Shown piece by piece: positions 1 to 64,000 of a stretch of 64,000 bases of DNA; positions within the stretch are counted from its first letter, which is position 1, and each line of letters begins with the position of its first letter. The notes below the pieces were generated by a model. It did no database searches and was not told the origin of the DNA. It saw nothing but the letters and a program-made list of their open reading frames with translations. This DNA comes from Dokdonia sp. Hel_I_53 (GTDB lineage: Bacteria > Bacteroidota > Bacteroidia > Flavobacteriales > Flavobacteriaceae): the NCBI RefSeq assembly GCF_007827465.1, contig NZ_VISL01000001.1, positions 5,001 through 69,000 on the forward strand. Reading direction: 5' to 3'. The position numbers were made by a program, and so were the translations under genes.

Positions 1-90
1 CTTTCTTTAATGATTTCCTAAATATGTTAAGATATTTTCTTTCGCTTTAAGCGAAAGGGCTTAAGATGTTACCACATCTTATTCTAAAAC
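1..90 (+). other. Probable 23S-5S rRNA spacer
   Basis: No gene. The stretch lies directly 5' of the 5S rRNA, so it is probably the 23S-5S spacer; I cannot recognise 23S sequence in it. Two hairpins are visible: CTTTCGC with GCGAAAG (39-45 and 51-57, five-base loop) and TAAGATGT with ACATCTTA (62-69 and 74-81, four-base loop). They are plausible pre-rRNA processing structures. Confidence 0.6.
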
Positions 91-198
<108 letters not shown>

Positions 199-199
199 T

Positions 200-236
200 A
201 AGGTCTGATTCAGTAATGAGTCAGACCTTTTTTTAT
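200..236 (+). terminator. rRNA operon terminator
   Basis: A 13-bp stem (200-212 with 217-229, loop GTAA, one T-G wobble) is followed by a run of T. It is a classic intrinsic terminator directly after the 5S gene. Confidence 0.9.
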
Positions 237-474
237 GCCGGAAAAAGAAGGTCTAAAATAGATTGTGTTTATATGTTTTCTATCATTGAAAATTCAGTTT
301 TAAGCCTATGTTTAGTGTCAAACTGATACACTATATTTTGCTCTTCTATAAAAATTTATAGTGGTTGGAGATTATTATATAATAAATTTAAAGCGGACTG
401 AACCCGGTTGTCGAACATGAACTGAGTTAAAATAATCTGAGGTCTATTAAATTATGTTAAGGATAAAAGCAGTT
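235..474. other. Intergenic region, nothing identified
   Basis: AT-rich stretch between the rRNA terminator and the convergent DUF6095 gene. I see no ORF of note, no tRNA fold and no further strong hairpin. Confidence 0.6.
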
Positions 475-696
475 TTAATCGTTAAAAATTGCTCCTATCA
501 ATGTTTTTATACCTTTAAATCCTAAGTAAATAGCAGCAAATAGCAAGATAATTCCAATTGTCACCACTGGAATGAAGTAAGGATGGTCTTGATTTTTAAA
601 TGATGAATTGAGAATAATGGGTGCGGCGATAAGAAGAAGTAATGTCCCTCCCATAAATTTAATTCCTTTTAGTAATTTTTCTTTATTGGTGTGCAT
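475..696 (-). CDS. DUF6095 family small membrane protein
   Basis: A 73-residue protein if read from the ATG at 696 (MHTNKEKLLKG...). The reading frame opens 24 bases earlier at 720, but that start would overlap murQ more deeply. Two hydrophobic segments (about residues 14-31 and 40-60) predict two inner-membrane helices, with a conserved-looking SSFKNQDHPYFIP stretch between them. This pattern and the position directly after murQ match the uncharacterised flavobacterial DUF6095 family. The start overlaps the murQ 3' end by 14 bp, so the two genes are almost certainly co-transcribed and translationally coupled. Function unknown. Confidence 0.8.
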   Translation of the reverse strand: MHTNKEKLLKGIKFMGGTLLLLIAAPIILNSSFKNQDHPYFIPVVTIGIILLFAAIYLGFKGIKTLIGAIFND

Positions 697-1498
697 AGCT
701 CTCAATGGCTTTTCTAACACTACCGTGCTCCAATAATAATTTCTTAGCTTCCGTCTCCTGAATGTTTAACTCTGACATTATCATTTTTAAACCTCTCGCC
801 ACGAGTTTGTCGTTGCTCAATTGCATATCTACCATTTTATTCCCTTTTACGTGTCCAAGCTTTATCATTGTAGCAGTAGAAATCATATTAAGGATAAGTT
901 TTTGAGCTGTACCAGCTTTCATACGAGAACTACCAGTGACAAATTCAGGTCCTACTATAACATCAATTGGATATTTTGCTGTATTAGACAGAGGACTATT
1001 TGGGTTACAGCTTATGGAAGCAGTTAGTATATTGTTGTCATTACATGATTTAAGTGCCCCTATCACATAAGGAGTAGTACCTGATGCTGCGATGCCTATA
1101 ACAACATCTTTTTCTGAAATCTGATATCCTTTTAAGTCTTCCCAGCCTTGATTAATACTGTCTTCAGCAAATTCAACAGCGTCTCTTATAGCCTTATCTC
1201 CACCAGCTATTATACCTACAACTATATCAGGGGAAACTCCAAAAGTAGGTGGGCATTCACTTGCGTCAAGAATACCTAATCTTCCACTAGTACCAGCGCC
1301 CATGTAAAATAATCTACCCCCACCTTTTAATTTGAGTAGAATTTTATCTACGAGGTTCTCTATCTGAGGTATCACCTCTTGAACAGCGTCTGATACCTTT
1401 TTATCTTCATTATTAATATTTGTCAATAATTCTTTTGTGTTCATCTTTTCTAGATGATCATAATTTGAATCTTGTTCAGTAATTTTTTTAAAACTCAC
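683..1498 (-). CDS. murQ: N-acetylmuramic acid 6-phosphate etherase MurQ
   Basis: Cytoplasmic etherase that cleaves the D-lactyl ether of MurNAc-6-phosphate, giving GlcNAc-6-phosphate and D-lactate in peptidoglycan recycling. The 271-residue protein is one SIS domain of normal family length. The glycine-rich sugar-phosphate site GAGTSGRLG lies at about 67-75 and DASECPPTF, with the conserved Glu, at 78-86. Further on are AGGDKA, the acidic FAEDS, GIAASGTTPYV, and GPEFVTGSSRMKAGTAQK, all MurQ hallmarks. It is the first gene of a two-gene minus-strand unit with the DUF6095 gene. A partial copy of the TTCGCGAA palindrome lies about 150 bp upstream. Confidence 0.95.
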   Translation of the reverse strand: MSFKKITEQDSNYDHLEKMNTKELLTNINNEDKKVSDAVQEVIPQIENLVDKILLKLKGGGRLFYMGAGTSGRLGILDASECPPTFGVSPDIVVGIIAGGDKAIRDAVEFAEDSINQGWEDLKGYQISEKDVVIGIAASGTTPYVIGALKSCNDNNILTASISCNPNSPLSNTAKYPIDVIVGPEFVTGSSRMKAGTAQKLILNMISTATMIKLGHVKGNKMVDMQLSNDKLVARGLKMIMSELNIQETEAKKLLLEHGSVRKAIESYAHQ

Positions 1499-1644
1499 GT
1501 CTTTTATTTTAGCTCTTTCTCAAAGGTAAGGGGTTTTACTTTCAAACAATTATATTATTATTTTTTTATGCAATTCAGTTTTTATAATTGATAAATTATC
1601 ATTTATTGAGTTTATAGTAGATTCTTGAATTTTACCTTCAATAA

Positions 1645-1660
1645 TTTTCGCGAAAGCGTA
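1645..1660. repeat. TTCGCGAA palindrome, one-armed copy
   Basis: TTTTCGCGAAAGCGTA. The right arm is intact and the left arm is replaced by T-rich sequence. It lies between the divergent murQ and coiled-coil/zapA genes, about 90 bp before the latter's start. Confidence 0.75.
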
Positions 1661-1748
1661 CCCCATCTTGTAAATTTTAACCTATAAGCATTGTCTGTCT
1701 ATCTTTCAAATGTTAACTTTGTGTAACGTAGTTAATGCATATGTGTTT

Positions 1749-2039
1749 ATGAGTACTCTTTCTAATGTTGTTGATTCTCTTGAATATCGAATCGCTGCTT
1801 TGTTAGAAAAATACGAAGATGTGAGGCAAACGCGGGTAGCTCTAGAAAAACAGCTTACCGCACTGCAACAAGAAAATAAGCAACTTAAAGATGCTATTGA
1901 TATTTGCGAGCAGAAGAATAGAACACTCAAAACAGCAAATGCATTACTAGGCAGTAACGAATATAAAAGGGAAACTAAGCTAAAGATTAACGCTTTAGTA
2001 CGTGAGATAGATGCGTGCATAGCATCTCTCGCGGAATAA
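1749..2039 (+). CDS. Small coiled-coil protein upstream of ZapA (ZapB-like candidate)
   Basis: A 96-residue protein from the ATG at 1749 (MSTLSNVVDSLEYRI...). The frame opens at 1710, but the upstream residues are not coiled-coil-like. From about residue 8 to 70 the sequence is a heptad-rich, charged coiled coil (EKQLTALQQENKQLKDAI). It ends 6 bp before zapA, so the pair is an operon. Databases often give homologues in this slot spurious tRNA-synthetase names; nothing here supports that. A role as a ZapA partner, analogous to the coiled-coil ZapB, is inference from shape and position only. Confidence 0.75.
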   Translation: MSTLSNVVDSLEYRIAALLEKYEDVRQTRVALEKQLTALQQENKQLKDAIDICEQKNRTLKTANALLGSNEYKRETKLKINALVREIDACIASLAE

Positions 2040-2045
2040 AACCAT

Positions 2046-2336
2046 ATGGCAGATAAGCTCAAAATTAAGTTGTCTATTGCAGATCGAGTGTACCCACTTA
2101 CTATCGATCCAGCTCAAGAAGAAGGGTTGCGTAAAGCGGCCAAAGATATTGAGGCGATGGTTAAGCAATTTGAACAAAATTATGCCGTTAGAGATAAGCA
2201 AGATGTTTTAGCCATGTGCGCTTTACAGTTTGCTTCTAAGGTTACCCAAAAAACTATAAATGAAGATTCTTTGAGTGAGGAAACTGCAGCAAGATTAGAA
2301 AAGCTTGCGTTACTTCTCGATGAGACATTAACATAG
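2046..2336 (+). CDS. zapA: Cell division protein ZapA
   Basis: A 96-residue cytoplasmic protein of ZapA length that would bind FtsZ and bundle filaments at the Z-ring. The N-terminal part (KIKLSIADRVYPLTIDPAQEEGLRKAAKDIE) is the ZapA globular head with its conserved R-x-Y-P-L and E-x-x-L-R-x-A-A-x-x-I pattern. The C-terminal half is a long helix for dimer or tetramer formation, containing the typical DVLAMCALQFA stretch. It follows the coiled-coil gene by 6 bp and precedes the 6S RNA and rny, an arrangement common in Flavobacteriia. Confidence 0.92.
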   Translation: MADKLKIKLSIADRVYPLTIDPAQEEGLRKAAKDIEAMVKQFEQNYAVRDKQDVLAMCALQFASKVTQKTINEDSLSEETAARLEKLALLLDETLT

Positions 2337-2361
2337 TCGTTCTTTACATACAACAGCATAT

Positions 2362-2546
2362 TACTGCCTGCATTGGTTATTTTTTTGATAAACTCAACAG
2401 TTATTTTTTATAAAGAGTGACTCTAAATTGTAAAAACACGCCGTTACTAGACTAGTGCTAGGTAGATGGAAGTTTGATCAGTTTTCTAGCTCTAATCCTT
2501 ACTATTAGGAGTTTATACAAAATGCACTACTAATGCAGGCTTTTTT
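2362..2546 (+). ncRNA. ssrS: 6S RNA (6S-Flavo type)
   Basis: About 180 nt between zapA and rny. The two ends pair over 12 bp: GCCTGCATTGGT (2366-2377) with ACTAATGCAGGC (2529-2540), with one G-U pair and no mismatch. A T-run starts at 2541, so the 3' arm also forms the terminator. The long closing stem, the length near 180 nt and the location beside zapA are all as expected for 6S RNA, which binds the sigma-loaded RNA polymerase as a promoter mimic in stationary phase. Rfam has a dedicated 6S-Flavo family. I did not fold the interior in full, and the 5' end is approximate. Confidence 0.8.
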
Positions 2547-2636
2547 ATATCTCATCGTGAGGTATAATATATAGGGCAAAGCCCACACAAACTAATTAAA
2601 CAGATCGCCTATAGGCATCTTAAAATAAAGATTTTT

Positions 2637-4202
2637 ATGGAACAGACCTCACTCTTGATCATTGTAGGTGTGATAGCATTAGCACTGGGATTTTTTATAG
2701 CAAAGATGCTAGAGCGTAGTAATGCATCTCAAATAATTAAAAGAGCAAAGAAGAGTGCTCAAAGTATTTTAAAAGAAGCAACATCAGAAGGAGAATCTCT
2801 TAAAAAGGATAAAATTCTTCAAGCAAAGGAAAAGTTTATTGAATTAAAATCTGAGCATGAAAAAGTAATTCTTAGTCGCGATAAAAAAATATCTGATGCA
2901 GAAAAGCGTACTCGTGATAAAGAATCAAGTGTAAGTAGTGAGCTTTCGCGTAATAAAAAACTTAACCAATCTTTGGAGGACAAAATAAAGTCTTATAAAG
3001 AAAGATTAGACTATGTAGAAAAGAAAAAAGCAGAAGCCGAAAAAATGCACAAAAGTACAGTGCAACAACTAGAGGTTATTTCTGGTTTATCTGCCGAAGA
3101 CGCAAAACATCAACTTGTAGAAACACTAAAAGATCAAGCAAAGACTGATGCAATGGCTCATATCCAAACAGCAATGGAGGAAGCTAAAATGACAGCTGAG
3201 CAAGAAGCAAAGAAAATCATTATCAACACAATCCAACGCATTGGTACAGAAGAAGCAGTCGAAAACTGTGTATCTGTTTTCAACCTAGAAAGTGATGATG
3301 TTAAGGGTCGAATAATAGGACGTGAAGGTCGTAATATTAGAGCGATTGAAGCAGCTACTGGCGTAGAGATTATTGTAGACGACACACCTGAGGCAATTAT
3401 ACTTTCTTGTTTTGACAGTGTTCGCAGAGAGGTAGCTCGATTGTCTTTACACAAACTTGTTACAGATGGACGTATTCACCCAGCCCGTATTGAGGAGGTT
3501 GTAAATAAAACCTCAAAACAAATAGAGCAAGAAATAGTAGAAGTAGGGAAGCGTACTGTGATTGACTTAGGTATACATGGATTGCACCCAGAACTTATTA
3601 AAGCTGTCGGTCGTATGAAGTATCGATCATCTTATGGTCAAAACTTATTACAACACAGTAGAGAGGTGGCAAAACTTTGTAGTGTTATGGCTGCAGAGCT
3701 AGGAGTTAATCCAAAACTAGCACGTCGTGCTGGCCTCCTACACGATATAGGAAAGGTGCCAGATACTGAAACTGAAACTCCACACGCAATTCTTGGAATG
3801 CAATGGGCAGAAAAATATGGTGAGAAGCCAGATGTTTGCAATGCCATAGGAGCTCACCACGATGAGATTGAAATGACAAGCTTATTATCTCCTATAGTAC
3901 AAGTATGTGATGCTATAAGTGGCGCTAGGCCTGGTGCACGTCGTCAGGTATTGGATTCTTACATACAGCGTCTTAAAGATCTTGAAGATATTGCGTTTGG
4001 TTTTCAAGGTGTTAAAAAAGCATATGCCATACAAGCTGGTCGTGAATTGCGAGTTATTGTAGAAAGTGAAAAGGTAAATGACGACAGAGCAGGAGCCTTG
4101 TCATTTGAGATTTCTCAAAAAATACAAACTGATATGACTTATCCTGGTCAAGTTAAGGTTACTGTTATAAGAGAAACGAGAGCTGTAAATATTGCTAAAT
4201 AA
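2637..4202 (+). CDS. rny: Ribonuclease Y
   Basis: Membrane-anchored endoribonuclease that initiates mRNA decay. The 521-residue protein has full family length. It has an N-terminal membrane helix (about residues 5-22), then a long charged coiled coil to about residue 160. A KH domain follows with the RNA-binding [10 protein letters not shown] loop near 222-232, and then an HD domain with the metal-binding motif LLHDIGK near 368-374. Downstream are AIGAHHDE and [12 protein letters not shown], typical of RNase Y. It stands alone on the plus strand, 90 bp after the 6S RNA. A perfect CGCTTTCGCGAAAGCG palindrome begins 7 bp after its stop codon, followed by a terminator. Confidence 0.96.
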
Positions 4203-4208
4203 AATTAC

Positions 4209-4224
4209 CGCTTTCGCGAAAGCG
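4209..4224. repeat. TTCGCGAA palindrome, 16-bp perfect copy
   Basis: CGCTTTCGCGAAAGCG, 7 bp after the rny stop codon and 15 bp before the rny terminator stem. Confidence 0.85.
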
Positions 4225-4239
4225 AATACAAAAAATGAG

Positions 4240-4272
4240 AAATCCTGATCACTTATAGATCAGGATTTTTTA
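4240..4272 (+). terminator. rny terminator
   Basis: AAATCCTGAT (4240-4249) pairs with ATCAGGATTT (4259-4268) and T-rich sequence follows. It ends the rny transcript. Confidence 0.8.
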
Positions 4273-4292
4273 TTCTAAAATTGTTTGTAAAA

Positions 4293-4318
4293 ATAAACCT
4301 CGCATTAGCGAGGTTTAT
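4293..4318 (-). terminator. lpdA terminator
   Basis: A 10-bp stem, ATAAACCTCG with CGAGGTTTAT, six-base loop. It lies 30 bp past the lpdA stop on the minus strand and is followed by T-rich sequence in that direction. Confidence 0.7.
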
Positions 4319-4348
4319 GATAAAATATAATTTAAGTCGTTGTGATTC

Positions 4349-5725
4349 TTATAAGTGAATCACTTCACCATAAGCATCTGCCACCGCTTCCATTACAGCC
4401 TCACTCATTGTAGGGTGAGGGTGAATAGTTTTTAAAACTTCATGGCCAGTAGTTTCTAGCTTACGCCCTAAGACAGCCTCTGCGATCATATCTGTCACAC
4501 CCGCACCTATCATGTGGCACCCGAGCCACTCTCCATATTTTGCGTCAAAAATAACCTTTACAAACCCGTCTTTCGTTCCTGCAGCACTTGCCTTTCCAGA
4601 AGCAGAAAATGGAAATTTGCCAATCTTGAGTTCGTAACCAGCTTCTTTTGCTTGCTTTTCTGTCATCCCAACACTTGCTATCTCTGGTGTTGCATACGTA
4701 CATCCTGGAATGTTTGAATAATCTATTTTTTCAACATTAATGCCTGCAATTTTTTCAACACAAGTAATTCCCTCTGCAGAAGCAACGTGTGCTAGAGCTG
4801 GGCCTTTAGTTACATCACCTATAGCGTAGTAACCGGGCATGTTAGTTTGGTAAAAGTCGTTTACTATAATTTTATCACGGTCTGTTACGATACCTACATC
4901 TTCCAGACCTATATTTTCAATATTGGTTTTGATACCTACAGCAGATAAAACAATATCAGCTTCTAATGTCTCTTCACCTTTTTTGGTTTTAACTGTGGCT
5001 TTTACGCCGTTATCAGTTTTTTCAACCTTCTCTACAGAAGAACTGGTCATGATCTTAATTCCAGCTTTTTTTAGTGAGCGCTCAAATTGTTTTGATACAT
5101 CCTCATCTTCTACTGGAACCACATTAGGCATAAATTCTACAATGGTCACGTCTGTGCCCATGCTATTGTAAAAACTAGCAAATTCGACACCTATAGCTCC
5201 AGAACCTACAACAATCATAGATTTTGGTTGTTCAGGAAGTGTCATGGCTTGACGGTATCCAATTACTTTTTCACCATCTTGTGGCAAACTAGGCAATTCT
5301 CTAGAGCGTGCACCAGTAGCTATGATGATATGATCTGCACTATACTCTTTTCCATCAACGTCAATTTTCTTACCTGGTTTTACTTTACCATAGCCGTTTA
5401 TAACATCAATTTTGTTCTTCTTCATAAGGAATTGAACACCTTTGCTCATTCCTTCTGCAACACCACGACTACGTTTAACTACAGCTGCAAAGTCTTTATC
5501 TGCACCATCTACTTTTAAACCGTAATCTTCGGCGTGTTTTAAATATTCAAAAACTTGAGCACTTTTTAATAATGCTTTTGTAGGGATGCAACCCCAGTTT
5601 AAACATACACCACCTAGGCTTTCTTTTTCTACTACAGCAGTCTTAAGTCCTAACTGGCTGGCACGTATTGCAGTAACATATCCTCCAGGACCGCTTCCTA
5701 ATACGATGACATCATATTTGCTCAT
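4349..5725 (-). CDS. lpdA: Dihydrolipoyl dehydrogenase
   Basis: FAD-dependent E3 subunit that reoxidises dihydrolipoamide of the 2-oxoacid dehydrogenase or glycine cleavage complexes with NAD+. The 458-residue protein has normal length. It shows the FAD fold GSGPGGY at residues 10-16 and the redox-active disulfide in GGVCLNWGCIPTK (C41 and C46). It also has the NAD-binding GSGAIGVEFA stretch, the second FAD motif YAIGDVTKGP, and the C-terminal catalytic HPHPTMSE (His437, Glu442). It is monocistronic here, with no E1 or E2 gene nearby, so which complex it serves cannot be read from context. Confidence 0.96.
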   Translation of the reverse strand: MSKYDVIVLGSGPGGYVTAIRASQLGLKTAVVEKESLGGVCLNWGCIPTKALLKSAQVFEYLKHAEDYGLKVDGADKDFAAVVKRSRGVAEGMSKGVQFLMKKNKIDVINGYGKVKPGKKIDVDGKEYSADHIIIATGARSRELPSLPQDGEKVIGYRQAMTLPEQPKSMIVVGSGAIGVEFASFYNSMGTDVTIVEFMPNVVPVEDEDVSKQFERSLKKAGIKIMTSSSVEKVEKTDNGVKATVKTKKGEETLEADIVLSAVGIKTNIENIGLEDVGIVTDRDKIIVNDFYQTNMPGYYAIGDVTKGPALAHVASAEGITCVEKIAGINVEKIDYSNIPGCTYATPEIASVGMTEKQAKEAGYELKIGKFPFSASGKASAAGTKDGFVKVIFDAKYGEWLGCHMIGAGVTDMIAEAVLGRKLETTGHEVLKTIHPHPTMSEAVMEAVADAYGEVIHL

Positions 5726-5794
5726 ATCTTTGGTTTTTTAAGTCTATAAATTGGATAGCGAATTTACGTATTATCTCAATATTTTTAAAGCTTA

Positions 5795-5820
5795 AAAACC
5801 GAAGTGTTAGCTTCGGTTTT
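5795..5820 (-). terminator. Terminator of the 5862-6353 lipoprotein gene
   Basis: AAAACCGAAG (5795-5804) pairs with CTTCGGTTTT (5811-5820) over 10 bp. It lies about 40 bp downstream of the minus-strand lipoprotein gene. Confidence 0.8.
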
Positions 5821-5835
5821 AAGTGTTTTAAGGTT

Positions 5836-5853
5836 ACGCTTTCGCGAAAGCGT
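5836..5853. repeat. TTCGCGAA palindrome, 18-bp perfect copy
   Basis: ACGCTTTCGCGAAAGCGT, between the stop codon of the minus-strand lipoprotein gene (5862) and its terminator. Confidence 0.85.
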
Positions 5854-5861
5854 GGCTATCT

Positions 5862-6353
5862 CTAAAATTTTAAATTTAAAGCTGTTGCTACTTCATTAAA
5901 ATTCAATAAATCAACATCAGTAGTCGAAGCAAAATCTGAAGGTACTACTACAATTCTAAAGGTTTGGTTGTTTGTAAACTCTGCTCCAGCTAGATCTGGG
6001 GCGTCACTGTTCATGATAACATCTACATCACCAGTTGTAAAATTAAATCTGTAATTTAAAAATCCTTCTATTGCACCAGTTGAATCATTTGTAAAGAAAT
6101 AATAAGCTGTAGGTAATGGTTCCCATACATCGAGACCATTGTCGACCTCCTCAAGTTTATAAACTAAGACTACGTCTGAGTCAAATATAAGTTGATCAAA
6201 ACTAAAACGGGTGGTATAGTCGTTTGCTTGCGTAAATGTGGTTGTAAACTCAAAAGTTTGACCTATTGTGTCAAAATCAAAGTTGTCATCATCATTAGAA
6301 CAAGAAGTTAATATGAATGCTGAAGCTAGTAATAAGGTGTAAATGTATTTCAT
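5862..6353 (-). CDS. Hypothetical lipoprotein
   Basis: A 163-residue protein when started at 6353 (MKYIYTLLLASAFILTSC), which gives a clean SPII signal with lipobox LTSC and lipidated Cys18. The frame extends to 6392, but that adds a charged leader in front of the signal. The mature part begins with an acidic SNDDDNFDFDT linker, then shows alternating polar/hydrophobic beta-strand character without cysteines. No known domain is recognised. It is probably exported and lipid-anchored, with the acidic residues after the Cys typical of Bacteroidota surface lipoproteins. Function unknown. Confidence 0.8.
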   Translation of the reverse strand: MKYIYTLLLASAFILTSCSNDDDNFDFDTIGQTFEFTTTFTQANDYTTRFSFDQLIFDSDVVLVYKLEEVDNGLDVWEPLPTAYYFFTNDSTGAIEGFLNYRFNFTTGDVDVIMNSDAPDLAGAEFTNNQTFRIVVVPSDFASTTDVDLLNFNEVATALNLKF

Positions 6354-6415
6354 AATCTCTAAGTTGTTTGTCTCTTTTTTATCAATAAGCATTCCAGTAA
6401 TAGAATAGCTTATAA

Positions 6416-6811
6416 TTATTTTGTGTTTTTAAAATCTATACTTAGTGAATTCACGCAATATCTTTGCCCAGTAGCTGTAGGACCATCGTCAAATACATGA
6501 CCTAAGTGTGAACCGCAATTGGAACACAATATTTCAGTGCGTATCATTCCGTGTGTTTTATCTCTTACATATTCTACAGTTCCAGGGATGGATTCATCAA
6601 AACTAGGCCAGCCACAGCCACTGTCAAATTTGGTGTCGCTTTCAAATAGCTTTGCATCACAAGCTCCGCAATGGTAAGAGCCGTTTTCTTTGTGCATATT
6701 ATAAGTTCCTGTAAACGCTCTTTCAGTTCCTTTCTCTCTTAGAATGCGATAGCGTTCTGGACCAAGTTCTTCTAACCATTGCGCTTCAGACTTCTGGATT
6801 GGATAACTCAT
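6416..6811 (-). CDS. msrB: Methionine-R-sulfoxide reductase MsrB, cytoplasmic
   Basis: Reduces methionine-(R)-sulfoxide in proteins. The start at 6811 (MSYPIQKSEAQWLEELGPERY) gives 131 residues, the normal MsrB core; the upstream extension to 6871 overlaps the previous gene. Visible are the two zinc CxxC pairs (CGACDAKLF and CSNCGSH), the GWPSFDE motif, HLGHVFDDGP and the catalytic cysteine in RYCVNS. No signal peptide is present, so it acts in the cytoplasm. It lies 14 bp downstream of a second, exported msrB, and the two form an operon. Confidence 0.95.
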   Translation of the reverse strand: MSYPIQKSEAQWLEELGPERYRILREKGTERAFTGTYNMHKENGSYHCGACDAKLFESDTKFDSGCGWPSFDESIPGTVEYVRDKTHGMIRTEILCSNCGSHLGHVFDDGPTATGQRYCVNSLSIDFKNTK

Positions 6812-6825
6812 ATCTATACTCCTAA

Positions 6826-7305
6826 TTAATTTGATTGTGGTACAAATACCAAAGCATCTCCGTTTATACAATGTCTTTTTCCTGTAGTTGCTTTAGGTCC
6901 ATCATTAAATACATGTCCTAAGTGACCACCACAAGTTGCACAATGCTCTTCTTTTCTGGTATATCCTAGTTTGCGATCTGTACTATAGGCTACATTACCC
7001 TCGATAGGTCTGTCAAAACTTGGCCAGCCAGTGCCACTATCAAATTTATGTGCTGTTTCAAATAGAGGCGTGTTGCAACCTGCACATTTAAAGGTTCCTG
7101 GTTCTTTAATATCGTTTAACGGGCTAGAGAAAGGTCGTTCTGTTCCTTCCTTACGCAAAATGTAGAATTGATCTGCTGTCAGTTCAGCTTTCCATTGGGC
7201 TTCGGTTTTTTGAACCTCAAAAGGTTCTTCTTTTGTTTCTTGTGCATTACTGTTGCAGCTTGTAAATAAACCACATAGTGCGACTATTAGAACTATTTTT
7301 TTCAT
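6826..7305 (-). CDS. msrB: Methionine-R-sulfoxide reductase MsrB, exported lipoprotein
   Basis: A 159-residue MsrB with an N-terminal lipoprotein signal (MKKIVLIVALCGLFTSC, Cys17), so it would repair oxidised methionines of envelope proteins. The catalytic domain has all core features: CAGCNTPLF and CATCGGH zinc pairs, GTGWPSFDRP, HLGHVFNDGP and the catalytic cysteine in RHCINGDAL. It differs from its downstream cytoplasmic neighbour in the catalytic-site context (HCING instead of YCVNS). It is the first gene of a two-gene minus-strand operon divergent from the glycogen operon. Confidence 0.94.
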   Translation of the reverse strand: MKKIVLIVALCGLFTSCNSNAQETKEEPFEVQKTEAQWKAELTADQFYILRKEGTERPFSSPLNDIKEPGTFKCAGCNTPLFETAHKFDSGTGWPSFDRPIEGNVAYSTDRKLGYTRKEEHCATCGGHLGHVFNDGPKATTGKRHCINGDALVFVPQSN

Positions 7306-7393
7306 CTTTTTTTTAGTAAAATTATAGATTGCATATGCTTTAGGTCGTTAAAAACAAGCTAAAATAACATAGATGAACAATTAAGATGCATGC

Positions 7394-7407
7394 GCTTTCG
7401 CGAAAGC
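7394..7407. repeat. TTCGCGAA palindrome, 14-bp perfect copy
   Basis: GCTTTCGCGAAAGC in the divergent region between msrB and glgA, about 110 bp upstream of glgA. Confidence 0.8.
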
Positions 7408-7516
7408 ATAATTATTTACAATGATTTCTTTTCTAATTTATATTAATTTAATAGTTAAATTGATTTCTATGAACGGATAAGTTTTACATTTAGCCGAAGA
7501 ACTCTAAAATAGTATC

Positions 7517-8923
7517 ATGAACATTTTTCATATAAGTGCCGAATGTTATCCTGTAGCTAAGGTAGGCGGTCTAGCAGATGTTTTAGGAGCGTTACCTAAA
7601 TATCAAAACCGTATAGGTCACAAAGCAAGTGTGATAATGCCTTATTATCGAACACAGTGGGTTGAAAAATCTAAAGGATCTGTCATTTTTTTCCATCATC
7701 TTGTGATGGCAAATAAAACCTATTTTTCTGAAATCATTGAGGTTGAAAACAACTTAGGTTTTCCACTCTATTTAGTACGAGTTAACGAATTAACAGACAG
7801 AAGAAAAGTTTACGGTTATGAGGATGATACACTAAGATTTATGGCTTTCCAGCAAGTGGCTTTGCATTGGCTTCATACATTTTCAAGTCAGATTGATATA
7901 GTTCACTGTCATGATCATCACTCTGGATTTGTCCCTTTTATGATGAAATATTGTAAGCCTTTTTGTACACTTAAAAATATTCCAACTATACTTTCCATAC
8001 ACAATGCGCAGTACCAAGGAGAGTTTTCTCATGAAATGAATAATATTTTTCCTGAGTTTGATAAAAACCAGGCCGGATTACTTGATTGGCAAGAAAAAAT
8101 AAACCCCCTAGCCGCAGCAATAAAATGCGCGTATCGGGTAAATACAGTATCTCCATCTTATATGGAAGAGTTACAAGAAAAAGCAAACGGATTAGAAGGT
8201 TTGCTAAGAGCGGAGCGAGCTAAATGTGCTGGGATTTTAAACGGTATTGATACAGAAACATGGAATCCAAAAACGGACGCATTCCTTGTAAAGAATTATT
8301 CACAGCATACAAGATTAAAAGGTAGACTTACAAATAAGAAAGCACTTTGTGATGAATTTGATTTAAGTTATGAAAAACCACTTTTTGGTTTTATAGGTAG
8401 GCTGGTATGGGAAAAAGGAGCTGATTTACTTCCTAAAATTATTGAGGAGTCTTTAGAAAAGTTTGATATAAATATTATAGTTCTAGGTAGTGGTAATCAT
8501 GACATTGAAGGACAATTAGAAAACCTTAAATCCAAATATAATGGCCGCTATAATGCTCATATAGGTTATGAAGAAAGATTATCACATCTTGTATATGCTA
8601 GTGCAGATTTCTTATTAATGCCTAGTAGAGTAGAACCTTGTGGGCTTAATCAACTTTATAGTTTGAGGTATGGCTGTGTTCCAATTGTACACAGAACTGG
8701 AGGTTTAAAGGATACAGTAATAGATATAGGAGATGGAGGTCACGGTATCTGTCATGATCAAACCAGTGTTTTTGATGTGGTATACAGTATAGGAAGAGCA
8801 TTCCAGTTTTATAAAGAAACTGACTATTTCAAACGTAATCAAATCGCAATGATGAAGATAGATCATAGTTGGGAAAATGCTGCTAGAGAATATGTATCTT
8901 TATATGAGGAGGTACATACTTAA
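7517..8923 (+). CDS. glgA: Glycogen synthase (GT5)
   Basis: Transfers glucose from ADP-glucose to the growing alpha-1,4-glucan. The 468 residues match bacterial GlgA. The N-terminal ADP-glucose loop KVGGLADVLGALPK starts at residue 15. The C-terminal Rossmann half has the phosphate-binding GRLVWEKGADL and the retaining-GT motif RVEPCGLNQLYSLRYGCVP with the conserved Glu. It opens the glgA-glgC-glgB operon: glgC starts 32 bp later, so synthesis of ADP-glucose, elongation and branching are encoded together. No glycogen phosphorylase or debranching gene is in the window. Confidence 0.96.
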   Translation: MNIFHISAECYPVAKVGGLADVLGALPKYQNRIGHKASVIMPYYRTQWVEKSKGSVIFFHHLVMANKTYFSEIIEVENNLGFPLYLVRVNELTDRRKVYGYEDDTLRFMAFQQVALHWLHTFSSQIDIVHCHDHHSGFVPFMMKYCKPFCTLKNIPTILSIHNAQYQGEFSHEMNNIFPEFDKNQAGLLDWQEKINPLAAAIKCAYRVNTVSPSYMEELQEKANGLEGLLRAERAKCAGILNGIDTETWNPKTDAFLVKNYSQHTRLKGRLTNKKALCDEFDLSYEKPLFGFIGRLVWEKGADLLPKIIEESLEKFDINIIVLGSGNHDIEGQLENLKSKYNGRYNAHIGYEERLSHLVYASADFLLMPSRVEPCGLNQLYSLRYGCVPIVHRTGGLKDTVIDIGDGGHGICHDQTSVFDVVYSIGRAFQFYKETDYFKRNQIAMMKIDHSWENAAREYVSLYEEVHT

Positions 8924-8955
8924 TATAGAATGAATTAACACCTAAAAGCTATACG

Positions 8956-10224
8956 ATGAACAAGAAAGTAATTGCCATTATTTTAGGAGGAGGTCAGGGT
9001 TCAAGACTCTATCCATTAACTGCACAGCGTTCAAAACCAGCAGTACCTATTGCAGGAAAATACAGACTTGTAGATATACCTATTTCTAATTGTTTAAATT
9101 CAAATATCAAGAGGATGTTTGTCTTAACCCAATTTAATTCGGCTTCACTTAATAAGCATATTAAGCACACTTATCAATTCTCTTATTTTTCAGACGCTTT
9201 TGTAGATATACTCGCAGCTGAGCAAACACCAGAAAATAAAGGCTGGTTTCAGGGTACAGCAGATGCTGTGCGACAAAGCCTTCATCATTTTAAGGGGTAT
9301 GAATCTGAGTACGTTATGATACTTTCTGGAGATCAATTGTACCAAATGGATTTTAATAAGATGCTCCAAGCTCATATAAAGTCTGAGGCAAAGATTACGA
9401 TAGCATCATTACCTGTGAATGCAAAAGATGCAACTTCTTTTGGTATTTTAAAAACAGACGAGACTAATACAATAACTTCATTTATTGAGAAGCCAGATGA
9501 AGGTATTTTACATGACTGGGAGTCTGAAGTATCCTCAGGGATGAAATCTCAAGGTAAAAACTACTTAGCCTCTATGGGGATTTATATATTTAATAAAGAT
9601 CTTCTTATAGAACTCCTCGAAGGTACTTATACTATGGATTTTGGAAAAGAAATTATCCCTCAATCTATTGAAAATCATAAGGTTTTAAGTTATCCTTATG
9701 AAGGATATTGGACTGATATAGGAAATATTGATTCTTTTTTTGAGGCAAATATTGATCTCACGGCAGATTTACCAAAGTTTAATTTGTTTAATAAAGGACA
9801 AACTATTTTAACGCGCCCTCGCGTACTTCCTCCAACTAAAATTTCTGGCACTACATTAGAAAAATCCATTATAGCAGAAGGGAGTATCATACACGGCAGC
9901 CGTATTGCAAATTCTGTCATAGGAATTAGAGCTAGAATTGGTCGAGGTACGGTTATAGAGAGCAGTTATATAATGGGAAGTAATCGGTTTTTAGACTTAG
10001 AGGAAATTAATAATGCTAGAGCAAATGGCATTCCTCATGTAGGAATAGGAGATCGTTGTTTTTTAACAAATTGTATTATTGATAAAAATGCAAAAATAGG
10101 AGATGATGTTAGAATAACAGGAGGCAAGCACTTAGAAGATGTTGAGACAGAAACGTACGTCATACGTGATGGTATTGTAGTCATTAAAAATGGTGCAACC
10201 ATCGCATCAGGAACTATTATATAA
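8956..10224 (+). CDS. glgC: Glucose-1-phosphate adenylyltransferase
   Basis: Makes ADP-glucose from ATP and glucose-1-phosphate, the committed step of glycogen synthesis. The 422-residue protein has the nucleotide-binding signature GGGQGSRLYPLTAQRSKPAVP near its N terminus, RLVDIPISN, the FQGTADAVRQ loop, the catalytic SGDQLYQMD, and the sugar-binding FIEKP. A C-terminal left-handed beta-helix (about 290-420) carries the hexapeptide-like repeats. Its stop codon overlaps the start of glgB by one base (TAATG), showing tight translational coupling. Confidence 0.96.
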   Translation: MNKKVIAIILGGGQGSRLYPLTAQRSKPAVPIAGKYRLVDIPISNCLNSNIKRMFVLTQFNSASLNKHIKHTYQFSYFSDAFVDILAAEQTPENKGWFQGTADAVRQSLHHFKGYESEYVMILSGDQLYQMDFNKMLQAHIKSEAKITIASLPVNAKDATSFGILKTDETNTITSFIEKPDEGILHDWESEVSSGMKSQGKNYLASMGIYIFNKDLLIELLEGTYTMDFGKEIIPQSIENHKVLSYPYEGYWTDIGNIDSFFEANIDLTADLPKFNLFNKGQTILTRPRVLPPTKISGTTLEKSIIAEGSIIHGSRIANSVIGIRARIGRGTVIESSYIMGSNRFLDLEEINNARANGIPHVGIGDRCFLTNCIIDKNAKIGDDVRITGGKHLEDVETETYVIRDGIVVIKNGATIASGTII

Positions 10225-12140
10225 TGAGCACGGTTCTAGCACACAGTTTATTTTCAGAATTTGATATAAATCTTTTTAAGGCTGGTAAACATTACCGTTT
10301 ACATGATAAAATGGGTAGTCATTTGCTTACACTCGATGGGGTGGAGGGAACATATTTTGCTGTATGGGCCCCTAGCGCACGGCTAGTTTCAGTTGTAGGG
10401 GATTTTAATTTCTGGAAAGACGGGGAATATTCATTACATGTGAGATGGGATGAAAGTGGCATTTGGGAAGGGTTTATTCCAAACATAGGTCATGGTGAAG
10501 TGTACAAATACAAAATTCATTCTAATCACAATGGAGTCATTACAGAAAAAGCAGATCCTTTTGCTCGAAGAGCAGAGCATCCACCACAAACTGCCTCTGT
10601 AGTATATAAATTTAATCACACTTGGGAAGATGGTGAGTGGATGAGAAAGCGTCACAAACATAATCACCTCAATGCTCCATTTTCTGTATATGAAGTTCAC
10701 CTTGCATCTTGGCGTCGTAAAGAAGATGAGGGGAATCGAAGTTTAAGTTATTTAGAACTAGCAACAGAGCTTGTATCTTATGTTAAAGAGATGAATTTTA
10801 CACATGTAGAATTTATGCCTGTTATGGAATATCCTTACAGCCCTAGCTGGGGGTATCAAATAACTGGGTACTTTGCCCCAACAGCTCGTTTTGGATATCC
10901 AGAAGAGCTCATGACATTAATTGAAGCTTTACACAAGAACGATATAGGTGTAATCTTAGATTGGGTGCCATCTCATTTTCCAGAAGATGCACACGGTTTA
11001 GGCAGCTTTGACGGAACAGCGTGCTATGAACACCCAAACAGGCAAAAAGGATATCATCCAGATTGGAAGTCACTTATTTTTAATTATGAACGCAATGAGG
11101 TACGAAGTTTTTTAATAAGTAATGCACTTTTCTGGCTTGAGCACTATCACGTTGATGGTTTGAGGGTAGATGCTGTCGCATCCATGTTGTACTTAGATTA
11201 TAGTAGAGAAGATGGAGAATGGGAGCCAAACAGAAATGGAGGTAGAGAAAATCTTGAGGTCATTACATTTTTAAAAGAGCTCAATCAAGAGGTTTATTCG
11301 AGCTTTCCAGATGTACAAACCATTGCAGAGGAGTCTACAAGTTTCCCAATGGTTAGTAAACCTGTTTTTTCTGGCGGATTAGGCTTTGGAATGAAATGGA
11401 TGATGGGATGGATGCACGATACCCTAACATATTTCAAAAGAGACACCATTCATAGAAACCACCACCATAATGAAATTTCTTTCTCAATGACCTATGCATT
11501 TACAGAAAACTTCATGTTACCACTATCGCATGACGAGGTTGTTTATGAAAAGCAATCAATATTAGGTCGTATGCCTGGAGATGAATGGCAACGATTTGCA
11601 AACCTACGGTTACTATATACTTATATGTACACACATCCAGGAACAAAGCTCTTATTTATGGGTAGTGAATTTGGTCAGGGTACAGAATGGAATTTTGAAG
11701 AACAGTTAGATTGGTATGTACTAAAATATCAATTCCATAAAGGAATCCATCGAGCTTTTAAAGAGATAAATAAGCTATATGTTGATACCCCAGCATTTTA
11801 TGAAAAGCAATTTGATTCAGAGGGTTTTGAATGGATTGCCCACGATGATGATGAGAATAGTGTGCTAAGCTACATTCGGAAAGATAATAATACCCATGAA
11901 GTTTCAATATGCGTATTTAATATGACACCAACCCCTCAATCAAATTATAGAATAGGAATACCATTTGAAGGACGCTTTCGCGAAATTTTTAACAGCGACG
12001 CAACAGAATACGGTGGGACGGGTGAATACCATAACAGAATTCTGAAAATTAGTACAGAATCATGGCACGGAAAGCCATATTCTACGTACATAGATATTCC
12101 TCCACTTGCGGGTGTAGTTTTCGAACTTATTAAAAATTAA
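10224..12140 (+). CDS. glgB: 1,4-alpha-glucan branching enzyme (GH13)
   Basis: Introduces alpha-1,6 branches into glycogen. The 638 residues are shorter than the E. coli enzyme and appear to lack its extra N-terminal module. The order is CBM48-like domain (YFAVWAPSARLVSVVGDFNFW, about 45-65), then the GH13 barrel. In the barrel are DWVPSHF, the nucleophile in DGLRVDAVA (Asp316), the acid in IAEEST (Glu369 or Glu370) and LSHDEVVYEK. A palindrome copy falls inside the gene at 11972-11985, encoding part of GRFREIFNSD. That segment aligns with GRWREVLNTD of ordinary branching enzymes, so nothing has been inserted. Confidence 0.95.
   Translation: MSTVLAHSLFSEFDINLFKAGKHYRLHDKMGSHLLTLDGVEGTYFAVWAPSARLVSVVGDFNFWKDGEYSLHVRWDESGIWEGFIPNIGHGEVYKYKIHSNHNGVITEKADPFARRAEHPPQTASVVYKFNHTWEDGEWMRKRHKHNHLNAPFSVYEVHLASWRRKEDEGNRSLSYLELATELVSYVKEMNFTHVEFMPVMEYPYSPSWGYQITGYFAPTARFGYPEELMTLIEALHKNDIGVILDWVPSHFPEDAHGLGSFDGTACYEHPNRQKGYHPDWKSLIFNYERNEVRSFLISNALFWLEHYHVDGLRVDAVASMLYLDYSREDGEWEPNRNGGRENLEVITFLKELNQEVYSSFPDVQTIAEESTSFPMVSKPVFSGGLGFGMKWMMGWMHDTLTYFKRDTIHRNHHHNEISFSMTYAFTENFMLPLSHDEVVYEKQSILGRMPGDEWQRFANLRLLYTYMYTHPGTKLLFMGSEFGQGTEWNFEEQLDWYVLKYQFHKGIHRAFKEINKLYVDTPAFYEKQFDSEGFEWIAHDDDENSVLSYIRKDNNTHEVSICVFNMTPTPQSNYRIGIPFEGRFREIFNSDATEYGGTGEYHNRILKISTESWHGKPYSTYIDIPPLAGVVFELIKN
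11972..11985. repeat. TTCGCGAA palindrome, partial copy inside glgB
   Basis: ACGCTTTCGCGAAA within the glgB coding sequence, read as GRFREI. The left arm is full and the right arm stops at GAAA. Confidence 0.75.
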
Positions 12141-12516
12141 TAATTAAGTAAGTAGTTTTCAATTACCGAGACGAGAATATTTTAATTGGTGTATTAATTT
12201 AACATCAATTTTCTGTGATGAAGGGTTATTAAAATTGCATCCTATAGATGAAATTTACTCTCATTCTTTAAAAGTTTTTTATTGACATTGGCAGTAATAT
12301 TTTAATTTCCCAAAAATGTGATTTAAGATCTTATAATTTATGGATTAGATTTAAGCATCACCTTCTGGTAATCGTATTTATGAGTTCCAAATTTTAGCGA
12401 AAGCATAAAAAACACAACCATGAGATGAACGAAAACGTTAGCGTTAATAACTAATTGGGAATTAACATTGTATCTCAGTTAGATACTGTTTATTTGATAT
12501 TGTTAACTTTAGATTT
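12141..12516. other. Intergenic region between glgB and the GH31 gene
   Basis: 376 bp without an ORF. It contains a degenerate half of the window-wide palindrome (AGCGAAAGCATA near 12397) and a short dyad AACG-TTAG-CGTT near 12434-12445, which could be a LacI-type operator half-match; this is weak. The distance suggests the GH31 gene has its own promoter. Confidence 0.4.
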
Positions 12517-14919
12517 ATGATTGTAAACACAGAATTACAGCAAAAAGGGAATCAATTTCCAAATCGGGTAGTAGACTTTAAAAAAGAGGTTGATACTTTA
12601 TATTTCACTACAAAGAATGAAGTCATACTTCAACTTACAGTTCTACGGGATAGTGTCATTCGATTTCGATTTGCGACAGGGGGAGTATTCGAGCCAGACT
12701 TTTCATATGCAATAGATGAACAAGCGCTAAAGGGATATAATCATCTTGAACTTACAGATGACGATACTCATTACCATATTAAAACGGCTAAATTACATTT
12801 AAGATTAGAAAAAGAAAGTTTACAGGCTTCAATTTTTGATAGAGAAGGTAATCTTATAAATGAAGACGAGTTAGGTTTCCACTACGAAGAAAGTTTTGAG
12901 TATGGTGGGAATATCGTTAAAATGAGTAAAAAAGCGCAGCATGCAGAGTCTTACTACGGTCTAGGAGATAAACCTATGCACTCTAATTTAAGAGGAAAAC
13001 GGATTGAAAACTGGGCAACAGATCAATATGCTTTTAGCAAGGATCAAGATCCTATTTACAAATCTGTTCCTTTTTATATAGGTCTTACTCAAAAGAAGGC
13101 CTATGGAATCTTTTTTGATAATACATTTCGTACATATTTTGATTTTTGCCATGAACGAATGGGGGTTACTAGCTTTTGGGCCCAAGGTGGAGAGATGAAC
13201 TATTATTTTATCTATGGTCCAGAGATGTCAAATGTGGTTCAGAGTTATACAAATCTCACAGGGGTGCCAGAGTTACCTCCTTTATGGGCGCTTGGCTATC
13301 AACAATGTAAATGGAGTTACTTCCCAGAGAGTAATGTTAAAGAAATAGCTGCAAAATTTAGAGAGCTCAAAATTCCATGTGATGGTATTTATTTAGATAT
13401 TGATTATATGGACGGGTGGCGATGTTTTACTTGGAATAATGAATATTTTCCAGACCCTAAAAGAATGGTAGGAGAACTTGCAGAAGATGGCTTCAAAACT
13501 ATTGTAATTATCGATCCAGGTATTAAAATTGATAAAGATTATTGGGTGTATAATGAAGGGGTTAAAAACGATTACTTCTGTAAGCGAGCAGATGGACCCT
13601 ATATGAAAGGTAAAGTATGGCCGGGGGAGTGTAATTTCCCAGATTATACAAACCCAAAAGTTAGAAAATGGTGGGCTGGACTTTTTAAAGAGCTTATTCA
13701 AGATATAGGTGTGAAAGGAGTTTGGAATGATATGAATGAACCTGCTGTTATGGAGGTACCTGGAAAAACATTTCCCTCAGATGTACGCCATAACTACGAT
13801 GGACATCCCTGTAGCCATTTGAAAGCTCACAACATATATGGTACTCAGATGGCTAGAGCAACATATGAGGGAGTTAAAAAATATGCTTACCCTCAACGTC
13901 CATTTGTGATCACTAGATCTGCATACAGTGGAGCGCAACGTTATACAAGTTCTTGGACTGGAGATAATGTTGCTAGTTGGGAGCATTTATGGGTTGCAAA
14001 TGTACAAGTCCAGCGTATGTGTATTTCTGGAATGAGTTTTACGGGTACAGATATAGGAGGATTTGCAGAACAACCTACGGGTGAGCTTTATGCTAGATGG
14101 ATACAACTAGGAGTATTCCATCCATTTTGTAGGACACACTCTTCTGGTCACCATGGAGATCAGGAGCCTTGGACTTTTGATGTAGGAGTGACAGATATTG
14201 CTCGCAAATTTATTAATCTACGCTATAGATTATTGCCCTATTTATATACTATGTTTTATGAATATGTAAAAAAAGGAACACCATTATTAAAGCCTCTTGT
14301 CTATTTTGATCAAGAAGATGCACAAACTCATTATCGTACAGATGAATTTATATTTGGTCACCATATTCTAGTTTGTCCTATACTTGAACCTAACGCAAAG
14401 GGACGTCGCATGTATGTGCCTAGAGGTAAGTGGTTCAATTATTGGTCTAAGCAGTCAATAGAAGGAGGTAAAGAGCAATGGGTAGATGCTGATATAGATG
14501 AAATGCCGTTATTTATTAAAGAAGGAACAATTTTACCTAAATATCCGTTACAACAGTATGTTGGAGAATTGGAAATTAAACAAGTAGAGCTAGAAGTCTA
14601 TTATGGTCTTGGTAAAAATGCATCAAAGCTTTACGAAGATGCTCAAGATGGCTACGATTATAAAAAAGGGAGATATAGTTATCGTACATTTAAGATGGTA
14701 GGTCGTGAGAGAGATTGGATCATACAGCAGCATAAGAGAGGTGACTATATCACTTCTTATGATACTTTTAGGATTCATTTAATTGGGCTTCCATTCGATA
14801 TTAAAGAAATTGAACTTGATAATCAGTTAGTTACATTTGAAGAAATGCAATTTGACCCAATTGCCTGTGCGCTAATCATTAACAAAGATTTCACGGAGTT
14901 ACATCTTACTGGAGCTTAA
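12517..14919 (+). CDS. GH31 family alpha-glucosidase
   Basis: Retaining alpha-glucosidase releasing glucose from non-reducing ends of alpha-glucans or maltooligosaccharides. The 800-residue protein has an N-terminal beta-sandwich (about 1-230) and a barrel with the GH31 signature GVWNDMNEP (nucleophile Asp405). The acid/base aspartate is in SWTGDNVASW (Asp483), and C-terminal beta domains follow. No signal peptide is visible, which suggests cytoplasmic action. Its place directly after the glycogen operon fits intracellular alpha-glucan turnover, although it sits 376 bp downstream. Exact substrate (maltose, isomaltose or limit dextrin) cannot be read from the sequence. Confidence 0.92.
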   Translation: MIVNTELQQKGNQFPNRVVDFKKEVDTLYFTTKNEVILQLTVLRDSVIRFRFATGGVFEPDFSYAIDEQALKGYNHLELTDDDTHYHIKTAKLHLRLEKESLQASIFDREGNLINEDELGFHYEESFEYGGNIVKMSKKAQHAESYYGLGDKPMHSNLRGKRIENWATDQYAFSKDQDPIYKSVPFYIGLTQKKAYGIFFDNTFRTYFDFCHERMGVTSFWAQGGEMNYYFIYGPEMSNVVQSYTNLTGVPELPPLWALGYQQCKWSYFPESNVKEIAAKFRELKIPCDGIYLDIDYMDGWRCFTWNNEYFPDPKRMVGELAEDGFKTIVIIDPGIKIDKDYWVYNEGVKNDYFCKRADGPYMKGKVWPGECNFPDYTNPKVRKWWAGLFKELIQDIGVKGVWNDMNEPAVMEVPGKTFPSDVRHNYDGHPCSHLKAHNIYGTQMARATYEGVKKYAYPQRPFVITRSAYSGAQRYTSSWTGDNVASWEHLWVANVQVQRMCISGMSFTGTDIGGFAEQPTGELYARWIQLGVFHPFCRTHSSGHHGDQEPWTFDVGVTDIARKFINLRYRLLPYLYTMFYEYVKKGTPLLKPLVYFDQEDAQTHYRTDEFIFGHHILVCPILEPNAKGRRMYVPRGKWFNYWSKQSIEGGKEQWVDADIDEMPLFIKEGTILPKYPLQQYVGELEIKQVELEVYYGLGKNASKLYEDAQDGYDYKKGRYSYRTFKMVGRERDWIIQQHKRGDYITSYDTFRIHLIGLPFDIKEIELDNQLVTFEEMQFDPIACALIINKDFTELHLTGA

Positions 14920-14957
14920 CATTTGTGTAATTTTATAATGATATAAAAACCATCATT

Positions 14958-15779
14958 ATGAATACGAAAAATACATTAATAGCGATACTGACCATTTTTT
15001 TGGTATGTGCGTGTAAAACCAGTCCATTTACAGGGAAGAAGACACTTAATTTTGTAAGTAACGATCAATTATTCCCGATGGCTTTTCAGCAGTATGACGC
15101 TTTTCTCTCTGAGAATAATGTTATTACAGGTACGCCAGAGGCAAATATGGTTAAAAGAGTAGGGGAGAGAATAGCTGTAGCCTCAGAAAAGTATATGACG
15201 GCTCTTGGCTACCCTGGTTATTTGTCAGATTATCGCTGGGAATATAATCTAGTAAAAGATGAAGCGGTAAATGCTTGGTGTATGCCAGGTGGTAAAATTG
15301 TCGTGTACACTGGAATATTACCTGTTACACAATCAGAAACAGGTCTTGCAATGGTTATGGGACATGAGCTAGCACATGCACTAGCAGATCATGGCGCACA
15401 ACGTATGAGTGCAGCACAAGTACAACAGTTAGGTGCAGTGGGGGTAGCGGTAGCAACCTCAGGGTCAGATCCAGCAAGGCAACAGCAAATCATGCAACTC
15501 TATGGAGTGGGATCTGCAGTAGGTGGTATGTTACCTTTCTCTCGTAGTCATGAGACACAAGCAGATGAAATAGGAATCGTAATTGCAGCAATTGCAGGTT
15601 ATAACCCAGATGAAGCTGCAAATTTATGGAGACGTATGAAAGAAAAAAGCGGCGGACAATCACCCCCGCAAATTTTAAGCACTCACCCTTCATCAGATAG
15701 TCGTATCGCAAATCTTACCGCAAAAGCGCCAATGGCAAAAGCAGAAGCAGCAAAATTTGGAGTAACGACTTTTAAATAA
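14958..15779 (+). CDS. M48 family metalloprotease, lipoprotein
   Basis: A 273-residue zinc protease of the Oma1/LoiP type, likely involved in envelope protein quality control. It has an SPII signal ending in LVCAC (Cys19), then the catalytic HELAHALADH (His136, Glu137, His140), and the third zinc ligand in HETQADEIG (Glu199). A hydrophobic alanine/glycine-rich stretch lies between them. It starts 38 bp after the GH31 gene and may be read from the same transcript. A perfect-palindrome terminator follows. Confidence 0.93.
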   Translation: MNTKNTLIAILTIFLVCACKTSPFTGKKTLNFVSNDQLFPMAFQQYDAFLSENNVITGTPEANMVKRVGERIAVASEKYMTALGYPGYLSDYRWEYNLVKDEAVNAWCMPGGKIVVYTGILPVTQSETGLAMVMGHELAHALADHGAQRMSAAQVQQLGAVGVAVATSGSDPARQQQIMQLYGVGSAVGGMLPFSRSHETQADEIGIVIAAIAGYNPDEAANLWRRMKEKSGGQSPPQILSTHPSSDSRIANLTAKAPMAKAEAAKFGVTTFK

Positions 15780-15807
15780 TAATTATTCATAATAAATAAT
15801 TGAGTAT

Positions 15808-15836
15808 AAAAGCTGTGCAATTGCACAGCTTTTCTA
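15808..15836 (+). terminator. Terminator after the M48 protease gene
   Basis: AAAAGCTGTGCAATTGCACAGCTTTT is a continuous inverted repeat (15808-15833) followed by TTC and more T. It sits just upstream of the next start codon. Confidence 0.8.
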
Positions 15837-15846
15837 TTTTAGTATC

Positions 15847-17163
15847 ATGAAAAAAGAACTTCTTAAAGGCGATAAGAAATTATTAAATGCGTGGGCTTTT
15901 TATGACTGGGCAAACTCTACTTATAGCTTAGTGATAGCATCGGCTATATTTCCCTTATTTTATGGTGCGCTTTTTCGAAGCGCAGCTATAGAGGAAATCG
16001 AAGTGTTTGGGTTTTTACTTCGTCGAAGTCCGCTTATATTTTATACTACGGCATTCGCATTTTTTATCGTGGCTACGATTTCTCCTATACTATCTGGAAT
16101 AGCAGACTATTTAGGAAATAAGAAATTCTTCTTAAAACTGTTTTGTTACTTAGGAGCATTATCTACCATAGGGCTGTATTGGTTTAGCTTAGAACACATT
16201 TACTTAAGTTTGCTTTTATATGCACTAGGTTTGATAGGATTCTGGGGAAGTATCGTTTTTTACAATTCATATTTACCAGACATAGCCTACCCAAATCAGC
16301 ATGATGCTATTAGTGCAAAGGGATATTCGTGGGGGTACATAGGGAGTGTTTTGTTGCTGATTGTTTGTTTAGGAATGATACTTGGTTATGAATCTTTTGG
16401 TTTTGAGGACGAAGGATTACCTACAAGATTATCTTTTGTTCTTACTGGTATATGGTGGATAGGTTTTAGTCAGTACACCTATTTTTATCTTCCCAAAGGA
16501 AATCCGTCAAGTGGTAAATTAACTAAAGCCGTACTTTTTAATGGCTTTCAAGAATTGAGGAGTATTTGGAAGTCGATGAAACATCAAATTCGTCTTAAAA
16601 AATATTTATATGCCTTTTTTGTGTATAGTATGGCAGTACAGACGGTAATGCTTGCCGCTGCATATTTTGGAGAACAAGAGTTGGAATGGGGGAGTGATAG
16701 TGAGCGCACTACTGGATTAATCACAAGCATTCTTTTGATTCAATTAGTAGCCGTACTTGGTGCCGTACTTACTTCGAGATTATCTGCACGCATAGGAAAT
16801 ATTAAAGCATTAATTGTAATAAATATCATTTGGATTTTTATTTGTGGTTGGGCATATTTTGTGTATACACCTATTCAATTTTACATCACCGCAGGTTTTG
16901 TGGGGTTAGTCATGGGGGGCATTCAATCATTATCTAGGTCTACATATTCTAAATTTTTACCAGAAACAGATGATACAACGTCTTATTTTAGCTTCTATGA
17001 TGTTTCAGAAAAAATAGGAATCATCATAGGTATGTTTTTATATGGATTTATAGAAGAAATTACAGGCAGTATGCGATTTTCTATCGTTTTTCTAATTATC
17101 TTTTTTGCAGTGGGGGTCTTTCTATTACTTAAGGTACCAAAAAATAGAACTATTATTAACTAA
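15847..17163 (+). CDS. MFS permease, UMF1/Atg22-like family
   Basis: A 438-residue, strongly hydrophobic protein with about 12 predicted helices. The N-terminal WAFYDWANSTYSLVIASAIFPLFY is the hallmark of the UMF1 (Atg22-like) branch of the major facilitator superfamily. The second half repeats the fold and carries MGGIQSLSRSTYSKFLPE, the usual MFS helix 10-11 loop of this branch. The substrate is unknown; yeast Atg22 exports vacuolar amino acids, but transferring that role would be speculation. The next palindrome copy begins 5 bp after the stop codon. Confidence 0.88.
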   Translation: MKKELLKGDKKLLNAWAFYDWANSTYSLVIASAIFPLFYGALFRSAAIEEIEVFGFLLRRSPLIFYTTAFAFFIVATISPILSGIADYLGNKKFFLKLFCYLGALSTIGLYWFSLEHIYLSLLLYALGLIGFWGSIVFYNSYLPDIAYPNQHDAISAKGYSWGYIGSVLLLIVCLGMILGYESFGFEDEGLPTRLSFVLTGIWWIGFSQYTYFYLPKGNPSSGKLTKAVLFNGFQELRSIWKSMKHQIRLKKYLYAFFVYSMAVQTVMLAAAYFGEQELEWGSDSERTTGLITSILLIQLVAVLGAVLTSRLSARIGNIKALIVINIIWIFICGWAYFVYTPIQFYITAGFVGLVMGGIQSLSRSTYSKFLPETDDTTSYFSFYDVSEKIGIIIGMFLYGFIEEITGSMRFSIVFLIIFFAVGVFLLLKVPKNRTIIN

Positions 17164-17168
17164 CTATA

Positions 17169-17183
17169 CGCTTTCGCGAAAGC
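17169..17183. repeat. TTCGCGAA palindrome, 15-bp copy
   Basis: CGCTTTCGCGAAAGC, 5 bp after the MFS stop and 22 bp before the mscL start. Confidence 0.85.
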
Positions 17184-17204
17184 AAAATTGCATCCATAAA
17201 AGAT

Positions 17205-17642
17205 ATGTCTACATTTTTTCAAGAATTTAAGGACTTTGCGGTCAAAGGAAATATGATCGATATGGCAGTGGGTATCATTATAGGCACTGCCTTCAATAAC
17301 GTTGTTAACACGCTTGTGAAAAAAGTGGTTATGCCACCGTTAAGTTTGATGACAGATGGTATTAATTTTGCAGATCGTAAATATGTTCTCAGAGAATCAC
17401 CAGATGGAACTCAATCAATTTCAATAGGCTACGGAGAACTTATCGAAGTGCTTATTGACTTTACAGTGATAGCCTTTACAATTTTTATTGTCATAAAATT
17501 TATTAATAAATTTAAGAACAAGGCAGAAGATCCAAAAAATAAAGAGGTTGTCACGCCAAAAAATCTAGAACTATTATCTAATATTGAGCACCTTATGCAA
17601 GAACAGAATAAAATCCTTAAGGAGCGAGGTAAAAACATATAA
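17205..17642 (+). CDS. mscL: Large-conductance mechanosensitive channel MscL
   Basis: Homopentameric inner-membrane channel that opens under hypo-osmotic membrane tension. The 145-residue protein has the N-terminal amphipathic helix FFQEFKDFAVKGN and TM1 with the pore-lining MAVGIIIGTAFNNVVNTLVKKVVMP. A periplasmic loop (about 50-85), TM2 (about 86-106) and a C-terminal charged bundle helix (ELLSNIEHLMQEQNKILKE) follow. It stands on its own or shares the MFS transcript across the intervening palindrome. Confidence 0.96.
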   Translation: MSTFFQEFKDFAVKGNMIDMAVGIIIGTAFNNVVNTLVKKVVMPPLSLMTDGINFADRKYVLRESPDGTQSISIGYGELIEVLIDFTVIAFTIFIVIKFINKFKNKAEDPKNKEVVTPKNLELLSNIEHLMQEQNKILKERGKNI

Positions 17643-17794
17643 TTAATTTGCTTTACCTAACTCATTAGTTATCTTTTAGATTAATCACCTATTTGATTTA
17701 TATTTTGATATTTATAATGATATAACTGGCATAATTTTAGCCATTGACTCATGAGATTATTTATTTTCTAACCCCAATAATGTACCTTTAGTTC

Positions 17795-18631
17795 ATGAAA
17801 AAAATAACTATAAGAACAATCATTCTAACCTTGCTAATACTAGCAACATTAAGTGTTAGTGCACAAAGAGAAAAAATAAAAGGAAGTCGAAATGTTAAAG
17901 AGCTGTCAGAACCACTTAGACCATTTACTGATATAAAAGTAATAGACGGCTTAGAAGTAACCCTTATACAAGATGCAACTACTGGCTATGACCTCGAGAT
18001 GGATGATAATCTTCTAGAAATAATAAGTTTTGATATACGCGACAGCACCTTGCTTGTTTCTACTCGAAAGGATATAAGAAGTAGTAAGAAGCTTAATATT
18101 ATTGTTCGGTTTGAAGAATTAAATAGTGTAACAGTTGCTGCGTACAGTAAAGTAATTTCAAAATCTACAATTAATACAGAGGATTTTGCTTGTAATCTTA
18201 CATCAGATAGTGTTTTTGAGGGGGAGATAAAATCAGAAAATGCAGTCATAACTGCAGATGAAAGCTCGAAGGTTGATGTAGAATTTAAGGGAGACGAAAT
18301 TAGATTTAATTTGAAAAATAACGCTTTCGCGAAAGCTGATATCAACACAGAAAAATTTGTAGTTATGGCCTCTGGCCGCACAGACATGAATTTTAAAGGT
18401 AATGCAGAAGAAGCTACAATTACCTTAACAGACAACGCAGAATTTAAGGGCCGTGCATTCGCGGTAGATCAAGCATCTTTAGTCTTAAAAGACGACACAA
18501 ATGCGCTTATCTCTATTGATAAAGACCTTGTTTTAGATATGAATCATAAAAGTGAGCTAGAGCTTTACGGAAGCCCATCTATTGTCATAGAAAAACTAGC
18601 TGGCAACTCAAAAATTTTAAAGAAAGAATAA
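17795..18631 (+). CDS. Exported GIN-domain (DUF2807) protein
   Basis: A 278-residue secreted or periplasmic protein with an SPI signal (about residues 1-23, ending SVSAQ). The mature part starts with the DUF2807 pattern LRPFTDIKVIDGLEVTLIQ and continues as a regular succession of short beta-strands, as in the putative auto-transporter adhesin head (GIN) family, predicted to form a beta-helix. A palindrome copy at 18322-18336 is read as NAFAKAD. It faces a second GIN-type gene (18694-19419) convergently across a shared terminator; the two are distant paralogues. Function unknown. Confidence 0.8.
   Translation: MKKITIRTIILTLLILATLSVSAQREKIKGSRNVKELSEPLRPFTDIKVIDGLEVTLIQDATTGYDLEMDDNLLEIISFDIRDSTLLVSTRKDIRSSKKLNIIVRFEELNSVTVAAYSKVISKSTINTEDFACNLTSDSVFEGEIKSENAVITADESSKVDVEFKGDEIRFNLKNNAFAKADINTEKFVVMASGRTDMNFKGNAEEATITLTDNAEFKGRAFAVDQASLVLKDDTNALISIDKDLVLDMNHKSELELYGSPSIVIEKLAGNSKILKKE
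18322..18336. repeat. TTCGCGAA palindrome, 15-bp copy inside a GIN-domain gene
   Basis: CGCTTTCGCGAAAGC inside the coding sequence at 17795-18631, read as AFAKA. It falls in a low-complexity beta-strand region. Confidence 0.85.
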
Positions 18632-18647
18632 TTTGATACATTCAAAT

Positions 18648-18677
18648 AAAAAAGCCCTCTATTAGAGGGCTTTTTTA
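18648..18677. terminator. Bidirectional terminator
   Basis: AAAAAAGCCCTCT and AGAGGGCTTTTTT flank a three-base loop. T-runs on both strands can end both convergent GIN-domain genes. Confidence 0.9.
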
Positions 18678-18693
18678 TTAGATTACGGTGTCA

Positions 18694-19419
18694 CTACCCT
18701 TTTGTAATGTCACCAGAACCAGAAACTTTTGTTTCCTGTTTATCTGGGTTGCCTAAGTATTCTATATCACCAGACCCAGTTACACGTGCTTTAAGGTATT
18801 TTGAGCAGTACACTTTAATATCACCAGACCCTGTAACTTTTGCATCAACGTAATTTGCATTAAATCGAGAAGCGTTTATATCTCCAGATCCTGTTACACT
18901 AGACTCATGATCTCCAGTACTTCCTCTCAATATGAGATCTCCAGAACCAGTAACTCTACTCTTTGTAGCACTAGATTCAACATCAAGAGTTACGTCACCA
19001 GAACCAGATACAGAAACTTTAAAATCTTTTGCTTTAATAACATCTTTTGTAATGATATCTCCAGAACCAGAAAGAGAAACAAGCTCTATGTCTCTAAAAG
19101 GGACTGTTATTTTAATATCATTTCCCCAACTCGTTTTCAAATTTTGATTTTTCTGAACACGAATTTTTAGAACTCCTTTATCTACAACTGTTTCGATATA
19201 ATTAAGTAAATTACTTTCTCCTTCTATAGTGATTTTACCTTCAGATCCTGCAAGTAGGGTTACTTCAAAAAAACCCGCTACACTTACTCCGTCATACTCT
19301 CCAACGTCTCTTGTTTCTTTTTGAACCTCTCCATTACCTTTAATAGATTTACCCCACCACTGTGCATGTATTTGAGTGCTTATAAAAAAGATAAAACTAA
19401 GTGCTACTAATTTTTTCAT
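18694..19419 (-). CDS. Exported GIN-domain (DUF2807) protein with GSGD repeats
   Basis: A 241-residue exported protein from the ATG at 19419 (MKKLVALSFIFFISTQIHAQ, SPI signal); the frame's earlier ATG at 19473 would overlap the previous gene. The N-terminal third has the GIN pattern VGEYDGVSVAGFFEVTLL. Then come seven copies of a (V/L)(T/S)GSGD turn spaced about 17-25 residues apart to the very C terminus. This implies a right-handed beta-helix with one turn per repeat and a stacked aspartate ladder. It is the last gene of the ECF sigma operon, so it is probably a target of envelope signalling. Confidence 0.82.
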   Translation of the reverse strand: MKKLVALSFIFFISTQIHAQWWGKSIKGNGEVQKETRDVGEYDGVSVAGFFEVTLLAGSEGKITIEGESNLLNYIETVVDKGVLKIRVQKNQNLKTSWGNDIKITVPFRDIELVSLSGSGDIITKDVIKAKDFKVSVSGSGDVTLDVESSATKSRVTGSGDLILRGSTGDHESSVTGSGDINASRFNANYVDAKVTGSGDIKVYCSKYLKARVTGSGDIEYLGNPDKQETKVSGSGDITKG

Positions 19420-19444
19420 AACTAATTGGCTTTTTGATTGTTGT

Positions 19445-20527
19445 TTAATTTTTATGGAGCGTAACGCCACCATAGTCTGAGTTAATATTTATATTGTTTT
19501 GAGAAGATGATGATTTATAATATCCTTCATAGTAAGCATCACCAGAATCTTTACGTTCTTTACGTATATTAAGATTGTCTTTACCACTTAATCCTGCATA
19601 CTCTAGTTTGATATTGAAAGTAAAACTATATGCTGAATCATAACCAATATTTATACCTGTGTAATCACTTTGAATAACTATGTCTCCAGCGCTTGGGCTC
19701 ATTTCGTCAATACGGATAGATCCATAATCTGCATTAATATTTAAGTGTCCGTTTACAGTGCCCAACTTTGCACTTAAATAATCACCTCTTCCAGTGATAT
19801 TATTAGACTCTTTTGTACGTACAGAGCCATAATCACAGTTATAATTAAGGTCTTTTATAATACCAAATTCAGATTTTGAATAATCAGCATTAAGGTCAAC
19901 ATTGCCTCCATTTTCTAATACAAAAGTTGAGTAGTCTGCATTGATGCGTCCACTTTTCATGTAGCCGATGGTACTATTTTTTGTGTAATCAAAATTTAAG
20001 TAATTATTGTCTGCAAGTAATTCGCCTATAGTGATTTTACCATAATCACAGCTTATTTTTGCGTTGCCTTCTATACGATCTAAAGTAATCCCTCCATAAT
20101 CATTACTTATATCGATCACAGCAAAAACTGGAAGTTTTATGGTGTAGTTAATTTCCATATTTACGTTACTGCTCTTCCAGCTGTTCCACCAAGACCTACT
20201 GCTATTATTATCAAATGTAGTTTTTGCACTTACAAATGATGCACTAGCTTCAAATTGCACGTCAATTTCATCAAGTTTATCTTTTACACGATCCTCATCA
20301 TTTCCATTAGTCTTTACATGAACTTCGATTACTATTCGGTTTTCAGACCAGCTTACCATGTTTACTTCGCCATAACTATTTTTGATTAATAGCTTAGCAT
20401 CACTGTTTACAGAGTATTCTTTCTTAATTTTCTTTTCTTTGGTGTACTTTCCGTTTGGATTACTTAAACCAGCAAAAGCTATAAGAGGGATAAGGCATGT
20501 AAAAAAAGTAGTTATAATATTTTTCAT
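19445..20527 (-). CDS. Exported beta-helix-like adhesin protein (DUF4097-like)
   Basis: A 360-residue protein with an SPI signal (MKNIITTFFTCLIPLIAFAG). The mature part is a repeated short pattern NADYGSI/CDYGKI/SDYGGV every 15-25 residues, recurring to the last line (INSDYGGVTLHKN). It predicts a beta-helix of stacked turns with aromatic and aspartate positions. It resembles the DUF4097/adhesin families that lie next to ECF sigma genes in Bacteroidota. It lies 19 bp after the anti-sigma-like gene and 25 bp before the GSGD protein, in the same operon. Function unknown; surface or periplasmic location is inferred. Confidence 0.78.
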   Translation of the reverse strand: MKNIITTFFTCLIPLIAFAGLSNPNGKYTKEKKIKKEYSVNSDAKLLIKNSYGEVNMVSWSENRIVIEVHVKTNGNDEDRVKDKLDEIDVQFEASASFVSAKTTFDNNSSRSWWNSWKSSNVNMEINYTIKLPVFAVIDISNDYGGITLDRIEGNAKISCDYGKITIGELLADNNYLNFDYTKNSTIGYMKSGRINADYSTFVLENGGNVDLNADYSKSEFGIIKDLNYNCDYGSVRTKESNNITGRGDYLSAKLGTVNGHLNINADYGSIRIDEMSPSAGDIVIQSDYTGINIGYDSAYSFTFNIKLEYAGLSGKDNLNIRKERKDSGDAYYEGYYKSSSSQNNININSDYGGVTLHKN

Positions 20528-20546
20528 TTTTATTTTTTTTATAGTA

Positions 20547-21110
20547 TTAAAGGGTAATAGCCTCTTGTGTTTTTTTTATTTGTTTAATAACCTCCATTTG
20601 TTCAACAACATCTTGCAACAGATAAATTCTATTTTGAAAATTATCTATCATAGCATAAATGACTCTTTTGTCCTCACCGCTTTTTGAAAGATCCTTTTTA
20701 AGTTTTTTGTATTCTGACTCTAACATTTCAAGTTGTGAGATGGCATCAAGTACAAGTTCTTGATTCTCTGGGGTCATATTTTCTTTTATATCAAATAGTT
20801 CTCGTTCTATTGTTTTTGTGAAAAAATCTTGCGTTTGTTGCATTTCAGGAGAGACATCTGCTAAATCTTTAGTAGCAGAACCTACTTGAGTAAAATTTAA
20901 AACAAGACTCGCTATAAGAACCAAACTGGCTGCTATAAAGAGCGGTCTCATCCAGCGTATACGATTCTCTTTTTTAGAAGGAGAAAACCGGTTTTTACCT
21001 TCTAACTTTTCTAAAAAGTTAGCTCTATGGCTTTCACTCGGCTCATAAACATCTAATTTTCTGTTTAGCCGCTTAAATAGAAGATCTATAGATTCCTTTT
21101 CCTTTTCCAT
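20547..21110 (-). CDS. Anti-sigma-factor-like membrane protein
   Basis: A 187-residue protein with one membrane helix (about 52-70, PLFIAASLVLIASLVLNF). It has a short charged cytoplasmic N terminus (IDLLFKRLNRKLDVYEPSESHRANFLEKL) and a helical, acidic outer domain. This topology, and its start inside the end of the ECF sigma gene (38-bp overlap), are those of a transmembrane anti-sigma factor. The sequence lacks the zinc HxxxCxxC of the classic ZAS class, so binding to the sigma factor is inference from context. Confidence 0.7.
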   Translation of the reverse strand: MEKEKESIDLLFKRLNRKLDVYEPSESHRANFLEKLEGKNRFSPSKKENRIRWMRPLFIAASLVLIASLVLNFTQVGSATKDLADVSPEMQQTQDFFTKTIERELFDIKENMTPENQELVLDAISQLEMLESEYKKLKKDLSKSGEDKRVIYAMIDNFQNRIYLLQDVVEQMEVIKQIKKTQEAITL

Positions 21111-21657
21111 TTTTATTTAAAATTGCTCGTAAACTTTGTTTTGCCCTAGATATCATTGTTCTAGAATTGGCATAGCTCACATTCATAATTTCACTTATTT
21201 CTTCGTAATCATACCCTTCTATGAGGTGCAAAGACAATGATTGTCTGTAATTATCTTTTAAATTATTCATTGCTGTAACAACCTCCTGAGCTCTCACACT
21301 TGTAAGATCTATAGTACCACACCCTCCGTCGTCTTCAGAAACTTTATATAAGTGATTTTCTAGTGGTTGTTCATCCAGTCGTTTAGCTTTCTGATAGGCT
21401 GTTAAACTATTGTTTACAACAATTCTCTTGAGCCAACTTCCAAAAGAAGCTTCTTCTTTGTAAGTATCAATTTTTGTAAAAGCGCTCAAAAATGATTCTT
21501 GCATAATATCTTCAGCCTCAGCTTCGCTTTTTACAATACGGAGGGAAGTATTATACATTGCCTTATAATAACGATTGTATACTTCCATCTGCGCTACTTG
21601 CTCACCGTTGCGACAACGATTAATAACTTCAGTTATGTGATGGTTACTTAAATTCAC
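21073..21657 (-). CDS. ECF RNA polymerase sigma factor
   Basis: A 194-residue sigma-70-family protein of ECF architecture. Region 2 (about 20-85) includes YNRYYKAMYNTSLRIVKSEAEAEDIMQESFLSAFTKIDTY, then a linker, then region 4 (about 130-180) with LHLIEGYDYEEISEIMNVSYANSRTMISRAKQSLR as the helix-turn-helix. It heads a four-gene operon with an anti-sigma-like protein and two exported beta-helix proteins. A motif like other Bacteroidota ECF promoters lies just upstream, so it is probably autoregulated. The signal it answers is unknown; envelope stress is a reasonable guess. Confidence 0.92.
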   Translation of the reverse strand: MNLSNHHITEVINRCRNGEQVAQMEVYNRYYKAMYNTSLRIVKSEAEAEDIMQESFLSAFTKIDTYKEEASFGSWLKRIVVNNSLTAYQKAKRLDEQPLENHLYKVSEDDGGCGTIDLTSVRAQEVVTAMNNLKDNYRQSLSLHLIEGYDYEEISEIMNVSYANSRTMISRAKQSLRAILNKNGKGKGIYRSSI

Positions 21658-21677
21658 TTTGGTCAGTTCTATTATAA

Positions 21678-21706
21678 AGATGGTACGTTTTTTAATTTGT
21701 TACACT
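21678..21706 (-). promoter_or_regulatory. Putative autoregulated ECF promoter
   Basis: On the minus strand TGTAACA (21705-21699) precedes CGTACCATCT (ending about 21678), 20-50 bp before the sigma gene start. GTAAC with a downstream CGTACCATCT-like block resembles ECF-type promoters and fits autoregulation. No experimental basis. Confidence 0.45.
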
Positions 21707-22193
21707 TTTTAATAATCTTTTTAAAGAAATATCATAACAAATTATAAAACAACCTTTTAGTGATCGTTTTTGAATATGTATACAATAAGCTAATAATTTG
21801 TTGGCTATTGAGACGGTTTGTTAAGTAGATAAAATTTTTACGAAACCAAAAATGATCAAAAAAAAGACCGCTTAAGTTAAGCGGTCTTTTCATTTACAAT
21901 ATAATTCCCCCAAATTAGTAATTGTAACATTGATAAAAATACAATAAGATATCCTTTAATTCAAATTTTTATTAAAAAGTTTATTTGTTAACATATTTAA
22001 AGACAGAGTGCTATAGTTAATTCTATAGAAATATGAAAATTTTGTAGCAATGGCACAAGAATTGACTTTAAAAATACGGAATAGTTATAATTCTGTGATA
22101 GATATATATAACTATCTGTTTTTTAATAACATAATAATAAATTAAGATGCACCTGTTTTGTAAAACTACAAGACATTGTGACACATAATATAT
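21707..22193. other. Long intergenic region upstream of lon
   Basis: About 490 bp without a credible ORF between the divergent sigma operon and lon. It is very AT-rich and holds one strong terminator-like hairpin at 21862-21890 that belongs to no annotated gene. No heat-shock-type operator was recognised upstream of lon. Confidence 0.5.
21862..21890. terminator. Orphan terminator-like hairpin
   Basis: AAAAGACCGCTTA pairs with TAAGCGGTCTTTT over 13 bp with a 3-base loop. The minus-strand T tract is longer (eight T) than the plus-strand one (four T). The nearest gene to the right, lon, points away, so it could end a small untranslated minus-strand RNA starting near lon, or serve as a barrier. 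Confidence 0.65.
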
Positions 22194-24644
22194 ATGGCAA
22201 AACCAAAATTTACAACATTAGACAGATTGTCACTGCAAGAGATAGATGGAGATGCAGAGTTAATCCCATTGATGACTCCAGAGGACGAAGAGGCAATTAA
22301 TAACGAGGAGTTACCAGAGAGTCTAGCTTTATTACCGTTAAGGAATACTGTATTATTTCCTGGTGTAGTGATACCTATTTCTGCTGGAAGAGATACATCT
22401 ATTAAGTTAATAGACGAAGCTAACAAGGGCGGGAAAGTAGTTGGAGTTGTTGCTCAAGTTGATGAAAGCATAGAAAATCCCACAGCTGATGATATCCACA
22501 AAGTGGGTGTTGTTGCAAGAATATTACGTGTTCTTAAAATGCCGGACGGTAACGTCACGGTAATTATACAAGGTAAAAAGCGTTTTGAGATAGATCAAGT
22601 AACGCAAGAAGAACCTTACATGAAGGCTACTATAAAAGACTATCCAGAGTCTCGACCTGAAGTGGCAGATAAAGAATTTAAGGCGGTAATAGATTCTATT
22701 AAAGAACTTGCCTTACGTATTATTCAAGAATCTCCAAACATCCCAACAGAAGCTTCATTTGCTATAAAGAATATTGAAAGTAATTCTTTTCTAATCAATT
22801 TTGTAAGTTCAAATATGAACTTAACAGTAGAGGAGAAACAAGAATTGCTTCAAATTAGCGATCTGCAAAAAAGAGCGCTAGAAACGCTTAAGTTTATGGA
22901 TATGGAACGCCAGAAGCTTGAGCTCAAAAATGACATTCAGAGCAAGGTTCAGAATGACATGAGCCAGCAGCAACGTGAGTATTTTCTTCATCAACAGATG
23001 AAAACTATTCAAGAAGAACTTGGTGGTGCATCGTCTGAAGATGATTTAGAAGAAATGCGCTTACGATCTAAAGACAAAAAGTGGAATGAAAAAGTTGCCA
23101 AGCACTTCAAAAAGGAGCTTGCAAAAATGCAACGTATGAATCCACAAGTTGCTGAGTATAGTATACAGCGAAATTATCTTGACTTATTTTTAGATCTCCC
23201 TTGGAATGAATTTAGCAAGGATAAATTTGATCTTAAACGCGCGATGAAGATTCTTGACCGTGATCACTATGGATTAGATGATGTAAAAAGACGTATTATA
23301 GAATATCTCGCCGTTTTAAAGCTCCGTAATGATATGAAATCTCCTATTTTATGTTTGTATGGACCTCCAGGAGTAGGTAAGACTTCTCTAGGGAAATCTG
23401 TTGCAGAAGCTCTTGGACGTGAATATATACGTATGAGTTTAGGTGGCATGCGAGATGAATCTGAAATAAGAGGGCACCGTAAAACTTATATAGGTGCGAT
23501 GCCTGGGCGCATTATCCAAAGTTTAAGAAAAGCAGGGACTAGTAATCCAGTTTTTGTACTTGATGAAATTGATAAGCTAAGTACAGGAAGTCAAGGCGAT
23601 CCTTCCTCTGCGTTACTTGAAGTATTAGATCCAGAACAAAATAGTGAGTTTCATGACAACTTTTTAGAAATGGGTTTTGACCTTTCTAAAGTAATGTTTA
23701 TTGCAACTTCAAACAGTCTTAATACCATACAGCCTGCGTTGAGAGACCGTATGGAAATCATTAATGTAACAGGTTATACGATCGAAGAAAAGGTAGAAAT
23801 TGCAAAACAACATTTGTTGCCTAAACAACTCAAGGAGCACGGGATGACAACAAGTCAACTCAAAATTGCTAAACCCCAATTAGAGAAAATTGTTGAGGGA
23901 TATACTCGGGAATCTGGAGTACGTGGTCTTGAAAAGCAGGTTGCAAAAATGGTACGCTATGGAGCAAAGAATCTAGCCATGGAAGAAGAGTATAACATAA
24001 AGGTCTCAAATGAAGACATTATAGATGTACTTGGATCTCCTAAAATGGAACGTAACAAGTATGAAAATAATGAAGTAGCTGGCGTAGTTACGGGCCTTGC
24101 ATGGACGCGAGTAGGTGGCGATATTCTATTTATTGAGTCTGCCTTGTCCAAAGGAAAAGGAACACTCTCTATTACAGGAAATCTAGGGAAGGTAATGAAA
24201 GAAAGTGCAACCATTGCCATGGAATATATTAAAGCAAATGCAGAGTCGTTAGGTCTAGATCCAACGATATTTGATAAATATAATGTACATATCCACGTAC
24301 CTGAAGGAGCTACACCTAAGGACGGTCCAAGTGCAGGTATCACTATGTTAACCTCTCTAGTATCACTATTTACGCAACGTAAAGTGAAAAAAAGCATTGC
24401 GATGACAGGGGAAATCACTTTAAGAGGTAAAGTATTACCAGTAGGTGGTATTAAAGAAAAAATTCTCGCAGCAAAAAGAGCAAGAATTAAAGAAATTTTA
24501 ATGTGTGAGCAAAACCGTCGAGATATTGATGAAATTAAAGAAGAATACTTAAAAGGGCTTACCTTTCATTATGTATCTGATATGAGTCAAGTTTTAGAAC
24601 TGGCTTTGACTAAGCAAAAGGTTAAAAATGCAAAAACACTCTAA
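22194..24644 (+). CDS. lon: ATP-dependent Lon protease
   Basis: Cytoplasmic AAA+ serine protease for misfolded and regulatory proteins. The 816 residues have the full LonA layout. The N-terminal substrate domain begins at [20 protein letters not shown] (about 43-62) and is followed by a helical region. The AAA+ module has Walker [10 protein letters not shown] (390-398), Walker [10 protein letters not shown] and [24 protein letters not shown]. The C-terminal protease domain has the Ser-Lys dyad in KDGPSAG (Ser713) and GGIKEK (Lys756). The protein begins with an extra acidic N-terminal stretch of about 40 residues, usual in Bacteroidota Lon. Confidence 0.97.
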
Positions 24645-24658
24645 TTGAATAATATGTC

Positions 24659-24677
24659 ACGCTTTCGCGAAAGCGTA
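24659..24677. repeat. TTCGCGAA palindrome, 18-bp core copy
   Basis: ACGCTTTCGCGAAAGCGT plus A, 14 bp after the lon stop and 13 bp before the lon terminator. Confidence 0.85.
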
Positions 24678-24689
24678 TGAGTAATATTA

Positions 24690-24724
24690 AAAACGGGAAC
24701 TTTTATAAAGGATCCCGTTTTTTT
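24690..24724 (+). terminator. lon terminator
   Basis: AAAACGGGA and TCCCGTTTT flank a 13-base loop; a run of T follows. Confidence 0.8.
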
Positions 24725-24796
24725 AATTTAAACTAGAATTGTCATGACTTATAGCAATTATATCTGTTTCCAAAATATACTCTCATTGTAACCGTT

Positions 24797-24804
24797 TATC
24801 TTTG
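24797..24804 (+). promoter_or_regulatory. porQ -7 promoter element
   Basis: TATCTTTG, a perfect TAnnTTTG box, lies 18 bp before the porQ ATG, so the 5' leader would be only about a dozen bases. No good TTTG -33 box is seen. Confidence 0.5.
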
Positions 24805-24822
24805 TATTGCAGGATTGCTTAA

Positions 24823-25839
24823 ATGAAAAATCTAGTACTACTTCTTTTTTTAGTAACGTCTTTTGTGGCAAAAAGCCAATTAGGGGGGAGGGCCACCTAC
24901 CAGTTTCTCAACTTAATGTCATCTCCAAGACAAGCTGCAATGGGCGGAAAGGTCATCACAAACTATGACTATGATCCAGATTCTGCCATATACAATCCAG
25001 CCAATATAAACTATAAAATGGATAATCAATTAGCTGTAAACTATGTCAACTATCTTTCTGACATAAATTACGGTACTGCATCTTATGCCTACATGTGGGA
25101 TAGGCGTACGCAAGTTTTTCATGCTGGTGTAACATATATCAATTATGGTAATTTTGATGGAAGGGATGAAAATGGAAATGCTACTGGAAATTTTGGCGGG
25201 AATGAAGCAGCACTTTCTTTAGGTTATGCCGTAAATGTTCCAAATACAAACTTTCATGTTGGTGCAAATTTTAAATTAATAACCTCTACTCTTGCAGAGT
25301 ATTCCTCTGCTGGGATAGCTCTAGATATTGGGACCACCTACAATTTTGAAGAATGGGACTTAAATGCAGCCGTCGTAGTAAGAAATTTAGGAACGCAGTT
25401 AACTCCTTATGTAGACACCTATGAAAACCTTCCTTTAGAAATAGACGCAGGGATTTCGCAAATTCTTCCCAACGTACCAATACGATGGCACCTCACCTTT
25501 GAAAATTTACAATTGTGGAATATTGCTTTCGAAAATGAATCTAGAAGTACTACAGATCTTGATGGAAATGTGACAGAAGAAAAGATAGGTTTTTTAGATA
25601 ATGTGGTGCGTCATACTATAATCGGGATTGAGCTTTTCCCTCGAGGAGGTTTTAACCTACGATTAGGTTATAATTTTCGTCGTAGTGAAGAGTTGCGACT
25701 CATAAATCAGCGTAGTTTTGCTGGTATAAGTGCAGGGTTTGGAATCAAAATTAATAAAATGCGTTTTAATTATGCTTACGCTCGCTATAATGGTGCAGCG
25801 GCGAGCAGTTTTTTTGGAATAGGTATCGACCTACAATAG
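24823..25839 (+). CDS. porQ: Type IX secretion system protein PorQ
   Basis: Predicted outer-membrane beta-barrel accessory of the Bacteroidota type IX secretion system, which exports adhesins and gliding proteins. The 338-residue protein has an SPI signal (about 1-18, ending AKSQ). The N-terminal PorQ/PorV-like motif FLNLMSSPRQAAMGGKVITNYDYDPDSAIYNPA is present, followed by alternating strands to a C-terminal FGIGIDLQ. It precedes cmk, a neighbour pair recurrent in Bacteroidota. No other T9SS gene lies in the window. Confidence 0.9.
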   Translation: MKNLVLLLFLVTSFVAKSQLGGRATYQFLNLMSSPRQAAMGGKVITNYDYDPDSAIYNPANINYKMDNQLAVNYVNYLSDINYGTASYAYMWDRRTQVFHAGVTYINYGNFDGRDENGNATGNFGGNEAALSLGYAVNVPNTNFHVGANFKLITSTLAEYSSAGIALDIGTTYNFEEWDLNAAVVVRNLGTQLTPYVDTYENLPLEIDAGISQILPNVPIRWHLTFENLQLWNIAFENESRSTTDLDGNVTEEKIGFLDNVVRHTIIGIELFPRGGFNLRLGYNFRRSEELRLINQRSFAGISAGFGIKINKMRFNYAYARYNGAAASSFFGIGIDLQ

Positions 25840-25849
25840 TGAAATTTTT

Positions 25850-26020
25850 ATTTTGAAGCGGCTATAGTATCTCTCTTTGGGAAGGTATTTACCTGCTTTT
25901 CATTTCAATTCCTCACGCCGGCTATGCCAGGCAGCTGCGGGATTTACACTACAATCAGGGCTATAGAGTTAGGGTTACGTTCTCTTTCCAATAGTATCTA
26001 TACTGTTTGTGAAATATAAA
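25850..26020. repeat. Possible dispersed intergenic repeat, degenerate copy
   Basis: About 170 bp between porQ and cmk, visibly richer in G and C than the surrounding AT-rich spacers. It includes CAATTCCTCACGCCGGCTAT, GCTGCGGGATTTACACTACA and ATCAGGGCTATAG, wording I associate with non-coding repeats dispersed in flavobacterial genomes. ATAGTATCT occurs near both ends, and GGCTAT recurs three times. There is no second copy in this window, so the call rests on memory of the family. Confidence 0.35.
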
Positions 26021-26057
26021 AAGTAATAAGGCTCACCTAAAAAAAAGCGATAATCCC

Positions 26058-26065
26058 TATTTTTG
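26058..26065 (+). promoter_or_regulatory. cmk -7 promoter element
   Basis: TATTTTTG matches TAnnTTTG and lies 17 bp before the cmk ATG, giving a leader of about ten bases. Confidence 0.45.
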
Positions 26066-26082
26066 TTATTCAAAATTATTTT

Positions 26083-26775
26083 ATGAAAATTACCATCGCC
26101 ATTGACGGCTATTCATCTACAGGAAAGAGTACAGTAGCAAAACAATTAGCAGACTGGTTAGAATATATTTACGTAGATACAGGAGCAATGTACCGTGCCG
26201 TAACTTTATATGCTATGCAGCAAGGTCTTATAGCAGATGGTTTTTTTGACAAAGAGGCACTTATTAAAAAGCTAGATCAAATTAAGATAACATTTACTCG
26301 TGATACAACATCTGGAAAAGCAGAAGTCTGTTTAAATGGAAAAAATGTTGAGCAAGATATTAGAAATCTTGAGGTTTCCTCCTTTGTAAGCCCCATTGCG
26401 ACAGTTTCTGAGGTGCGCTCTAAGTTAGTCGAGCAACAACAGCATATGGGAGAAGAGAAGGGTATTGTTATGGATGGTCGTGACATTGGTACCGTTGTTT
26501 TTCCTAATGCAGAATTAAAAATATTCATGACAGCAAGTGCAGCAGAACGTGCAAAAAGACGCTATAATGAATTAGTAGAACGTGGAGATGATGTTAATTA
26601 CGAATCTGTACTGGCAAATGTACAAGAGCGTGATCATATTGATACCACTCGTGAGGATTCACCACTCGTAAAAGCAAACGATGCTATTGAAATTGATAAT
26701 ACAGAAACTAACATAGACGATCAATTTCATACCATTTTACAACTGGCAAAAGATCGTATCGCAAAGCGCATTTAA
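26083..26775 (+). CDS. cmk: (d)CMP kinase
   Basis: Phosphorylates CMP and dCMP to the diphosphates with ATP, feeding CTP and dCTP pools. The 230 residues show the P-loop GYSSTGKST (residues 9-17), DTGAMYRAVT, the substrate-binding MDGRDIGTVVFPNAELKIFMTA and the LID-like RAKRRYNEL and RDHIDTTREDSPL segments. All are in Cmk order. Its stop overlaps the start of the DUF4345 gene by one base (TAATG), so the two are translated in a coupled way. Confidence 0.96.
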   Translation: MKITIAIDGYSSTGKSTVAKQLADWLEYIYVDTGAMYRAVTLYAMQQGLIADGFFDKEALIKKLDQIKITFTRDTTSGKAEVCLNGKNVEQDIRNLEVSSFVSPIATVSEVRSKLVEQQQHMGEEKGIVMDGRDIGTVVFPNAELKIFMTASAAERAKRRYNELVERGDDVNYESVLANVQERDHIDTTREDSPLVKANDAIEIDNTETNIDDQFHTILQLAKDRIAKRI

Positions 26776-27155
26776 TGTCAAAATTACCTCAAAACCTCCA
26801 CCTAGGTGTATCTTCTTTTATTGTGCTACTGATGGCCTTTGTTTATGGAGCAAATCCAAGTGGAATTTTACCTTATATTTTTGGTTTTGAAGTAGAAGAT
26901 ATAGAGCTTAAAAATATCTTTAGGGCGATTATGGGGCTCTATATGGCTTTTGGAGGATATTGGATTTACGGACTGTTCCATAAAAGTCATTGGAGGTCTG
27001 CTACATTAGCTAATATTTTATTTATGAGCGGTCTCGTCTTTGGTAGAGTACTAAGTACTATCCTAGATGGTTGGTCACCTCAATATGGTATTGGCATGGT
27101 AGGTGAGGCTGTCTTAATGTGGTGGGGGTATTGGAACTTAAAATACTATAAGTAA
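26775..27155 (+). CDS. DUF4345 family membrane protein
   Basis: A 126-residue inner-membrane protein with four hydrophobic segments (about 9-27, 46-64, 73-93 and 105-122). GLYMAFGGYW in helix 2 and the pattern NILFMSGLVFGRVLSTILDG are typical of DUF4345 proteins. It is coupled to cmk by a one-base overlap, but no functional tie to nucleotide metabolism is known. Function unknown. Confidence 0.8.
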   Translation: MSKLPQNLHLGVSSFIVLLMAFVYGANPSGILPYIFGFEVEDIELKNIFRAIMGLYMAFGGYWIYGLFHKSHWRSATLANILFMSGLVFGRVLSTILDGWSPQYGIGMVGEAVLMWWGYWNLKYYK

Positions 27156-27307
27156 GTCTGTTGGATTTTTCAATCAAATCAAGCTTTCTCAATATTCAAA
27201 ACATTTTTTTTATCTTTTAAAAAGTTAAAAGTATTTGCACGAGATAACTCCTTGAGTAGTTTTTAATTTCCCATCATTCATAGTTCTAATTTTTTTCTAG
27301 GATGTTC

Positions 27308-27321
27308 GCTTTCGCGAAAGC
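27308..27321. repeat. TTCGCGAA palindrome, 14-bp copy
   Basis: GCTTTCGCGAAAGC between the convergent DUF4345 gene and the small secreted protein gene, 10 bp from the latter's terminator. Confidence 0.8.
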
Positions 27322-27330
27322 ATGCTTTGT

Positions 27331-27363
27331 AAAAAAAGGGCAGAAGGAAAATCCAACTGCCCT
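27331..27363 (-). terminator. Terminator of the small secreted protein gene
   Basis: AGGGCAG and CTGCCCT (7 bp) flank a 13-base loop, with seven A on the plus strand giving a T-run on the minus strand. Confidence 0.75.
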
Positions 27364-27385
27364 AGAAATTTCAGTGTAAAACAAA

Positions 27386-27685
27386 TTATTTAAGCAACTC
27401 TAATGCTGTGATAGATAGCACTTCGTACTCCTCATCATCTTCATTAATTTGCATCTCTGAAGAGTAAGAAACTTTAAATTTCTTCCCTTCAAAACTTTCA
27501 GATACAAGATCAAACTCTTGACTAACAGATTCACTAATTGACTCAAAAGAATAGATTAACCCATCTTCATCTTCAAAATAATAGGTGCCTTCTGAGTAGC
27601 CACTATAGGTAGCAGTGATTGTTTCTGTTATAGAATTTGATCCTATAATAAATAGTGAGAATAGGGTGATTAAAAATGTTTTCAT
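27386..27685 (-). CDS. Small exported protein, function unknown
   Basis: A 99-residue protein with a short SPI-type signal (MKTFLITLFSLFIIGSNS). The mature 80 residues are acidic and serine-rich with beta-strand alternation (TATYSGYSEGTYYFEDEDGLIYSF) and no cysteines. No family is recognised. It has its own terminator and a 133-bp gap to the next minus-strand gene, so it is probably monocistronic. Confidence 0.65.
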   Translation of the reverse strand: MKTFLITLFSLFIIGSNSITETITATYSGYSEGTYYFEDEDGLIYSFESISESVSQEFDLVSESFEGKKFKVSYSSEMQINEDDEEYEVLSITALELLK

Positions 27686-27818
27686 AATAGTGTTTAATTA
27701 AAAGTTATTTTAAAAATTGCCGCGTGTGCGACCACTATTGGAAGTGTCTAAACTAGGATTTTAGCCCGTAGTTTATACGTATGAAAACTTATAAATGTTT
27801 CAAAAAATAACATTTATT

Positions 27819-28145
27819 TTAATTATTATTTTTATCATCGTCGCGTTCATCTTCATCAAGATCAAAATCAAAATCATCACTATCTTGGTCATCATCTTCA
27901 TCATAATCATCTTGATCAAAATCTTCCATAGCCACCACTAGTCTTTTACTTACTTTAACAAGGTAGAGTGTGTCCTCTGTTTGTACTTCTACACAGTCTA
28001 CCATTTCGCCTTGAGCATTTTTAAAAGTAATAATGTGTTCTTTATCGTAACCATATGGATACTTGTTCACTAGAAGATTTAAGATGTCATCATTTAACTT
28101 AGCATAGTCTACGATAACACGTTTTAAGTTACTTGGTTTTTTCAT
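27819..28145 (-). CDS. Conserved acidic-tail protein, function unknown
   Basis: A 108-residue soluble protein. The first 75 residues form a compact alpha/beta unit (VIVDYAKLNDDILNLLVNKYPYGYDKEHIITFKNAQGEMVDCVEVQTEDTLYLVKVSK). The last 35 are almost entirely Asp and Glu (QDDYDEDDDQDSDDFDFDLDEDERDDD). Flavobacterial homologues are often labelled DNA primase; nothing in the sequence supports that. An acidic tail of this kind could mimic nucleic acid or bind basic proteins. It lies 17 bp downstream of the deoxyhypusine-synthase-like gene and may belong to the polyamine operon. Confidence 0.8.
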   Translation of the reverse strand: MKKPSNLKRVIVDYAKLNDDILNLLVNKYPYGYDKEHIITFKNAQGEMVDCVEVQTEDTLYLVKVSKRLVVAMEDFDQDDYDEDDDQDSDDFDFDLDEDERDDDKNNN

Positions 28146-28162
28146 TATATGGGTGTTATAAT

Positions 28163-29137
28163 TTACATGTCTAATAGGTAAGCAAATATGAGAGGGGCTA
28201 CAATTGTAGCATCACTTTCTATAATAAATTTTGGCGTATCCATATCTAGTTTTCCCCAAGTTATTTTCTCATTAGGAACAGCACCGGAATAAGATCCATA
28301 ACTTGTTGTAGAGTCACTTATCTGGCAGAAGTAACTCCAAAAAGGAGTATCTGTACGCTCAAGATCTTGATAAAGCATAGGAACTACACATATAGGGAAA
28401 TCCCCAGCAATACCTCCTCCTATTTGGAAAAAGCCTATTCCTTGAGAGGAATTCTCTGTATACCAATCTGCTAGAAAAGTCATGTATTCAATACCAGACT
28501 TCATAGTGTTAGCTTTAAGCTCTCCTTTTACTACGTAGCTGGCAAAGATATTTCCCATGGTACTATCCTCCCATCCTGGACATATGATAGGTAAGTTTGC
28601 TTCTGCAGCAGCATACATCCAGCTGTCTTTAAGATCAATTTCGTAGTACTGTTCTAAAACTCCAGATAACAAAAGTTTATACATATACTCGTGAGGCAAA
28701 TAGCGCTCGCCTGCAGCCTCTGCGTCCTTCCAAATTTTTACAATATGGTCTTGAATACGTCTAAAAGCTTCTTCTTCTGGAATACAAGTGTCTGTCACAC
28801 GGTTGAGTCCTTTTTCTAATAAGTCCCACTCATCTTGAGCTGTGAGATCTCTATAATTAGGAACACGTTTGTAGTGACTGTGTGCCACAAGATTCATAAT
28901 GTCTTCTTCTAGATTTGCGCCTGTACAAGAGATAATATGCACTTTCTTTTGACGAATCATTTCAGCAAATATTTTACCTATTTCTGCGGTGCTCATAGCT
29001 CCAGCAAGAGAGACTAGCATCTTTGATCCCTTGACAAGCTGTGCTTCGTATCCTTTTGCGGCATCTACTACAGATGCAGCATTAAAGTGCAAATAGTATT
29101 TTTCAATAAATTGAGATATAGCTCCTTTAGTATTCAT
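28163..29137 (-). CDS. Deoxyhypusine-synthase-like aminobutyltransferase
   Basis: A 324-residue member of the deoxyhypusine synthase family, which moves aminobutyl groups from spermidine or related amines using NAD and an enzyme-lysine imine. Seen are the NAD-binding region (ISCTGANLEEDIMNLVAHSHY), CPGWEDSTMGNIFASYVV, GGGIAGDFPICVVPM and NEKITWGKL. Lys296 matches the catalytic lysine in the SWGK motif of eukaryotic enzymes. Bacteria lack eIF5A, so homospermidine or another polyamine product is more likely. It overlaps agmatinase by 11 bp in a polyamine operon. Confidence 0.88.
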   Translation of the reverse strand: MNTKGAISQFIEKYYLHFNAASVVDAAKGYEAQLVKGSKMLVSLAGAMSTAEIGKIFAEMIRQKKVHIISCTGANLEEDIMNLVAHSHYKRVPNYRDLTAQDEWDLLEKGLNRVTDTCIPEEEAFRRIQDHIVKIWKDAEAAGERYLPHEYMYKLLLSGVLEQYYEIDLKDSWMYAAAEANLPIICPGWEDSTMGNIFASYVVKGELKANTMKSGIEYMTFLADWYTENSSQGIGFFQIGGGIAGDFPICVVPMLYQDLERTDTPFWSYFCQISDSTTSYGSYSGAVPNEKITWGKLDMDTPKFIIESDATIVAPLIFAYLLDM

Positions 29138-30059
29138 TATAATCGTCTTCTTCTGAGTTAACTTTTTTGGATTTTTCTTGCAAACCGGTCATTTCATACT
29201 CATCATCTGCATCTTGTTGTTCAAACTTATAAGAGAGTAATTTATAGTATAATTTTGCTGCGGCAAAGTCTGATGGTTTGCTATGCGCGTTAGGGCATAA
29301 CTCCATGATATCAAATCCCACAACATTTTTTTCTTTAAAAACGTGTCTTAAAAAATCTAAGGTTTCATACCAAAATAAGCCTCCTGGTTCTGGTGTACCA
29401 GTTGCAGGGAGAATTGACGGATCAAAAGCATCGAGATCAATTGTGATATACACATTGTCTGTCATCGCCTCTATTGCGGTATCTGACCAATACTCATCAT
29501 TAACCATTTCATGAGCAAAAAACACATTGTCTTCATTCATTACGGTCTTTTCAATGGCATCCATACTACGAATACCAACTTGCACAAGATTTGTAGTTTG
29601 ATTTGCCTCATATAATGCACAGGCGTGGTTGCACTTTGATCCGTCGTAAGACTCGCGTAGATCTGCATGTGCATCTAGCTGCAATACGGTAAGGTTATCA
29701 AAAGTCTCATTAAATGCTCGTATAGCACCTATAGATACAGAATGTTCTCCACCAAAAGTAGTTACAAACTTATTACGTTTAATATTTTCTTTTACTTCTT
29801 TGTGTACCGCAGCAACCATCTCCTCTGGAGAAGAATTCTCTGTAATAGGATCTGCTAGGTATATGCCCTGCTTGTATACTTCGCTTTCGGTTTCAATGTC
29901 GTAAAGTTCCATGTTTTCTGAAGCTTGTAAAAAGGCTTCTGGACCTTTATCTGCTCCTTTTCCCCAAGTGCTCGTACCATCGTAAGGCACTGGAAGTAAA
30001 ACAATTTTAGCCTTTTCAGCTTGTGCATATTCTTGCGGAATACCTGCGTACGTTCTCAT
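29127..30059 (-). CDS. speB: Agmatinase
   Basis: Ureohydrolase converting agmatine to putrescine and urea. The 310-residue protein carries the binuclear manganese ligand motifs GGEHSV, LDAHADLRESYDG and ITIDLDAFDPSILPATGTPEPGG in order, with the N-terminal PYDGTSTWGKGADKGPEAF. The arginine decarboxylase gene lies upstream and the deoxyhypusine-synthase-like gene overlaps its end. This gives an arginine - agmatine - putrescine - higher polyamine order. The C terminus has an extra charged tail (about 20 residues), which is where the overlap lies. Confidence 0.94.
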   Translation of the reverse strand: MRTYAGIPQEYAQAEKAKIVLLPVPYDGTSTWGKGADKGPEAFLQASENMELYDIETESEVYKQGIYLADPITENSSPEEMVAAVHKEVKENIKRNKFVTTFGGEHSVSIGAIRAFNETFDNLTVLQLDAHADLRESYDGSKCNHACALYEANQTTNLVQVGIRSMDAIEKTVMNEDNVFFAHEMVNDEYWSDTAIEAMTDNVYITIDLDAFDPSILPATGTPEPGGLFWYETLDFLRHVFKEKNVVGFDIMELCPNAHSKPSDFAAAKLYYKLLSYKFEQQDADDEYEMTGLQEKSKKVNSEEDDYNEY

Positions 30060-30106
30060 TTTTGTGGTTATTATGTTAGTGTTTGGTAAGTTTATTTTAG
30101 GTTTTT

Positions 30107-30122
30107 GCTTTCGCGAAAGCGT
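30107..30122. repeat. TTCGCGAA palindrome, copy between speA and speB
   Basis: GCTTTCGCGAAAGCGT, 46 bp past the speA stop and 47 bp before the speB start on the minus strand. Confidence 0.85.
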
Positions 30123-30168
30123 AACTGAAAGATTATTTAAAATTATTTTGAATGTGAAAATTAGCTAT

Positions 30169-31560
30169 TTAGTACCCTAAGATACTTAATAATTGGTCAC
30201 TTGTTTGTTGTACTGCAAAAATTTCTGTGGTGAGATTTCCATCTGTATCCCTATCAATTAATATATGTTTAGGGCTAGGAATGAGACAGTGTTGCAACCC
30301 TCCAAAACCACCGATACTCTCTTGATATGCGCCTGTATTGAAAAATCCGATATAGAGCGGCTTTTCCTTCTTATACTTAGGCATATAGATAGCGTTCATG
30401 TGTTGTTCACTATTGTAATAATCATCACTGTCGCAAGTGAGTCCTCCTAGTAAAACTCGCTCGTATTCTTCGTTCCATCGATTAATGGCAAGCATAATAA
30501 ATCTCTTATTAATTGCCCATGTATCTGGCATTGTGGTGATAAATGAAGAGTTAATCATATTCCATTTTTCACGATCATTTTGTTGTTTTTGGTAAAGTAC
30601 TTCATAAATGGCACCACCACTCTCGCCAACAGTAAAACTGCCAAATTCTGTAAAAATGTGTGGTACTTTAACACCTGCATCGTCACATGCGTTTTTTATC
30701 TGCACTATAATCTCGTTAATCATATACTCATAGTCATATTCAAAAGCGAGCGAATTTTTAATTGGGAATCCACCACCTATGTTAAGACTATCTAGACTTG
30801 GGCATACTTTTTTAAGATTAATATATACTTTGATACATTTCATCAATTCGTTCCAGTAATATGCCGTGTCTCGTATTCCCGTGTTGATAAAGAAGTGCAA
30901 CATCTTAAGTGATACCTTTGGGTTGTCTTTAATTTGACTGTTGAAAAAGGGCACGATGTTCTTATAACCAATACCTAATCGCGAGGTATAGAATTCAAAT
31001 TTAGGTTCTTCTTCTGATGCTATGCGTATACCTACATTGAAACTCCCATCTATTTCTGCACTTAGAAGATCAATTTCTTCATAATTATCAATAACGGGTA
31101 TCGCATTTTTATGTCCTTTATTAATAAGTCGAGCGATATTTTTTATATACTGGTCTCTTTTAAAACCATTAGAGATAACGTAGGTTTCATCCGTTATTTT
31201 TCCTTCAGCCTTAAGATTTTCTACAATATTGATGTCAAATGCAGATGAGGTTTCAATATGGATATTATTTTTTGTCGCTTCATGGAGTACGTGTTTAAAG
31301 TGCGAACTCTTAGTGCAATAACAATAATGGTAATCCCCATCATAGTTATTGTTTTTGATCGCCGTTCCAAACCATTTTTTTGCACGTTGAATATTATCAG
31401 AGATCTTAGGTAGATAGGTAAATTTTAAAGGAGCTCCATATTGCTCAACAAGATCCATTAAGTCAATACCGTGAAACGCTAAAGAGTTTTTATTTAATGT
31501 AAATTCTTCTTGTGGAAAATAATAAGTTTGATCGATGAGATCAATGTATTTAGTTTTCAT
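30169..31560 (-). CDS. speA: Arginine decarboxylase (PLP-dependent, short form)
   Basis: Decarboxylates arginine to agmatine. The 463 residues are shorter than E. coli SpeA (658), as in many Bacteroidota. The alanine-racemase-like barrel carries the PLP lysine in YCYCTKSSH (Lys84), GFKRDQY, the phosphate-binding NIGGGFPI and the second-subunit catalytic CDSD (Cys376-Asp379). The upstream HIETSSAFDINI matches the type III decarboxylase fold. It is the first gene of the polyamine operon. Assignment as arginine rather than another diamino-acid decarboxylase leans on the adjacent agmatinase. Confidence 0.88.
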   Translation of the reverse strand: MKTKYIDLIDQTYYFPQEEFTLNKNSLAFHGIDLMDLVEQYGAPLKFTYLPKISDNIQRAKKWFGTAIKNNNYDGDYHYCYCTKSSHFKHVLHEATKNNIHIETSSAFDINIVENLKAEGKITDETYVISNGFKRDQYIKNIARLINKGHKNAIPVIDNYEEIDLLSAEIDGSFNVGIRIASEEEPKFEFYTSRLGIGYKNIVPFFNSQIKDNPKVSLKMLHFFINTGIRDTAYYWNELMKCIKVYINLKKVCPSLDSLNIGGGFPIKNSLAFEYDYEYMINEIIVQIKNACDDAGVKVPHIFTEFGSFTVGESGGAIYEVLYQKQQNDREKWNMINSSFITTMPDTWAINKRFIMLAINRWNEEYERVLLGGLTCDSDDYYNSEQHMNAIYMPKYKKEKPLYIGFFNTGAYQESIGGFGGLQHCLIPSPKHILIDRDTDGNLTTEIFAVQQTSDQLLSILGY

Positions 31561-32125
31561 TATTGAGTATTGTATTTGAGTTAAAAATTTGAGTCATCTC
31601 TTTTCTAAATGAAAAGTAAAATTCAATTCAAATTTTAAAATAATAATATTTGGTAGAGGCAAGGTAAGTACAAAAGTTTATAGGAGTACTCCTGTAATTA
31701 TGCGTAAATGTATAAGACTTTACCCAATCTAGGTCAGAAGTTCTAAGTGATAATGTCTCAAAACAGCAGAGACAGACAATGTAAAGCTCTTTCATTAACT
31801 AAAGACGAGCGGCGGTCGCCATAAAATTGTACGTCACAAACATAAATGTGAATAATAAGCTGAAAATTTAATTTAACAAATAATTAGCAATTTTAATAGT
31901 GACTATTTTAGAATCTATATTTTCTGCTATAGGAGTAACATCAAATGAATTTGTAATAACTATTTATTTTAAAAATAAGTTATTCTAAATAACATAGTTA
32001 TCATGTCGCTAATGTTTTGAAACAGGATTTGCTAGAGTTAAAAATTTGTTAATCGTTAACTTCATAGAAAACCCAATAGAAGAAACACGCGTAAATATTA
32101 CAAACAATATTAAAAAAAATAAATT
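31561..32125. other. Divergent intergenic region
   Basis: 565 bp between the divergent speA and lipoprotein genes with no ORF of note. It contains a perfect 12-bp palindrome AGGAGTACTCCT (31682-31693), about 120 bp upstream of speA, that could be an operator. There is also a small hairpin CTTTTCTAAATGAAAAG (about 31598-31614). No known riboswitch was recognised. Confidence 0.45.
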
Positions 32126-33151
32126 ATGAATACGATTAAAAAATTTGGTATTGCAGTTATGGCAGTAGGAACATTTATTGCTTGCGAATCTGATGACAAT
32201 GAAAACGAAATAATAACGGCAGACTCTCGTGCTGAGTTATACGCTTCAAGTAATAGCGATGGAAATGTCAGAATGTATGACGTATCTGATATTGCTAATG
32301 TGAATTCTTCTATGTACGGTACTTTATCAACAGATGCAGAAGGAATCTATTACGACAGTACAAATGATGAGGTTACACAGGCATCACGTTCAGGTTTACA
32401 ACTTAACACATATGCTGGTGTTTTTGCTGCAGTCTCAGGTGTTACTCTTAACGTTTCAGCTACTAGTAATGCGGTTTTAGTGAGTCCAAGAGACATTGCC
32501 GTTAACGGAAATTTTTATGCAGTTTCCGACAACTCTGATGTAGATGGTAATCAAGATACTCCAGACGGAAGAATTTTCATATTTACAAAATCTGGAAATG
32601 ATTTTACATTGAGAAATACACTGACCACAGATTTTGCTGTTTGGGGAATTGAATTTGTAGGAAATAGTCTATATGCGGTTGTTGATAAAACGTCTGATGT
32701 TGCAGTATTTGCAAACTTTACAGCTACTAATACTACTGATGCAACAATCACACCCACAAAGCGTATTACAATTGAAGGTATTACAAGAACTCACGCTATA
32801 GCAGAAACTAATGGAACGATGATTCTTACTGACATAGGTAATGCAGGGATGGATGGTGACGGTGGTTTTCATGTGATTTCAGACTTTCAATCTAAATTTG
32901 ATGCTGTAGCAAACGGAGGCACGCTAGCGGTAGGAAACAATCAAGTACGTGTTGCTGGAGCAGCTACATTTTTAGGAAACCCTATAGGTGCTGAGTATGA
33001 TGCGCAAAATGAAATTGTTTTTATTGCTGAACGTGCGAACGGTGGAGGTAGAGTTCTTGCCTTTTCTAATATAGGAACTGGCGGAAATATTGCTCCAACC
33101 GTCAATAACACTCTTTCAGGAGCATCTTCATTATACTTATATAAAGAATAA
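32126..33151 (+). CDS. Lipoprotein with beta-propeller-like repeats
   Basis: A 341-residue lipoprotein (SPII signal ending FIAC, Cys20, followed by an acidic ESDDNENE linker). The mature part is a series of 40-60-residue beta segments of the type LYASSNSDGNVRMYDV, FYAVSDNSD, LYAVVDKTSDVAVF and VFIAERANGGGRVLAFSN, the usual look of a six- or seven-bladed beta-propeller. No catalytic motif is seen. Surface exposure is inferred from the acidic residues after Cys20. Function unknown; it stands alone with its own terminator. Confidence 0.75.
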   Translation: MNTIKKFGIAVMAVGTFIACESDDNENEIITADSRAELYASSNSDGNVRMYDVSDIANVNSSMYGTLSTDAEGIYYDSTNDEVTQASRSGLQLNTYAGVFAAVSGVTLNVSATSNAVLVSPRDIAVNGNFYAVSDNSDVDGNQDTPDGRIFIFTKSGNDFTLRNTLTTDFAVWGIEFVGNSLYAVVDKTSDVAVFANFTATNTTDATITPTKRITIEGITRTHAIAETNGTMILTDIGNAGMDGDGGFHVISDFQSKFDAVANGGTLAVGNNQVRVAGAATFLGNPIGAEYDAQNEIVFIAERANGGGRVLAFSNIGTGGNIAPTVNNTLSGASSLYLYKE

Positions 33152-33174
33152 TTTATAGATTATAGCCAGAAGTG

Positions 33175-33206
33175 AAAAGCCCCGAGATATTCTCAGGGCT
33201 TTTTTT
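33175..33206 (+). terminator. Terminator after the propeller lipoprotein gene
   Basis: AAAAGCCC...GGGCTTTT with inner GAGA/TCTC and one C-A mismatch; a run of nine T follows. Confidence 0.85.
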
Positions 33207-33213
33207 TATTTTA

Positions 33214-33633
33214 TTATTCAACCAGCTGTTGTAGGTAATCTATTAGATTTTCAATCTCCTCTGGCGGATTGCCGTGATCAAACTCAGGTGTTATGTATTC
33301 TTTTCCTTGTTTCATTAAACTAAGCTTTGCTATTGGAGCGCGATCAGAAATACTTCCGGTACTTGGTCTTTCAAGTGTTTCTAGCGAGCTTGTATTTATA
33401 GATTTTAATAGACTATTTAATTTACGGCTTTTTTCCTCTGAGAGTACTTGTGCGGCATCCCTTATATTTTCTACACTATTGGTATAATAGAGCGTATCAT
33501 TTTTTACAGCAATTTCATAATTAAATCCTCTAGTTTGAGCAGTATAAGATAAGTTGATATTAGCTACTTTTTCTTGAGTACAAGAATTTTGAAAATTGAG
33601 TATTAATACAATAAACACATATAAGATTTTCAT
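33214..33633 (-). CDS. Hypothetical lipoprotein
   Basis: A 139-residue protein with an SPII-like signal (MKILYVFIVLILNFQNSC, Cys18). The mature region is mixed alpha/beta: YEIAVKNDTLYYTN, then a helix (LSEEKSRKLNSLLKSI) and a C-terminal PPEEIENLIDYLQQLVE helix. No family is recognised with certainty. It lies 62 bp downstream of the start region of the next minus-strand terminator, so it is not part of the metalloprotease transcript that lies upstream of that terminator in the other direction. Confidence 0.65.
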   Translation of the reverse strand: MKILYVFIVLILNFQNSCTQEKVANINLSYTAQTRGFNYEIAVKNDTLYYTNSVENIRDAAQVLSEEKSRKLNSLLKSINTSSLETLERPSTGSISDRAPIAKLSLMKQGKEYITPEFDHGNPPEEIENLIDYLQQLVE

Positions 33634-33647
33634 AGAAGGTAAAATTA

Positions 33648-33673
33648 AAAGCAGCGCCTATTGGCGCTGCTTT
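33648..33673. terminator. Terminator between M43 protease and small lipoprotein genes
   Basis: AAAGCAGCGCC with GGCGCTGCTTT, four-base loop. It directly follows the minus-strand M43 gene and separates it from the next gene. Confidence 0.85.
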
Positions 33674-33695
33674 GTATACAATTAAAAATAGGTTT

Positions 33696-34766
33696 TTAGT
33701 TTGTAAAGCCATCACGTACACTTCCTGGTGCAAATAAAGCTCTCATTCTTTCTTTCTGACCTTGAGAGAACATATTCATACATGCATCATTTGTATAATC
33801 CATGTAATTCATTGTCATGTCTGTAGATCTACAATTTGTCGTAGGGAAAGATGGGCAACCATAGTTAGGTCCATCTGAGCTTGGCGTATCTGCAACAAAA
33901 TCATCTTGCTTACAACGACCGTCTCCCCAAATATGACGTAGGTTTAAGTAGTGACCCACCTCATGAGTTGCTGTACGACCTCCATTAAATGGAGCTTGAG
34001 CAGTACCTGTTGTTCCGAAGTACTGAGGAGCTACAACTACACCATCAGTTGCTGCTGCACCACCAGGGAATTGAGCATAACCTAAAATTCCACCACCAAT
34101 ATTACAAACCCATATGTTCAAGTGTGTGTCTGGAGATACAACATCAGACCCACCGCTTGCAGAAGATTTCATAGCATCATTAGTTCCCCAAGAGGTTCTT
34201 GAAGATGCTTTTCTGATTGTTTGAACAAGATTAAAATTAATATCAGTATCTGCTGCTAAAGGAGCAAAAAGAGAAGGAATAGAAGACGCATCGTTATTTT
34301 GAAGATTAAAATCACCATTTAATACAGCCATTTGTGAAGCAATTTGTGCATCACTAATATTTTCAGAACTAGTATTATATAAAACATGCACTACAACTGG
34401 AATATTAATAACGCCTAGATTATCTTCAACTGGAGTGCCTCCGCCACCGTCGTTGCCACCATTACCACCACCTCCTGGCTTACCTTTAGCGTTCGTTCGT
34501 GCGCCTATGATAGAACGTACGTTTTTCTCTACATCATACATGCTTGCGTATAAACCTGGATTTTCGTTTAGTTTTTTGTTAAGAACTTTCATAGAGTGAC
34601 AATCTCTTCCACCTTGTGCTCTTCCTGTTGAATCATCGGCATCAGTATAAAGGTAGAAATCACCCATATCAACTTGTTGCTCATCAACATTTGCAATCTC
34701 TTGTTCATTTTCACAAGATGTAAAAGCAAATCCGGCAATTGCAAGGCATACTAAAATTTTTTTCAT
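33696..34766 (-). CDS. M43 family (pappalysin-like) zinc metalloprotease, lipoprotein
   Basis: A 356-residue exported protease. It has an SPII signal (MKKILVCLAIAGFAFTSC, Cys18), a pro-like region, a glycine/asparagine-rich linker (about 97-111) and a catalytic domain. The domain has the metzincin zinc motif HEVGHYLNLRH (His268, Glu269, His272, His278) and the Met-turn MNYMDYTND. CKQDDFVADTP and a late cysteine pair also match cytophagalysin-type M43B enzymes. Such proteases degrade extracellular proteins. There is no T9SS C-terminal domain, so lipid anchoring is the likely export mode. Confidence 0.93.
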   Translation of the reverse strand: MKKILVCLAIAGFAFTSCENEQEIANVDEQQVDMGDFYLYTDADDSTGRAQGGRDCHSMKVLNKKLNENPGLYASMYDVEKNVRSIIGARTNAKGKPGGGGNGGNDGGGGTPVEDNLGVINIPVVVHVLYNTSSENISDAQIASQMAVLNGDFNLQNNDASSIPSLFAPLAADTDINFNLVQTIRKASSRTSWGTNDAMKSSASGGSDVVSPDTHLNIWVCNIGGGILGYAQFPGGAAATDGVVVAPQYFGTTGTAQAPFNGGRTATHEVGHYLNLRHIWGDGRCKQDDFVADTPSSDGPNYGCPSFPTTNCRSTDMTMNYMDYTNDACMNMFSQGQKERMRALFAPGSVRDGFTN

Positions 34767-35113
34767 AATAATTGAGGGTTTGATATTTTATGAGGCCCAA
34801 TATATCAATTTGATTGAAAAATTTGTATTTTTTTTAAGAATTATCTAAAAATATATATAAATAGATGTGAGTGTCGTATAAAGCCTTATAGACCCTATGC
34901 TTCGCAGAAGTTTTTTTAATTGTAAAAATTTAAAAAAGTTGACAATTCACCAGCTATAAATGTTAAAATGTTATCTAAAAAACAAAATTATTAGAAATGA
35001 ACGCATAATTAACAATTTTGAGTTTAGGTTATCGATGAACTACACAATAATAATTATGCATAAAAAAAGACTTAGAATTTTTCCTAAGGCCCTTTAATTT
35101 CTGTTTTATGTTA
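34767..35113. other. Intergenic region
   Basis: 347 bp between the M43 gene start and the yebC end, very AT-rich and without an ORF. A weak hairpin with minus-strand T-run near 35063-35090 (CTTAG/CTAAG) is a candidate yebC terminator. Confidence 0.5.
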
Positions 35114-35842
35114 CTACTCTTCTTCAGTATGGGATGACTTCATTGTGTGGAAAACATTTTGCACATCATCATCTTCTTCTAATCGTTCTAAGAGTTTATT
35201 TACATCCTCTTCTTGTTCTGGAGATATCTCCTTAGTAACCTGAGGGATCCTGTCAAAACCAGACTCAAGAATTTCTATTTCCTTTTCTTCTAGTGCGTTT
35301 TGAATCGCTCCATAACTTTCAAAGGGTGCATATATATGTATGCCATCTTCATCTTCAAATACTTCTTCAGCACCAAAGTCTATAAATTCTAATTCAATCT
35401 CTTCTACATCCTGTCCCTCAGCGTTAACTCTGAAGGTACATGTATGGTCAAACATGAACACAACGGAGCCAGATGTTCCTAGGCTACCATCACATTTATT
35501 AAAAGCTGCACGTACATTTGCAACAGTTCTTGTGTTATTATCTGTAGCAGTTTCAACTAATATGGCAATGCCATGAGGTGCATACCCTTCAAAAATTACC
35601 TCTTTATAATCCCCTTGGCTTTTATCTGAAGCTCTTTTGATAGCTCGCTCTACATTATCCTTAGGCATGTTAACAGCCTTTGCATTTTGTATAACAGCGC
35701 GTAAGCGAGAGTTGGAATCTGGATCTGGGCCGCCCTCTTTTACTGCCATCACAATATCTTTACCTATTCTTGTAAAAGCTTTAGACATGGCGCTCCAGCG
35801 CTTCATTTTACGTGCTTTCCTAAATTCGAATGCTCTTCCCAT
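35114..35842 (-). CDS. YebC/PmpR family DNA-binding or translation-associated protein
   Basis: 242 residues from the ATG at 35842 (MGRAFEFRKARKMKRWSAMSKAFTRIGKDIVMAVKEGG). The longer frame to 35887 adds only residues encoded by the palindrome, so I reject it. The helical N-terminal domain and the VERAIKRASDKSQGDYKEVIFEGYAPHGIAILVE centre are typical of the YebC family. YebC proteins act as transcription regulators or, as shown more recently for some members, help ribosomes through difficult peptides. Monocistronic. Confidence 0.92.
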   Translation of the reverse strand: MGRAFEFRKARKMKRWSAMSKAFTRIGKDIVMAVKEGGPDPDSNSRLRAVIQNAKAVNMPKDNVERAIKRASDKSQGDYKEVIFEGYAPHGIAILVETATDNNTRTVANVRAAFNKCDGSLGTSGSVVFMFDHTCTFRVNAEGQDVEEIELEFIDFGAEEVFEDEDGIHIYAPFESYGAIQNALEEKEIEILESGFDRIPQVTKEISPEQEEDVNKLLERLEEDDDVQNVFHTMKSSHTEEE

Positions 35843-35863
35843 ATGTGTTTGTATTCCTATTGT

Positions 35864-35880
35864 TTTTCGCGAAAGCGAAA
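35864..35880. repeat. TTCGCGAA palindrome, one-armed copy before yebC
   Basis: TTTTCGCGAAAGCGAAA, 21 bp upstream of the yebC start codon, so probably within or at the edge of its 5' leader or promoter. Confidence 0.75.
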
Positions 35881-35909
35881 AACTCAAAAAATTAATCTAT
35901 TAATAAAAA

Positions 35910-35935
35910 ACGCGAGCAACAACTGTTGCTCGCGT
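35910..35935 (-). terminator. Terminator of the pterin dehydratase gene
   Basis: ACGCGAGCAAC with GTTGCTCGCGT around AACT; A-run on the plus strand gives a minus-strand T-run. Confidence 0.85.
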
Positions 35936-35979
35936 AAAAATAGGAAATCAGATGCTTCCTTTCAAATCTATAGTATGTA

Positions 35980-36261
35980 TTATGCACCTAAAATATCGTC
36001 TATAGCGGCGGCAAGATCAAAATCTTTTTCTGTAACGCCATCAGCGTCATGTGTACTTAATGAAATTTCCAATTCGTTGTAGGTATTCGTCCAAGTAGGG
36101 TGGTGGTCCATTTTTTCACACTCAAAAGCAATGCGCGTCATTGTTGCAAACACCTCGCGAAAATTTTCAAACTCGATGGTTGTATGTATAGCATTCTCGT
36201 CATGTTCCCAATCCGGAAAATCTTCTAGCCTGTTTTTAATTTGCTCGTTTGTAAGTTTCAT
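35980..36261 (-). CDS. 4a-hydroxytetrahydrobiopterin dehydratase
   Basis: A 93-residue pterin-4a-carbinolamine dehydratase that recycles the pterin cofactor of aromatic amino acid hydroxylases. The length and the active-site pattern are right: FREVFATMTRIAFECEKMDHHPTW with the conserved histidines, then LSTHDADGVTEKDFDLAAAID. No phenylalanine hydroxylase gene lies in the window, so the partner is elsewhere. It is monocistronic with its own terminator. Confidence 0.93.
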   Translation of the reverse strand: MKLTNEQIKNRLEDFPDWEHDENAIHTTIEFENFREVFATMTRIAFECEKMDHHPTWTNTYNELEISLSTHDADGVTEKDFDLAAAIDDILGA

Positions 36262-36381
36262 ATCGTTGGTTTTGAATGTTGAAAGCTAAAGGTAGGTAAT
36301 TGCGGTATTGCGAAAATGAGAAAACGGTTAAAATTGTGTTAGGATATTAACTACCTATCATTGTCCTATTTTAACTTGCTA

Positions 36382-36874
36382 TTAGCCCTGTGCAATTTTA
36401 AAATTGCTATCGTATTCAACGGTCATTAGTGTGCCATCGCTAAGAGTTAAAGAACTTCTATAGTAAGATCAGTTCCAGATACTGTTACCGTAACTGTACC
36501 AGCTGTTGCTTCTCTTTCGATATTATTTATTTCAATAAATGCATCTGAAAAATAAAAATCATCGTCGTTAGGAGACAAGTGTATGTGAAAGTTCCAGTTC
36601 TTAAGGCCGGAGTCTCCCCTTCAACTAACAGAGAAAATAACTCGAGATATAATTCATATTCATCATCTCCAGAAGTTCCAATTAGTGTAAAATCATAATT
36701 ATAAAATCCAGATATAATTTCATCGCCGTAGTCTTCAATTAATGCAGACGTTATCTCTACCGAATCCCCATCAACATTAATGGCATTGTCAAAAGATCTA
36801 GCGTCATCATCGCTACCACAAGATGTAAGAGATGCTGCTGTAATAAATAAAAAAGTGTAAAGTAAATTTTTTAT
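36382..36874 (-). pseudogene. Decayed lipoprotein gene (lost start, two frameshifts)
   Basis: Translating the minus strand from 36874 gives xKNLLYTFLFITAASLTSC followed by GSDDDARSFDNAINVDGD, a clear SPII lipoprotein start. The initiation codon is ATA instead of ATG. After VEG the frame breaks at a G-run (plus-strand CCCC, 36616-36619) and continues one frame over as GLKNWNFHIHLSPNDDDF. A second break near 36454 moves the end to TLSDGTLMTVEYDSNF before the stop. With both single-base losses repaired it would encode about 164 residues. Homopolymer sequencing error could explain one break but not all three lesions. Confidence 0.75.
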
Positions 36875-36967
36875 AAAAATAGATTGTTTGTTTAAAGGTG
36901 GCGTATATAATTTTTTTTCTTTGAAGAGAGTAATATTTGTAAAAAAATAGTTTTTACAGCATCACCC

Positions 36968-36998
36968 TTTGAAAATCAATTAAAAGACCGTATTTTTG
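36968..36998 (+). promoter_or_regulatory. rpsA promoter (Bacteroidota -33/-7 type)
   Basis: TTTG (36968-36971), a 19-bp spacer, then TATTTTTG (36991-36998) is a full TTTG/TAnnTTTG match. The start would be near 37005, leaving about 150 nt of leader before rpsA that contains a palindrome copy. Confidence 0.75.
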
Positions 36999-37082
36999 CA
37001 CACCTTTTTGGCACCCTTAGAAAGCCGCCAATAAAGTTTCTATAAAAACAAAACAACCCTTTTACGGTTTCGAGGTTTTTAG

Positions 37083-37098
37083 GCTTTCGCGAAAGCGT
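37083..37098. repeat. TTCGCGAA palindrome in the rpsA leader
   Basis: GCTTTCGCGAAAGCGT, 59 bp before the rpsA start and downstream of its promoter, so it is transcribed and would fold as an RNA hairpin. Confidence 0.85.
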
Positions 37099-37157
37099 AA
37101 AATACAAAACCCATCCTGCTTAAAACTTTTATTTTAAGTATGATGTAATTTTAGCAA

Positions 37158-39053
37158 ATGGCTGAAGAAACAACAAAACAAGAACTTGAAGCAAAACAAG
37201 ACGGTGTCACTGAGGCGCAAGTCGAAGCTCAAGTAGAGAAAACGGACATTGCAGAAGCAAAAACTGCAGAGGCTCCAAAAGCAGAGCTTTCACCAGCTCA
37301 AGAAAATCCTGAGAAATTTTTGAAAGATTTTAACTGGGAGAAGTATGAGGAAGGTATTGACACAGTAGATGACAAGCAGCTCGAAGAATTTGAAGCGCTT
37401 GTAGCAAGTAACTTTGTAGATACACTTGATGATGACGTGGTAGAGGGAACTGTAATTACACTTACAGATCGTGATGCAATTATCGATATCAACGCAAAGT
37501 CTGAAGGTGTAATCTCTCTTAATGAGTTCCGTTACAATCCAGATCTTAAAGTAGGTGATAAAGTAGAGGTACTTATAGACGTACGTGAAGATTCTACTGG
37601 ACAATTAATTTTATCGCACCGTAAGGCGCGTGTTATCAAAGCATGGGATCGTGTTAACGCGGCTCACGATGAAGGAACTATCGTAAACGGTTTTGTAAAA
37701 GCACGTACTAAAGGTGGTATGATTGTAGATGTTTTTGGTATCGAAGCATTCTTACCAGGGTCACAAATAGACGTTAAGCCTATCCGTGATTACGATCAGT
37801 ATGTAAATAAAACAATGGAATTTAAAGTGGTTAAGATTAACCATGAATTCAAAAACGTTGTTGTCTCTCATAAAGCGCTTATCGAAGCAGATATTGAAGA
37901 GCAGAAAAAAGAAATCATTGGACAGCTTGAAAAAGGTCAAGTACTTGAGGGTGTTGTTAAAAACATCACTTCATACGGAGTATTTGTTGATCTTGGAGGA
38001 GTTGATGGACTGGTACACATTACAGACCTTTCTTGGTCACGTATCAACCACCCGAACGAAATCGTTGAGCTTGATCAGAAATTGAATGTTGTAATTCTTG
38101 ATTTTGATGAAGATAAAACACGTATCCAATTAGGTCTTAAGCAATTATCTAAGCATCCTTGGGAAGCTTTAGGTGAAGAACTTAAGGTTGGAGATAACGT
38201 AAAAGGTAAAGTAGTTGTAATCGCAGATTATGGTGCATTTATTGAAGTTGAAGAAGGAGTAGAAGGTCTTATACACGTTTCTGAAATGTCATGGTCAACT
38301 CACTTACGCAGTGCAGGTGACTTTGTAAAAGTAGGTGATGTAGTAGATGCTCAAATTCTTACTTTAGATCGTGAAGATCGTAAGATGAGTCTCGGTATCA
38401 AGCAACTTACGCAAGATCCTTGGACAGATATTACCTCTAAGTATCCTGTAGGTTCGCGTCACGAAGGTATCGTACGTAACTTTACAAACTTTGGTGTGTT
38501 TGTTGAGCTTGAAGAAGGTATTGACGGATTGATTTATATCTCAGACCTTTCTTGGACTAAGAAAATCAAGCATCCATCAGAATTCTGTGAGGTTGGTGAT
38601 AAATTAGAAGTTGTGGTTCTTGAGCTAGATGTTGAAGGACGTAAACTATCTCTTGGTCACAAGCAAATAGAAACTAATCCTTGGGATAAATATGAAGCTG
38701 AATTTAAAGTAGGAACAACTCATAAAGCTGCCATCACGGATGTTGTAGATAAAGGAGCTACTATTGAATTTAATGAGGATATTACTGCCTTCATTCCTAC
38801 ACGTCATCTTGAAAAAGAAGATGGAACTAAATTAGGAAAAGGAGATGAGGCTGAATTCCAAATTATAGAATTTAATAAGGACTTTAAGCGTGTAGTTGCT
38901 TCTCATATGGTTATCCATAAAGAAGAAGAGGCTAAGATCGTTAAGCAAGCTGCTAAGAAAGCTAAAGCTCAGTCAGATGAGTCTAAGCCTACTTTAGGAG
39001 ATGCAAACGAAGCTCTTGCAGCTCTTAAAAAGAAAATGGAAGGAGGAAAGTAA
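37158..39053 (+). CDS. rpsA: 30S ribosomal protein S1
   Basis: Binds mRNA and helps it onto the 30S subunit. The 631 residues contain an acidic, low-complexity N terminus (about 1-60) and six S1 OB-fold repeats. The first two are divergent. The next three have the classic pattern, for example EGVVKNITSYGVFVDLGGVDGLVHITDLSW. The last (THKAAITDVVDKGATIEF) is again degenerate. A lysine/alanine-rich tail ends the protein. Codon use is that of a highly expressed gene. It is monocistronic with a strong -33/-7 promoter and a strong terminator. S1 genes are often autoregulated through the leader. Confidence 0.96.
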   Translation: MAEETTKQELEAKQDGVTEAQVEAQVEKTDIAEAKTAEAPKAELSPAQENPEKFLKDFNWEKYEEGIDTVDDKQLEEFEALVASNFVDTLDDDVVEGTVITLTDRDAIIDINAKSEGVISLNEFRYNPDLKVGDKVEVLIDVREDSTGQLILSHRKARVIKAWDRVNAAHDEGTIVNGFVKARTKGGMIVDVFGIEAFLPGSQIDVKPIRDYDQYVNKTMEFKVVKINHEFKNVVVSHKALIEADIEEQKKEIIGQLEKGQVLEGVVKNITSYGVFVDLGGVDGLVHITDLSWSRINHPNEIVELDQKLNVVILDFDEDKTRIQLGLKQLSKHPWEALGEELKVGDNVKGKVVVIADYGAFIEVEEGVEGLIHVSEMSWSTHLRSAGDFVKVGDVVDAQILTLDREDRKMSLGIKQLTQDPWTDITSKYPVGSRHEGIVRNFTNFGVFVELEEGIDGLIYISDLSWTKKIKHPSEFCEVGDKLEVVVLELDVEGRKLSLGHKQIETNPWDKYEAEFKVGTTHKAAITDVVDKGATIEFNEDITAFIPTRHLEKEDGTKLGKGDEAEFQIIEFNKDFKRVVASHMVIHKEEEAKIVKQAAKKAKAQSDESKPTLGDANEALAALKKKMEGGK

Positions 39054-39083
39054 TTTCTAAGATTCATATTCTAGTAAAATAAG

Positions 39084-39110
39084 CCTCTCAGTAAACTGAG
39101 AGGTTTTTTA
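39084..39110 (+). terminator. rpsA terminator
   Basis: CCTCTCAG/CTGAGAGG (8 bp, loop TAAA) plus a T-run. The sequence is almost identical to the terminator after the next gene (39794-39826). Confidence 0.9.
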
Positions 39111-39204
39111 TTTAATTTTCCCAACTAAATATTAAATTAATTTTCTATTTTCGTGTAGCCTTGATTAAAATTAACAAGGTGCTAACTAATTTTAAATTAA
39201 AATT

Positions 39205-39771
39205 ATGAAAAAAATTTTTTTATCTGTAGCATTTGTTGCTGCGACATTTATTACAGTAAACGCTCAAGAAACAACTTTCGGTCTTAAAGGAGGTGTAAAC
39301 TTTGCATCAATTAACGGAGACGATTTAGATGATTTAGACGGGAGAACTAGTTTCCATGTTGGTGCTGTTGCAAACTTTGGTTTAACAGAGGCATTTGCGA
39401 TACAACCAGAAGTTGTTTATTCTTCTCAAGGAGCATCCGAGGAATTTGAAGGTGATGATATAAATTATAGATTAAACTACATAAATATTCCTGTTTTAGC
39501 AGATTATACTTTTGCAGAGGGATTTAGCGCGCAATTCGGACCTCAGTTTGGTATTAATGTGAGTTCTGACGTTGAATTTGACGGGGATACAGAGGATTTA
39601 GAGGATGTTGAGACTTTAGATTTAGGTTTAGCAGGTGGTTTGCAGTACAGCTTAGATCAAGGGATTTTCTTTCAAGCGAGATATACTTTAGGATTAAATA
39701 ATATTTTTGATTTTGAAGATGCAGATGCTAAGAATGGCGTATTTGCTTTATCTGTAGGTTACAATTTCTAA
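39205..39771 (+). CDS. Outer-membrane beta-barrel protein (porin-like)
   Basis: A 188-residue protein with an SPI signal (MKKIFLSVAFVAATFITVNAQ). The mature part shows TFGLKGGVNFASI, FHVGAVANFGLTEAFAIQPEVVYSSQGA, then repeated strand pairs ending in GVFALSVGYNF, the pattern of the eight-stranded PorT/OmpW-like barrels of Bacteroidota (OMP_b-brl families). Acidic loops (DDLDDLDG, EFDGDTEDLEDVE) may bind cations. It is monocistronic. A second, decayed barrel gene lies directly downstream. Function unknown. Confidence 0.87.
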   Translation: MKKIFLSVAFVAATFITVNAQETTFGLKGGVNFASINGDDLDDLDGRTSFHVGAVANFGLTEAFAIQPEVVYSSQGASEEFEGDDINYRLNYINIPVLADYTFAEGFSAQFGPQFGINVSSDVEFDGDTEDLEDVETLDLGLAGGLQYSLDQGIFFQARYTLGLNNIFDFEDADAKNGVFALSVGYNF

Positions 39772-39793
39772 TCTCATACTTTATCATATTATG

Positions 39794-39826
39794 AAACCTC
39801 TCAGGAAACTGGGAGGTTTTTTTTTA
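39794..39826 (+). terminator. Terminator after the beta-barrel gene
   Basis: AAACCTCTCAG with CTGGGAGGTTT (11 bp, one wobble, loop GAAA), then eight or more T. Confidence 0.9.
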
Positions 39827-39858
39827 CGCTATCGTTAATAATGTAAAACTTATATTTT

Positions 39859-40283
39859 ATGCAAAATACTTTTTTAATGTTAGTATTTATTAGTTTAGGT
39901 TTAAACCAGATCATAGCATAAGAGTCTGCTACACCCAAAGGGAATTGGATAGTAGAGTCTGGAATAGGAACTAGTATTATAGGTAATGCAAATACTTCAA
40001 TAGTATTTGCTTCTAACAATGGCAATAGCTCGTTTGCTATAGGTGGCGAAGCTGGATATTTTATTAATAATTTAGAATTAAAAGCCTGAATTTCATATGA
40101 GAGTGAAGGAAGCTATGTGAATTGGAAAGCTGGTACTAAATATTATATTTCAAGTAAATTCCCAGTGCAATTAGACTTAAATGGATCGTTAGACAGTTTT
40201 TTACCATCAGTTATGTAGGGCTTCAAGGAGTGTACAGCCTAGAATTAGGTATATTTTCTGGGGAAGAATATAGGGGTAAGTGA
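39859..40283 (+). pseudogene. Decayed outer-membrane protein gene
   Basis: A frame from ATG 39859 encodes a signal peptide (MQNTFLMLVFISLGLNQIIA) and a barrel-like protein (GNWIVESGIGTSI...FAIGGEAGYFINNLELKA). It is broken by TAA at 39919-39921 (CAA expected after the signal peptide), TGA at 40087-40089 (GGA expected) and TAG at 40216-40218. Near the last stop the frame shifts by one and continues as VGLQGVYSLELGIFSGEEY to a TGA at 40281. The copy lacks a C-terminal end. Four lesions make recent sequencing error unlikely. It resembles the neighbouring barrel gene in type, not closely in sequence. Confidence 0.78.
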
Positions 40284-40455
40284 CAATTATAATTACATAT
40301 GTTGCAACAGTAGCATCTTCCTTATTCTGATAATTTCAAAATTTGAAAGGCCTTTTAAATTTTATTTTAAAAGAATCCTTAAATTTTATTATGTGAGAAC
40401 TATAAGTTGATAAATGTGTTATAGTTAAAAGTAGATTTTGTTTTGGGAAGCAAAA

Positions 40456-42294
40456 TCATTTGAGATCGCGGCGATGTAACCATAATTTTGTATATCTCAT
40501 AAAAACGGAATAAGCTTGTAATGAACTTATAACAAAACCGACTACGCCATCAAGAAATCCCATTTGGATGATATAATGTTTGAAAAAGCTCCATAATGGC
40601 TTCATAAAAAAATGATAGATCGAGAGTTTGCCAGTAAAACTATCATAATCTATTGCTTGCCAATTTGCATACCTATTTAATTTAGCAATGTGGTTATCAA
40701 TAGTGGTGTAGGTATCGTGATAAAGTCGATTTTTTAAGTAGCCAACTTTACCTTCAGCAATAATTTCTGCATGCACCATTTTATTTTCGTAACGACATTT
40801 GTCCCTACGAAAAAGACGGATTACCTTATCATTTTGCCATCCGCTAAAACGGACGTGCTTCCCCATGAAGTGGTTCTTTCTGAAAATCCAATAAGCTACC
40901 ATATCATTATCAGCAGAACAGCTTAAAACCTCTTCAATTTCTGCTTGAAGTTCTGGCGTGACTCTTTCATCTGCATCGACTAGAAGTATCCATTCATTCG
41001 ATGCTTGAGGAATAGCCCAATTTTTTTGTGATGCGGAATTTTCATATTCCCTTTTTATAACCTTATCAGCTTTTTGTAATGCAATTTCATAGGTTCCGTC
41101 AGAGCTATAGCTATCTACTACTAAAACCTCGTCGGCAAATGAGACAGAATCGATTACGGCTTCAATATTTCTTTTTTCATTACCTGTGGGAATGATGGCC
41201 GTAAGTTTGATCTCTCGATTGTTTATTGTGTATGATTTGTTATAACTTTTATGGCTATAAAATCCTGTTTTTTTTCGAATCTTGAATTTCCGAATTAAAT
41301 TTAAAGGTTTCTTTTTTAAATAATTTTTATCTCTATGCAGCATGTCAATACTTGTATTGATTACTCTTGCACTAGACTTGCCGTCCTTGTAAGGATGCGT
41401 AAAGTTTGCAAACTTGCTAATGTTTACTAATAATTCTTTTGAAGGATGGAGGGCTTTATCTAATGCAATTTCCAGTTCATTAACGTTATCTATTTGTATA
41501 AGATAATCGTGATTTAAGGTGTGTTTGTACGCTATGACTGGGCGCTTTTGCAATAAAAATTCTTGAATGGCAGAGGTAGTGTCTGCCAGCATTATATCTG
41601 CTTTCTTGAATAGGGGTATTAAATTAGTTGTATCATAGTAAGTTAAATTTTTATTTTCGAGTGTTTTCCATTTATCGATAATATCTACATTCATTTTAGG
41701 ATGTAGTGTTACCATAAATTTGTAGGTTCCATAATTTGAAAGTCTTTCGATTGTTTCAAACATTTTATCATCATGAGCGAGACTTAATCTTTCAGTGAAG
41801 GTTGAGCAAATCAAAATCATTGGGATTTGAGCTGCTTTTTTATCAGTAATTGGAAAAAGTGGATCAACTTTAGACCATCCAGTCTCGACCACTTCAAAGT
41901 ATTTATGGTAATCTGCTAATTTCTGAAATTCAATGGTGCTTGATGGGCCTTGAGTACAATATAGGTCAAAGAAACCTCTCATTTTAAAGTCAGTACTTTT
42001 AATTTTTTTTGAAGGTCTCTTGTAAGCAGGAAAGCCGTGAAAAATTTGAACCTTTAATCCTTTTAGAAAATCAGGAACAACATTTGTAGCGGTTAGAACG
42101 ATATGTGGTGAGTAAGCTACTACAGATTGTATAGTATTTAAGAGTAAGGGGTCATTAAATAATTTTGATTTCCCTTCACTTTCATCTGCAAACCATCTTA
42201 CCTCATAATCTCTACTTAAAATTTCTTTCTCTAAAGGCTTTCCAATGGGAATAGAGTAGCTATAAGATATATAAATCAGGAATTTGTAATTCAT
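40456..42294 (-). CDS. CDP-glycerol glycerophosphotransferase-like / GT2 fusion
   Basis: A 612-residue two-domain protein for surface-glycan synthesis. Residues about 1-320 resemble CDP-glycerol:polyol-phosphate transferases (TagB/TagF type): FHGFPAYKRP, ILICSTFTERLSL, KFMVTLHPKMN and ADIMLADTTSAIQEFLLQKRPVIAY. From about 362 a family-2 glycosyltransferase begins: LTAIIPTGNEKRNIEAVIDSV, DEVLVVDSYSSDGT and LLVDADERVTPEL. It has a WaaE/KdtX-like end (KNHFMGKHVRFSGWQNDKVIRLFRRD) and a C-terminal hydrophobic stretch. It may attach a polyol phosphate and a sugar to the same polymer. Last of four minus-strand cluster genes, separated by the plus-strand propeller gene. Confidence 0.8.
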   Translation of the reverse strand: MNYKFLIYISYSYSIPIGKPLEKEILSRDYEVRWFADESEGKSKLFNDPLLLNTIQSVVAYSPHIVLTATNVVPDFLKGLKVQIFHGFPAYKRPSKKIKSTDFKMRGFFDLYCTQGPSSTIEFQKLADYHKYFEVVETGWSKVDPLFPITDKKAAQIPMILICSTFTERLSLAHDDKMFETIERLSNYGTYKFMVTLHPKMNVDIIDKWKTLENKNLTYYDTTNLIPLFKKADIMLADTTSAIQEFLLQKRPVIAYKHTLNHDYLIQIDNVNELEIALDKALHPSKELLVNISKFANFTHPYKDGKSSARVINTSIDMLHRDKNYLKKKPLNLIRKFKIRKKTGFYSHKSYNKSYTINNREIKLTAIIPTGNEKRNIEAVIDSVSFADEVLVVDSYSSDGTYEIALQKADKVIKREYENSASQKNWAIPQASNEWILLVDADERVTPELQAEIEEVLSCSADNDMVAYWIFRKNHFMGKHVRFSGWQNDKVIRLFRRDKCRYENKMVHAEIIAEGKVGYLKNRLYHDTYTTIDNHIAKLNRYANWQAIDYDSFTGKLSIYHFFMKPLWSFFKHYIIQMGFLDGVVGFVISSLQAYSVFMRYTKLWLHRRDLK

Positions 42295-42420
42295 CTATTT
42301 TTTGATACAATTAATTTAATTTGAAAGATGTACCTCTAAAATTTGTGAAGATAATTATTTCTGAATATTTATCTTTTTGAAAAATGATTAAGTTTAAATT
42401 AAAAAATACAAGTATAATAT

Positions 42421-42428
42421 TATATTTG
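42421..42428 (+). promoter_or_regulatory. -7 promoter element of the propeller lipoprotein gene
   Basis: TATATTTG matches TAnnTTTG 26 bp before the ATG at 42455. No good TTTG box is found at the right distance. Confidence 0.4.
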
Positions 42429-42454
42429 TTTATTAATCTAACAATATATATAAA

Positions 42455-43591
42455 ATGAAATTACTAAAATTAACCTTTTTTGTTTCCACTCTAGCTATTT
42501 TTTCGTGCTCGAAGGAAAATCTATCAGAAGAAGAATTTAATAGTGCTGAACTTAGATTGCCTATTGGAGATTCTACTCCATTAATACCTCAACCAATAGA
42601 AATTTACGATGATTACTATGACCAAGAGGTGGATTATGTACGAACTGTTTCAGATATTGATGGAGATGGAAAAAATGACATAGTAGGCTTTGGAAGAGAA
42701 GATGTATTAGCGTCACTTTCAGATGGTATGAAATTTGGAAGTGATCGAGTATGGTATGCCGGATATACTGATGGCTGGAATAATGAAGATCATGTAAGAG
42801 TTGTAAAAGATGTTAACGGAGATGGAAAATCAGATATAGTAGGTTTTGGAAGAAAAGATGTCCTTGTCTCACTTTCAAATGGTAATAGTTTTGGAACAGC
42901 TACCGTTTGGAATACTGGATTTGCTGAAGGATGGCGTAATCAAGATCATCAGCAGGATTATATAAGAACCATCGCTGATGTTAATGGAGATGGCAAATCG
43001 GACATAATAGGGTTTGGAAGAGAGAATGTACTAGTGTCACTTTCTGATGGGTACAGGTTTGGAGTACCAAGAGTATGGAATAGTGGATTTATAGATGGTT
43101 GGAACAATGAAGATCATGTTAGAGTAGTTGCAGATGTTAACGGTGATGGTAAAGCTGATATAGTCGGATTTGGAAATAATAGTGTTTTAGTCTCTCTTTC
43201 GGACGGTACTAGATTTGGAACGCCAAGAACTTGGACCAGTGGATTTACTAGTGGATGGAGAGATCAAGATCATCAGCAAGATTATATAAGAACAATCGCT
43301 GACGTTAACGGAGATGGAAAATCGGATATAATAGGATTTGGGAGAGAGAATGTATTAGTTGCATTATCTGATGGCTACAGATTTGGAGCACCAAGAGTAT
43401 GGAATAGTGGATTTGTGACTAACTGGAACAATGAAGATCATGTTAGGATAGTCTCAGATGTTAATGGCGATGGAAGGGCAGATATTATTGGGTTTGGAAA
43501 TAAGGATGTGTTAGTATCATTATCTAACGGAAGTAGTTTTGGTACAGCTAGAAAATGGAATAGTGGATTCACCGAAGGATGGAGGCCATAA
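42455..43591 (+). CDS. FG-GAP/VCBS-type beta-propeller lipoprotein (lectin-like)
   Basis: A 378-residue lipoprotein (SPII, IFSC, Cys18). From about residue 60 it is built of six blades of about 52-56 residues, each with D(V/I)(N/D)GDGK(S/N/A)DI(V/I)GFG and VLVSLS(D/N)G..FG. The DxDGDG-type loops should bind calcium. Blades alternate between a form with NNEDHVR and a longer form with RDQDHQQDYIRTIAD. Blade sequence resembles fungal PVL-type lectins. A 324-bp unit is duplicated almost exactly. It is divergent from the fusion gene inside the glycan cluster, so glycan binding is a reasonable but untested guess. Confidence 0.82.
   Translation: MKLLKLTFFVSTLAIFSCSKENLSEEEFNSAELRLPIGDSTPLIPQPIEIYDDYYDQEVDYVRTVSDIDGDGKNDIVGFGREDVLASLSDGMKFGSDRVWYAGYTDGWNNEDHVRVVKDVNGDGKSDIVGFGRKDVLVSLSNGNSFGTATVWNTGFAEGWRNQDHQQDYIRTIADVNGDGKSDIIGFGRENVLVSLSDGYRFGVPRVWNSGFIDGWNNEDHVRVVADVNGDGKADIVGFGNNSVLVSLSDGTRFGTPRTWTSGFTSGWRDQDHQQDYIRTIADVNGDGKSDIIGFGRENVLVALSDGYRFGAPRVWNSGFVTNWNNEDHVRIVSDVNGDGRADIIGFGNKDVLVSLSNGSSFGTARKWNSGFTEGWRP
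42941..43588 (+). repeat. Two tandem 324-bp direct repeats in the propeller gene
   Basis: The segment starting CAAGATCATCAGCA at 42941 recurs at 43265, exactly 324 bp (108 codons, two blades) later. Most differences are at third codon positions. It records a two-blade duplication within the gene. Confidence 0.8.
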
Positions 43592-43613
43592 ATAATATTT
43601 TAAATAAGTAATT

Positions 43614-43651
43614 AAGGGGGGGGGAGGAATACTTAGCTCCCCCTTTTTTTC
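43614..43651. terminator. Terminator between propeller and Stealth genes
   Basis: A G-run (nine G) with GGGGAGG pairs with CTCCCC beyond a short loop, then a T-run. Poly-G tracts of this length are prone to slippage. Confidence 0.7.
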
Positions 43652-43666
43652 TATAAATATATAAGA

Positions 43667-44608
43667 TTATATTCGAGTCCTTTCCTCAAGCCAAGAAAGA
43701 AAAAAATTCATTTTACTAAAAGAACTACGATCTAAACTTTGAAGACCTAAGAATAATTTATTAGTTTCTTTATTTTTCAATTTAAATCTGTACCACCAAA
43801 GTGGCTTTTTAAAAGATCTGAAATAAAGAAGCCTTAAATCGTTTTCAAATTCACAACTATTATTAATTATTTCTAAATGATTTGATAAACCTTGAGCAAG
43901 GTATTGGTTACCATTCCTGAACCTATATTTTATATTATTTATAAAATGTTCATGATTCTCATTATAGAAATTTTCAAGTGTTGATTTTCTGAGGGGATGT
44001 GGGGTATGTCTAAAATTATAATATTCATTCAAACCAACAATTTTGGCAGATTTTTGTTGAGCTGACTTATGACCAATACGTTTTTTTTTAAATTTTTTAA
44101 AGAATTTTTTTTCTGGAAAACTAAGCCATTTACCTCTCAACACAGGAAAACCATTTTTAAAAAAATCTTGCCCCACAGTTTTGTTAATTAAGAAAAAATC
44201 ATCATTAAAATAAATAAAATGTTCTGAAAGAGTAGGAATTCGATGGATACAGGTTTCTATAGATCTACTGTTGAAAGTGGGCAGAAATTTTTCGTATCCT
44301 TTGAATATTACTTTATGGTCTATGATTTGTACATTATTGTACTTATTAATTTCACCAGAATGATTTAAAAAAGAAGGTTTTTGGTTATCTGTTACTATAA
44401 AAATCTTTCTAATGTAAGGAGCAAATTTTAAAATTGAATTTACCGTATACTCAATCTCATTTACTTGATCATATCTTGTACGCACACTTTCATCTTCAAT
44501 ATTCTTATCTAAAGGAAGAAAGGGTCTCATTTTGTCTTTATGATTCATATCAGACCCATCCACCCATAGAATGACAGCATCAATTTCAATTCCCTTAGTT
44601 TCAATCAT
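43667..44608 (-). CDS. Stealth-family sugar phosphotransferase
   Basis: A 313-residue protein that, by family, transfers a hexose-1-phosphate from a nucleotide sugar to a glycan, making phosphodiester-linked polymers. Region CR1 is IDAVILWVDGSD (residues 9-20). CR2 runs from RYDQVNEIEYTVNSILKFAPYIRKIFIVTDNQ through HRIPTLSEHFIYFNDDFFL (about 45-140). The later conserved regions are not obvious, as in short members. Low GC, with several A/T homopolymers (KKKR, KKFKKKR). It lies in a minus-strand set with the TupA-like and QueC-like genes. Function fits capsule or exopolysaccharide synthesis. Confidence 0.88.
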   Translation of the reverse strand: MIETKGIEIDAVILWVDGSDMNHKDKMRPFLPLDKNIEDESVRTRYDQVNEIEYTVNSILKFAPYIRKIFIVTDNQKPSFLNHSGEINKYNNVQIIDHKVIFKGYEKFLPTFNSRSIETCIHRIPTLSEHFIYFNDDFFLINKTVGQDFFKNGFPVLRGKWLSFPEKKFFKKFKKKRIGHKSAQQKSAKIVGLNEYYNFRHTPHPLRKSTLENFYNENHEHFINNIKYRFRNGNQYLAQGLSNHLEIINNSCEFENDLRLLYFRSFKKPLWWYRFKLKNKETNKLFLGLQSLDRSSFSKMNFFLSWLEERTRI

Positions 44609-44643
44609 AAATATTCATTCTAGTGTTATATAAAACCTTCTAC

Positions 44644-45582
44644 TCAAGGAAAATTCGTAATGACTCGCTCATTGCTATCAAGAGATGGAAGTTTAAAATA
44701 ATTGCCGATGATTTCATTGTACTTTTTTGGGTAAAATTCTTTACGAGCATCTGAAGGGTAAAATGTCATTTCACCAAATACCGTCCTTCCGTTAACTGAA
44801 TAAAGATCAACTCTTACAAAAGGAAAATTTTCAGAAAGTTTTTTTGAAACTTCAATCATTTCTTTAAGATTTGTAGGCTTCATAATACCTTCTGATATAC
44901 TTTTATAATTTAAGCTCTTTCCAAATGGTAGTAAATTAAATTCTAGATCAAAACATCCTTGTTTATGATCCTCCTCCCTGTCAATGTGGACGTCAATAAA
45001 TTTAGGAACACCATCAAAACAATAGAATTTATAGTCAACGAGTGTATTTTTATCTTCTTCCTTTAAGAATTTCTCGACTACTAACCTAGGTTGCACATCC
45101 TTATAAGCCCATTCTTGACCCATTCGATAATATTGGTTTTTTTTAAGCCATTTATTAAGAAGTGGTATTACTTTTTTAAATTCTAATTGTGATTTGTCTT
45201 TTACTATTAAATTATAGCTACTCGTATGTGTGGCTTTAATCACAAATTTATTAGGTAAATCATCAAATGGAATGTCTTTACCATCAGTATACACTCCAAT
45301 TAATTCATTCAAGTAAGAGGCTCCTATCTTATCTTCCACATAAGCTCTTACAGCATATTTATCCACCAATTGATTTAAAATTTTAGGACGAAAAAATACT
45401 TTATACCATTCAATTTTTGCATTGAATTCCATCGGATTTTTTAAATCTAATTTTTTACCTGAGAAATACTCATAGTGATAATGAACGTAGTGTTTTGATG
45501 GCAAGAAGCGCATTTTTCTCAAAGTACGTAACCCAAATCGCCGCAATTTATTTTGCATCTTAGTTAATATTAATTGAAGCAT
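44644..45582 (-). CDS. TupA-like ATP-grasp protein
   Basis: A 312-residue protein of the TupA-like ATP-grasp family, found in polysaccharide gene clusters and thought to join an amino acid or similar acid to a sugar or glycan. Seen are the N-terminal KNPMEFNAKIEWYK, the ATP-grasp segments KFVIKATHTSSYN and RLVVEKFL, VDYKFYCFDGVPKFIDVH, and the metal-binding end FPFVRVDLYSVNGRTVFGEMTFYPSD. This pattern is typical of TupA-like enzymes. It sits 35 bp upstream of the Stealth gene and 35 bp after the QueC-like gene. The substrate is unknown. Confidence 0.85.
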   Translation of the reverse strand: MLQLILTKMQNKLRRFGLRTLRKMRFLPSKHYVHYHYEYFSGKKLDLKNPMEFNAKIEWYKVFFRPKILNQLVDKYAVRAYVEDKIGASYLNELIGVYTDGKDIPFDDLPNKFVIKATHTSSYNLIVKDKSQLEFKKVIPLLNKWLKKNQYYRMGQEWAYKDVQPRLVVEKFLKEEDKNTLVDYKFYCFDGVPKFIDVHIDREEDHKQGCFDLEFNLLPFGKSLNYKSISEGIMKPTNLKEMIEVSKKLSENFPFVRVDLYSVNGRTVFGEMTFYPSDARKEFYPKKYNEIIGNYFKLPSLDSNERVITNFP

Positions 45583-45617
45583 TATGTAATCATAATGTTT
45601 ATGTTATATACATGAAT

Positions 45618-46295
45618 TTATAAATTTACTTGATCAATCCTATATCCAAACCCATCTCTCCTGTATTGTTTGCAAGGGCTGCACTCTCCACAAGCTTTAG
45701 ATCCCGATCTATGGCAAAACCAAGTTTGCTCCATCAAATTTGAGAAGTTATAATCCTCAGCAATTTTTTTCATTTCAGGCTTAGAAATATTTACTATTGG
45801 AAATGTCATATTTCCAAATAGAAGTTTTCTAAAAATATCAACTTTTTTTTTGTTAATGACCCAATTTTCGCCAGATGCTCCTTGATTTATTACTATTAGC
45901 TCATCTAAATTGAAAAAACGATATAAGTCACCTTTGTGAATTGAAAGTTCAAGACGATTATATTTTTTAGCTAGAAAAGCGAGCCAATAATATTGCTTAC
46001 CAAGATTTTTTCTTTTTCTTAAAATATTATATGCAAATTTTAATCTAAAATTAGAAGGTATTTTTTTTCTCTCATAAATTATTAATGGTAAAATACTCCC
46101 TTTAGAGGTAGAAAAATGATCTTGTATAGAAGAAGTTAGAGATTGTATGGTTTCAAATTCACGTTGAGTAGATTTTCTATTGTGATCTCTTACGTATATA
46201 GGTTGTATAGTACAATTATTCCGATAGAGTTGAATTACTCTAAAGGTAGAGTCCCAACCACTAGTCCATAAAACATTATGTACAGAATTAGACAT
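45618..46295 (-). CDS. QueC-like PP-loop ATPase in a glycan cluster
   Basis: A 225-residue protein with the PP-loop nucleotide-binding motif near the N terminus in an altered form, LWTSGWDSTF (residues 9-18), where standard QueC has SGGxDS. The C-terminal zinc cluster is Cys194, Cys202, Cys205, Cys208 (CHRSGSKACGECSPC), as in QueC. The middle is more basic and divergent than in queuosine enzymes. No other queuosine gene (queD, queE, queF) is nearby; all neighbours are glycan genes. An adenylating role on a sugar or acid substrate is inferred. It could also be an unlinked 7-deazapurine enzyme. Confidence 0.75.
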   Translation of the reverse strand: MSNSVHNVLWTSGWDSTFRVIQLYRNNCTIQPIYVRDHNRKSTQREFETIQSLTSSIQDHFSTSKGSILPLIIYERKKIPSNFRLKFAYNILRKRKNLGKQYYWLAFLAKKYNRLELSIHKGDLYRFFNLDELIVINQGASGENWVINKKKVDIFRKLLFGNMTFPIVNISKPEMKKIAEDYNFSNLMEQTWFCHRSGSKACGECSPCKQYRRDGFGYRIDQVNL

Positions 46296-46335
46296 ATATT
46301 GAAAATCTTATAATAATTTAATAAAAGAAATTTTT

Positions 46336-47151
46336 TTAAACCGCCACATCATATTCCCTCAAAGCATCATTAAGCGAAGTCTTTCTATTTGTGCTTGCTT
46401 TACGTTTTCCGATGATTAATGCGCAGGGAACTTGATACTCTCCTGCAGCAAATTTCTTAGTGTAACTACCAGGTATTACTACAGATCTAGCAGGAACGCG
46501 GCCTTTTGTTTCTACAGGCTCATCTCCTGTAACATCTATTATTTTTGTACTCATAGTTAGCACGACATTTGCGCCTAAAACGGCCTCTTTCTCAATATGT
46601 ACACCTTCTACAACAATACATCTCGAACCTATAAAAGCACCATCCTCAATAATTACTGGGGCAGCTTGCAATGGTTCCAAAACACCTCCTATACCTACAC
46701 CGCCACTTAAATGTACATCTTTCCCTATTTGAGCACAGCTACCTACAGTAGCCCAAGTGTCAACCATCGTACCTTCATCTACGTAAGCGCCTATGTTTAC
46801 ATAACTAGGCATTAAAATAACTCCACTAGAAATATAAGAGCCATGTCTTGCCACTGCATTAGGAACAACTCTAATTCCGCGATTTGCAAAGTCTTTTTTT
46901 AACGGAATCTTATCGTGATACTCAAAAATACCTGCTTCAAGCGTTTCCATCTTTTGGATTGGAAAATATAAAACCACAGCTTTTTTGATCCATTCATTTA
47001 CTTGCCAGCCATCATTAGTAGGCTCTGCGACACGCAAAGTACCACGATCTAACATATCTACTACTTCTCTTATCGCACTTATTGTAACTCTATTGGATAA
47101 TTGAGATCTGTCATCCCAAGCTTCCTCAATGATATTTTGTAGTTGTGTCAT
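46336..47151 (-). CDS. dapD: Tetrahydrodipicolinate N-succinyltransferase
   Basis: Succinylates tetrahydrodipicolinate from succinyl-CoA in the lysine and diaminopimelate pathway. The 271 residues have an N-terminal helical domain and a left-handed beta-helix of hexapeptide repeats (about 100-215). It shows FANRGIRVVPNAVARHGSYI, MPSYVNIGAYVDEGTMVDTWATVGSCAQIGKDVHLSGGVGIGGVLEP and the C-terminal RSVVIPGSYTKKF. These match DapD. It is the flank of the glycan cluster. A TAnnTTTG box lies 52 bp upstream on the minus strand. Confidence 0.96.
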   Translation of the reverse strand: MTQLQNIIEEAWDDRSQLSNRVTISAIREVVDMLDRGTLRVAEPTNDGWQVNEWIKKAVVLYFPIQKMETLEAGIFEYHDKIPLKKDFANRGIRVVPNAVARHGSYISSGVILMPSYVNIGAYVDEGTMVDTWATVGSCAQIGKDVHLSGGVGIGGVLEPLQAAPVIIEDGAFIGSRCIVVEGVHIEKEAVLGANVVLTMSTKIIDVTGDEPVETKGRVPARSVVIPGSYTKKFAAGEYQVPCALIIGKRKASTNRKTSLNDALREYDVAV

Positions 47152-47202
47152 TTAGATATAATTTAATTGAAGTCTATAACTTTAGTTTTTTACTAGGTTT
47201 CT

Positions 47203-47210
47203 CAAAGATA
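47203..47210 (-). promoter_or_regulatory. dapD -7 promoter element
   Basis: TATCTTTG on the minus strand (plus-strand CAAAGATA) matches TAnnTTTG, 52 bp before the dapD start. Confidence 0.5.
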
Positions 47211-47320
47211 AAGTAACAATTACTTTTTTTAAGTTCTATATATTCAAAAACCAGAGATTAAATTCCTTAAAACTGTTGTAGATGAACTTGTGGATAAAGA
47301 ATTCTTCAATTGTTTTTCCT

Positions 47321-47328
47321 TATTTTTG
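47321..47328 (+). promoter_or_regulatory. ruvX -7 promoter element
   Basis: TATTTTTG, a TAnnTTTG match, lies 16 bp before the ruvX ATG at 47344. The leader would be under ten bases. Confidence 0.5.
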
Positions 47329-47343
47329 CCCCAAATTAACACT

Positions 47344-47754
47344 ATGTCCCGCATTATTGCGATAGATTATGGAACTAAACGCACTGGTATTGCAGTGACA
47401 GATGAGTTGCAAATGATTGCCTCGGGACTCACTACGGTTGCAACAAAAGATTTAATGAAATTTTTGAAAGAATTTTTCAAGAATGAAAATGTTTCAACTT
47501 TGATATTAGGAGAACCCAAGCGTATGAGTGGTGAACCTTCTGAGGTGGAAAAGGATATTTTACGCTTTCGCGAAAGCGTAGAAAAAGCACATCCTAACCT
47601 AGAAATCATAAGACAAGACGAGCGTTTTACCTCAAAGATGGCCTTTCAAACTATGATTGATAGTGGACTAGGAAAGAAAAAAAGACAGAACAAAGCATTG
47701 GTTGATGAAATTAGTGCTACTATAATATTGCAGGATTACCTGTATAATAAATAA
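47344..47754 (+). CDS. ruvX: Holliday junction resolvase-like RuvX (YqgF)
   Basis: RNase H-fold nuclease implicated in pre-16S rRNA processing. The start at 47344 (MSRIIAIDYGTKRTGIAVTDEL) fits the promoter and the family; the frame opens earlier at 47290. The 136 residues contain the first acid in IAIDYGTKRTGIA, then LILGEPKRMSGEPS and QDERFTSKMA, ending VDEISATIILQDYL with the later acid. A perfect 20-bp palindrome (47561-47580) codes for LRFRESV. It is followed by def at a 2-bp distance. Confidence 0.94.
   Translation: MSRIIAIDYGTKRTGIAVTDELQMIASGLTTVATKDLMKFLKEFFKNENVSTLILGEPKRMSGEPSEVEKDILRFRESVEKAHPNLEIIRQDERFTSKMAFQTMIDSGLGKKKRQNKALVDEISATIILQDYLYNK
47561..47580. repeat. TTCGCGAA palindrome, perfect 20-bp copy inside ruvX
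   Basis: TACGCTTTCGCGAAAGCGTA is identical on both strands over all 20 bases and lies wholly within ruvX. Confidence 0.9.
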
Positions 47755-47756
47755 GT

Positions 47757-48347
47757 ATGATTTTACCAGTTGTAGCTTACGGAACTCCCGTGTTAAAGAA
47801 AAAAGCAAAAGCGATTACACCAGAATACCCTAATTTTAAGGAGTTACTCGATAACATGTGGGAGACTATGTACGGTGCATCAGGTGTAGGACTTGCTGCT
47901 CCTCAAGTAGGATTACCTATACGAGTTTTTTTAGTAGATACCACACCTTTTGCAGATGATGAGAATTTTACTCCAGAAGAACAAAAACAACTTTCTAAAT
48001 TTAAAAAGGCATTTATAAATGCAGAAATTCTAGCAGAAGCTGGAGACGAGTGGGCATTTTCTGAAGGTTGTTTAAGTATTCCTGGGATTAATGAAGACGT
48101 TTTTAGAAAACCTACAATTACTATTCAATATCAAGACGAAAACTTTGAAACGTTTAAAGAAACCTATGATGGGCTCATTGCGCGTGTCATTCAGCATGAG
48201 TATGATCACATAGAGGGTATTTTATTTACAGATAAACTTTCTAGTCTCAAAAAACGTCTTATCAAAGGAAAGCTAGCAAATATCTCAAAAGGAAAATGCA
48301 GCGCAGATTATAAAATGCGTTTTCCTGCAATGTCTAAAAAAAGATAA
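47757..48347 (+). CDS. def: Peptide deformylase
   Basis: Iron-dependent enzyme removing the formyl group from new proteins. The 196 residues have the three class I motifs: GVGLAAPQ (residues 43-50), EGCLS (Cys105) and QHEYDH (His147, Glu148, His151). An insertion of about 15 residues between motifs 1 and 2 (DTTPFADDENFTPEEQKQLSKFK) is usual in Bacteroidota enzymes. It starts 2 bp after the ruvX stop, so they form an operon. Confidence 0.97.
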   Translation: MILPVVAYGTPVLKKKAKAITPEYPNFKELLDNMWETMYGASGVGLAAPQVGLPIRVFLVDTTPFADDENFTPEEQKQLSKFKKAFINAEILAEAGDEWAFSEGCLSIPGINEDVFRKPTITIQYQDENFETFKETYDGLIARVIQHEYDHIEGILFTDKLSSLKKRLIKGKLANISKGKCSADYKMRFPAMSKKR

Positions 48348-48369
48348 TTGTAAATCAATAATACACTAA

Positions 48370-48401
48370 TTTGTAATAATGACTGGCATAGTGCATCTTT
48401 G
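48370..48401 (+). promoter_or_regulatory. Promoter of the DUF5606 gene
   Basis: TTTG (48370-48373), 20-bp spacer, then CATCTTTG (48394-48401), one base off TAnnTTTG. The start would be about 14 bp before the ATG. Confidence 0.6.
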
Positions 48402-48421
48402 CCGTCCAATTTAAAATATAT

Positions 48422-48841
48422 ATGAGTTTAGATAAAGTAATTGCAATCTCTGGGAAGCCTGGAATTTATGCTTTAAAACAACAGACACGTAGCGGATTTG
48501 TAGCAGAATCACTTATTGACAACAAGCGTATTACAGTAGGTATACGTCATAACGTAAGTGTACTTTCTGAAATAGCCATCTATACACTATCTGAAGAAAA
48601 GCCTTTAAAAGAGGTTTTTCAAAAAATAAAAGATAAAGAAAACGGAGAGCAAACCATAAGTCACAAATCATCTAAGGATGAGCTTGAAGAATTTTTCTTT
48701 AATCTTATACCGGATTATGATGAGGATCGTGTGTATGCTAGTGATATCAAGAAAGTAGTGCAATGGTACAACATCCTTCAAAAGAATGACATGCTGGATT
48801 TTGAAACTTCAGAAGCAGCTGCGTCAGAAGAAGAAGAATAG
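48422..48841 (+). CDS. DUF5606 family protein
   Basis: A 139-residue soluble protein with the conserved N terminus LDKVIAISGKPGIYALKQQTRSGFVAESLIDNKR and the central LSEIAIYTLSEEKPLKEVFQKI, both typical of DUF5606. A middle helical part (DELEEFFFNLIPDYDEDRVYASDIKKVVQWYNIL) and an acidic tail (EEEE) follow. The family is widespread in Bacteroidota next to def and mazG and has no assigned function. It has its own promoter and terminator. Confidence 0.88.
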   Translation: MSLDKVIAISGKPGIYALKQQTRSGFVAESLIDNKRITVGIRHNVSVLSEIAIYTLSEEKPLKEVFQKIKDKENGEQTISHKSSKDELEEFFFNLIPDYDEDRVYASDIKKVVQWYNILQKNDMLDFETSEAAASEEEE

Positions 48842-48867
48842 TGCATAACTTTTTAAAAATTAAAATG

Positions 48868-48898
48868 GCCTTTACTGTATTTAAGTAAAGGCTTTTTT
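48868..48898 (+). terminator. Terminator after the DUF5606 gene
   Basis: GCCTTTACT with AGTAAAGGC (9 bp, seven-base loop), then six T. Confidence 0.85.
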
Positions 48899-48914
48899 AA
48901 TTTTAAGGACTATT

Positions 48915-48931
48915 ACGCTTTCGCGAAAGCG
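48915..48931. repeat. TTCGCGAA palindrome, 16-bp core copy before mazG
   Basis: ACGCTTTCGCGAAAGCG, 17 bp after the DUF5606 terminator and 31 bp before the mazG start. Confidence 0.85.
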
Positions 48932-48962
48932 GTATCACAAAACCAACCTGACCTACTCATTT

Positions 48963-49736
48963 ATGAACTCAAGAGAAGCACAACTTCAAGCATTTGATAG
49001 ACTTTTAACCATCATGGACGAGTTGCGAGTAGGTTGCCCTTGGGACCAGAAGCAAACCATGCAAAGTTTGCGACATCTTACCATAGAAGAGACTTATGAG
49101 CTAGGTGATGCTATCCTTGACAACGATTTAGAAGAAGTTAAAAAGGAACTGGGCGATCTATTATTGCACATTGTCTTTTATGCAAAAATAGGCTCAGAAA
49201 CTAATGATTTTGATATTGCAGATGTTGCAAATGAAATCTGCGATAAATTAATTTCTAGACACCCCCATATTTACGGAGATGTATCAGTGGCAGATGCTAG
49301 TGAGGTAGCTACCAATTGGGAGAAACTCAAATTGAAAGAAGGTAAGAAATCTGTCTTAGAAGGGGTGCCTCGTAGTTTGCCAGCACTAGTAAAAGCAAGC
49401 CGAATTCAAGAAAAAGTGGCCGGTGTAGGTTTTGACTGGGAAGAGCCACAACAGGTTTTTGAAAAGGTAAAGGAAGAGCTGGCAGAGTTACAAGATGAAA
49501 TAAAGTATCAAAACCAAGAGAAAATGGAAGCTGAGTTCGGTGACGTTTTTTTCTCCATGATTAACTATGCGCGCTTTTTAAAAATAGATCCAGAAAGTGC
49601 ACTTGAGCGTACCAATAAAAAATTTATCAATCGCTTTCAATACCTCGAATCAAAGGCAAAAGAATTAAGTAAGGATATGTCTGACATGACACTGGCAGAA
49701 ATGGATGTGTTTTGGGAGGAGGCGAAGAAAATTTAA
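48963..49736 (+). CDS. mazG: Nucleoside triphosphate pyrophosphohydrolase MazG
   Basis: Hydrolyses non-canonical or excess NTPs to NMP and PPi. The 257 residues are a tandem two-domain MazG. The first domain starts CPWDQKQTMQSLRHLTIEETYELGDAI and has the EExxE and DLLLHIVFYAKI metal site. The second domain has EELAELQDEI and AEFGDVFFSMINYAR. It ends VFWEEAKKI as in E. coli-type MazG. Convergent with the next small gene. Confidence 0.96.
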   Translation: MNSREAQLQAFDRLLTIMDELRVGCPWDQKQTMQSLRHLTIEETYELGDAILDNDLEEVKKELGDLLLHIVFYAKIGSETNDFDIADVANEICDKLISRHPHIYGDVSVADASEVATNWEKLKLKEGKKSVLEGVPRSLPALVKASRIQEKVAGVGFDWEEPQQVFEKVKEELAELQDEIKYQNQEKMEAEFGDVFFSMINYARFLKIDPESALERTNKKFINRFQYLESKAKELSKDMSDMTLAEMDVFWEEAKKI

Positions 49737-49747
49737 CTAGAAGAGAC

Positions 49748-49957
49748 TTAAATAGACTGCAAATACAATTGCTCTACTTTTTCTCTCGCCCATGGAGTTC
49801 TACGTAAGAACTTAAGGCTAGATTTGATAGTGGGATCTTTCTTAAAGCAATTGATATCTACCTGAAGACTCATTTCTTTCCAACCATATTTGGCTACTAG
49901 AAATTCAAGAATGTCTGCTAGTTTTACACCGTGCAATGGGTTGTTGGGTTGTGACAT
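49748..49957 (-). CDS. VF530 family (DUF2132) DNA-binding protein
   Basis: A 69-residue protein matching the VF530 family almost end to end: [60 protein letters not shown]. The family forms a small helical fold reported to bind double-stranded DNA; its role is unknown. Convergent with mazG and divergent from pabB, with no partner gene. Confidence 0.92.
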
Positions 49958-50009
49958 GTTACAAAGTTAAATAAATACATCAATTTTAAACTATACGATG
50001 TGCTATCCT

Positions 50010-50017
50010 TATTTTTG
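50010..50017 (+). promoter_or_regulatory. pabB -7 promoter element
   Basis: TATTTTTG lies 21 bp before the pabB TTG start. It supports that start, because no in-frame ATG lies close downstream. Confidence 0.45.
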
Positions 50018-50037
50018 TACCGCACAAATTAAAATTC

Positions 50038-51339
50038 TTGAGAAGAACAATTCACAGTCACTCCGTATCAGATATTGATGTCTTAAAAAGCAAGCTATTG
50101 CATTGGGCACAACAATATGACGAGGTAGTTTGGCTAGATAGTAATGAGTATGAGCATCAAAATTATCCTCAATATCAGGCAATACTAGCGGTAGATGCTT
50201 TTACTAGCCTTAAGACAGATTACACAAATGCTTTTGATCAGCTAGAAGAATATCAGAATGGATTGAATGATTGGATTTTTGGTTACTTAAGTTATGACCT
50301 TAAAAATGATACAGAGCGTCTGGTATCAAAAAATGATGACCGACTACATTTTGCAGACCTCCACTTTTTTCAACCTAAAAAGTTATTTCTTATTCAGAAC
50401 AATACCTTAGAGATGCATTATTTGTCTATGATAGATGATGAACTCACTGAAGATTATAATGAGATACTCAATCAAACAGAGCAACCAATTTCAAAATACA
50501 CAACTGACTTACAGATTAATGCAAAAATTCATAAAAAGGCTTATATTGAAAAAGTTAGTGATCTCTTAGCACATATAGGGCGTGGAGATATTTATGAAGC
50601 AAATTTTTGTCAAGAATTTTTTGCAACTGGTCTCATAGATCCCTTAGATATTTACAAAAGACTTAATGACATTAGTACTCCACCATTTGCGACGTTTTTA
50701 AAACTAGATGAGCAGTATTGTCTTTCGGCGAGCCCAGAGCGATATTTGCATAAAGAAGGGAAGAAGGTAATAAGTCAGCCCATTAAAGGGACAGCACCTC
50801 GAGGTAGCAGTGAGGAGGAGGATACCGCTTTCGCGAAAGCGTTATCACAAGACCCAAAAGAGCAGTCTGAAAATGTGATGATTGTAGATTTGGTACGTAA
50901 TGACTTGTCGAGAACGGCAATGAAAGGATCTGTTCAGGTAGAAGAATATTGCAAGGTGTATCCCTTCAAACAGTTACATCAGATGATCTCTACCATTACG
51001 GCAACCATTTCTGAAATTGTATCTCCTGTAGATGTGATTAGGTCTACGTACCCTATGGGAAGTATGACAGGAGCGCCTAAAATTATGGCGATGAAACTTA
51101 TCGAATCCCTAGAGGAGTCAAAGCGAGGCTTGTATAGCGGGAGTGTGGGATATTTTACACCAGATGGGAATTTTGACTTTAACGTAGTGATCCGAAGTAT
51201 TCTCTATAATGCCGAAAAGGAGTATATTTCTTATTCGGTAGGTGGCGCAATCACTGCGGGCTCAGATCCAGAAAAAGAATATGAAGAATGTCTACTCAAG
51301 GCAAAAGCAATGCGCGCTGTATTGGAGGGAAAATCGTAA
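50038..51339 (+). CDS. pabB: Aminodeoxychorismate synthase component I (PabB-like)
   Basis: Makes 4-amino-4-deoxychorismate from chorismate for folate synthesis. The 433 residues begin at a TTG codon (MRRTIHSHSVSDI), supported by a promoter box 21 bp upstream. Chorismate-binding motifs are in order: GRGDIYEANFCQEF, PIKGTAPRG, ENVMIVDLVRNDLSRTA, STYPMGSMTGAPK, GLYSGSVGYF and the C-terminal SVGGAITAGSDPEKEYEE. It could be an anthranilate synthase subunit, but the PIKGTAPRG lysine (PIKGT) is the PabB-type nucleophile. The pabA partner is not adjacent. A palindrome (50826-50841) is read as TAFAKAL inside the gene. Confidence 0.92.
   Translation: MRRTIHSHSVSDIDVLKSKLLHWAQQYDEVVWLDSNEYEHQNYPQYQAILAVDAFTSLKTDYTNAFDQLEEYQNGLNDWIFGYLSYDLKNDTERLVSKNDDRLHFADLHFFQPKKLFLIQNNTLEMHYLSMIDDELTEDYNEILNQTEQPISKYTTDLQINAKIHKKAYIEKVSDLLAHIGRGDIYEANFCQEFFATGLIDPLDIYKRLNDISTPPFATFLKLDEQYCLSASPERYLHKEGKKVISQPIKGTAPRGSSEEEDTAFAKALSQDPKEQSENVMIVDLVRNDLSRTAMKGSVQVEEYCKVYPFKQLHQMISTITATISEIVSPVDVIRSTYPMGSMTGAPKIMAMKLIESLEESKRGLYSGSVGYFTPDGNFDFNVVIRSILYNAEKEYISYSVGGAITAGSDPEKEYEECLLKAKAMRAVLEGKS
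50826..50841. repeat. TTCGCGAA palindrome, 16-bp perfect copy inside pabB
   Basis: CGCTTTCGCGAAAGCG within the pabB coding sequence. It lies in a variable linker just after PIKGTAPRG, where other PabB proteins have comparable length, so no insertion is implied. Confidence 0.85.
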
Positions 51340-51476
51340 TTTTACATTTTAATTTTGAGGACTGATATATGCTTCTGATTCGTGTGCTATCAATTAATTC
51401 AAATGAATTAAGGAAGTGATTCATCAGCGATATTTATATGTTTTTTAAACAAAAGCTCTGTGATATTTCAAAATTA

Positions 51477-51493
51477 TTTTTTCGCGAAAGCGT
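51477..51493. repeat. TTCGCGAA palindrome, one-armed copy before ettA
   Basis: TTTTTTCGCGAAAGCGT, with a T-tract in place of the left arm; 30 bp before the ettA start. Confidence 0.75.
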
Positions 51494-51523
51494 AATTAAT
51501 TCTAAACAACAAACAAAACAACT

Positions 51524-53215
51524 ATGAGTGACGATAAAAAAATAATATTTTCAATGCAAGGGGTGACAAAAAGTTATCCTGGGGCACAAACTCCTGTGCT
51601 TAAGAATATATACTTGAGCTTTTTCTACGGAGCAAAAATTGGAATATTAGGTCTCAACGGTTCTGGTAAATCAACGTTGATGAAGATTATTGCTGGATTG
51701 GACACAAACTTTCAAGGGGATGTCACTTCAGATAAAGAATTTTCTGTAGGATATCTTGAACAAGAACCTAAGCTAGATCCAGAAAAAACAGTTTTGGAAA
51801 TTGTCAAGGAAGGAGCCGCAGAGACGGTTGCTATTCTAGATGAGTACAATCAAATAAATGATTCATTTGGTTTAGAAGAAGTATATTCTGACGCTGATAA
51901 GATGGAGAAATTAATGGCGCGTCAAGCGGTTCTTCAAGATGAGATAGATGCTCGCAATGCGTGGGAACTTGATACAAAACTTGAGATTGCGATGGATGCT
52001 TTACGCACGCCACCTGCAGATCAAAAAGTAGGAGTCCTTTCTGGTGGAGAAAAGCGTCGCGTTGCCTTATGTCGATTATTACTTAAAGAACCAGATGTAT
52101 TGCTTTTAGATGAGCCTACTAACCACTTGGATGCAGAGTCTGTGCATTGGTTAGAGCATCACCTAGCTCAATATAAAGGAACTGTAATTGCAGTAACTCA
52201 CGATAGATATTTCCTAGATAATGTTGCAGGATGGATTCTTGAGTTAGATCGAGGAGAAGGTATCCCATGGAAAGGGAACTATTCTTCTTGGCTTGATCAA
52301 AAATCTAAGCGCATGGAACAAGAAAGTAAAACAGCCTCAAAGCGACAAAAGACACTAGAGCGAGAATTAGAATGGGTGCGTCAAGGTGCAAAAGGTCGTC
52401 AAACGAAACAAAAAGCTCGTCTACAAAATTATGATAAGATGATGAGTCAAGATCAGAAGCAAGTAGATGAAAAGGTAGAGATTTATATCCCTAACGGACC
52501 GCGATTAGGAACTAATGTTATTGAGGCTAATGGTGTGAGTAAAGCCTTTGGAGATAAATTACTTTATGAAGATTTAAACTTTAATCTGCCACAAGCTGGT
52601 ATTGTAGGTATTATAGGACCTAACGGTGCTGGTAAAACCACAATCTTTAAAATGATTATGGGAGAGGAAGAGCCAGATAAAGGGAGTTTTACTGTAGGAG
52701 ATACAGCGCAAATTGCTTACGTAGACCAGAGTCATTCTAATATTGATCCAGAAAAAACAATTTGGCAAAATTTCTCAGACGAGCAGGAGCTTATCATGAT
52801 GGGAGGGAAGGAAGTGAATTCTAGAGCGTACTTAAGTAGATTTAATTTCTCAGGTAGTGAGCAAAACAAGAAAGTGGCAACACTTTCTGGAGGAGAGCGT
52901 AACCGTTTGCACCTTGCAATGACCTTAAGGGAAGAAGGAAACGTACTACTACTAGATGAACCTACAAATGATCTTGATGTGAATACTTTGAGAGCATTAG
53001 AAGAAGGACTCGAGAATTTTGCAGGTTGTGCAGTAGTTATTAGCCACGACCGTTGGTTTTTAGATCGTATTTGTACACACATTCTGGCTTTTGAGGGAAA
53101 TAGTCAAGTATATTTCTTCGAGGGAGGATTCTCAGAATATGAGGAGAATAAGAAGAAACGACTAGGGGGAGACTTGATGCCTAAACGTATTAAATATAAG
53201 AAGCTTGTAAGGTAA
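51524..53215 (+). CDS. ettA: Energy-dependent translational throttle protein EttA (ABC-F)
   Basis: Ribosome-bound ABC-F ATPase acting at the E site to gate elongation in response to ATP/ADP. The 563 residues contain two ABC modules. The first has GLNGSGKST, signature LSGGEKRR and VLLLDEPTNHLDAES. The second has GPNGAGKTT, signature LSGGERNR and VLLLDEPTNDLDVNT. They are joined by a P-site-interaction linker with a charged coiled segment (KRMEQESKTASKRQKTLERELEWVRQGAKGRQTKQKARL). No transmembrane domain. It has a palindrome just upstream and its own terminator. Confidence 0.96.
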   Translation: MSDDKKIIFSMQGVTKSYPGAQTPVLKNIYLSFFYGAKIGILGLNGSGKSTLMKIIAGLDTNFQGDVTSDKEFSVGYLEQEPKLDPEKTVLEIVKEGAAETVAILDEYNQINDSFGLEEVYSDADKMEKLMARQAVLQDEIDARNAWELDTKLEIAMDALRTPPADQKVGVLSGGEKRRVALCRLLLKEPDVLLLDEPTNHLDAESVHWLEHHLAQYKGTVIAVTHDRYFLDNVAGWILELDRGEGIPWKGNYSSWLDQKSKRMEQESKTASKRQKTLERELEWVRQGAKGRQTKQKARLQNYDKMMSQDQKQVDEKVEIYIPNGPRLGTNVIEANGVSKAFGDKLLYEDLNFNLPQAGIVGIIGPNGAGKTTIFKMIMGEEEPDKGSFTVGDTAQIAYVDQSHSNIDPEKTIWQNFSDEQELIMMGGKEVNSRAYLSRFNFSGSEQNKKVATLSGGERNRLHLAMTLREEGNVLLLDEPTNDLDVNTLRALEEGLENFAGCAVVISHDRWFLDRICTHILAFEGNSQVYFFEGGFSEYEENKKKRLGGDLMPKRIKYKKLVR

Positions 53216-53241
53216 CTAGACCTTTCAAAATTTTTTACAAG

Positions 53242-53273
53242 CGCTCGATGTCAATGATGTCGAGCGTTTTTTT
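53242..53273 (+). terminator. ettA terminator
   Basis: CGCTCGA with TCGAGCG around an 11-base loop, then a T-run. Confidence 0.8.
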
Positions 53274-53358
53274 ATAAAAAGAAAAAAAGCACAGTACAGA
53301 TAGTAAGTACAATAACAGAAACAGTAAATATAGCTCTATTTTTTATTTCTACTTTCAT
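53272..53358 (-). CDS. Possible 28-residue single-pass membrane peptide
   Basis: From ATG 53358 the frame reads MKVEIKNRAIFTVSVIVLT and continues ICTVLFFFL before TAA at 53272. It is a positively charged N terminus followed by a continuous hydrophobic segment, as in small membrane proteins. No good ribosome-binding site is seen and it has no recognised relative. It could be chance in an AT-rich region. Confidence 0.35.
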   Translation of the reverse strand: MKVEIKNRAIFTVSVIVLTICTVLFFFL

Positions 53359-53460
53359 AGGTAATTGATTATTAGTTATATATATCAGATACGTCACTCT
53401 TTAAAAGGTTGCGTAAATTCTTACATTTTTTTAATAAATATTATAACTATTCATTTACAA

Positions 53461-53474
53461 GTTCGCGAAAGCGT
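53461..53474. repeat. TTCGCGAA palindrome, one-armed copy
   Basis: GTTCGCGAAAGCGT, right arm only; about 120 bp before the gene at 53592. Confidence 0.7.
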
Positions 53475-53591
53475 AAATTTCCTACACACTTTTGATGAAA
53501 ATAAATGACTTTTATTAATGCTATCTAGCATTGTAATTTTCATTAACTTTATTTTGAGCATGGTTTTTGATTCTTTGCTCAAAAACCAATT

Positions 53592-54962
53592 ATGAAGTAT
53601 GTATACTTTTTTTTATTCATAGCATTTTCATCCCAAGCTCAATCTGAGCTTATTAAAGGTTCCGTGCTATCTGATATTAAATTTAGCTCAGATAAGGAGT
53701 TGACATATGCAATGTATTTGCCAAGGAATTATGATAGCGCTAGCAAATATCCTGTGGTCGTTATTTTTGATGATAAGGCAAGAGGCGCTGCGGTAGTACA
53801 ACAATTTACAATAGCTGCAGCTTTGACAGGAAGTATAGTAGTGGGTAGCAATTATGCTCTGGAGAACGTCCCCCAAGCTGCATCTTTACAAATAAGGAAC
53901 TTAATACGAGAGGTAAAAGACCGCTTTGCGGTTGATGAAAATAAAATTATTCTAGTTGCTAATGGAATCAATGTAACTTCTGTAGCATCTGTTGCTCAAT
54001 TGTCTAGAGGGATACACGGTATGATTGCTATTAATGAATTATCCTTAGATGAAAATTTACTAGAAGAGAATTCAAGTCTCAAGATTTCGATATTATCTGG
54101 TGATGAAGGTAAAGCTTTTTATAAGCTAAAGGAATATTATACAAGTAATGACTTTAAAGATACTATTATAGGTTACCAAATATATGATGGTAAAGATTGG
54201 CCCGAGGCAGGATATTTGGCTGGAGCTTTGACTAATATTTTATTAGATGATGCTACTCCAATAGCAAAGGTTGAAGAATATTATAATAGTGATCTTGCCT
54301 TTGGGGAGCTTCTCTACAAAAGGCAGCGACATTTGTATGCTTATAGTTTCGTTTCAAAACTCAAGAAAAAATATAAAAAGTTCATAGATATTGATTCTCA
54401 GAAAAAGTTATTAAATAGAATAAAGAATAATCATAATTATAAAGCAAAATCTAATCAATCAACTATAGTTAGTTTTTCAGAAAAGGGACTTGCAAAAGAG
54501 TTTAAATATTATCTAGCAGAGGATTTTAAAAACGCTTTTTTTGACAATTTAGGATGGTGGGGTTCTCAAATGGACGCTCTTGATGCTAGTATTTTTGATA
54601 CAATACAATCTAAGCTTATTCGAAAGTCTTCGATACGTCTCAAAGCATACGTTCAGTATATTGTTGAGCAACAATATACTGCAAGTCAATTTGAAAAAAC
54701 AAGTTTTGAAAGTGCTTTGTTCTTGAATATCTTACGTACACTAGTAAATCCACTCAATCAAGATGCGTTTATTAATGTTATTTCATTAAGCGCGAGAGAA
54801 GGAGATTATAATGCAGCTTATTTTTATCTAGAAGAACTTCTTAAGACTGGCTATAAACATTATGAAGCACTCTATACTATACCTTATACAAATCCCATTT
54901 TGATAGGACCAGAATGGAACGATATGATTAAAACTTATCTGGGCAGATCTAAATATTATTGA
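53592..54962 (+). CDS. Exported esterase-like protein lacking an evident catalytic serine
   Basis: A 456-residue exported protein (SPI signal, MKYVYFFLFIAFSSQAQ). The first 200 mature residues look like an alpha/beta-hydrolase of the esterase D group: KELTYAMYLPRNYDSASKYPVVVIFD and later LIREVKDRFAVDENKIILVANGINVTS. The expected nucleophile elbow GxSxG is replaced by ANGIN, and no other elbow is visible. The second half is helical with a C-terminal repeat-like region. It may be a binding protein derived from an esterase. Convergent with the next gene (7-bp overlap). No family name can be assigned with confidence. Confidence 0.65.
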   Translation: MKYVYFFLFIAFSSQAQSELIKGSVLSDIKFSSDKELTYAMYLPRNYDSASKYPVVVIFDDKARGAAVVQQFTIAAALTGSIVVGSNYALENVPQAASLQIRNLIREVKDRFAVDENKIILVANGINVTSVASVAQLSRGIHGMIAINELSLDENLLEENSSLKISILSGDEGKAFYKLKEYYTSNDFKDTIIGYQIYDGKDWPEAGYLAGALTNILLDDATPIAKVEEYYNSDLAFGELLYKRQRHLYAYSFVSKLKKKYKKFIDIDSQKKLLNRIKNNHNYKAKSNQSTIVSFSEKGLAKEFKYYLAEDFKNAFFDNLGWWGSQMDALDASIFDTIQSKLIRKSSIRLKAYVQYIVEQQYTASQFEKTSFESALFLNILRTLVNPLNQDAFINVISLSAREGDYNAAYFYLEELLKTGYKHYEALYTIPYTNPILIGPEWNDMIKTYLGRSKYY

Positions 54963-55429
54963 TGAAGTGCCAGTTTTGCCTCTTTAATTTTTTCTAACAA
55001 TTTTTCAGGAAATCTAGTACCCACGAAAAAGCTAGAAGAAGAAGTTGGGACATATAAAGCATGATTGAAAGATGCGTTAAGAAGTACACCTTTAGTTGTA
55101 AATCTATAACCTACACCCCATATCCATGGAGTATTTATAATCTCAGCCTTATCAGGTAATAATTCATTTATACTAATAGACCTTTTTATAAGCCCAATGC
55201 CAAAAGAGGCTACAGCCATTTTGTCTGTTATTTTGATTTCTAGTTTGTAAAACAATAATGCAATTATGGTTATTGGTAATAAAATATATAATAGGTACAA
55301 AACAAACTGACCTAATAATCGATCATAATAGCCTATAGCCCCAAGAATAATAGCAACAATTATTAAGATGGATAACAACCATGTAAGCGGTTGTCTTTCT
55401 CTGTAATACACATGCTGATCTTGGCTCAT
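54956..55429 (-). CDS. Two-helix membrane protein of unknown function
   Basis: 157 residues from the ATG at 55429 (MSQDQHVYYRERQPLTW...), preferred because the earlier ATG at 55474 only adds a short basic leader. Two hydrophobic helices (about 17-35 and 42-60) are followed by a soluble beta-rich domain (KLEIKITDKMAVASFGIGLIKRSISI) of the pleckstrin-like DUF type seen in small membrane proteins. No family is recognised with certainty. Monocistronic. Confidence 0.7.
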   Translation of the reverse strand: MSQDQHVYYRERQPLTWLLSILIIVAIILGAIGYYDRLLGQFVLYLLYILLPITIIALLFYKLEIKITDKMAVASFGIGLIKRSISINELLPDKAEIINTPWIWGVGYRFTTKGVLLNASFNHALYVPTSSSSFFVGTRFPEKLLEKIKEAKLALHQ

Positions 55430-55669
55430 AATAATTTTCTTAAGCCTTAAATTTAAGCATAATATAACATACACAATTTAAAAATCTGAGCTATACTTTC
55501 AAAAAGTATTAGTAAATCGTGGGTTTTCAAAATGTGTAGAAATTAATATATGATCTTTTGGCTCGATTATTGGCTTGTTCATTACTCTGTTAAAAACTAT
55601 CTCGTAGTTTTTGAACAGCTCCCTTTAGTAATCTTATATTTATCTAAAGAGGATATTAAATTAGTGCTT

Positions 55670-57058
55670 ATGGAGTTTAGCCAAGAAGAAAATAATATAT
55701 CGCTCACGCGTTTTGAATCAATGTTGAAGACTAATGATGTTTTGTTTTTTGACTCTGAGGAGTTTGAGAACATAGCAAATCATTATATAGAAATGGGTAA
55801 AATTGCGCTTGCGCGAAAAGCGGTAAAGCTTGGTTTAGAACAACATCCTACCTCATCAAATTTACGTCTCTTCAAAGCAGAACTATTTATCTTTGAAAAT
55901 AAATTTGAGCAGGCAGAAGCTATATTAACAGAGCTTCATGAACTAGAGCCTCATAATGAAGAAGTGTTTATTCAAAAAGCTAATATTTATAGTAAACAGG
56001 ATGAGCACAAGAAAGCGATACACTTATTAGAGCAAGCAATCGATCTTACAGATGATCCTGCAGATATATATTCACTCATCGGAATGGAATACTTATTTCT
56101 TGAAGATTTTAATTATGCCAAGATCAATTTCATGAAATGTCTTGAGGTTGATGATCAAGATTATAGCGCATTATACAATATTATTTATTGTTTTGATTTT
56201 TTAGAACAGCACCAAGAGGCTATTGAATATCTAACTATCTTTTTAGATAAAAACCCATATTGTGAAGTAGCCTGGCATCAAGTAGGAAAACAATACTTCG
56301 ACCTTAAAGAATATGAAAAGGCATTGTCAGCTTTTGATTTTGCAATTATAAGTGATGATCGTTTTGTAGGGGCTTACTTGGAGAAGGGAAAAGTTTTAGA
56401 AAAGCTAGGCCGTTACAATGAGGCATTAGAAAATTATCAGATTACTCTAGAATTAGAAGACCCAACGTCATTTGCGTTATTGCGTATGGGAAAATGTTAT
56501 GATAAATTAGGTTGCGATGAGCTAGCGATAAAACATTATGAAAGATGTGTACATGAAGATCCGCTTCTTGACAATGGTTGGATAGCTATTACAGATTTTT
56601 ATAAAAAAAGATTGAATTTTCAGAAAGCACTTTATTACATTAATAAAGCAATTCATATAGATGCAGATAATGTTTTATACTGGAAACGCTATGCAAAAAT
56701 TAATCATAGGTTAAAATTTTATGAAGAGGCAGAGGCTGGGTATAGGAAAGCCTTAGAGCTAGGAAATTATGAATTAGAAACATGGCTTCATAGGTCAGAT
56801 ATTTTAATACATCTAGGTGAATCTGAGGCAGCTATTACAAACTTAACTCAGGCAATGGAATTTTATCCAGAAAATGCTGAAATTGCATTTAGACTAGCCG
56901 GTCTCAATTATAGCAAGGGAGACGATATTCAAGGACGCTATTTTCTTAAAAATGCACTTCAAACAGATGCGGAATTTAGTATAATTTTAGAAGAGTTGTT
57001 TCCGTATGCTGCTAGTAAAAAAGAAGTCGTAAATCTTCTGAAAAAATACAACGTATAG
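55670..57058 (+). CDS. TPR-repeat protein
   Basis: About 462 residues from the ATG at 55670 (MEFSQEENNISLTRFESMLK...). The frame opens at 55550, but flavobacterial homologues as I recall them begin at this ATG. It is composed of about ten tetratricopeptide repeats from residue about 35 to the end (for example ENLANHYIEMGKIALARKAVKLGLEQHP and AWHQVGKQYFDLKEYEKALSAFDFAI). No signal peptide or enzyme motif, so a cytoplasmic scaffold is the natural reading. It precedes the tandem DUF368 carriers by 78 bp (intergenic) and may share their transcript. Partner unknown. Confidence 0.85.
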   Translation: MEFSQEENNISLTRFESMLKTNDVLFFDSEEFENIANHYIEMGKIALARKAVKLGLEQHPTSSNLRLFKAELFIFENKFEQAEAILTELHELEPHNEEVFIQKANIYSKQDEHKKAIHLLEQAIDLTDDPADIYSLIGMEYLFLEDFNYAKINFMKCLEVDDQDYSALYNIIYCFDFLEQHQEAIEYLTIFLDKNPYCEVAWHQVGKQYFDLKEYEKALSAFDFAIISDDRFVGAYLEKGKVLEKLGRYNEALENYQITLELEDPTSFALLRMGKCYDKLGCDELAIKHYERCVHEDPLLDNGWIAITDFYKKRLNFQKALYYINKAIHIDADNVLYWKRYAKINHRLKFYEEAEAGYRKALELGNYELETWLHRSDILIHLGESEAAITNLTQAMEFYPENAEIAFRLAGLNYSKGDDIQGRYFLKNALQTDAEFSIILEELFPYAASKKEVVNLLKKYNV

Positions 57059-57136
57059 AGCTCTTAAAATTCTGTTTAATAGTAGGTGCTTATTAGCAAA
57101 CCTAGTATTTTAGCTTTTAATTTAAATCAAGTATTT

Positions 57137-58111
57137 ATGTCTAAAAGCTCAGTTGCCTATTTATATGTTCTTCTTAAAGGAATGGCAATGGGCGCCGCAG
57201 ATGTTGTGCCAGGTGTTTCTGGAGGTACAATTGCATTTATATCAGGTATTTACCAAGAGCTCATAGAAACCATTGATAAAATAGGTTTTGGAGTTTTTAA
57301 AACGTGGAAGAAAAAAGGGTTCAATGCCGCTGTTGATGAGTATAATCTTAAGTTCTTAGGAAGTTTATTTCTGGGTGTCATTATAAGTATACTCTCTCTA
57401 GCACGTCTATTTTCTTTTTTACTGGAAGCTTACCCAATATTAGTTTGGTCTTTTTTCTTTGGACTTGTACTTGCTAGTATTCTTTATATAGGAAAACAAA
57501 TCATAAAATGGACTTCTGCCGTAATTATTTCAACATTACTTGGAGCTGTTGTTGCTTATATTATAACTGTTGTTGCCCCAAGTGAAGCTCCAGATGTCTG
57601 GTATTTTTATTTGTTATCTGGTTGTATAGCTATTATTGCAATGATATTACCAGGAATATCCGGATCCTTTATCTTAGTTTTATTAGGTTCGTACGCTATG
57701 GTGTTGGGAACAATTACTGATGTGCAAGACGCTATGCTAAAGGGTAATTGGGAATTATTAATTGAGGCCCTCTTCAAAATTTTATTATTTGGAATAGGGT
57801 GTATAATAGGTCTCAAAATATTTTCGAAAGCTCTAAAATGGATGTTCGAAAATAAAAAAGAAATCACACTTGCTATTTTAACTGGATTTATGATCGGCTC
57901 TTTAAATAAACTTTGGCCATGGAAAGAAGTGTTATCTACTAGGATAGATAGTCATGGAAAAGAAGCTATAGTAGAAGCCAATAGTATTCTTCCATATAAT
58001 TTTGATGGAGATCCACAAATTGTAGCAGCAATAATTTCTGCTTTTATTGGTTTTGCATTGATACTTTTGTTAGAACGAATTGCAGGAAAAAAGAAAGTAT
58101 ATGCAGACTGA
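57137..58111 (+). CDS. DUF368/PopT-family polyprenyl-phosphate translocase, copy 1
   Basis: 324 residues from ATG 57137; the frame extends to a GTG at 57086 but the leader is poor. DUF368 proteins have been identified as undecaprenyl-phosphate translocases (PopT) that flip the carrier lipid back across the inner membrane. About eight to ten helices are seen, with the paired re-entrant motifs VVPGVSGGTIAF (near the N terminus) and ILPGISGSFILVLLGSY (middle). It overlaps the second copy by 11 bp. Recycled carrier lipid is needed for peptidoglycan and surface glycans. Confidence 0.88.
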   Translation: MSKSSVAYLYVLLKGMAMGAADVVPGVSGGTIAFISGIYQELIETIDKIGFGVFKTWKKKGFNAAVDEYNLKFLGSLFLGVIISILSLARLFSFLLEAYPILVWSFFFGLVLASILYIGKQIIKWTSAVIISTLLGAVVAYIITVVAPSEAPDVWYFYLLSGCIAIIAMILPGISGSFILVLLGSYAMVLGTITDVQDAMLKGNWELLIEALFKILLFGIGCIIGLKIFSKALKWMFENKKEITLAILTGFMIGSLNKLWPWKEVLSTRIDSHGKEAIVEANSILPYNFDGDPQIVAAIISAFIGFALILLLERIAGKKKVYAD

Positions 58112-59123
58112 TACACGATCTTTTTCGGATAAGTTATGGCTAGTACTTAAAGGTCTGGCGATGGGGGCTGCAAATAAAGTTCCAGGTGTATCGGGAGGAG
58201 TAGTCGCATTTGTAGTAGGTTTTTACGAAGAATTTATTTACTCTCTTCAAAAAATAAATGCCACCGCGCTTAAATTGCTAGTAAGTGGTCGCTTTAGAAG
58301 TTTTTGGGTTTATATAAATGGTAGGTTTTTAGGACTTCTATTGCTTGGTATGCTTATCAGCTACTTTAGTGTATCATTGCTTTTAGATCTAGCAATACGG
58401 CATTACCCATTGTTAGTTTGGAGTGCTTTCTTTGGGATGATTATGGGTTCTATATACTATATAGGTAAGGACTTTGAAGAACTCACAAGGCGAAATCTCT
58501 TTATTTTAATTTTAGGTATAATTGTAGGTGTGTCTATAAGTTTGATGGAGCCTGCTCAAGAAAATGATAATTTGATATTCGTTTTTTTATGTGGAATCAT
58601 AGGGGTCTCTGGTATGACACTTCCTGGTCTTTCTGGTTCTTTTATCCTTATTCTACTGGGTAACTATGTTCTTTTGTTAGTAGATGCAGTAAATGCATTA
58701 TTTGTAACCATCACAAATAGCTTTACAGGAGACTTTAGTTACCTCGATGACCCTGATCATATGCGGTTATTAGTTGTACTTTTAGTATTTGCGGCTGGAT
58801 CATTGACGGGTTTAGTCACGCTTTCTCACTTTTTAAGTTTTTTATTAAGACGTTATCGATGGGCAACAAATGCAGGTATATTAGGATTTATTATAGGTTC
58901 ACTTGGGGTTGTATGGCCATGGAAAATAGAGGTTTTTAAAAAAACAAATTTAGGAGAGATTGCTATTGACAGAAATGGCACTCCTATTTTAGATAATTAT
59001 GATAGGTATATTCCATCAGATTTTAATATTGAAAATATACTTGCAGTTTTTTTTATTTTGTCTGGGATATTAGGGGTCGTAGCGCTAGGAAAGTATGGAG
59101 AAAGAACAAAAGCAAAAAGATAA
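58101..59123 (+). CDS. DUF368/PopT-family polyprenyl-phosphate translocase, copy 2
   Basis: 340 residues from ATG 58101 (MQTDTRSFSDKLWLVLKG...), overlapping the stop of copy 1. The hallmark pair is ANKVPGVSGGVVAF and TLPGLSGSFILILLGNY. The N-terminal helix has MGAAN in place of MGAAD of copy 1. The two copies are diverged paralogues, not recent duplicates. A three-base-type coupling continues into aroE, whose start lies 29 bp inside this gene's end. Two copies in a row are common in Flavobacteriia; the division of labour is unknown. Confidence 0.88.
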   Translation: MQTDTRSFSDKLWLVLKGLAMGAANKVPGVSGGVVAFVVGFYEEFIYSLQKINATALKLLVSGRFRSFWVYINGRFLGLLLLGMLISYFSVSLLLDLAIRHYPLLVWSAFFGMIMGSIYYIGKDFEELTRRNLFILILGIIVGVSISLMEPAQENDNLIFVFLCGIIGVSGMTLPGLSGSFILILLGNYVLLLVDAVNALFVTITNSFTGDFSYLDDPDHMRLLVVLLVFAAGSLTGLVTLSHFLSFLLRRYRWATNAGILGFIIGSLGVVWPWKIEVFKKTNLGEIAIDRNGTPILDNYDRYIPSDFNIENILAVFFILSGILGVVALGKYGERTKAKR

Positions 59124-59859
59124 ATACGGACTTATAGGTAAGGATATTGGATATTCTTTTTCAAGAGGATATTTTAAAAATAAATTTGGGTCAGAACAAA
59201 TTAATGCAGTTTATTTTAATTTTGATGCATCTACTCTTGAAGATGTAAAGCAATACTTAGATAATACTCTTGTAAAAGGGTACAATGTTACAATTCCTTA
59301 TAAAGAGAAAATAATTCCTTTATTAGACGGGCTAGATGATAACGCTTCACAAATAGGTGCTGTAAACACCATAAAAAGAGAGGTTGATGGTAGGTTGATA
59401 GGTTATAATACAGATTTTATAGGATTTAGAGATTCGCTGCTACCTTATTTAAATAATATAGACCCACATGATCAAGACTTTAAAGCAATCATTTTGGGTA
59501 CTGGCGGCGCCTCAAAAGGAGTTAGCTATGCTTTACAGCTCTTAGGAATTAAATGTCAATTTGTTTCGCGAAAGCGAACTAAAGAAAACCTTACATATGA
59601 GGACTTAACTCAAGAAGTGATCCTTGACCATAAATTTATAATTAATACAACACCAGTAGGCACGTTTCCTAATGTGGAGGCTTTTCCCAATATTCCTTAT
59701 AATTTTTTAAAGGAATATCACGTAGTTTATGATCTGATATATAATCCTCCACTAACTGCTTTCTTAGGATTTGCTAAGGATCGAGGAGCTACTATCATAA
59801 ATGGTTTAAAAATGCTAGAATTACAGGCAAAGGCCTCTTGGTCTTTATGGAATGACTAG
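59095..59859 (+). CDS. aroE: Shikimate dehydrogenase
   Basis: Reduces 3-dehydroshikimate with NADPH in the aromatic pathway. The 254 residues show the substrate motifs GYSFSRGYFKNKF (a variant of the usual S-x-S-H), NVTIPYKEKI with the catalytic lysine, GAVNTI and NTDFIGF. The NADP fold GTGGASKGVSYAL and the C-terminal NGLKMLELQA are present. A palindrome half (59564-59577) is read as FVSRKRTKEN inside the nucleotide-binding domain. It starts 29 bp inside the upstream DUF368 gene and is likely in the same operon. Confidence 0.95.
   Translation: MEKEQKQKDKYGLIGKDIGYSFSRGYFKNKFGSEQINAVYFNFDASTLEDVKQYLDNTLVKGYNVTIPYKEKIIPLLDGLDDNASQIGAVNTIKREVDGRLIGYNTDFIGFRDSLLPYLNNIDPHDQDFKAIILGTGGASKGVSYALQLLGIKCQFVSRKRTKENLTYEDLTQEVILDHKFIINTTPVGTFPNVEAFPNIPYNFLKEYHVVYDLIYNPPLTAFLGFAKDRGATIINGLKMLELQAKASWSLWND
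59564..59577. repeat. TTCGCGAA palindrome, right-arm copy inside aroE
   Basis: TTTCGCGAAAGCGA within aroE, read as FVSRKR. This is the NADP-binding arginine loop (basic residues after the strand), where RKR is functionally sensible. Confidence 0.7.
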
Positions 59860-59933
59860 CCCTTAATCCTTCTCATATATGCTTTTGAAATAGTATATTT
59901 ACTCTTTATTTAAGAACCTTAACATTGAAAGAA

Positions 59934-61991
59934 ATGTCTGAAGAAAATAAATCTCAAGACTCTAAAGAAGTAGAGAAAATAGAAAGAGCAGAAGCAGGAA
60001 ATGAAAACATATCTAAAGATATTGCTGCACAAGATGCTGCAGGAACTGTGAATGAAGAGGTTTCCATAGATCCTAATGAAGATAAAACCGCAACTGCCAT
60101 CATAGAAGAGTCTGAAGGCATAGCCCCCTTAGATATAACCTCACAAGAAAATGTGAATGACAAAGAGGAAGAGGAGAAGGTTGAGGTAAAAGAGATTGAA
60201 AAGAAAGACTACACTGTACTTTCAAAAGAAGAACTAATTAAAGAATTACAGCATCTTATAAAAAATGAAAAAGTAATTGATATTAAAGATCAAGCAGAAG
60301 AGATCAATAGTGTCATTAATGCTCAGTTTGATGCAGAGCAGGAAGAGGCAAAAGCATCATTTCTGAAAGAAGGTGGTAATGTAATAGACTTTAGATTCTA
60401 TTCTCCGCTTAAAAAGGACTTCAATGAGGTATATTATGAATATCGCAACAAGCGACAAGAGTTTTTTGAGCGTAAACGTAAAGATCAAAATGCAAACCTT
60501 ATAGAACGTCAAAATATCATAGAAGACATTAAAGCTTTGCGAGACGAATTGGGTGGTGCTGAGAGTGTAAATACAACTTTTAATAAGTTTAAAGAAATTC
60601 AAGAACGCTGGAACAATGCAGGCAATATACCTAGAGATCGATATAACTTAGTTTGGAATGATTACTATTTTCACGTAGATGCTTTTTATGAGTTGTTACA
60701 CTTAAATCGTGAGTTTAGAGATAAACATTTTGAAGACAACCTCGTTAAAAAAATCCAACTTATACAACGTGCAGAAGAACTTAGCACTGAAACTAACATA
60801 AACAAAGCTTTTAAAGAATTACAACTTCTTCACCGTATGTGGAAAGAAGAAATAGGCCCTGTCTCTAAGCAATACAGTGATGAGATATGGGACCAATTTA
60901 GTGCAGCGACCAAAAAAATACATGATGCTCGAGATGAGAAACAAAAAGAAATAGAGGCTGTATGGGAAAAAAACTTTGAAGAAAAGCAGCAAGTTATTGC
61001 TCAAATTCTTGAAGTAGCACAAGATGATATCAAGGCACACAAAACGGTACAGGAAAAAATTAAAAAAGTCGAGGCTCTAAGAGATACTTTTTTTAAAACA
61101 GGTAAAGTACCTAGGGATAAAAATGAAGAGACATGGTCCGCATTCAAGGAAGCCACAAAACTTTTTAATAAGAAAAAAAATAACTTCTATAAATCTCAGA
61201 AAAAAGAGCAGTATGATAATCTAGAGGCAAAAAAGGCCTTGGTTAAAATAGCACAAGAAAATAAGGATAATGAAGATATTCCAGCAACGTTGGATATCAT
61301 GAAGCGTATTCAAGCAGAGTGGAAAACTATAGGACATGTTCCTCGTAAGGATAGTGATAAGATATGGAATGAGTTTAAAAGTGCTTGTAACAACTTCTTT
61401 GATCGTATGAAAGATTCTAAAAAACAGGATCGAGCAGGAGAGCAAGAGAATTACGAGAAAAAAGTGGCATTGATGCAAACCTTAAAAGATGTGAATCTTA
61501 CAGGTGATCGAACCACAGACCTAGCTTCTATTAAAGAATACATTGCACGGTGGAAATCCATAGGTCGTGTACCGTATGCTAAGAAAAATATTGATCAAGA
61601 TTTCAACAAAATACTCGATAGTTTTTTTAAAAAATTAGACATAGACCGTAAAGAAGCAGAACTCATTAAATATGAGAATCGTATGCAAACAATGGCAGAT
61701 GCAGATAATGAACGAGCTATTGAAAAGGAAAGATTCTTTATACGTAAAAAGATAGATGAAGTTAAATCAGAGATAAATCAGTTAGAAAATAACCTCGGAT
61801 TTTTTCAGCATGTAGCAGATGATAACCCTATGGTAATGGAGGTTCATAAAAATATTAATAGACATAAAGATGATTTAGCACTATGGAAGTCTAAACTTAA
61901 AAAATTAAGGACCGTAGTAGCAGAAAGTCAGAAAGAAGAAGAGTCTCAAGAATCTCAAGAAAAAGAGGTAGATGATACTTCAGAAGAATAA
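59934..61991 (+). CDS. DUF349 repeat protein
   Basis: About 685 residues from ATG 59934 (MSEENKSQDSKEVEK); the frame opens at a TTG 9 bp earlier. The first 90 residues are acidic and disordered. From about residue 150 it has five to six DUF349 helical repeats, each about 75 residues with the pattern WK.IG.VPR...D.IW..FK.A (for example EEIGPVSKQYSDEIWDQF, TGKVPRDKNEETWSAFKEA, IGHVPRKDSDKIWNEFKSAC). A long coiled coil ends the protein. Cytoplasmic, function unknown; homologues are widespread in Bacteroidota. Confidence 0.9.
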   Translation: MSEENKSQDSKEVEKIERAEAGNENISKDIAAQDAAGTVNEEVSIDPNEDKTATAIIEESEGIAPLDITSQENVNDKEEEEKVEVKEIEKKDYTVLSKEELIKELQHLIKNEKVIDIKDQAEEINSVINAQFDAEQEEAKASFLKEGGNVIDFRFYSPLKKDFNEVYYEYRNKRQEFFERKRKDQNANLIERQNIIEDIKALRDELGGAESVNTTFNKFKEIQERWNNAGNIPRDRYNLVWNDYYFHVDAFYELLHLNREFRDKHFEDNLVKKIQLIQRAEELSTETNINKAFKELQLLHRMWKEEIGPVSKQYSDEIWDQFSAATKKIHDARDEKQKEIEAVWEKNFEEKQQVIAQILEVAQDDIKAHKTVQEKIKKVEALRDTFFKTGKVPRDKNEETWSAFKEATKLFNKKKNNFYKSQKKEQYDNLEAKKALVKIAQENKDNEDIPATLDIMKRIQAEWKTIGHVPRKDSDKIWNEFKSACNNFFDRMKDSKKQDRAGEQENYEKKVALMQTLKDVNLTGDRTTDLASIKEYIARWKSIGRVPYAKKNIDQDFNKILDSFFKKLDIDRKEAELIKYENRMQTMADADNERAIEKERFFIRKKIDEVKSEINQLENNLGFFQHVADDNPMVMEVHKNINRHKDDLALWKSKLKKLRTVVAESQKEEESQESQEKEVDDTSEE

Positions 61992-62073
61992 GGATATGTT
62001 TATGATTTAGAAATTTTGTAACATTTTTGATTGTTAAGCGTCTTTTAAGTATCAATCATTAAATCAGTACATT

Positions 62074-62205
62074 ATGAAATCAAAAACACACACATCGAGT
62101 TCTAGAGAGCACAAAAAGGGTAGAAATATCGTGTTAGCTATTTACGTAATTTTATCAACTTTTTTTATTACGTCTTATACATTAGTACAATACTTTTCTA
62201 TGTAA
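62074..62205 (+). CDS. Small single-pass membrane protein (43 residues)
   Basis: From ATG 62074 the frame encodes a basic N terminus (KSKTHTSSSREHKKGR) and one hydrophobic helix (about 18-38, NIVLAIYVILSTFFITSYTL) before TAA at 62203. The length and charge pattern (positive inside) are as for real small membrane proteins. It is between the DUF349 gene and the palindrome/terminator at 62218-62281, which would end its transcript. Function unknown. Confidence 0.6.
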   Translation: MKSKTHTSSSREHKKGRNIVLAIYVILSTFFITSYTLVQYFSM

Positions 62206-62217
62206 TTAGACATTCTG

Positions 62218-62237
62218 TACGCTTTCGCGAAAGCGTA
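62218..62237. repeat. TTCGCGAA palindrome, perfect 20-bp copy
   Basis: TACGCTTTCGCGAAAGCGTA, 12 bp after the small membrane protein stop and 9 bp before its terminator. Confidence 0.9.
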
Positions 62238-62245
62238 AAAAACAC

Positions 62246-62281
62246 AAAATCCGCATCTAAAATCAGATAGCGGATTTTGCT
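62246..62281 (+). terminator. Terminator after the small membrane protein gene
   Basis: CAAAATCCGC with GCGGATTTTG, inner ATCT/AGAT; a T-rich stretch follows within the stem's right arm. Confidence 0.75.
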
Positions 62282-62350
62282 CTTTCATAGCAGAAATTTT
62301 GTCTATCATTGTGATACAAATGATATTAGACAATGGTATAGTCGTTATTT

Positions 62351-62380
62351 TTTGGAAAATCTTACAATGTGCTATCTTTG
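62351..62380 (+). promoter_or_regulatory. Promoter of the histidine phosphatase gene
   Basis: TTTG (62351-62354), 18-bp spacer, TATCTTTG (62373-62380): a perfect match to the Bacteroidota consensus. The transcript would start near 62387, about 13 bases before the ATG. Confidence 0.75.
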
Positions 62381-62399
62381 AAAGATAAAATTGCTGAAT

Positions 62400-62930
62400 A
62401 TGAAGAAGTGTATGTTATTAGTTTTTCTTGCGGTGGTGTCTATTAATTGTGACGGACAAAAGAAAAACACCGAACCACAATTAGACAAAAAAAGAGTGGT
62501 AACTACTTACTATTTTATACGCCATGCAGAGAAAGATCTAAGTAATCCATCAAGTCACGATCCTGAGCTCACTAAAGAGGGCAAACAACGGGCAGAGGAA
62601 TGGAAGGCTTTTTTTAAGAATAAGGGTATTGATGCTGTATATAGTACAGACTTTAAACGCACTATGAGCACTGCACAGCCTACAGCGATAGCAAATGGTA
62701 TTTCCATTAAGACCTATGATCCAGCTAATCTTTATTCTTCAGATTTTGAGGAGGAAACAAAAGGTAAGAATGTAGTAGTTGTAGGTCACAGCAACACTAC
62801 CGCTCAATTTGCAAATGCAATCCTAGAACGCAAAGAAGCTCCGGAAATCGATGAATCTGATTATGGTAATCTATATATAGTGACTAAAACGAATGACAAA
62901 ATTACTTTCTCAAAAAAACATTTCAATTAA
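62400..62930 (+). CDS. Exported histidine phosphatase (SixA/phosphoglycerate-mutase family)
   Basis: 176 residues from ATG 62400 (MKKCMLLVFLAVVSINCDGQ); the frame opens at TTG 62391. The signal sequence has NCDG, possibly a lipobox (Cys near 17), so it is exported and probably lipid-anchored. The catalytic RHAEK comes near residue 43, then TDFKRTMSTAQPTA with the conserved arginine and VVVGHSNTT with the second histidine. Such proteins remove phosphate from small molecules or phosphohistidine. Convergent with the DUF6503 gene (4-bp overlap). Confidence 0.88.
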   Translation: MKKCMLLVFLAVVSINCDGQKKNTEPQLDKKRVVTTYYFIRHAEKDLSNPSSHDPELTKEGKQRAEEWKAFFKNKGIDAVYSTDFKRTMSTAQPTAIANGISIKTYDPANLYSSDFEEETKGKNVVVVGHSNTTAQFANAILERKEAPEIDESDYGNLYIVTKTNDKITFSKKHFN

Positions 62931-63712
62931 CACTCTGGGCAAAGAGTAACCGTAATATTTTTAAGCTCGATTTTTGAAAGAAGATCGAGTTTTTTACTTT
63001 CAAAAAGGGAATCTAAGCTTTCAAGTGGAGGGTACTGTGTTTTTGGTTTAAAATTATTGTAATCGACAAAACGTATTCCGTTAAAAAAACGCTCGTTGTA
63101 GGCCTCTCTAAAACGTGTCCCACCTTCATTTACCTGATAATTATAAGCTAAGTAGTCTACATGATACGTATGTTTGTGTATCCAGTACATGTACTCGTCT
63201 TCAAAATCAACTCCGCCACCTTCCTGTGAAAATGTAACCTTAATACGGTAATAAGGCTCACCTTTTATGATACTTGGGCTTATGAGTGTTTTTTGGACTG
63301 CAGGATCATTCAATCCATAAGGAAGCACAGAGAAATAATGAACTGAGTTTATACTATTAGAATAGCTTTTCAAAGTACTATCTGGAATGTTGAGTGGTAC
63401 GCTTTCGCGAAAGCGTACAAACTTACCGTCTTTTTTTATAATATCCTGTTGTACTAAGCATTCCTTATCTGTACAACGCTCAAGAGTTCGTATTCCATTT
63501 GCACGCGTTGCTGTATAATAATAGTCACGAAATTTGAAATGAATTTTTGAATTAGAAATAATATCACCACCCGCAGCTACTATAGCTTTATCAACAATAT
63601 CTTGTGCTGTAAAAGATTCTTTAGTACAACTTTGTAGCAGTAATAAAATACAAAAGAGGAGCTGCTGCTGAGTTATACGGTATGTAGAAGGTTTGCTATT
63701 ATTTTGTATCAA
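62927..63712 (-). CDS. DUF6503 family lipoprotein
   Basis: A 261-residue lipoprotein (signal [12 protein letters not shown], Cys at about 29). The mature part begins with [34 protein letters not shown] and continues as a beta-rich LolA/outer-membrane-lipoprotein-like fold ([43 protein letters not shown]). It ends in CPEC. This matches flavobacterial DUF6503 proteins as I know them. A 22-bp palindrome (63397-63418) lies in the coding sequence and is read on the minus strand as [11 protein letters not shown]. Function unknown; lipid-binding fold is inference. Confidence 0.82.
63397..63418. repeat. TTCGCGAA palindrome, perfect 22-bp copy in the DUF6503 gene
   Basis: The longest copy: the 20-bp form flanked by G and C, so GTAC at both ends. 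It is inside the DUF6503 coding sequence. Confidence 0.9.
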
Positions 63713-63776
63713 AGCAAATGTTGAGTTTAAGTTATTTTTAACGACTTTGAGCTATTCAAAAATAAGGATATCAATC

Positions 63777-63804
63777 TTGAGAATAACGTTTTTGCTTACA
63801 TTTG
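63777..63804 (+). promoter_or_regulatory. smpB promoter
   Basis: TTG (63777-63779), 17-bp spacer, TACATTTG (63797-63804), a perfect TAnnTTTG box. Transcription would start at or within a few bases of the smpB ATG at 63810, suggesting a leaderless or nearly leaderless mRNA. Confidence 0.6.
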
Positions 63805-63809
63805 TCATA

Positions 63810-64000
63810 ATGTCAAATACAGTAAATATAAAGAATAGAAAGGCCCGTTTTGAGTATGAATTGCTTGATAAGCTGGTTGCAGGTATTGTTCTTGCGGGTA
63901 CAGAGATTAAAGCAATAAGGGATGGAAAAGCCTCTATTGCAGAAAGTTTTTGCGAGTTTAATGAGCATGGTGAGATGTTTGTTATTAATATGACGGTACA
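63810..64000 (+). CDS. smpB: SsrA-binding protein SmpB (partial)
   Basis: First 63 residues of SmpB, cut by the window end: [45 protein letters not shown]. This is the conserved tmRNA-binding OB fold start. SmpB delivers tmRNA to stalled ribosomes. The start at 63810 is set by the [13 protein letters not shown] terminus and the promoter position. Confidence 0.95.

Follow-up and report, generated by a model that had tools for sequence, protein, structure and literature searches.

The chromosome of Dokdonia sp. Hel_I_53 carries hundreds of mostly letter-perfect copies of a palindrome, rather evenly spread along much of its length, which suggests that a putative protein reads the palindrome in order to manage or recognise the chromosome. 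In the window (the whole stretch of 64,000 nt analysed here) the 8-mer TTCGCGAA occurs 20 times (Table 1), against a mean of 0.58 and a maximum of 3 in 100 dinucleotide shuffles. The first-pass annotation had put the chance expectation at about one, and all 20 of its sites are real, with the 8-mer itself starting 1–7 bp to the right of the feature starts that it listed. Across the 2.93 Mb genome there are 838 copies, or about one per 3.5 kb, compared to 85 for the backwards control, and the 14-mer GCTTTCGCGAAAGC is found 700 times, its backwards control never. The copies are thus neither near expectation in number nor confined to the window, the two outcomes that had been named as arguing against the palindrome, and its over-representation is confirmed as real and genome-wide. 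A literature search at the level of titles and abstract openings found nothing on this palindrome in Dokdonia or Flavobacteriaceae.

Table 1. The 20 elements of the window, given as the coordinates of the 14-bp core (a dot marks elements with no strand assigned).
Position	Strand	Element	Context
1644..1657	+	one-armed, right outer arm intact	divergent spacer (gene caller)
4210..4223	.	full 14-bp core, 16-bp palindrome	centre 14 bp past RNase Y stop
5838..5851	.	full core, 18-bp palindrome	tandem spacer
7394..7407	.	full core	divergent spacer upstream of glgA; kept in 3/12 orthologous spacers
11974..11987	-	one-armed	within glgB, frame RFRE; present in 2/12 orthologues
17170..17183	.	full core	spacer; kept (0–1 mismatch) at 10/10 orthologous loci, representing 8 genomes
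18323..18336	.	full core	within DUF2807 gene (AFAKA); in 9/10 loci, protein identity at least 45%
24661..24674	.	full core, 18-bp palindrome	between lon stop and terminator-like hairpin with T run
27308..27321	.	full core	convergent spacer
30107..30120	.	full core	tandem spacer
35863..35876	+	one-armed	
37083..37096	.	full core	upstream of S1-domain protein gene
47564..47577	.	full core, 20-bp palindrome	within small ORF (RFRES)
48917..48930	.	full core	tandem spacer
50827..50840	.	full core	within ORF (AFAKA)
51478..51491	+	one-armed	immediately upstream of ettA
53459..53472	+	one-armed	downstream of ettA
59562..59575	+	one-armed	within shikimate-dehydrogenase-like gene, frame VSRKR
62221..62234	.	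full core, 20-bp palindrome	tandem spacer
63401..63414	.	full core, 22-bp palindrome	within DUF6503 gene (RFRES)

The iterated palindrome first described is part of something larger, a palindrome of 14–20 bp with arms. The whole element is dyad-symmetric and spans about 50 bp, with the core GCTTTCGCGAAAGC, the best form TACGCTTTCGCGAAAGCGTA and arms reaching to about ±25 bp. Perfect palindromes in the window range from 8 to 22 bp, and the long ones reported earlier are present (22 bp at 63404, with GTAC ends; 20 bp at 47567 and 62224). The full 14-mer is found at 14 of the 20 window sites, and the other six retain one outer arm. At positions 11–25 the arms, read on the outward strand, have a G frequency of about 0.07 compared to about 0.23 for C. 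These G-poor outward arms are seen in every gene context, in other Dokdonia and in genus g11.

Comparison of the copies shows sequence, and not structure, to be what stays fixed in the palindrome. Within 464 kb there are 169 perfect 14-bp palindromes, of which 110 are this single word and the remaining 59 are each different; none of them is a compensated (base-paired) variant. In 874 kb of the Hel_I_53 genome, GCTTTCGCGAAAGC has 198 perfect and 28 one-mismatch copies, and 17 of the 28 deviate in the outer two positions. The element tolerates the loss of one outer arm: among the 248 TTCGCGAA in these 874 kb, 198 have both outer arms, 44 have one and six have neither. The element accounts for the excess of the 8-mer, because only these six copies lack both arms, compared to 6.8 expected from a trinucleotide model. 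Outside the element TCGCGA shows no enrichment, with 41 occurrences compared to an expectation of 55.7 for TCGCGA overall.

For the first 100 sites of the chromosome (0–340 kb) the coefficient of variation (CV) of the spacing is 0.52, and none of the 99 gaps is shorter than 500 bp, against 13.5 expected. This CV is lower than in any of the 5,000 simulations that keep neighbours 650 bp apart and, when the exclusion is 1,000 bp, lower than in all but nine. From 340 to 670 kb the CV is 0.81, with three of 82 gaps under 500 bp, and the regularity is that of simple exclusion and no more. Two g11 genomes have CVs of 0.44 and 0.32 (80 kb each), and four other Dokdonia are moderately evenly spaced. 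In G266, from a third genus, the CV is 0.93 from 17 gaps, the arms are weaker, and the spacing does not go beyond simple exclusion. Segments of 20 kb in Hel_I_53 have between 1 and 8 sites. No origin–terminus gradient is visible by eye, and therefore no macrodomain pattern backs an organising role.

All 17 of the Dokdonia genomes searched carry 369–905 copies and two further genera of Flavobacteriaceae carry 408–664, while the remaining Bacteroidota genomes searched have at most 19 each, some of them clustered and island-like. On an EttA tree the three element-rich genera are not a single clade. At the lon loci of Algibacter, Tamlana, Winogradskyella, Aquimarina, Christiangramia and others, other palindromes show small excesses only; Dokdonia sets of comparable size hold 56–67 copies of the 12-mer. 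Viral contigs bearing the element also exist. The viral records were collected via the motif itself, and the sample is of motif-bearing ones among the matches listed; of these, five of the 17 counted whole hold 5–8 TTCGCGAA in 27–40 kb. Genes of portal, terminase, head and tail families lie at some of the loci with the motif, and Winogradskyella phage Peternella_1, a terminase relative of one such locus, has no copies.

The element occurs in spacers and, within genes, in all three reading frames. Among 242 elements, 97 are in called genes and 28 in divergent spacers, and positions directly past stop codons are frequent. Elements are often conserved at the DNA level between species, and single sites may be missing in some. 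In the DUF2807 gene, where mean DNA identity is 70%, the codons GCT TTC GCG AAA are identical in eight of the nine alignment rows used, and variability returns just outside the 14-mer; one row is without the site, and for this reason the site window comes only eighth in a ranking of the 5-codon windows of this best conserved gene. Presence or absence within genes arises by substitution. The copies in glgA, glgB and the DUF2807 gene have no indel across the aligned stretches, and the in-gene copy L034:1171 has a one-residue gap adjoining. An inserted mobile unit is rejected on in-gene copies that are mostly free of indels. The first-pass annotation saw nothing mobile attached, which fits the insert-free in-gene copies and the absence of a RAYT from Hel_I_53; some clusters in other genera are island-like, and viral contigs bear copies. 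It is worth adding that a site lies 64–65 bp past ettA in Dokdonia and g11 alike; the flanks are dissimilar by eye, and the shared position is treated as coincidence.

We tentatively read the element as a double-stranded DNA site for a putative dimeric, sequence-specific protein acting chromosome-wide, an interpretation drawn from sequence that we judge to fall just short of probable. The protein would bind the element as double-stranded DNA, each subunit reading half of the core with one outer arm dispensable, and contacts to the flanking arms would be strand-specific. With one site occupied every few kilobases most of the benefit would be gained, and we propose that the spacing is therefore kept more regular than random at least over parts of the genome. 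The task is likely to be chromosome-scale, namely nucleoid organisation, maintenance or self-recognition, and the phages and islands that bear sites are presumably exposed to this protein now or were so in the past. A comparison of shared high-identity genes between Hel_I_53 (874 kb) and g11 (240 kb) or G266 (80 kb) gave no candidate reader protein.

The main rival to a chromosome-scale protein site is a DNA-uptake signal, which we consider unlikely on balance; both are among the four roles offered in the first-pass annotation. Competent cells would favour DNA bearing the element, and biased uptake with recombination would spread it by molecular drive; as a fragment would need no more than a single site for uptake, even spacing would follow. 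Like the USS and DUS of Pasteurellaceae and Neisseriaceae, the element has hundreds of copies, is partly evenly spaced, and lies both in coding DNA and between genes. The USS, too, has a core plus a flanking preference. For the Haemophilus USS, PMC1939737 cites Karlin's significant even spacing, and its discussion calls this less even than compaction sites would be. Self-DNA preference is described within the same family, in Riemerella columbina, where competition with donor DNA is seen for DNA of the species itself but not for an equal dose of foreign DNA; its top k-mers are A-rich words and not the Dokdonia palindrome (PMC7965970). Unlike the USS and DUS, the Dokdonia element is a perfect palindrome, known uptake words being non-palindromic in the account of PMC1939737, and it has far fewer near-misses. 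The ratio of one-mismatch to perfect copies is 28:198, compared to 947:438 for the uptake 10-mer of A. pleuropneumoniae (PMC1939737), for word lengths of 14 and 10, and there is no broad one-mismatch excess. Phage-like contigs also bear the element, of which an uptake mark has no need. No published uptake test for Dokdonia was found among titles and abstract openings.

It is improbable that the element is a by-product of the kind proposed in Elhai's model, in which an orphan methyltransferase acting in the core and methyl-directed mismatch repair would ratchet near-sites to full sites. By analogy the element resembles HIP1 (GCGATCGC) of cyanobacteria, yet appears distinct from it. Like HIP1 and Elhai's alternate HIPs, TTCGCGAA and GCTTTCGCGAAAGC are palindromes grossly over-represented genome-wide, with hundreds of copies in certain lineages only; saturation at about one site per interval and deviants skewed to outer positions are likewise features of HIP words in PMC4390886. 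The same paper has HIP words as GC-rich, of about 5–8 bp, and HIP1 at about one per 1 kb, whereas the Dokdonia palindrome is 14–20 bp long with a fixed 14-bp core, is less dense, and has strand-biased arms to ±25 bp that a methylation ratchet leaves unexplained. A C5-methyltransferase (PF00145) is present in six of the 15 element-rich genomes and absent from nine, and on this absence and the unenriched inner TCGCGA a C5-methylase-linked HIP is rejected. We know of no methylase site as long as a 14-bp fixed core. Core length, the inner 6-mer and the lack of a C5 enzyme in nine genomes together weaken the methylation-target role that had been suggested earlier.

A self-identity tag, by which a defence or repair nuclease would spare DNA with an element every few kilobases while phages and islands adapt, is quite improbable. 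The copy-rich viral records, the structural genes at motif-bearing loci and the motif-free Peternella_1 would fit it, but host stretches of 10–21 kb without a site persist, and the viral sample consists of motif-bearing records among the matches listed.

We hold it very unlikely that the element is a site preferred by a topoisomerase or in replication, relieving torsion at regular intervals; a gyrase G-segment whose dyad is the 4-bp CGCG, or a point where lagging strands start, would be examples. Two-fold symmetry about a 4-bp centre, partly regular spacing and presence in viral contigs speak for such a site. However, gyrase is universal as far as is known, and of the genera searched only three have the motif in abundance; 14-bp stringency would, to our knowledge, also be unusual for a topoisomerase. 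The 44 one-armed copies have no clear bias to the inferred fork direction (25 against, 19 with).

There is similarly little to recommend an RNA-level element, be it a terminator, a 3'-stabilising hairpin or a REP spread by a RAYT. The element is a perfect inverted repeat, common right after stops, and REP/BIME sequences are also short dispersed palindromes, many of them intergenic. However, the arms do not pair, and there are no base-paired variants in which compensating changes keep the pairing; it is therefore not an RNA hairpin family. These observations, the presence of the element in divergent spacers and in every frame of genes, and the distinct terminator-like hairpin past the lon copy disfavour the mRNA-stability hairpin of the first-pass annotation. 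RAYT family members (PF01797) are present in four of the 15 element-rich genomes, namely all three g11 genomes tested (G027, G316 and G460) and, weakly, G011; the other 11, Hel_I_53 included, have none, and a REP with RAYT is rejected. Unlike REP/BIME, the full Dokdonia form has no head/tail asymmetry, and it has little insertion signature. A target of a ParB paralogue is also rejected: parS and Noc-binding sites are fixed palindromes of similar length read by dimers, but a ParB target has few, near-origin sites where the element has hundreds genome-wide, and Hel_I_53 has a single ParB_N match. All nine element-rich genomes searched have, separately from the element, pairs of parS-like sites with some 1.9 kb between them (the Hel_I_53 total of three equals its backwards control of three), which makes ParB/parS as such unlikely.

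The reading as a dimeric protein site can be extended, more speculatively, to a chromosome-wide address system, which we regard as possible but far from secure. A dedicated dimeric protein would read a 50-bp element every 3–4 kb or so, its gene would have entered at least two to three Flavobacteriaceae lineages separately, sites would then have accrued by substitution, and phages and integrative elements would have adapted. Since the three element-rich genera are not one clade on the EttA tree, the reader protein should be findable by gene-content comparison. Highly iterated palindromes are a puzzle in cyanobacteria, where methylation blurs matters. The Dokdonia element, which is longer, sharper and partly evenly spaced and has no C5-methylase requirement, offers a clean system for the function of such words, and its in-gene copies, which alter protein sequence, and its varying presence across related genera would be useful for functional study.

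The palindrome is present far beyond chance, both in the window and in the genome. The first-pass annotation counted 20 copies of the 8-mer TTCGCGAA in the window, and this count is borne out: 0.58 are expected, and the maximum of 100 shuffles is 3. When the window's 8-mers are ranked by a trinucleotide model, the nine highest all come from the palindrome word. The copies are not confined to the window: a whole-genome count in Dokdonia sp. Hel_I_53 (a single contig of 2.93 Mb, with the window at 5001-69000) gives 838 copies of TTCGCGAA against 85 for the backwards control, and 700 copies of the 14-mer core GCTTTCGCGAAAGC against 0. For lon, the nearest named matches are six Dokdonia records at 89–93% identity.

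An 874-kb sample of this genome contains 248 copies of TTCGCGAA, where the trinucleotide model expects 6.8. Both outer GC arms are present in 198, one in 44 and neither in 6, and TCGCGA beyond the 8-mer is not enriched in this sample (41 found); the unit therefore consists of TTTCGCGAAA with one or both outer GCs. Of the 44 one-armed copies, 43 retain A as the fifth base on the broken side. Positions 5–7 from the centre (AGC, adjoining the 8-mer) are 0.91–0.99 fixed and GTA is preferred at positions 8–10; in g11, a second element-rich genus of Flavobacteriaceae, position 9 is a mixture of A, G and T. Further out, at positions 11–25 of the outward strand, G is at about 0.07 and C at about 0.23, a bias that fades just past 25 and is seen on both sides, whether the setting is convergent, tandem, divergent or coding. 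It is weak in G266, a genome of a third element-rich genus (12 sites). Pairing between the two arms of a copy is no better than between arms drawn from separate copies (132 pairs).

Among the 17 other members of the genus in a set of 118 genomes (this one included), all have high copy numbers (369–905). One genome of a different genus, G027 of g11, has 578, eight have 1–17 and the remainder zero. Within 397 genomes of the family, six exceed 400 copies, namely two Dokdonia (Hel_I_53 and G011), three g11 (578, 664 and 609) and G266 (408), and 73 further genomes have 1–19. Of 392 genomes sampled from the phylum, 24 have matches, none above 6 apart from Dokdonia sp. Hel_I_53. In some low-copy genomes the copies are clustered. 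Five genomes of five otherwise nearly element-free genera have in common two elements spaced at exactly 933 bp, and because the spacing is identical in five genera these copies look like a shared, mobile island.

Locations of the element pair with 933-bp spacing.
Feature	Location	Source
933-bp pair	L267-L270 (G159, G168, G182, G289)	family-genome search
933-bp pair	G238:C1:311231-312177	phylum-genome search

On a tree of one gene, ettA (30 genomes, 12 of them element-rich), the element-rich genomes are not one clade. Three changes are needed, well-supported branches force two, and a single change of state occurs in 0 of 200 bootstrap trees. Separate gains or several losses are both possible. 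A site lies 64–65 bp after ettA, about 1753 bp from its start, in two Dokdonia (L314, L315) and three g11 (L340-L342); the flanks look unlike, and this may be coincidence.

A home-made gene caller, which called 79% of the 874 kb coding and surely missed some genes, puts 97 of 242 elements inside genes (0.14 per kb); 125 occupy classified spacers below 2 kb (tandem 1.10, convergent 1.28 and divergent 0.84 per kb), and 20 are unclassified. Fifty in-gene copies in a 464-kb sample use all three frames, with 27 AFAKA, 13 RFRES and 10 LSRK. Some in-gene copies place (A/S)FAKA at residues 17–25 of called genes (L010:10880, L013:14555, L014:4956, L026:7334), a position at which it might also serve as the cleavage site of a signal peptide. 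Downstream of lon, the element follows the stop codon and precedes a terminator-like hairpin that has a T run. G027, which is not nearest Dokdonia by lon, has a site roughly 85–90 bp past the end of its lon match (L253:4039).

The sites are partly evenly spaced. For the 100 sites of the first 340 kb, gap lengths have a CV of 0.52, with no gap below 500 bp against 13.5 expected and two below 1 kb against 25. A null with a 650-bp exclusion gives a CV of 0.80 and reaches the observed value in 0 of 5,000 runs; with a 1,000-bp exclusion it is reached in 9 of 5,000. Four other Dokdonia, with lists of 20–33 sites, have CVs of 0.55–0.73, which uniform simulations attain in 4 to 180 of 5,000 runs, and two g11 genomes have 0.44 and 0.32 (80 kb each). 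From 340 to 670 kb the CV is 0.81, 3 of 82 gaps are below 500 bp, and exclusion alone suffices; gaps here extend to 20.8 kb, in long-operon regions that, judged by gene sizes, could be polysaccharide-related clusters. The longest element-free gap of the window (10.5 kb, 37096-47564) may be a surface-polysaccharide cluster, since it holds genes for a family 2 glycosyltransferase and a TupA-like ATP-grasp protein. In G266 the arms are weaker and the spacing is not clearly regular (CV 0.93), and its element set may be a recent or decaying acquisition.

Individual sites turn over. Across orthologous Dokdonia loci, where aligned DNA is mostly 70–80% identical, spacers have either a site with 0–1 mismatches or usually chance-level similarity, with a few intermediates at 2–6 mismatches. 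The site at 17176 is kept in 10 of 10 loci (8 genomes), against 3 of 12 for the one at 7400 and 2 of 12 for the glgB site; after lon, L030 and L032 have the full site, L029 a degenerate one, and L033 and L034 none. In glgA, 11 of 12 other genomes carry a site, but the copy of the gene in the window does not. Within glgA, glgB and a DUF2807 gene, residues are replaced without indels in the stretches shown; one further in-gene case (L034:1171) has a one-residue gap adjoining the site. The DUF2807 alignment (9 of 13 rows, with two duplicates and two distant rows excluded) has GCT TTC GCG AAA identical, third positions included, in 8 of 9 rows, and the third base of the following codon, just outside the 14-mer, is variable. 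Both the DNA word and the amino acids are absent from the ninth row, and because of it the site ranks no higher than eighth in conservation among the gene's 5-codon windows.

Motif-bearing viral records, found via the motif itself, comprise at least 120 stretches, many of them single matches that may be chance. Among the matches listed, 17 viral records were counted whole, and five of these, of 27–40 kb, have 5–8 copies of TTCGCGAA each. Ten proteins encoded at six loci with the motif were scanned, and seven match portal, terminase, major head, tape-measure, Mu-type transposase or integrase families. By its terminase, one of these loci has Winogradskyella phage Peternella_1 as nearest named relative (55% identity), a phage with zero copies in 39.6 kb.

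An uptake drive, in which the word spreads as an uptake signal, also predicts partly even spacing and turnover of sites. Rare near-misses, the palindromic word and the phage copies point away from it. The 874-kb sample has 198 perfect, 28 one-mismatch and 39 two-mismatch copies; in the table by Bakkali (PMC1939737), a 10-bp uptake word has 438 perfect and 947 one-off copies and a HIP1 word 5648 and 1830, so that the element is sharper than either by this ratio, word lengths being different. The proposed role as a methylation target is weakened for C5-methyltransferases, which 9 of 15 element-rich genomes lack. An identity as parS was set aside: a ParB_N match occurs in 40 of 40 genomes (two in five of them, one a Dokdonia, G010), and all nine element-rich genomes searched have parS-like pairs about 1.9 kb apart that are separate from the element. 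In Dokdonia sp. Hel_I_53 the pair is at 2004775 and 2006675 (3 matches, equal to the 3 of the backwards control), and GC skew is consistent with an origin nearby. RAYT is missing from 11 of 15 element-rich genomes, which sets aside a RAYT-linked repeat. An RNA hairpin, including the suggested mRNA-stability role, is disfavoured, as the palindromes are without pair-swapped relatives.

A dimeric reader that would bind the element as double-stranded DNA is suggested by its two-fold core and strand-biased flanks, by the tolerated loss of one outer arm and by its indifference to transcription; we infer this protein, as well as its function and any effect on fitness. Rare near-misses, a palindromic word and copies in phage-like records tip the balance towards such an intracellular reader over an uptake drive. 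Because spacing is partly even and individual sites turn over, the benefit of the sites would saturate per interval, as both chromosome-scale binding and an uptake drive predict, and would not lie in gene regulation at each place.
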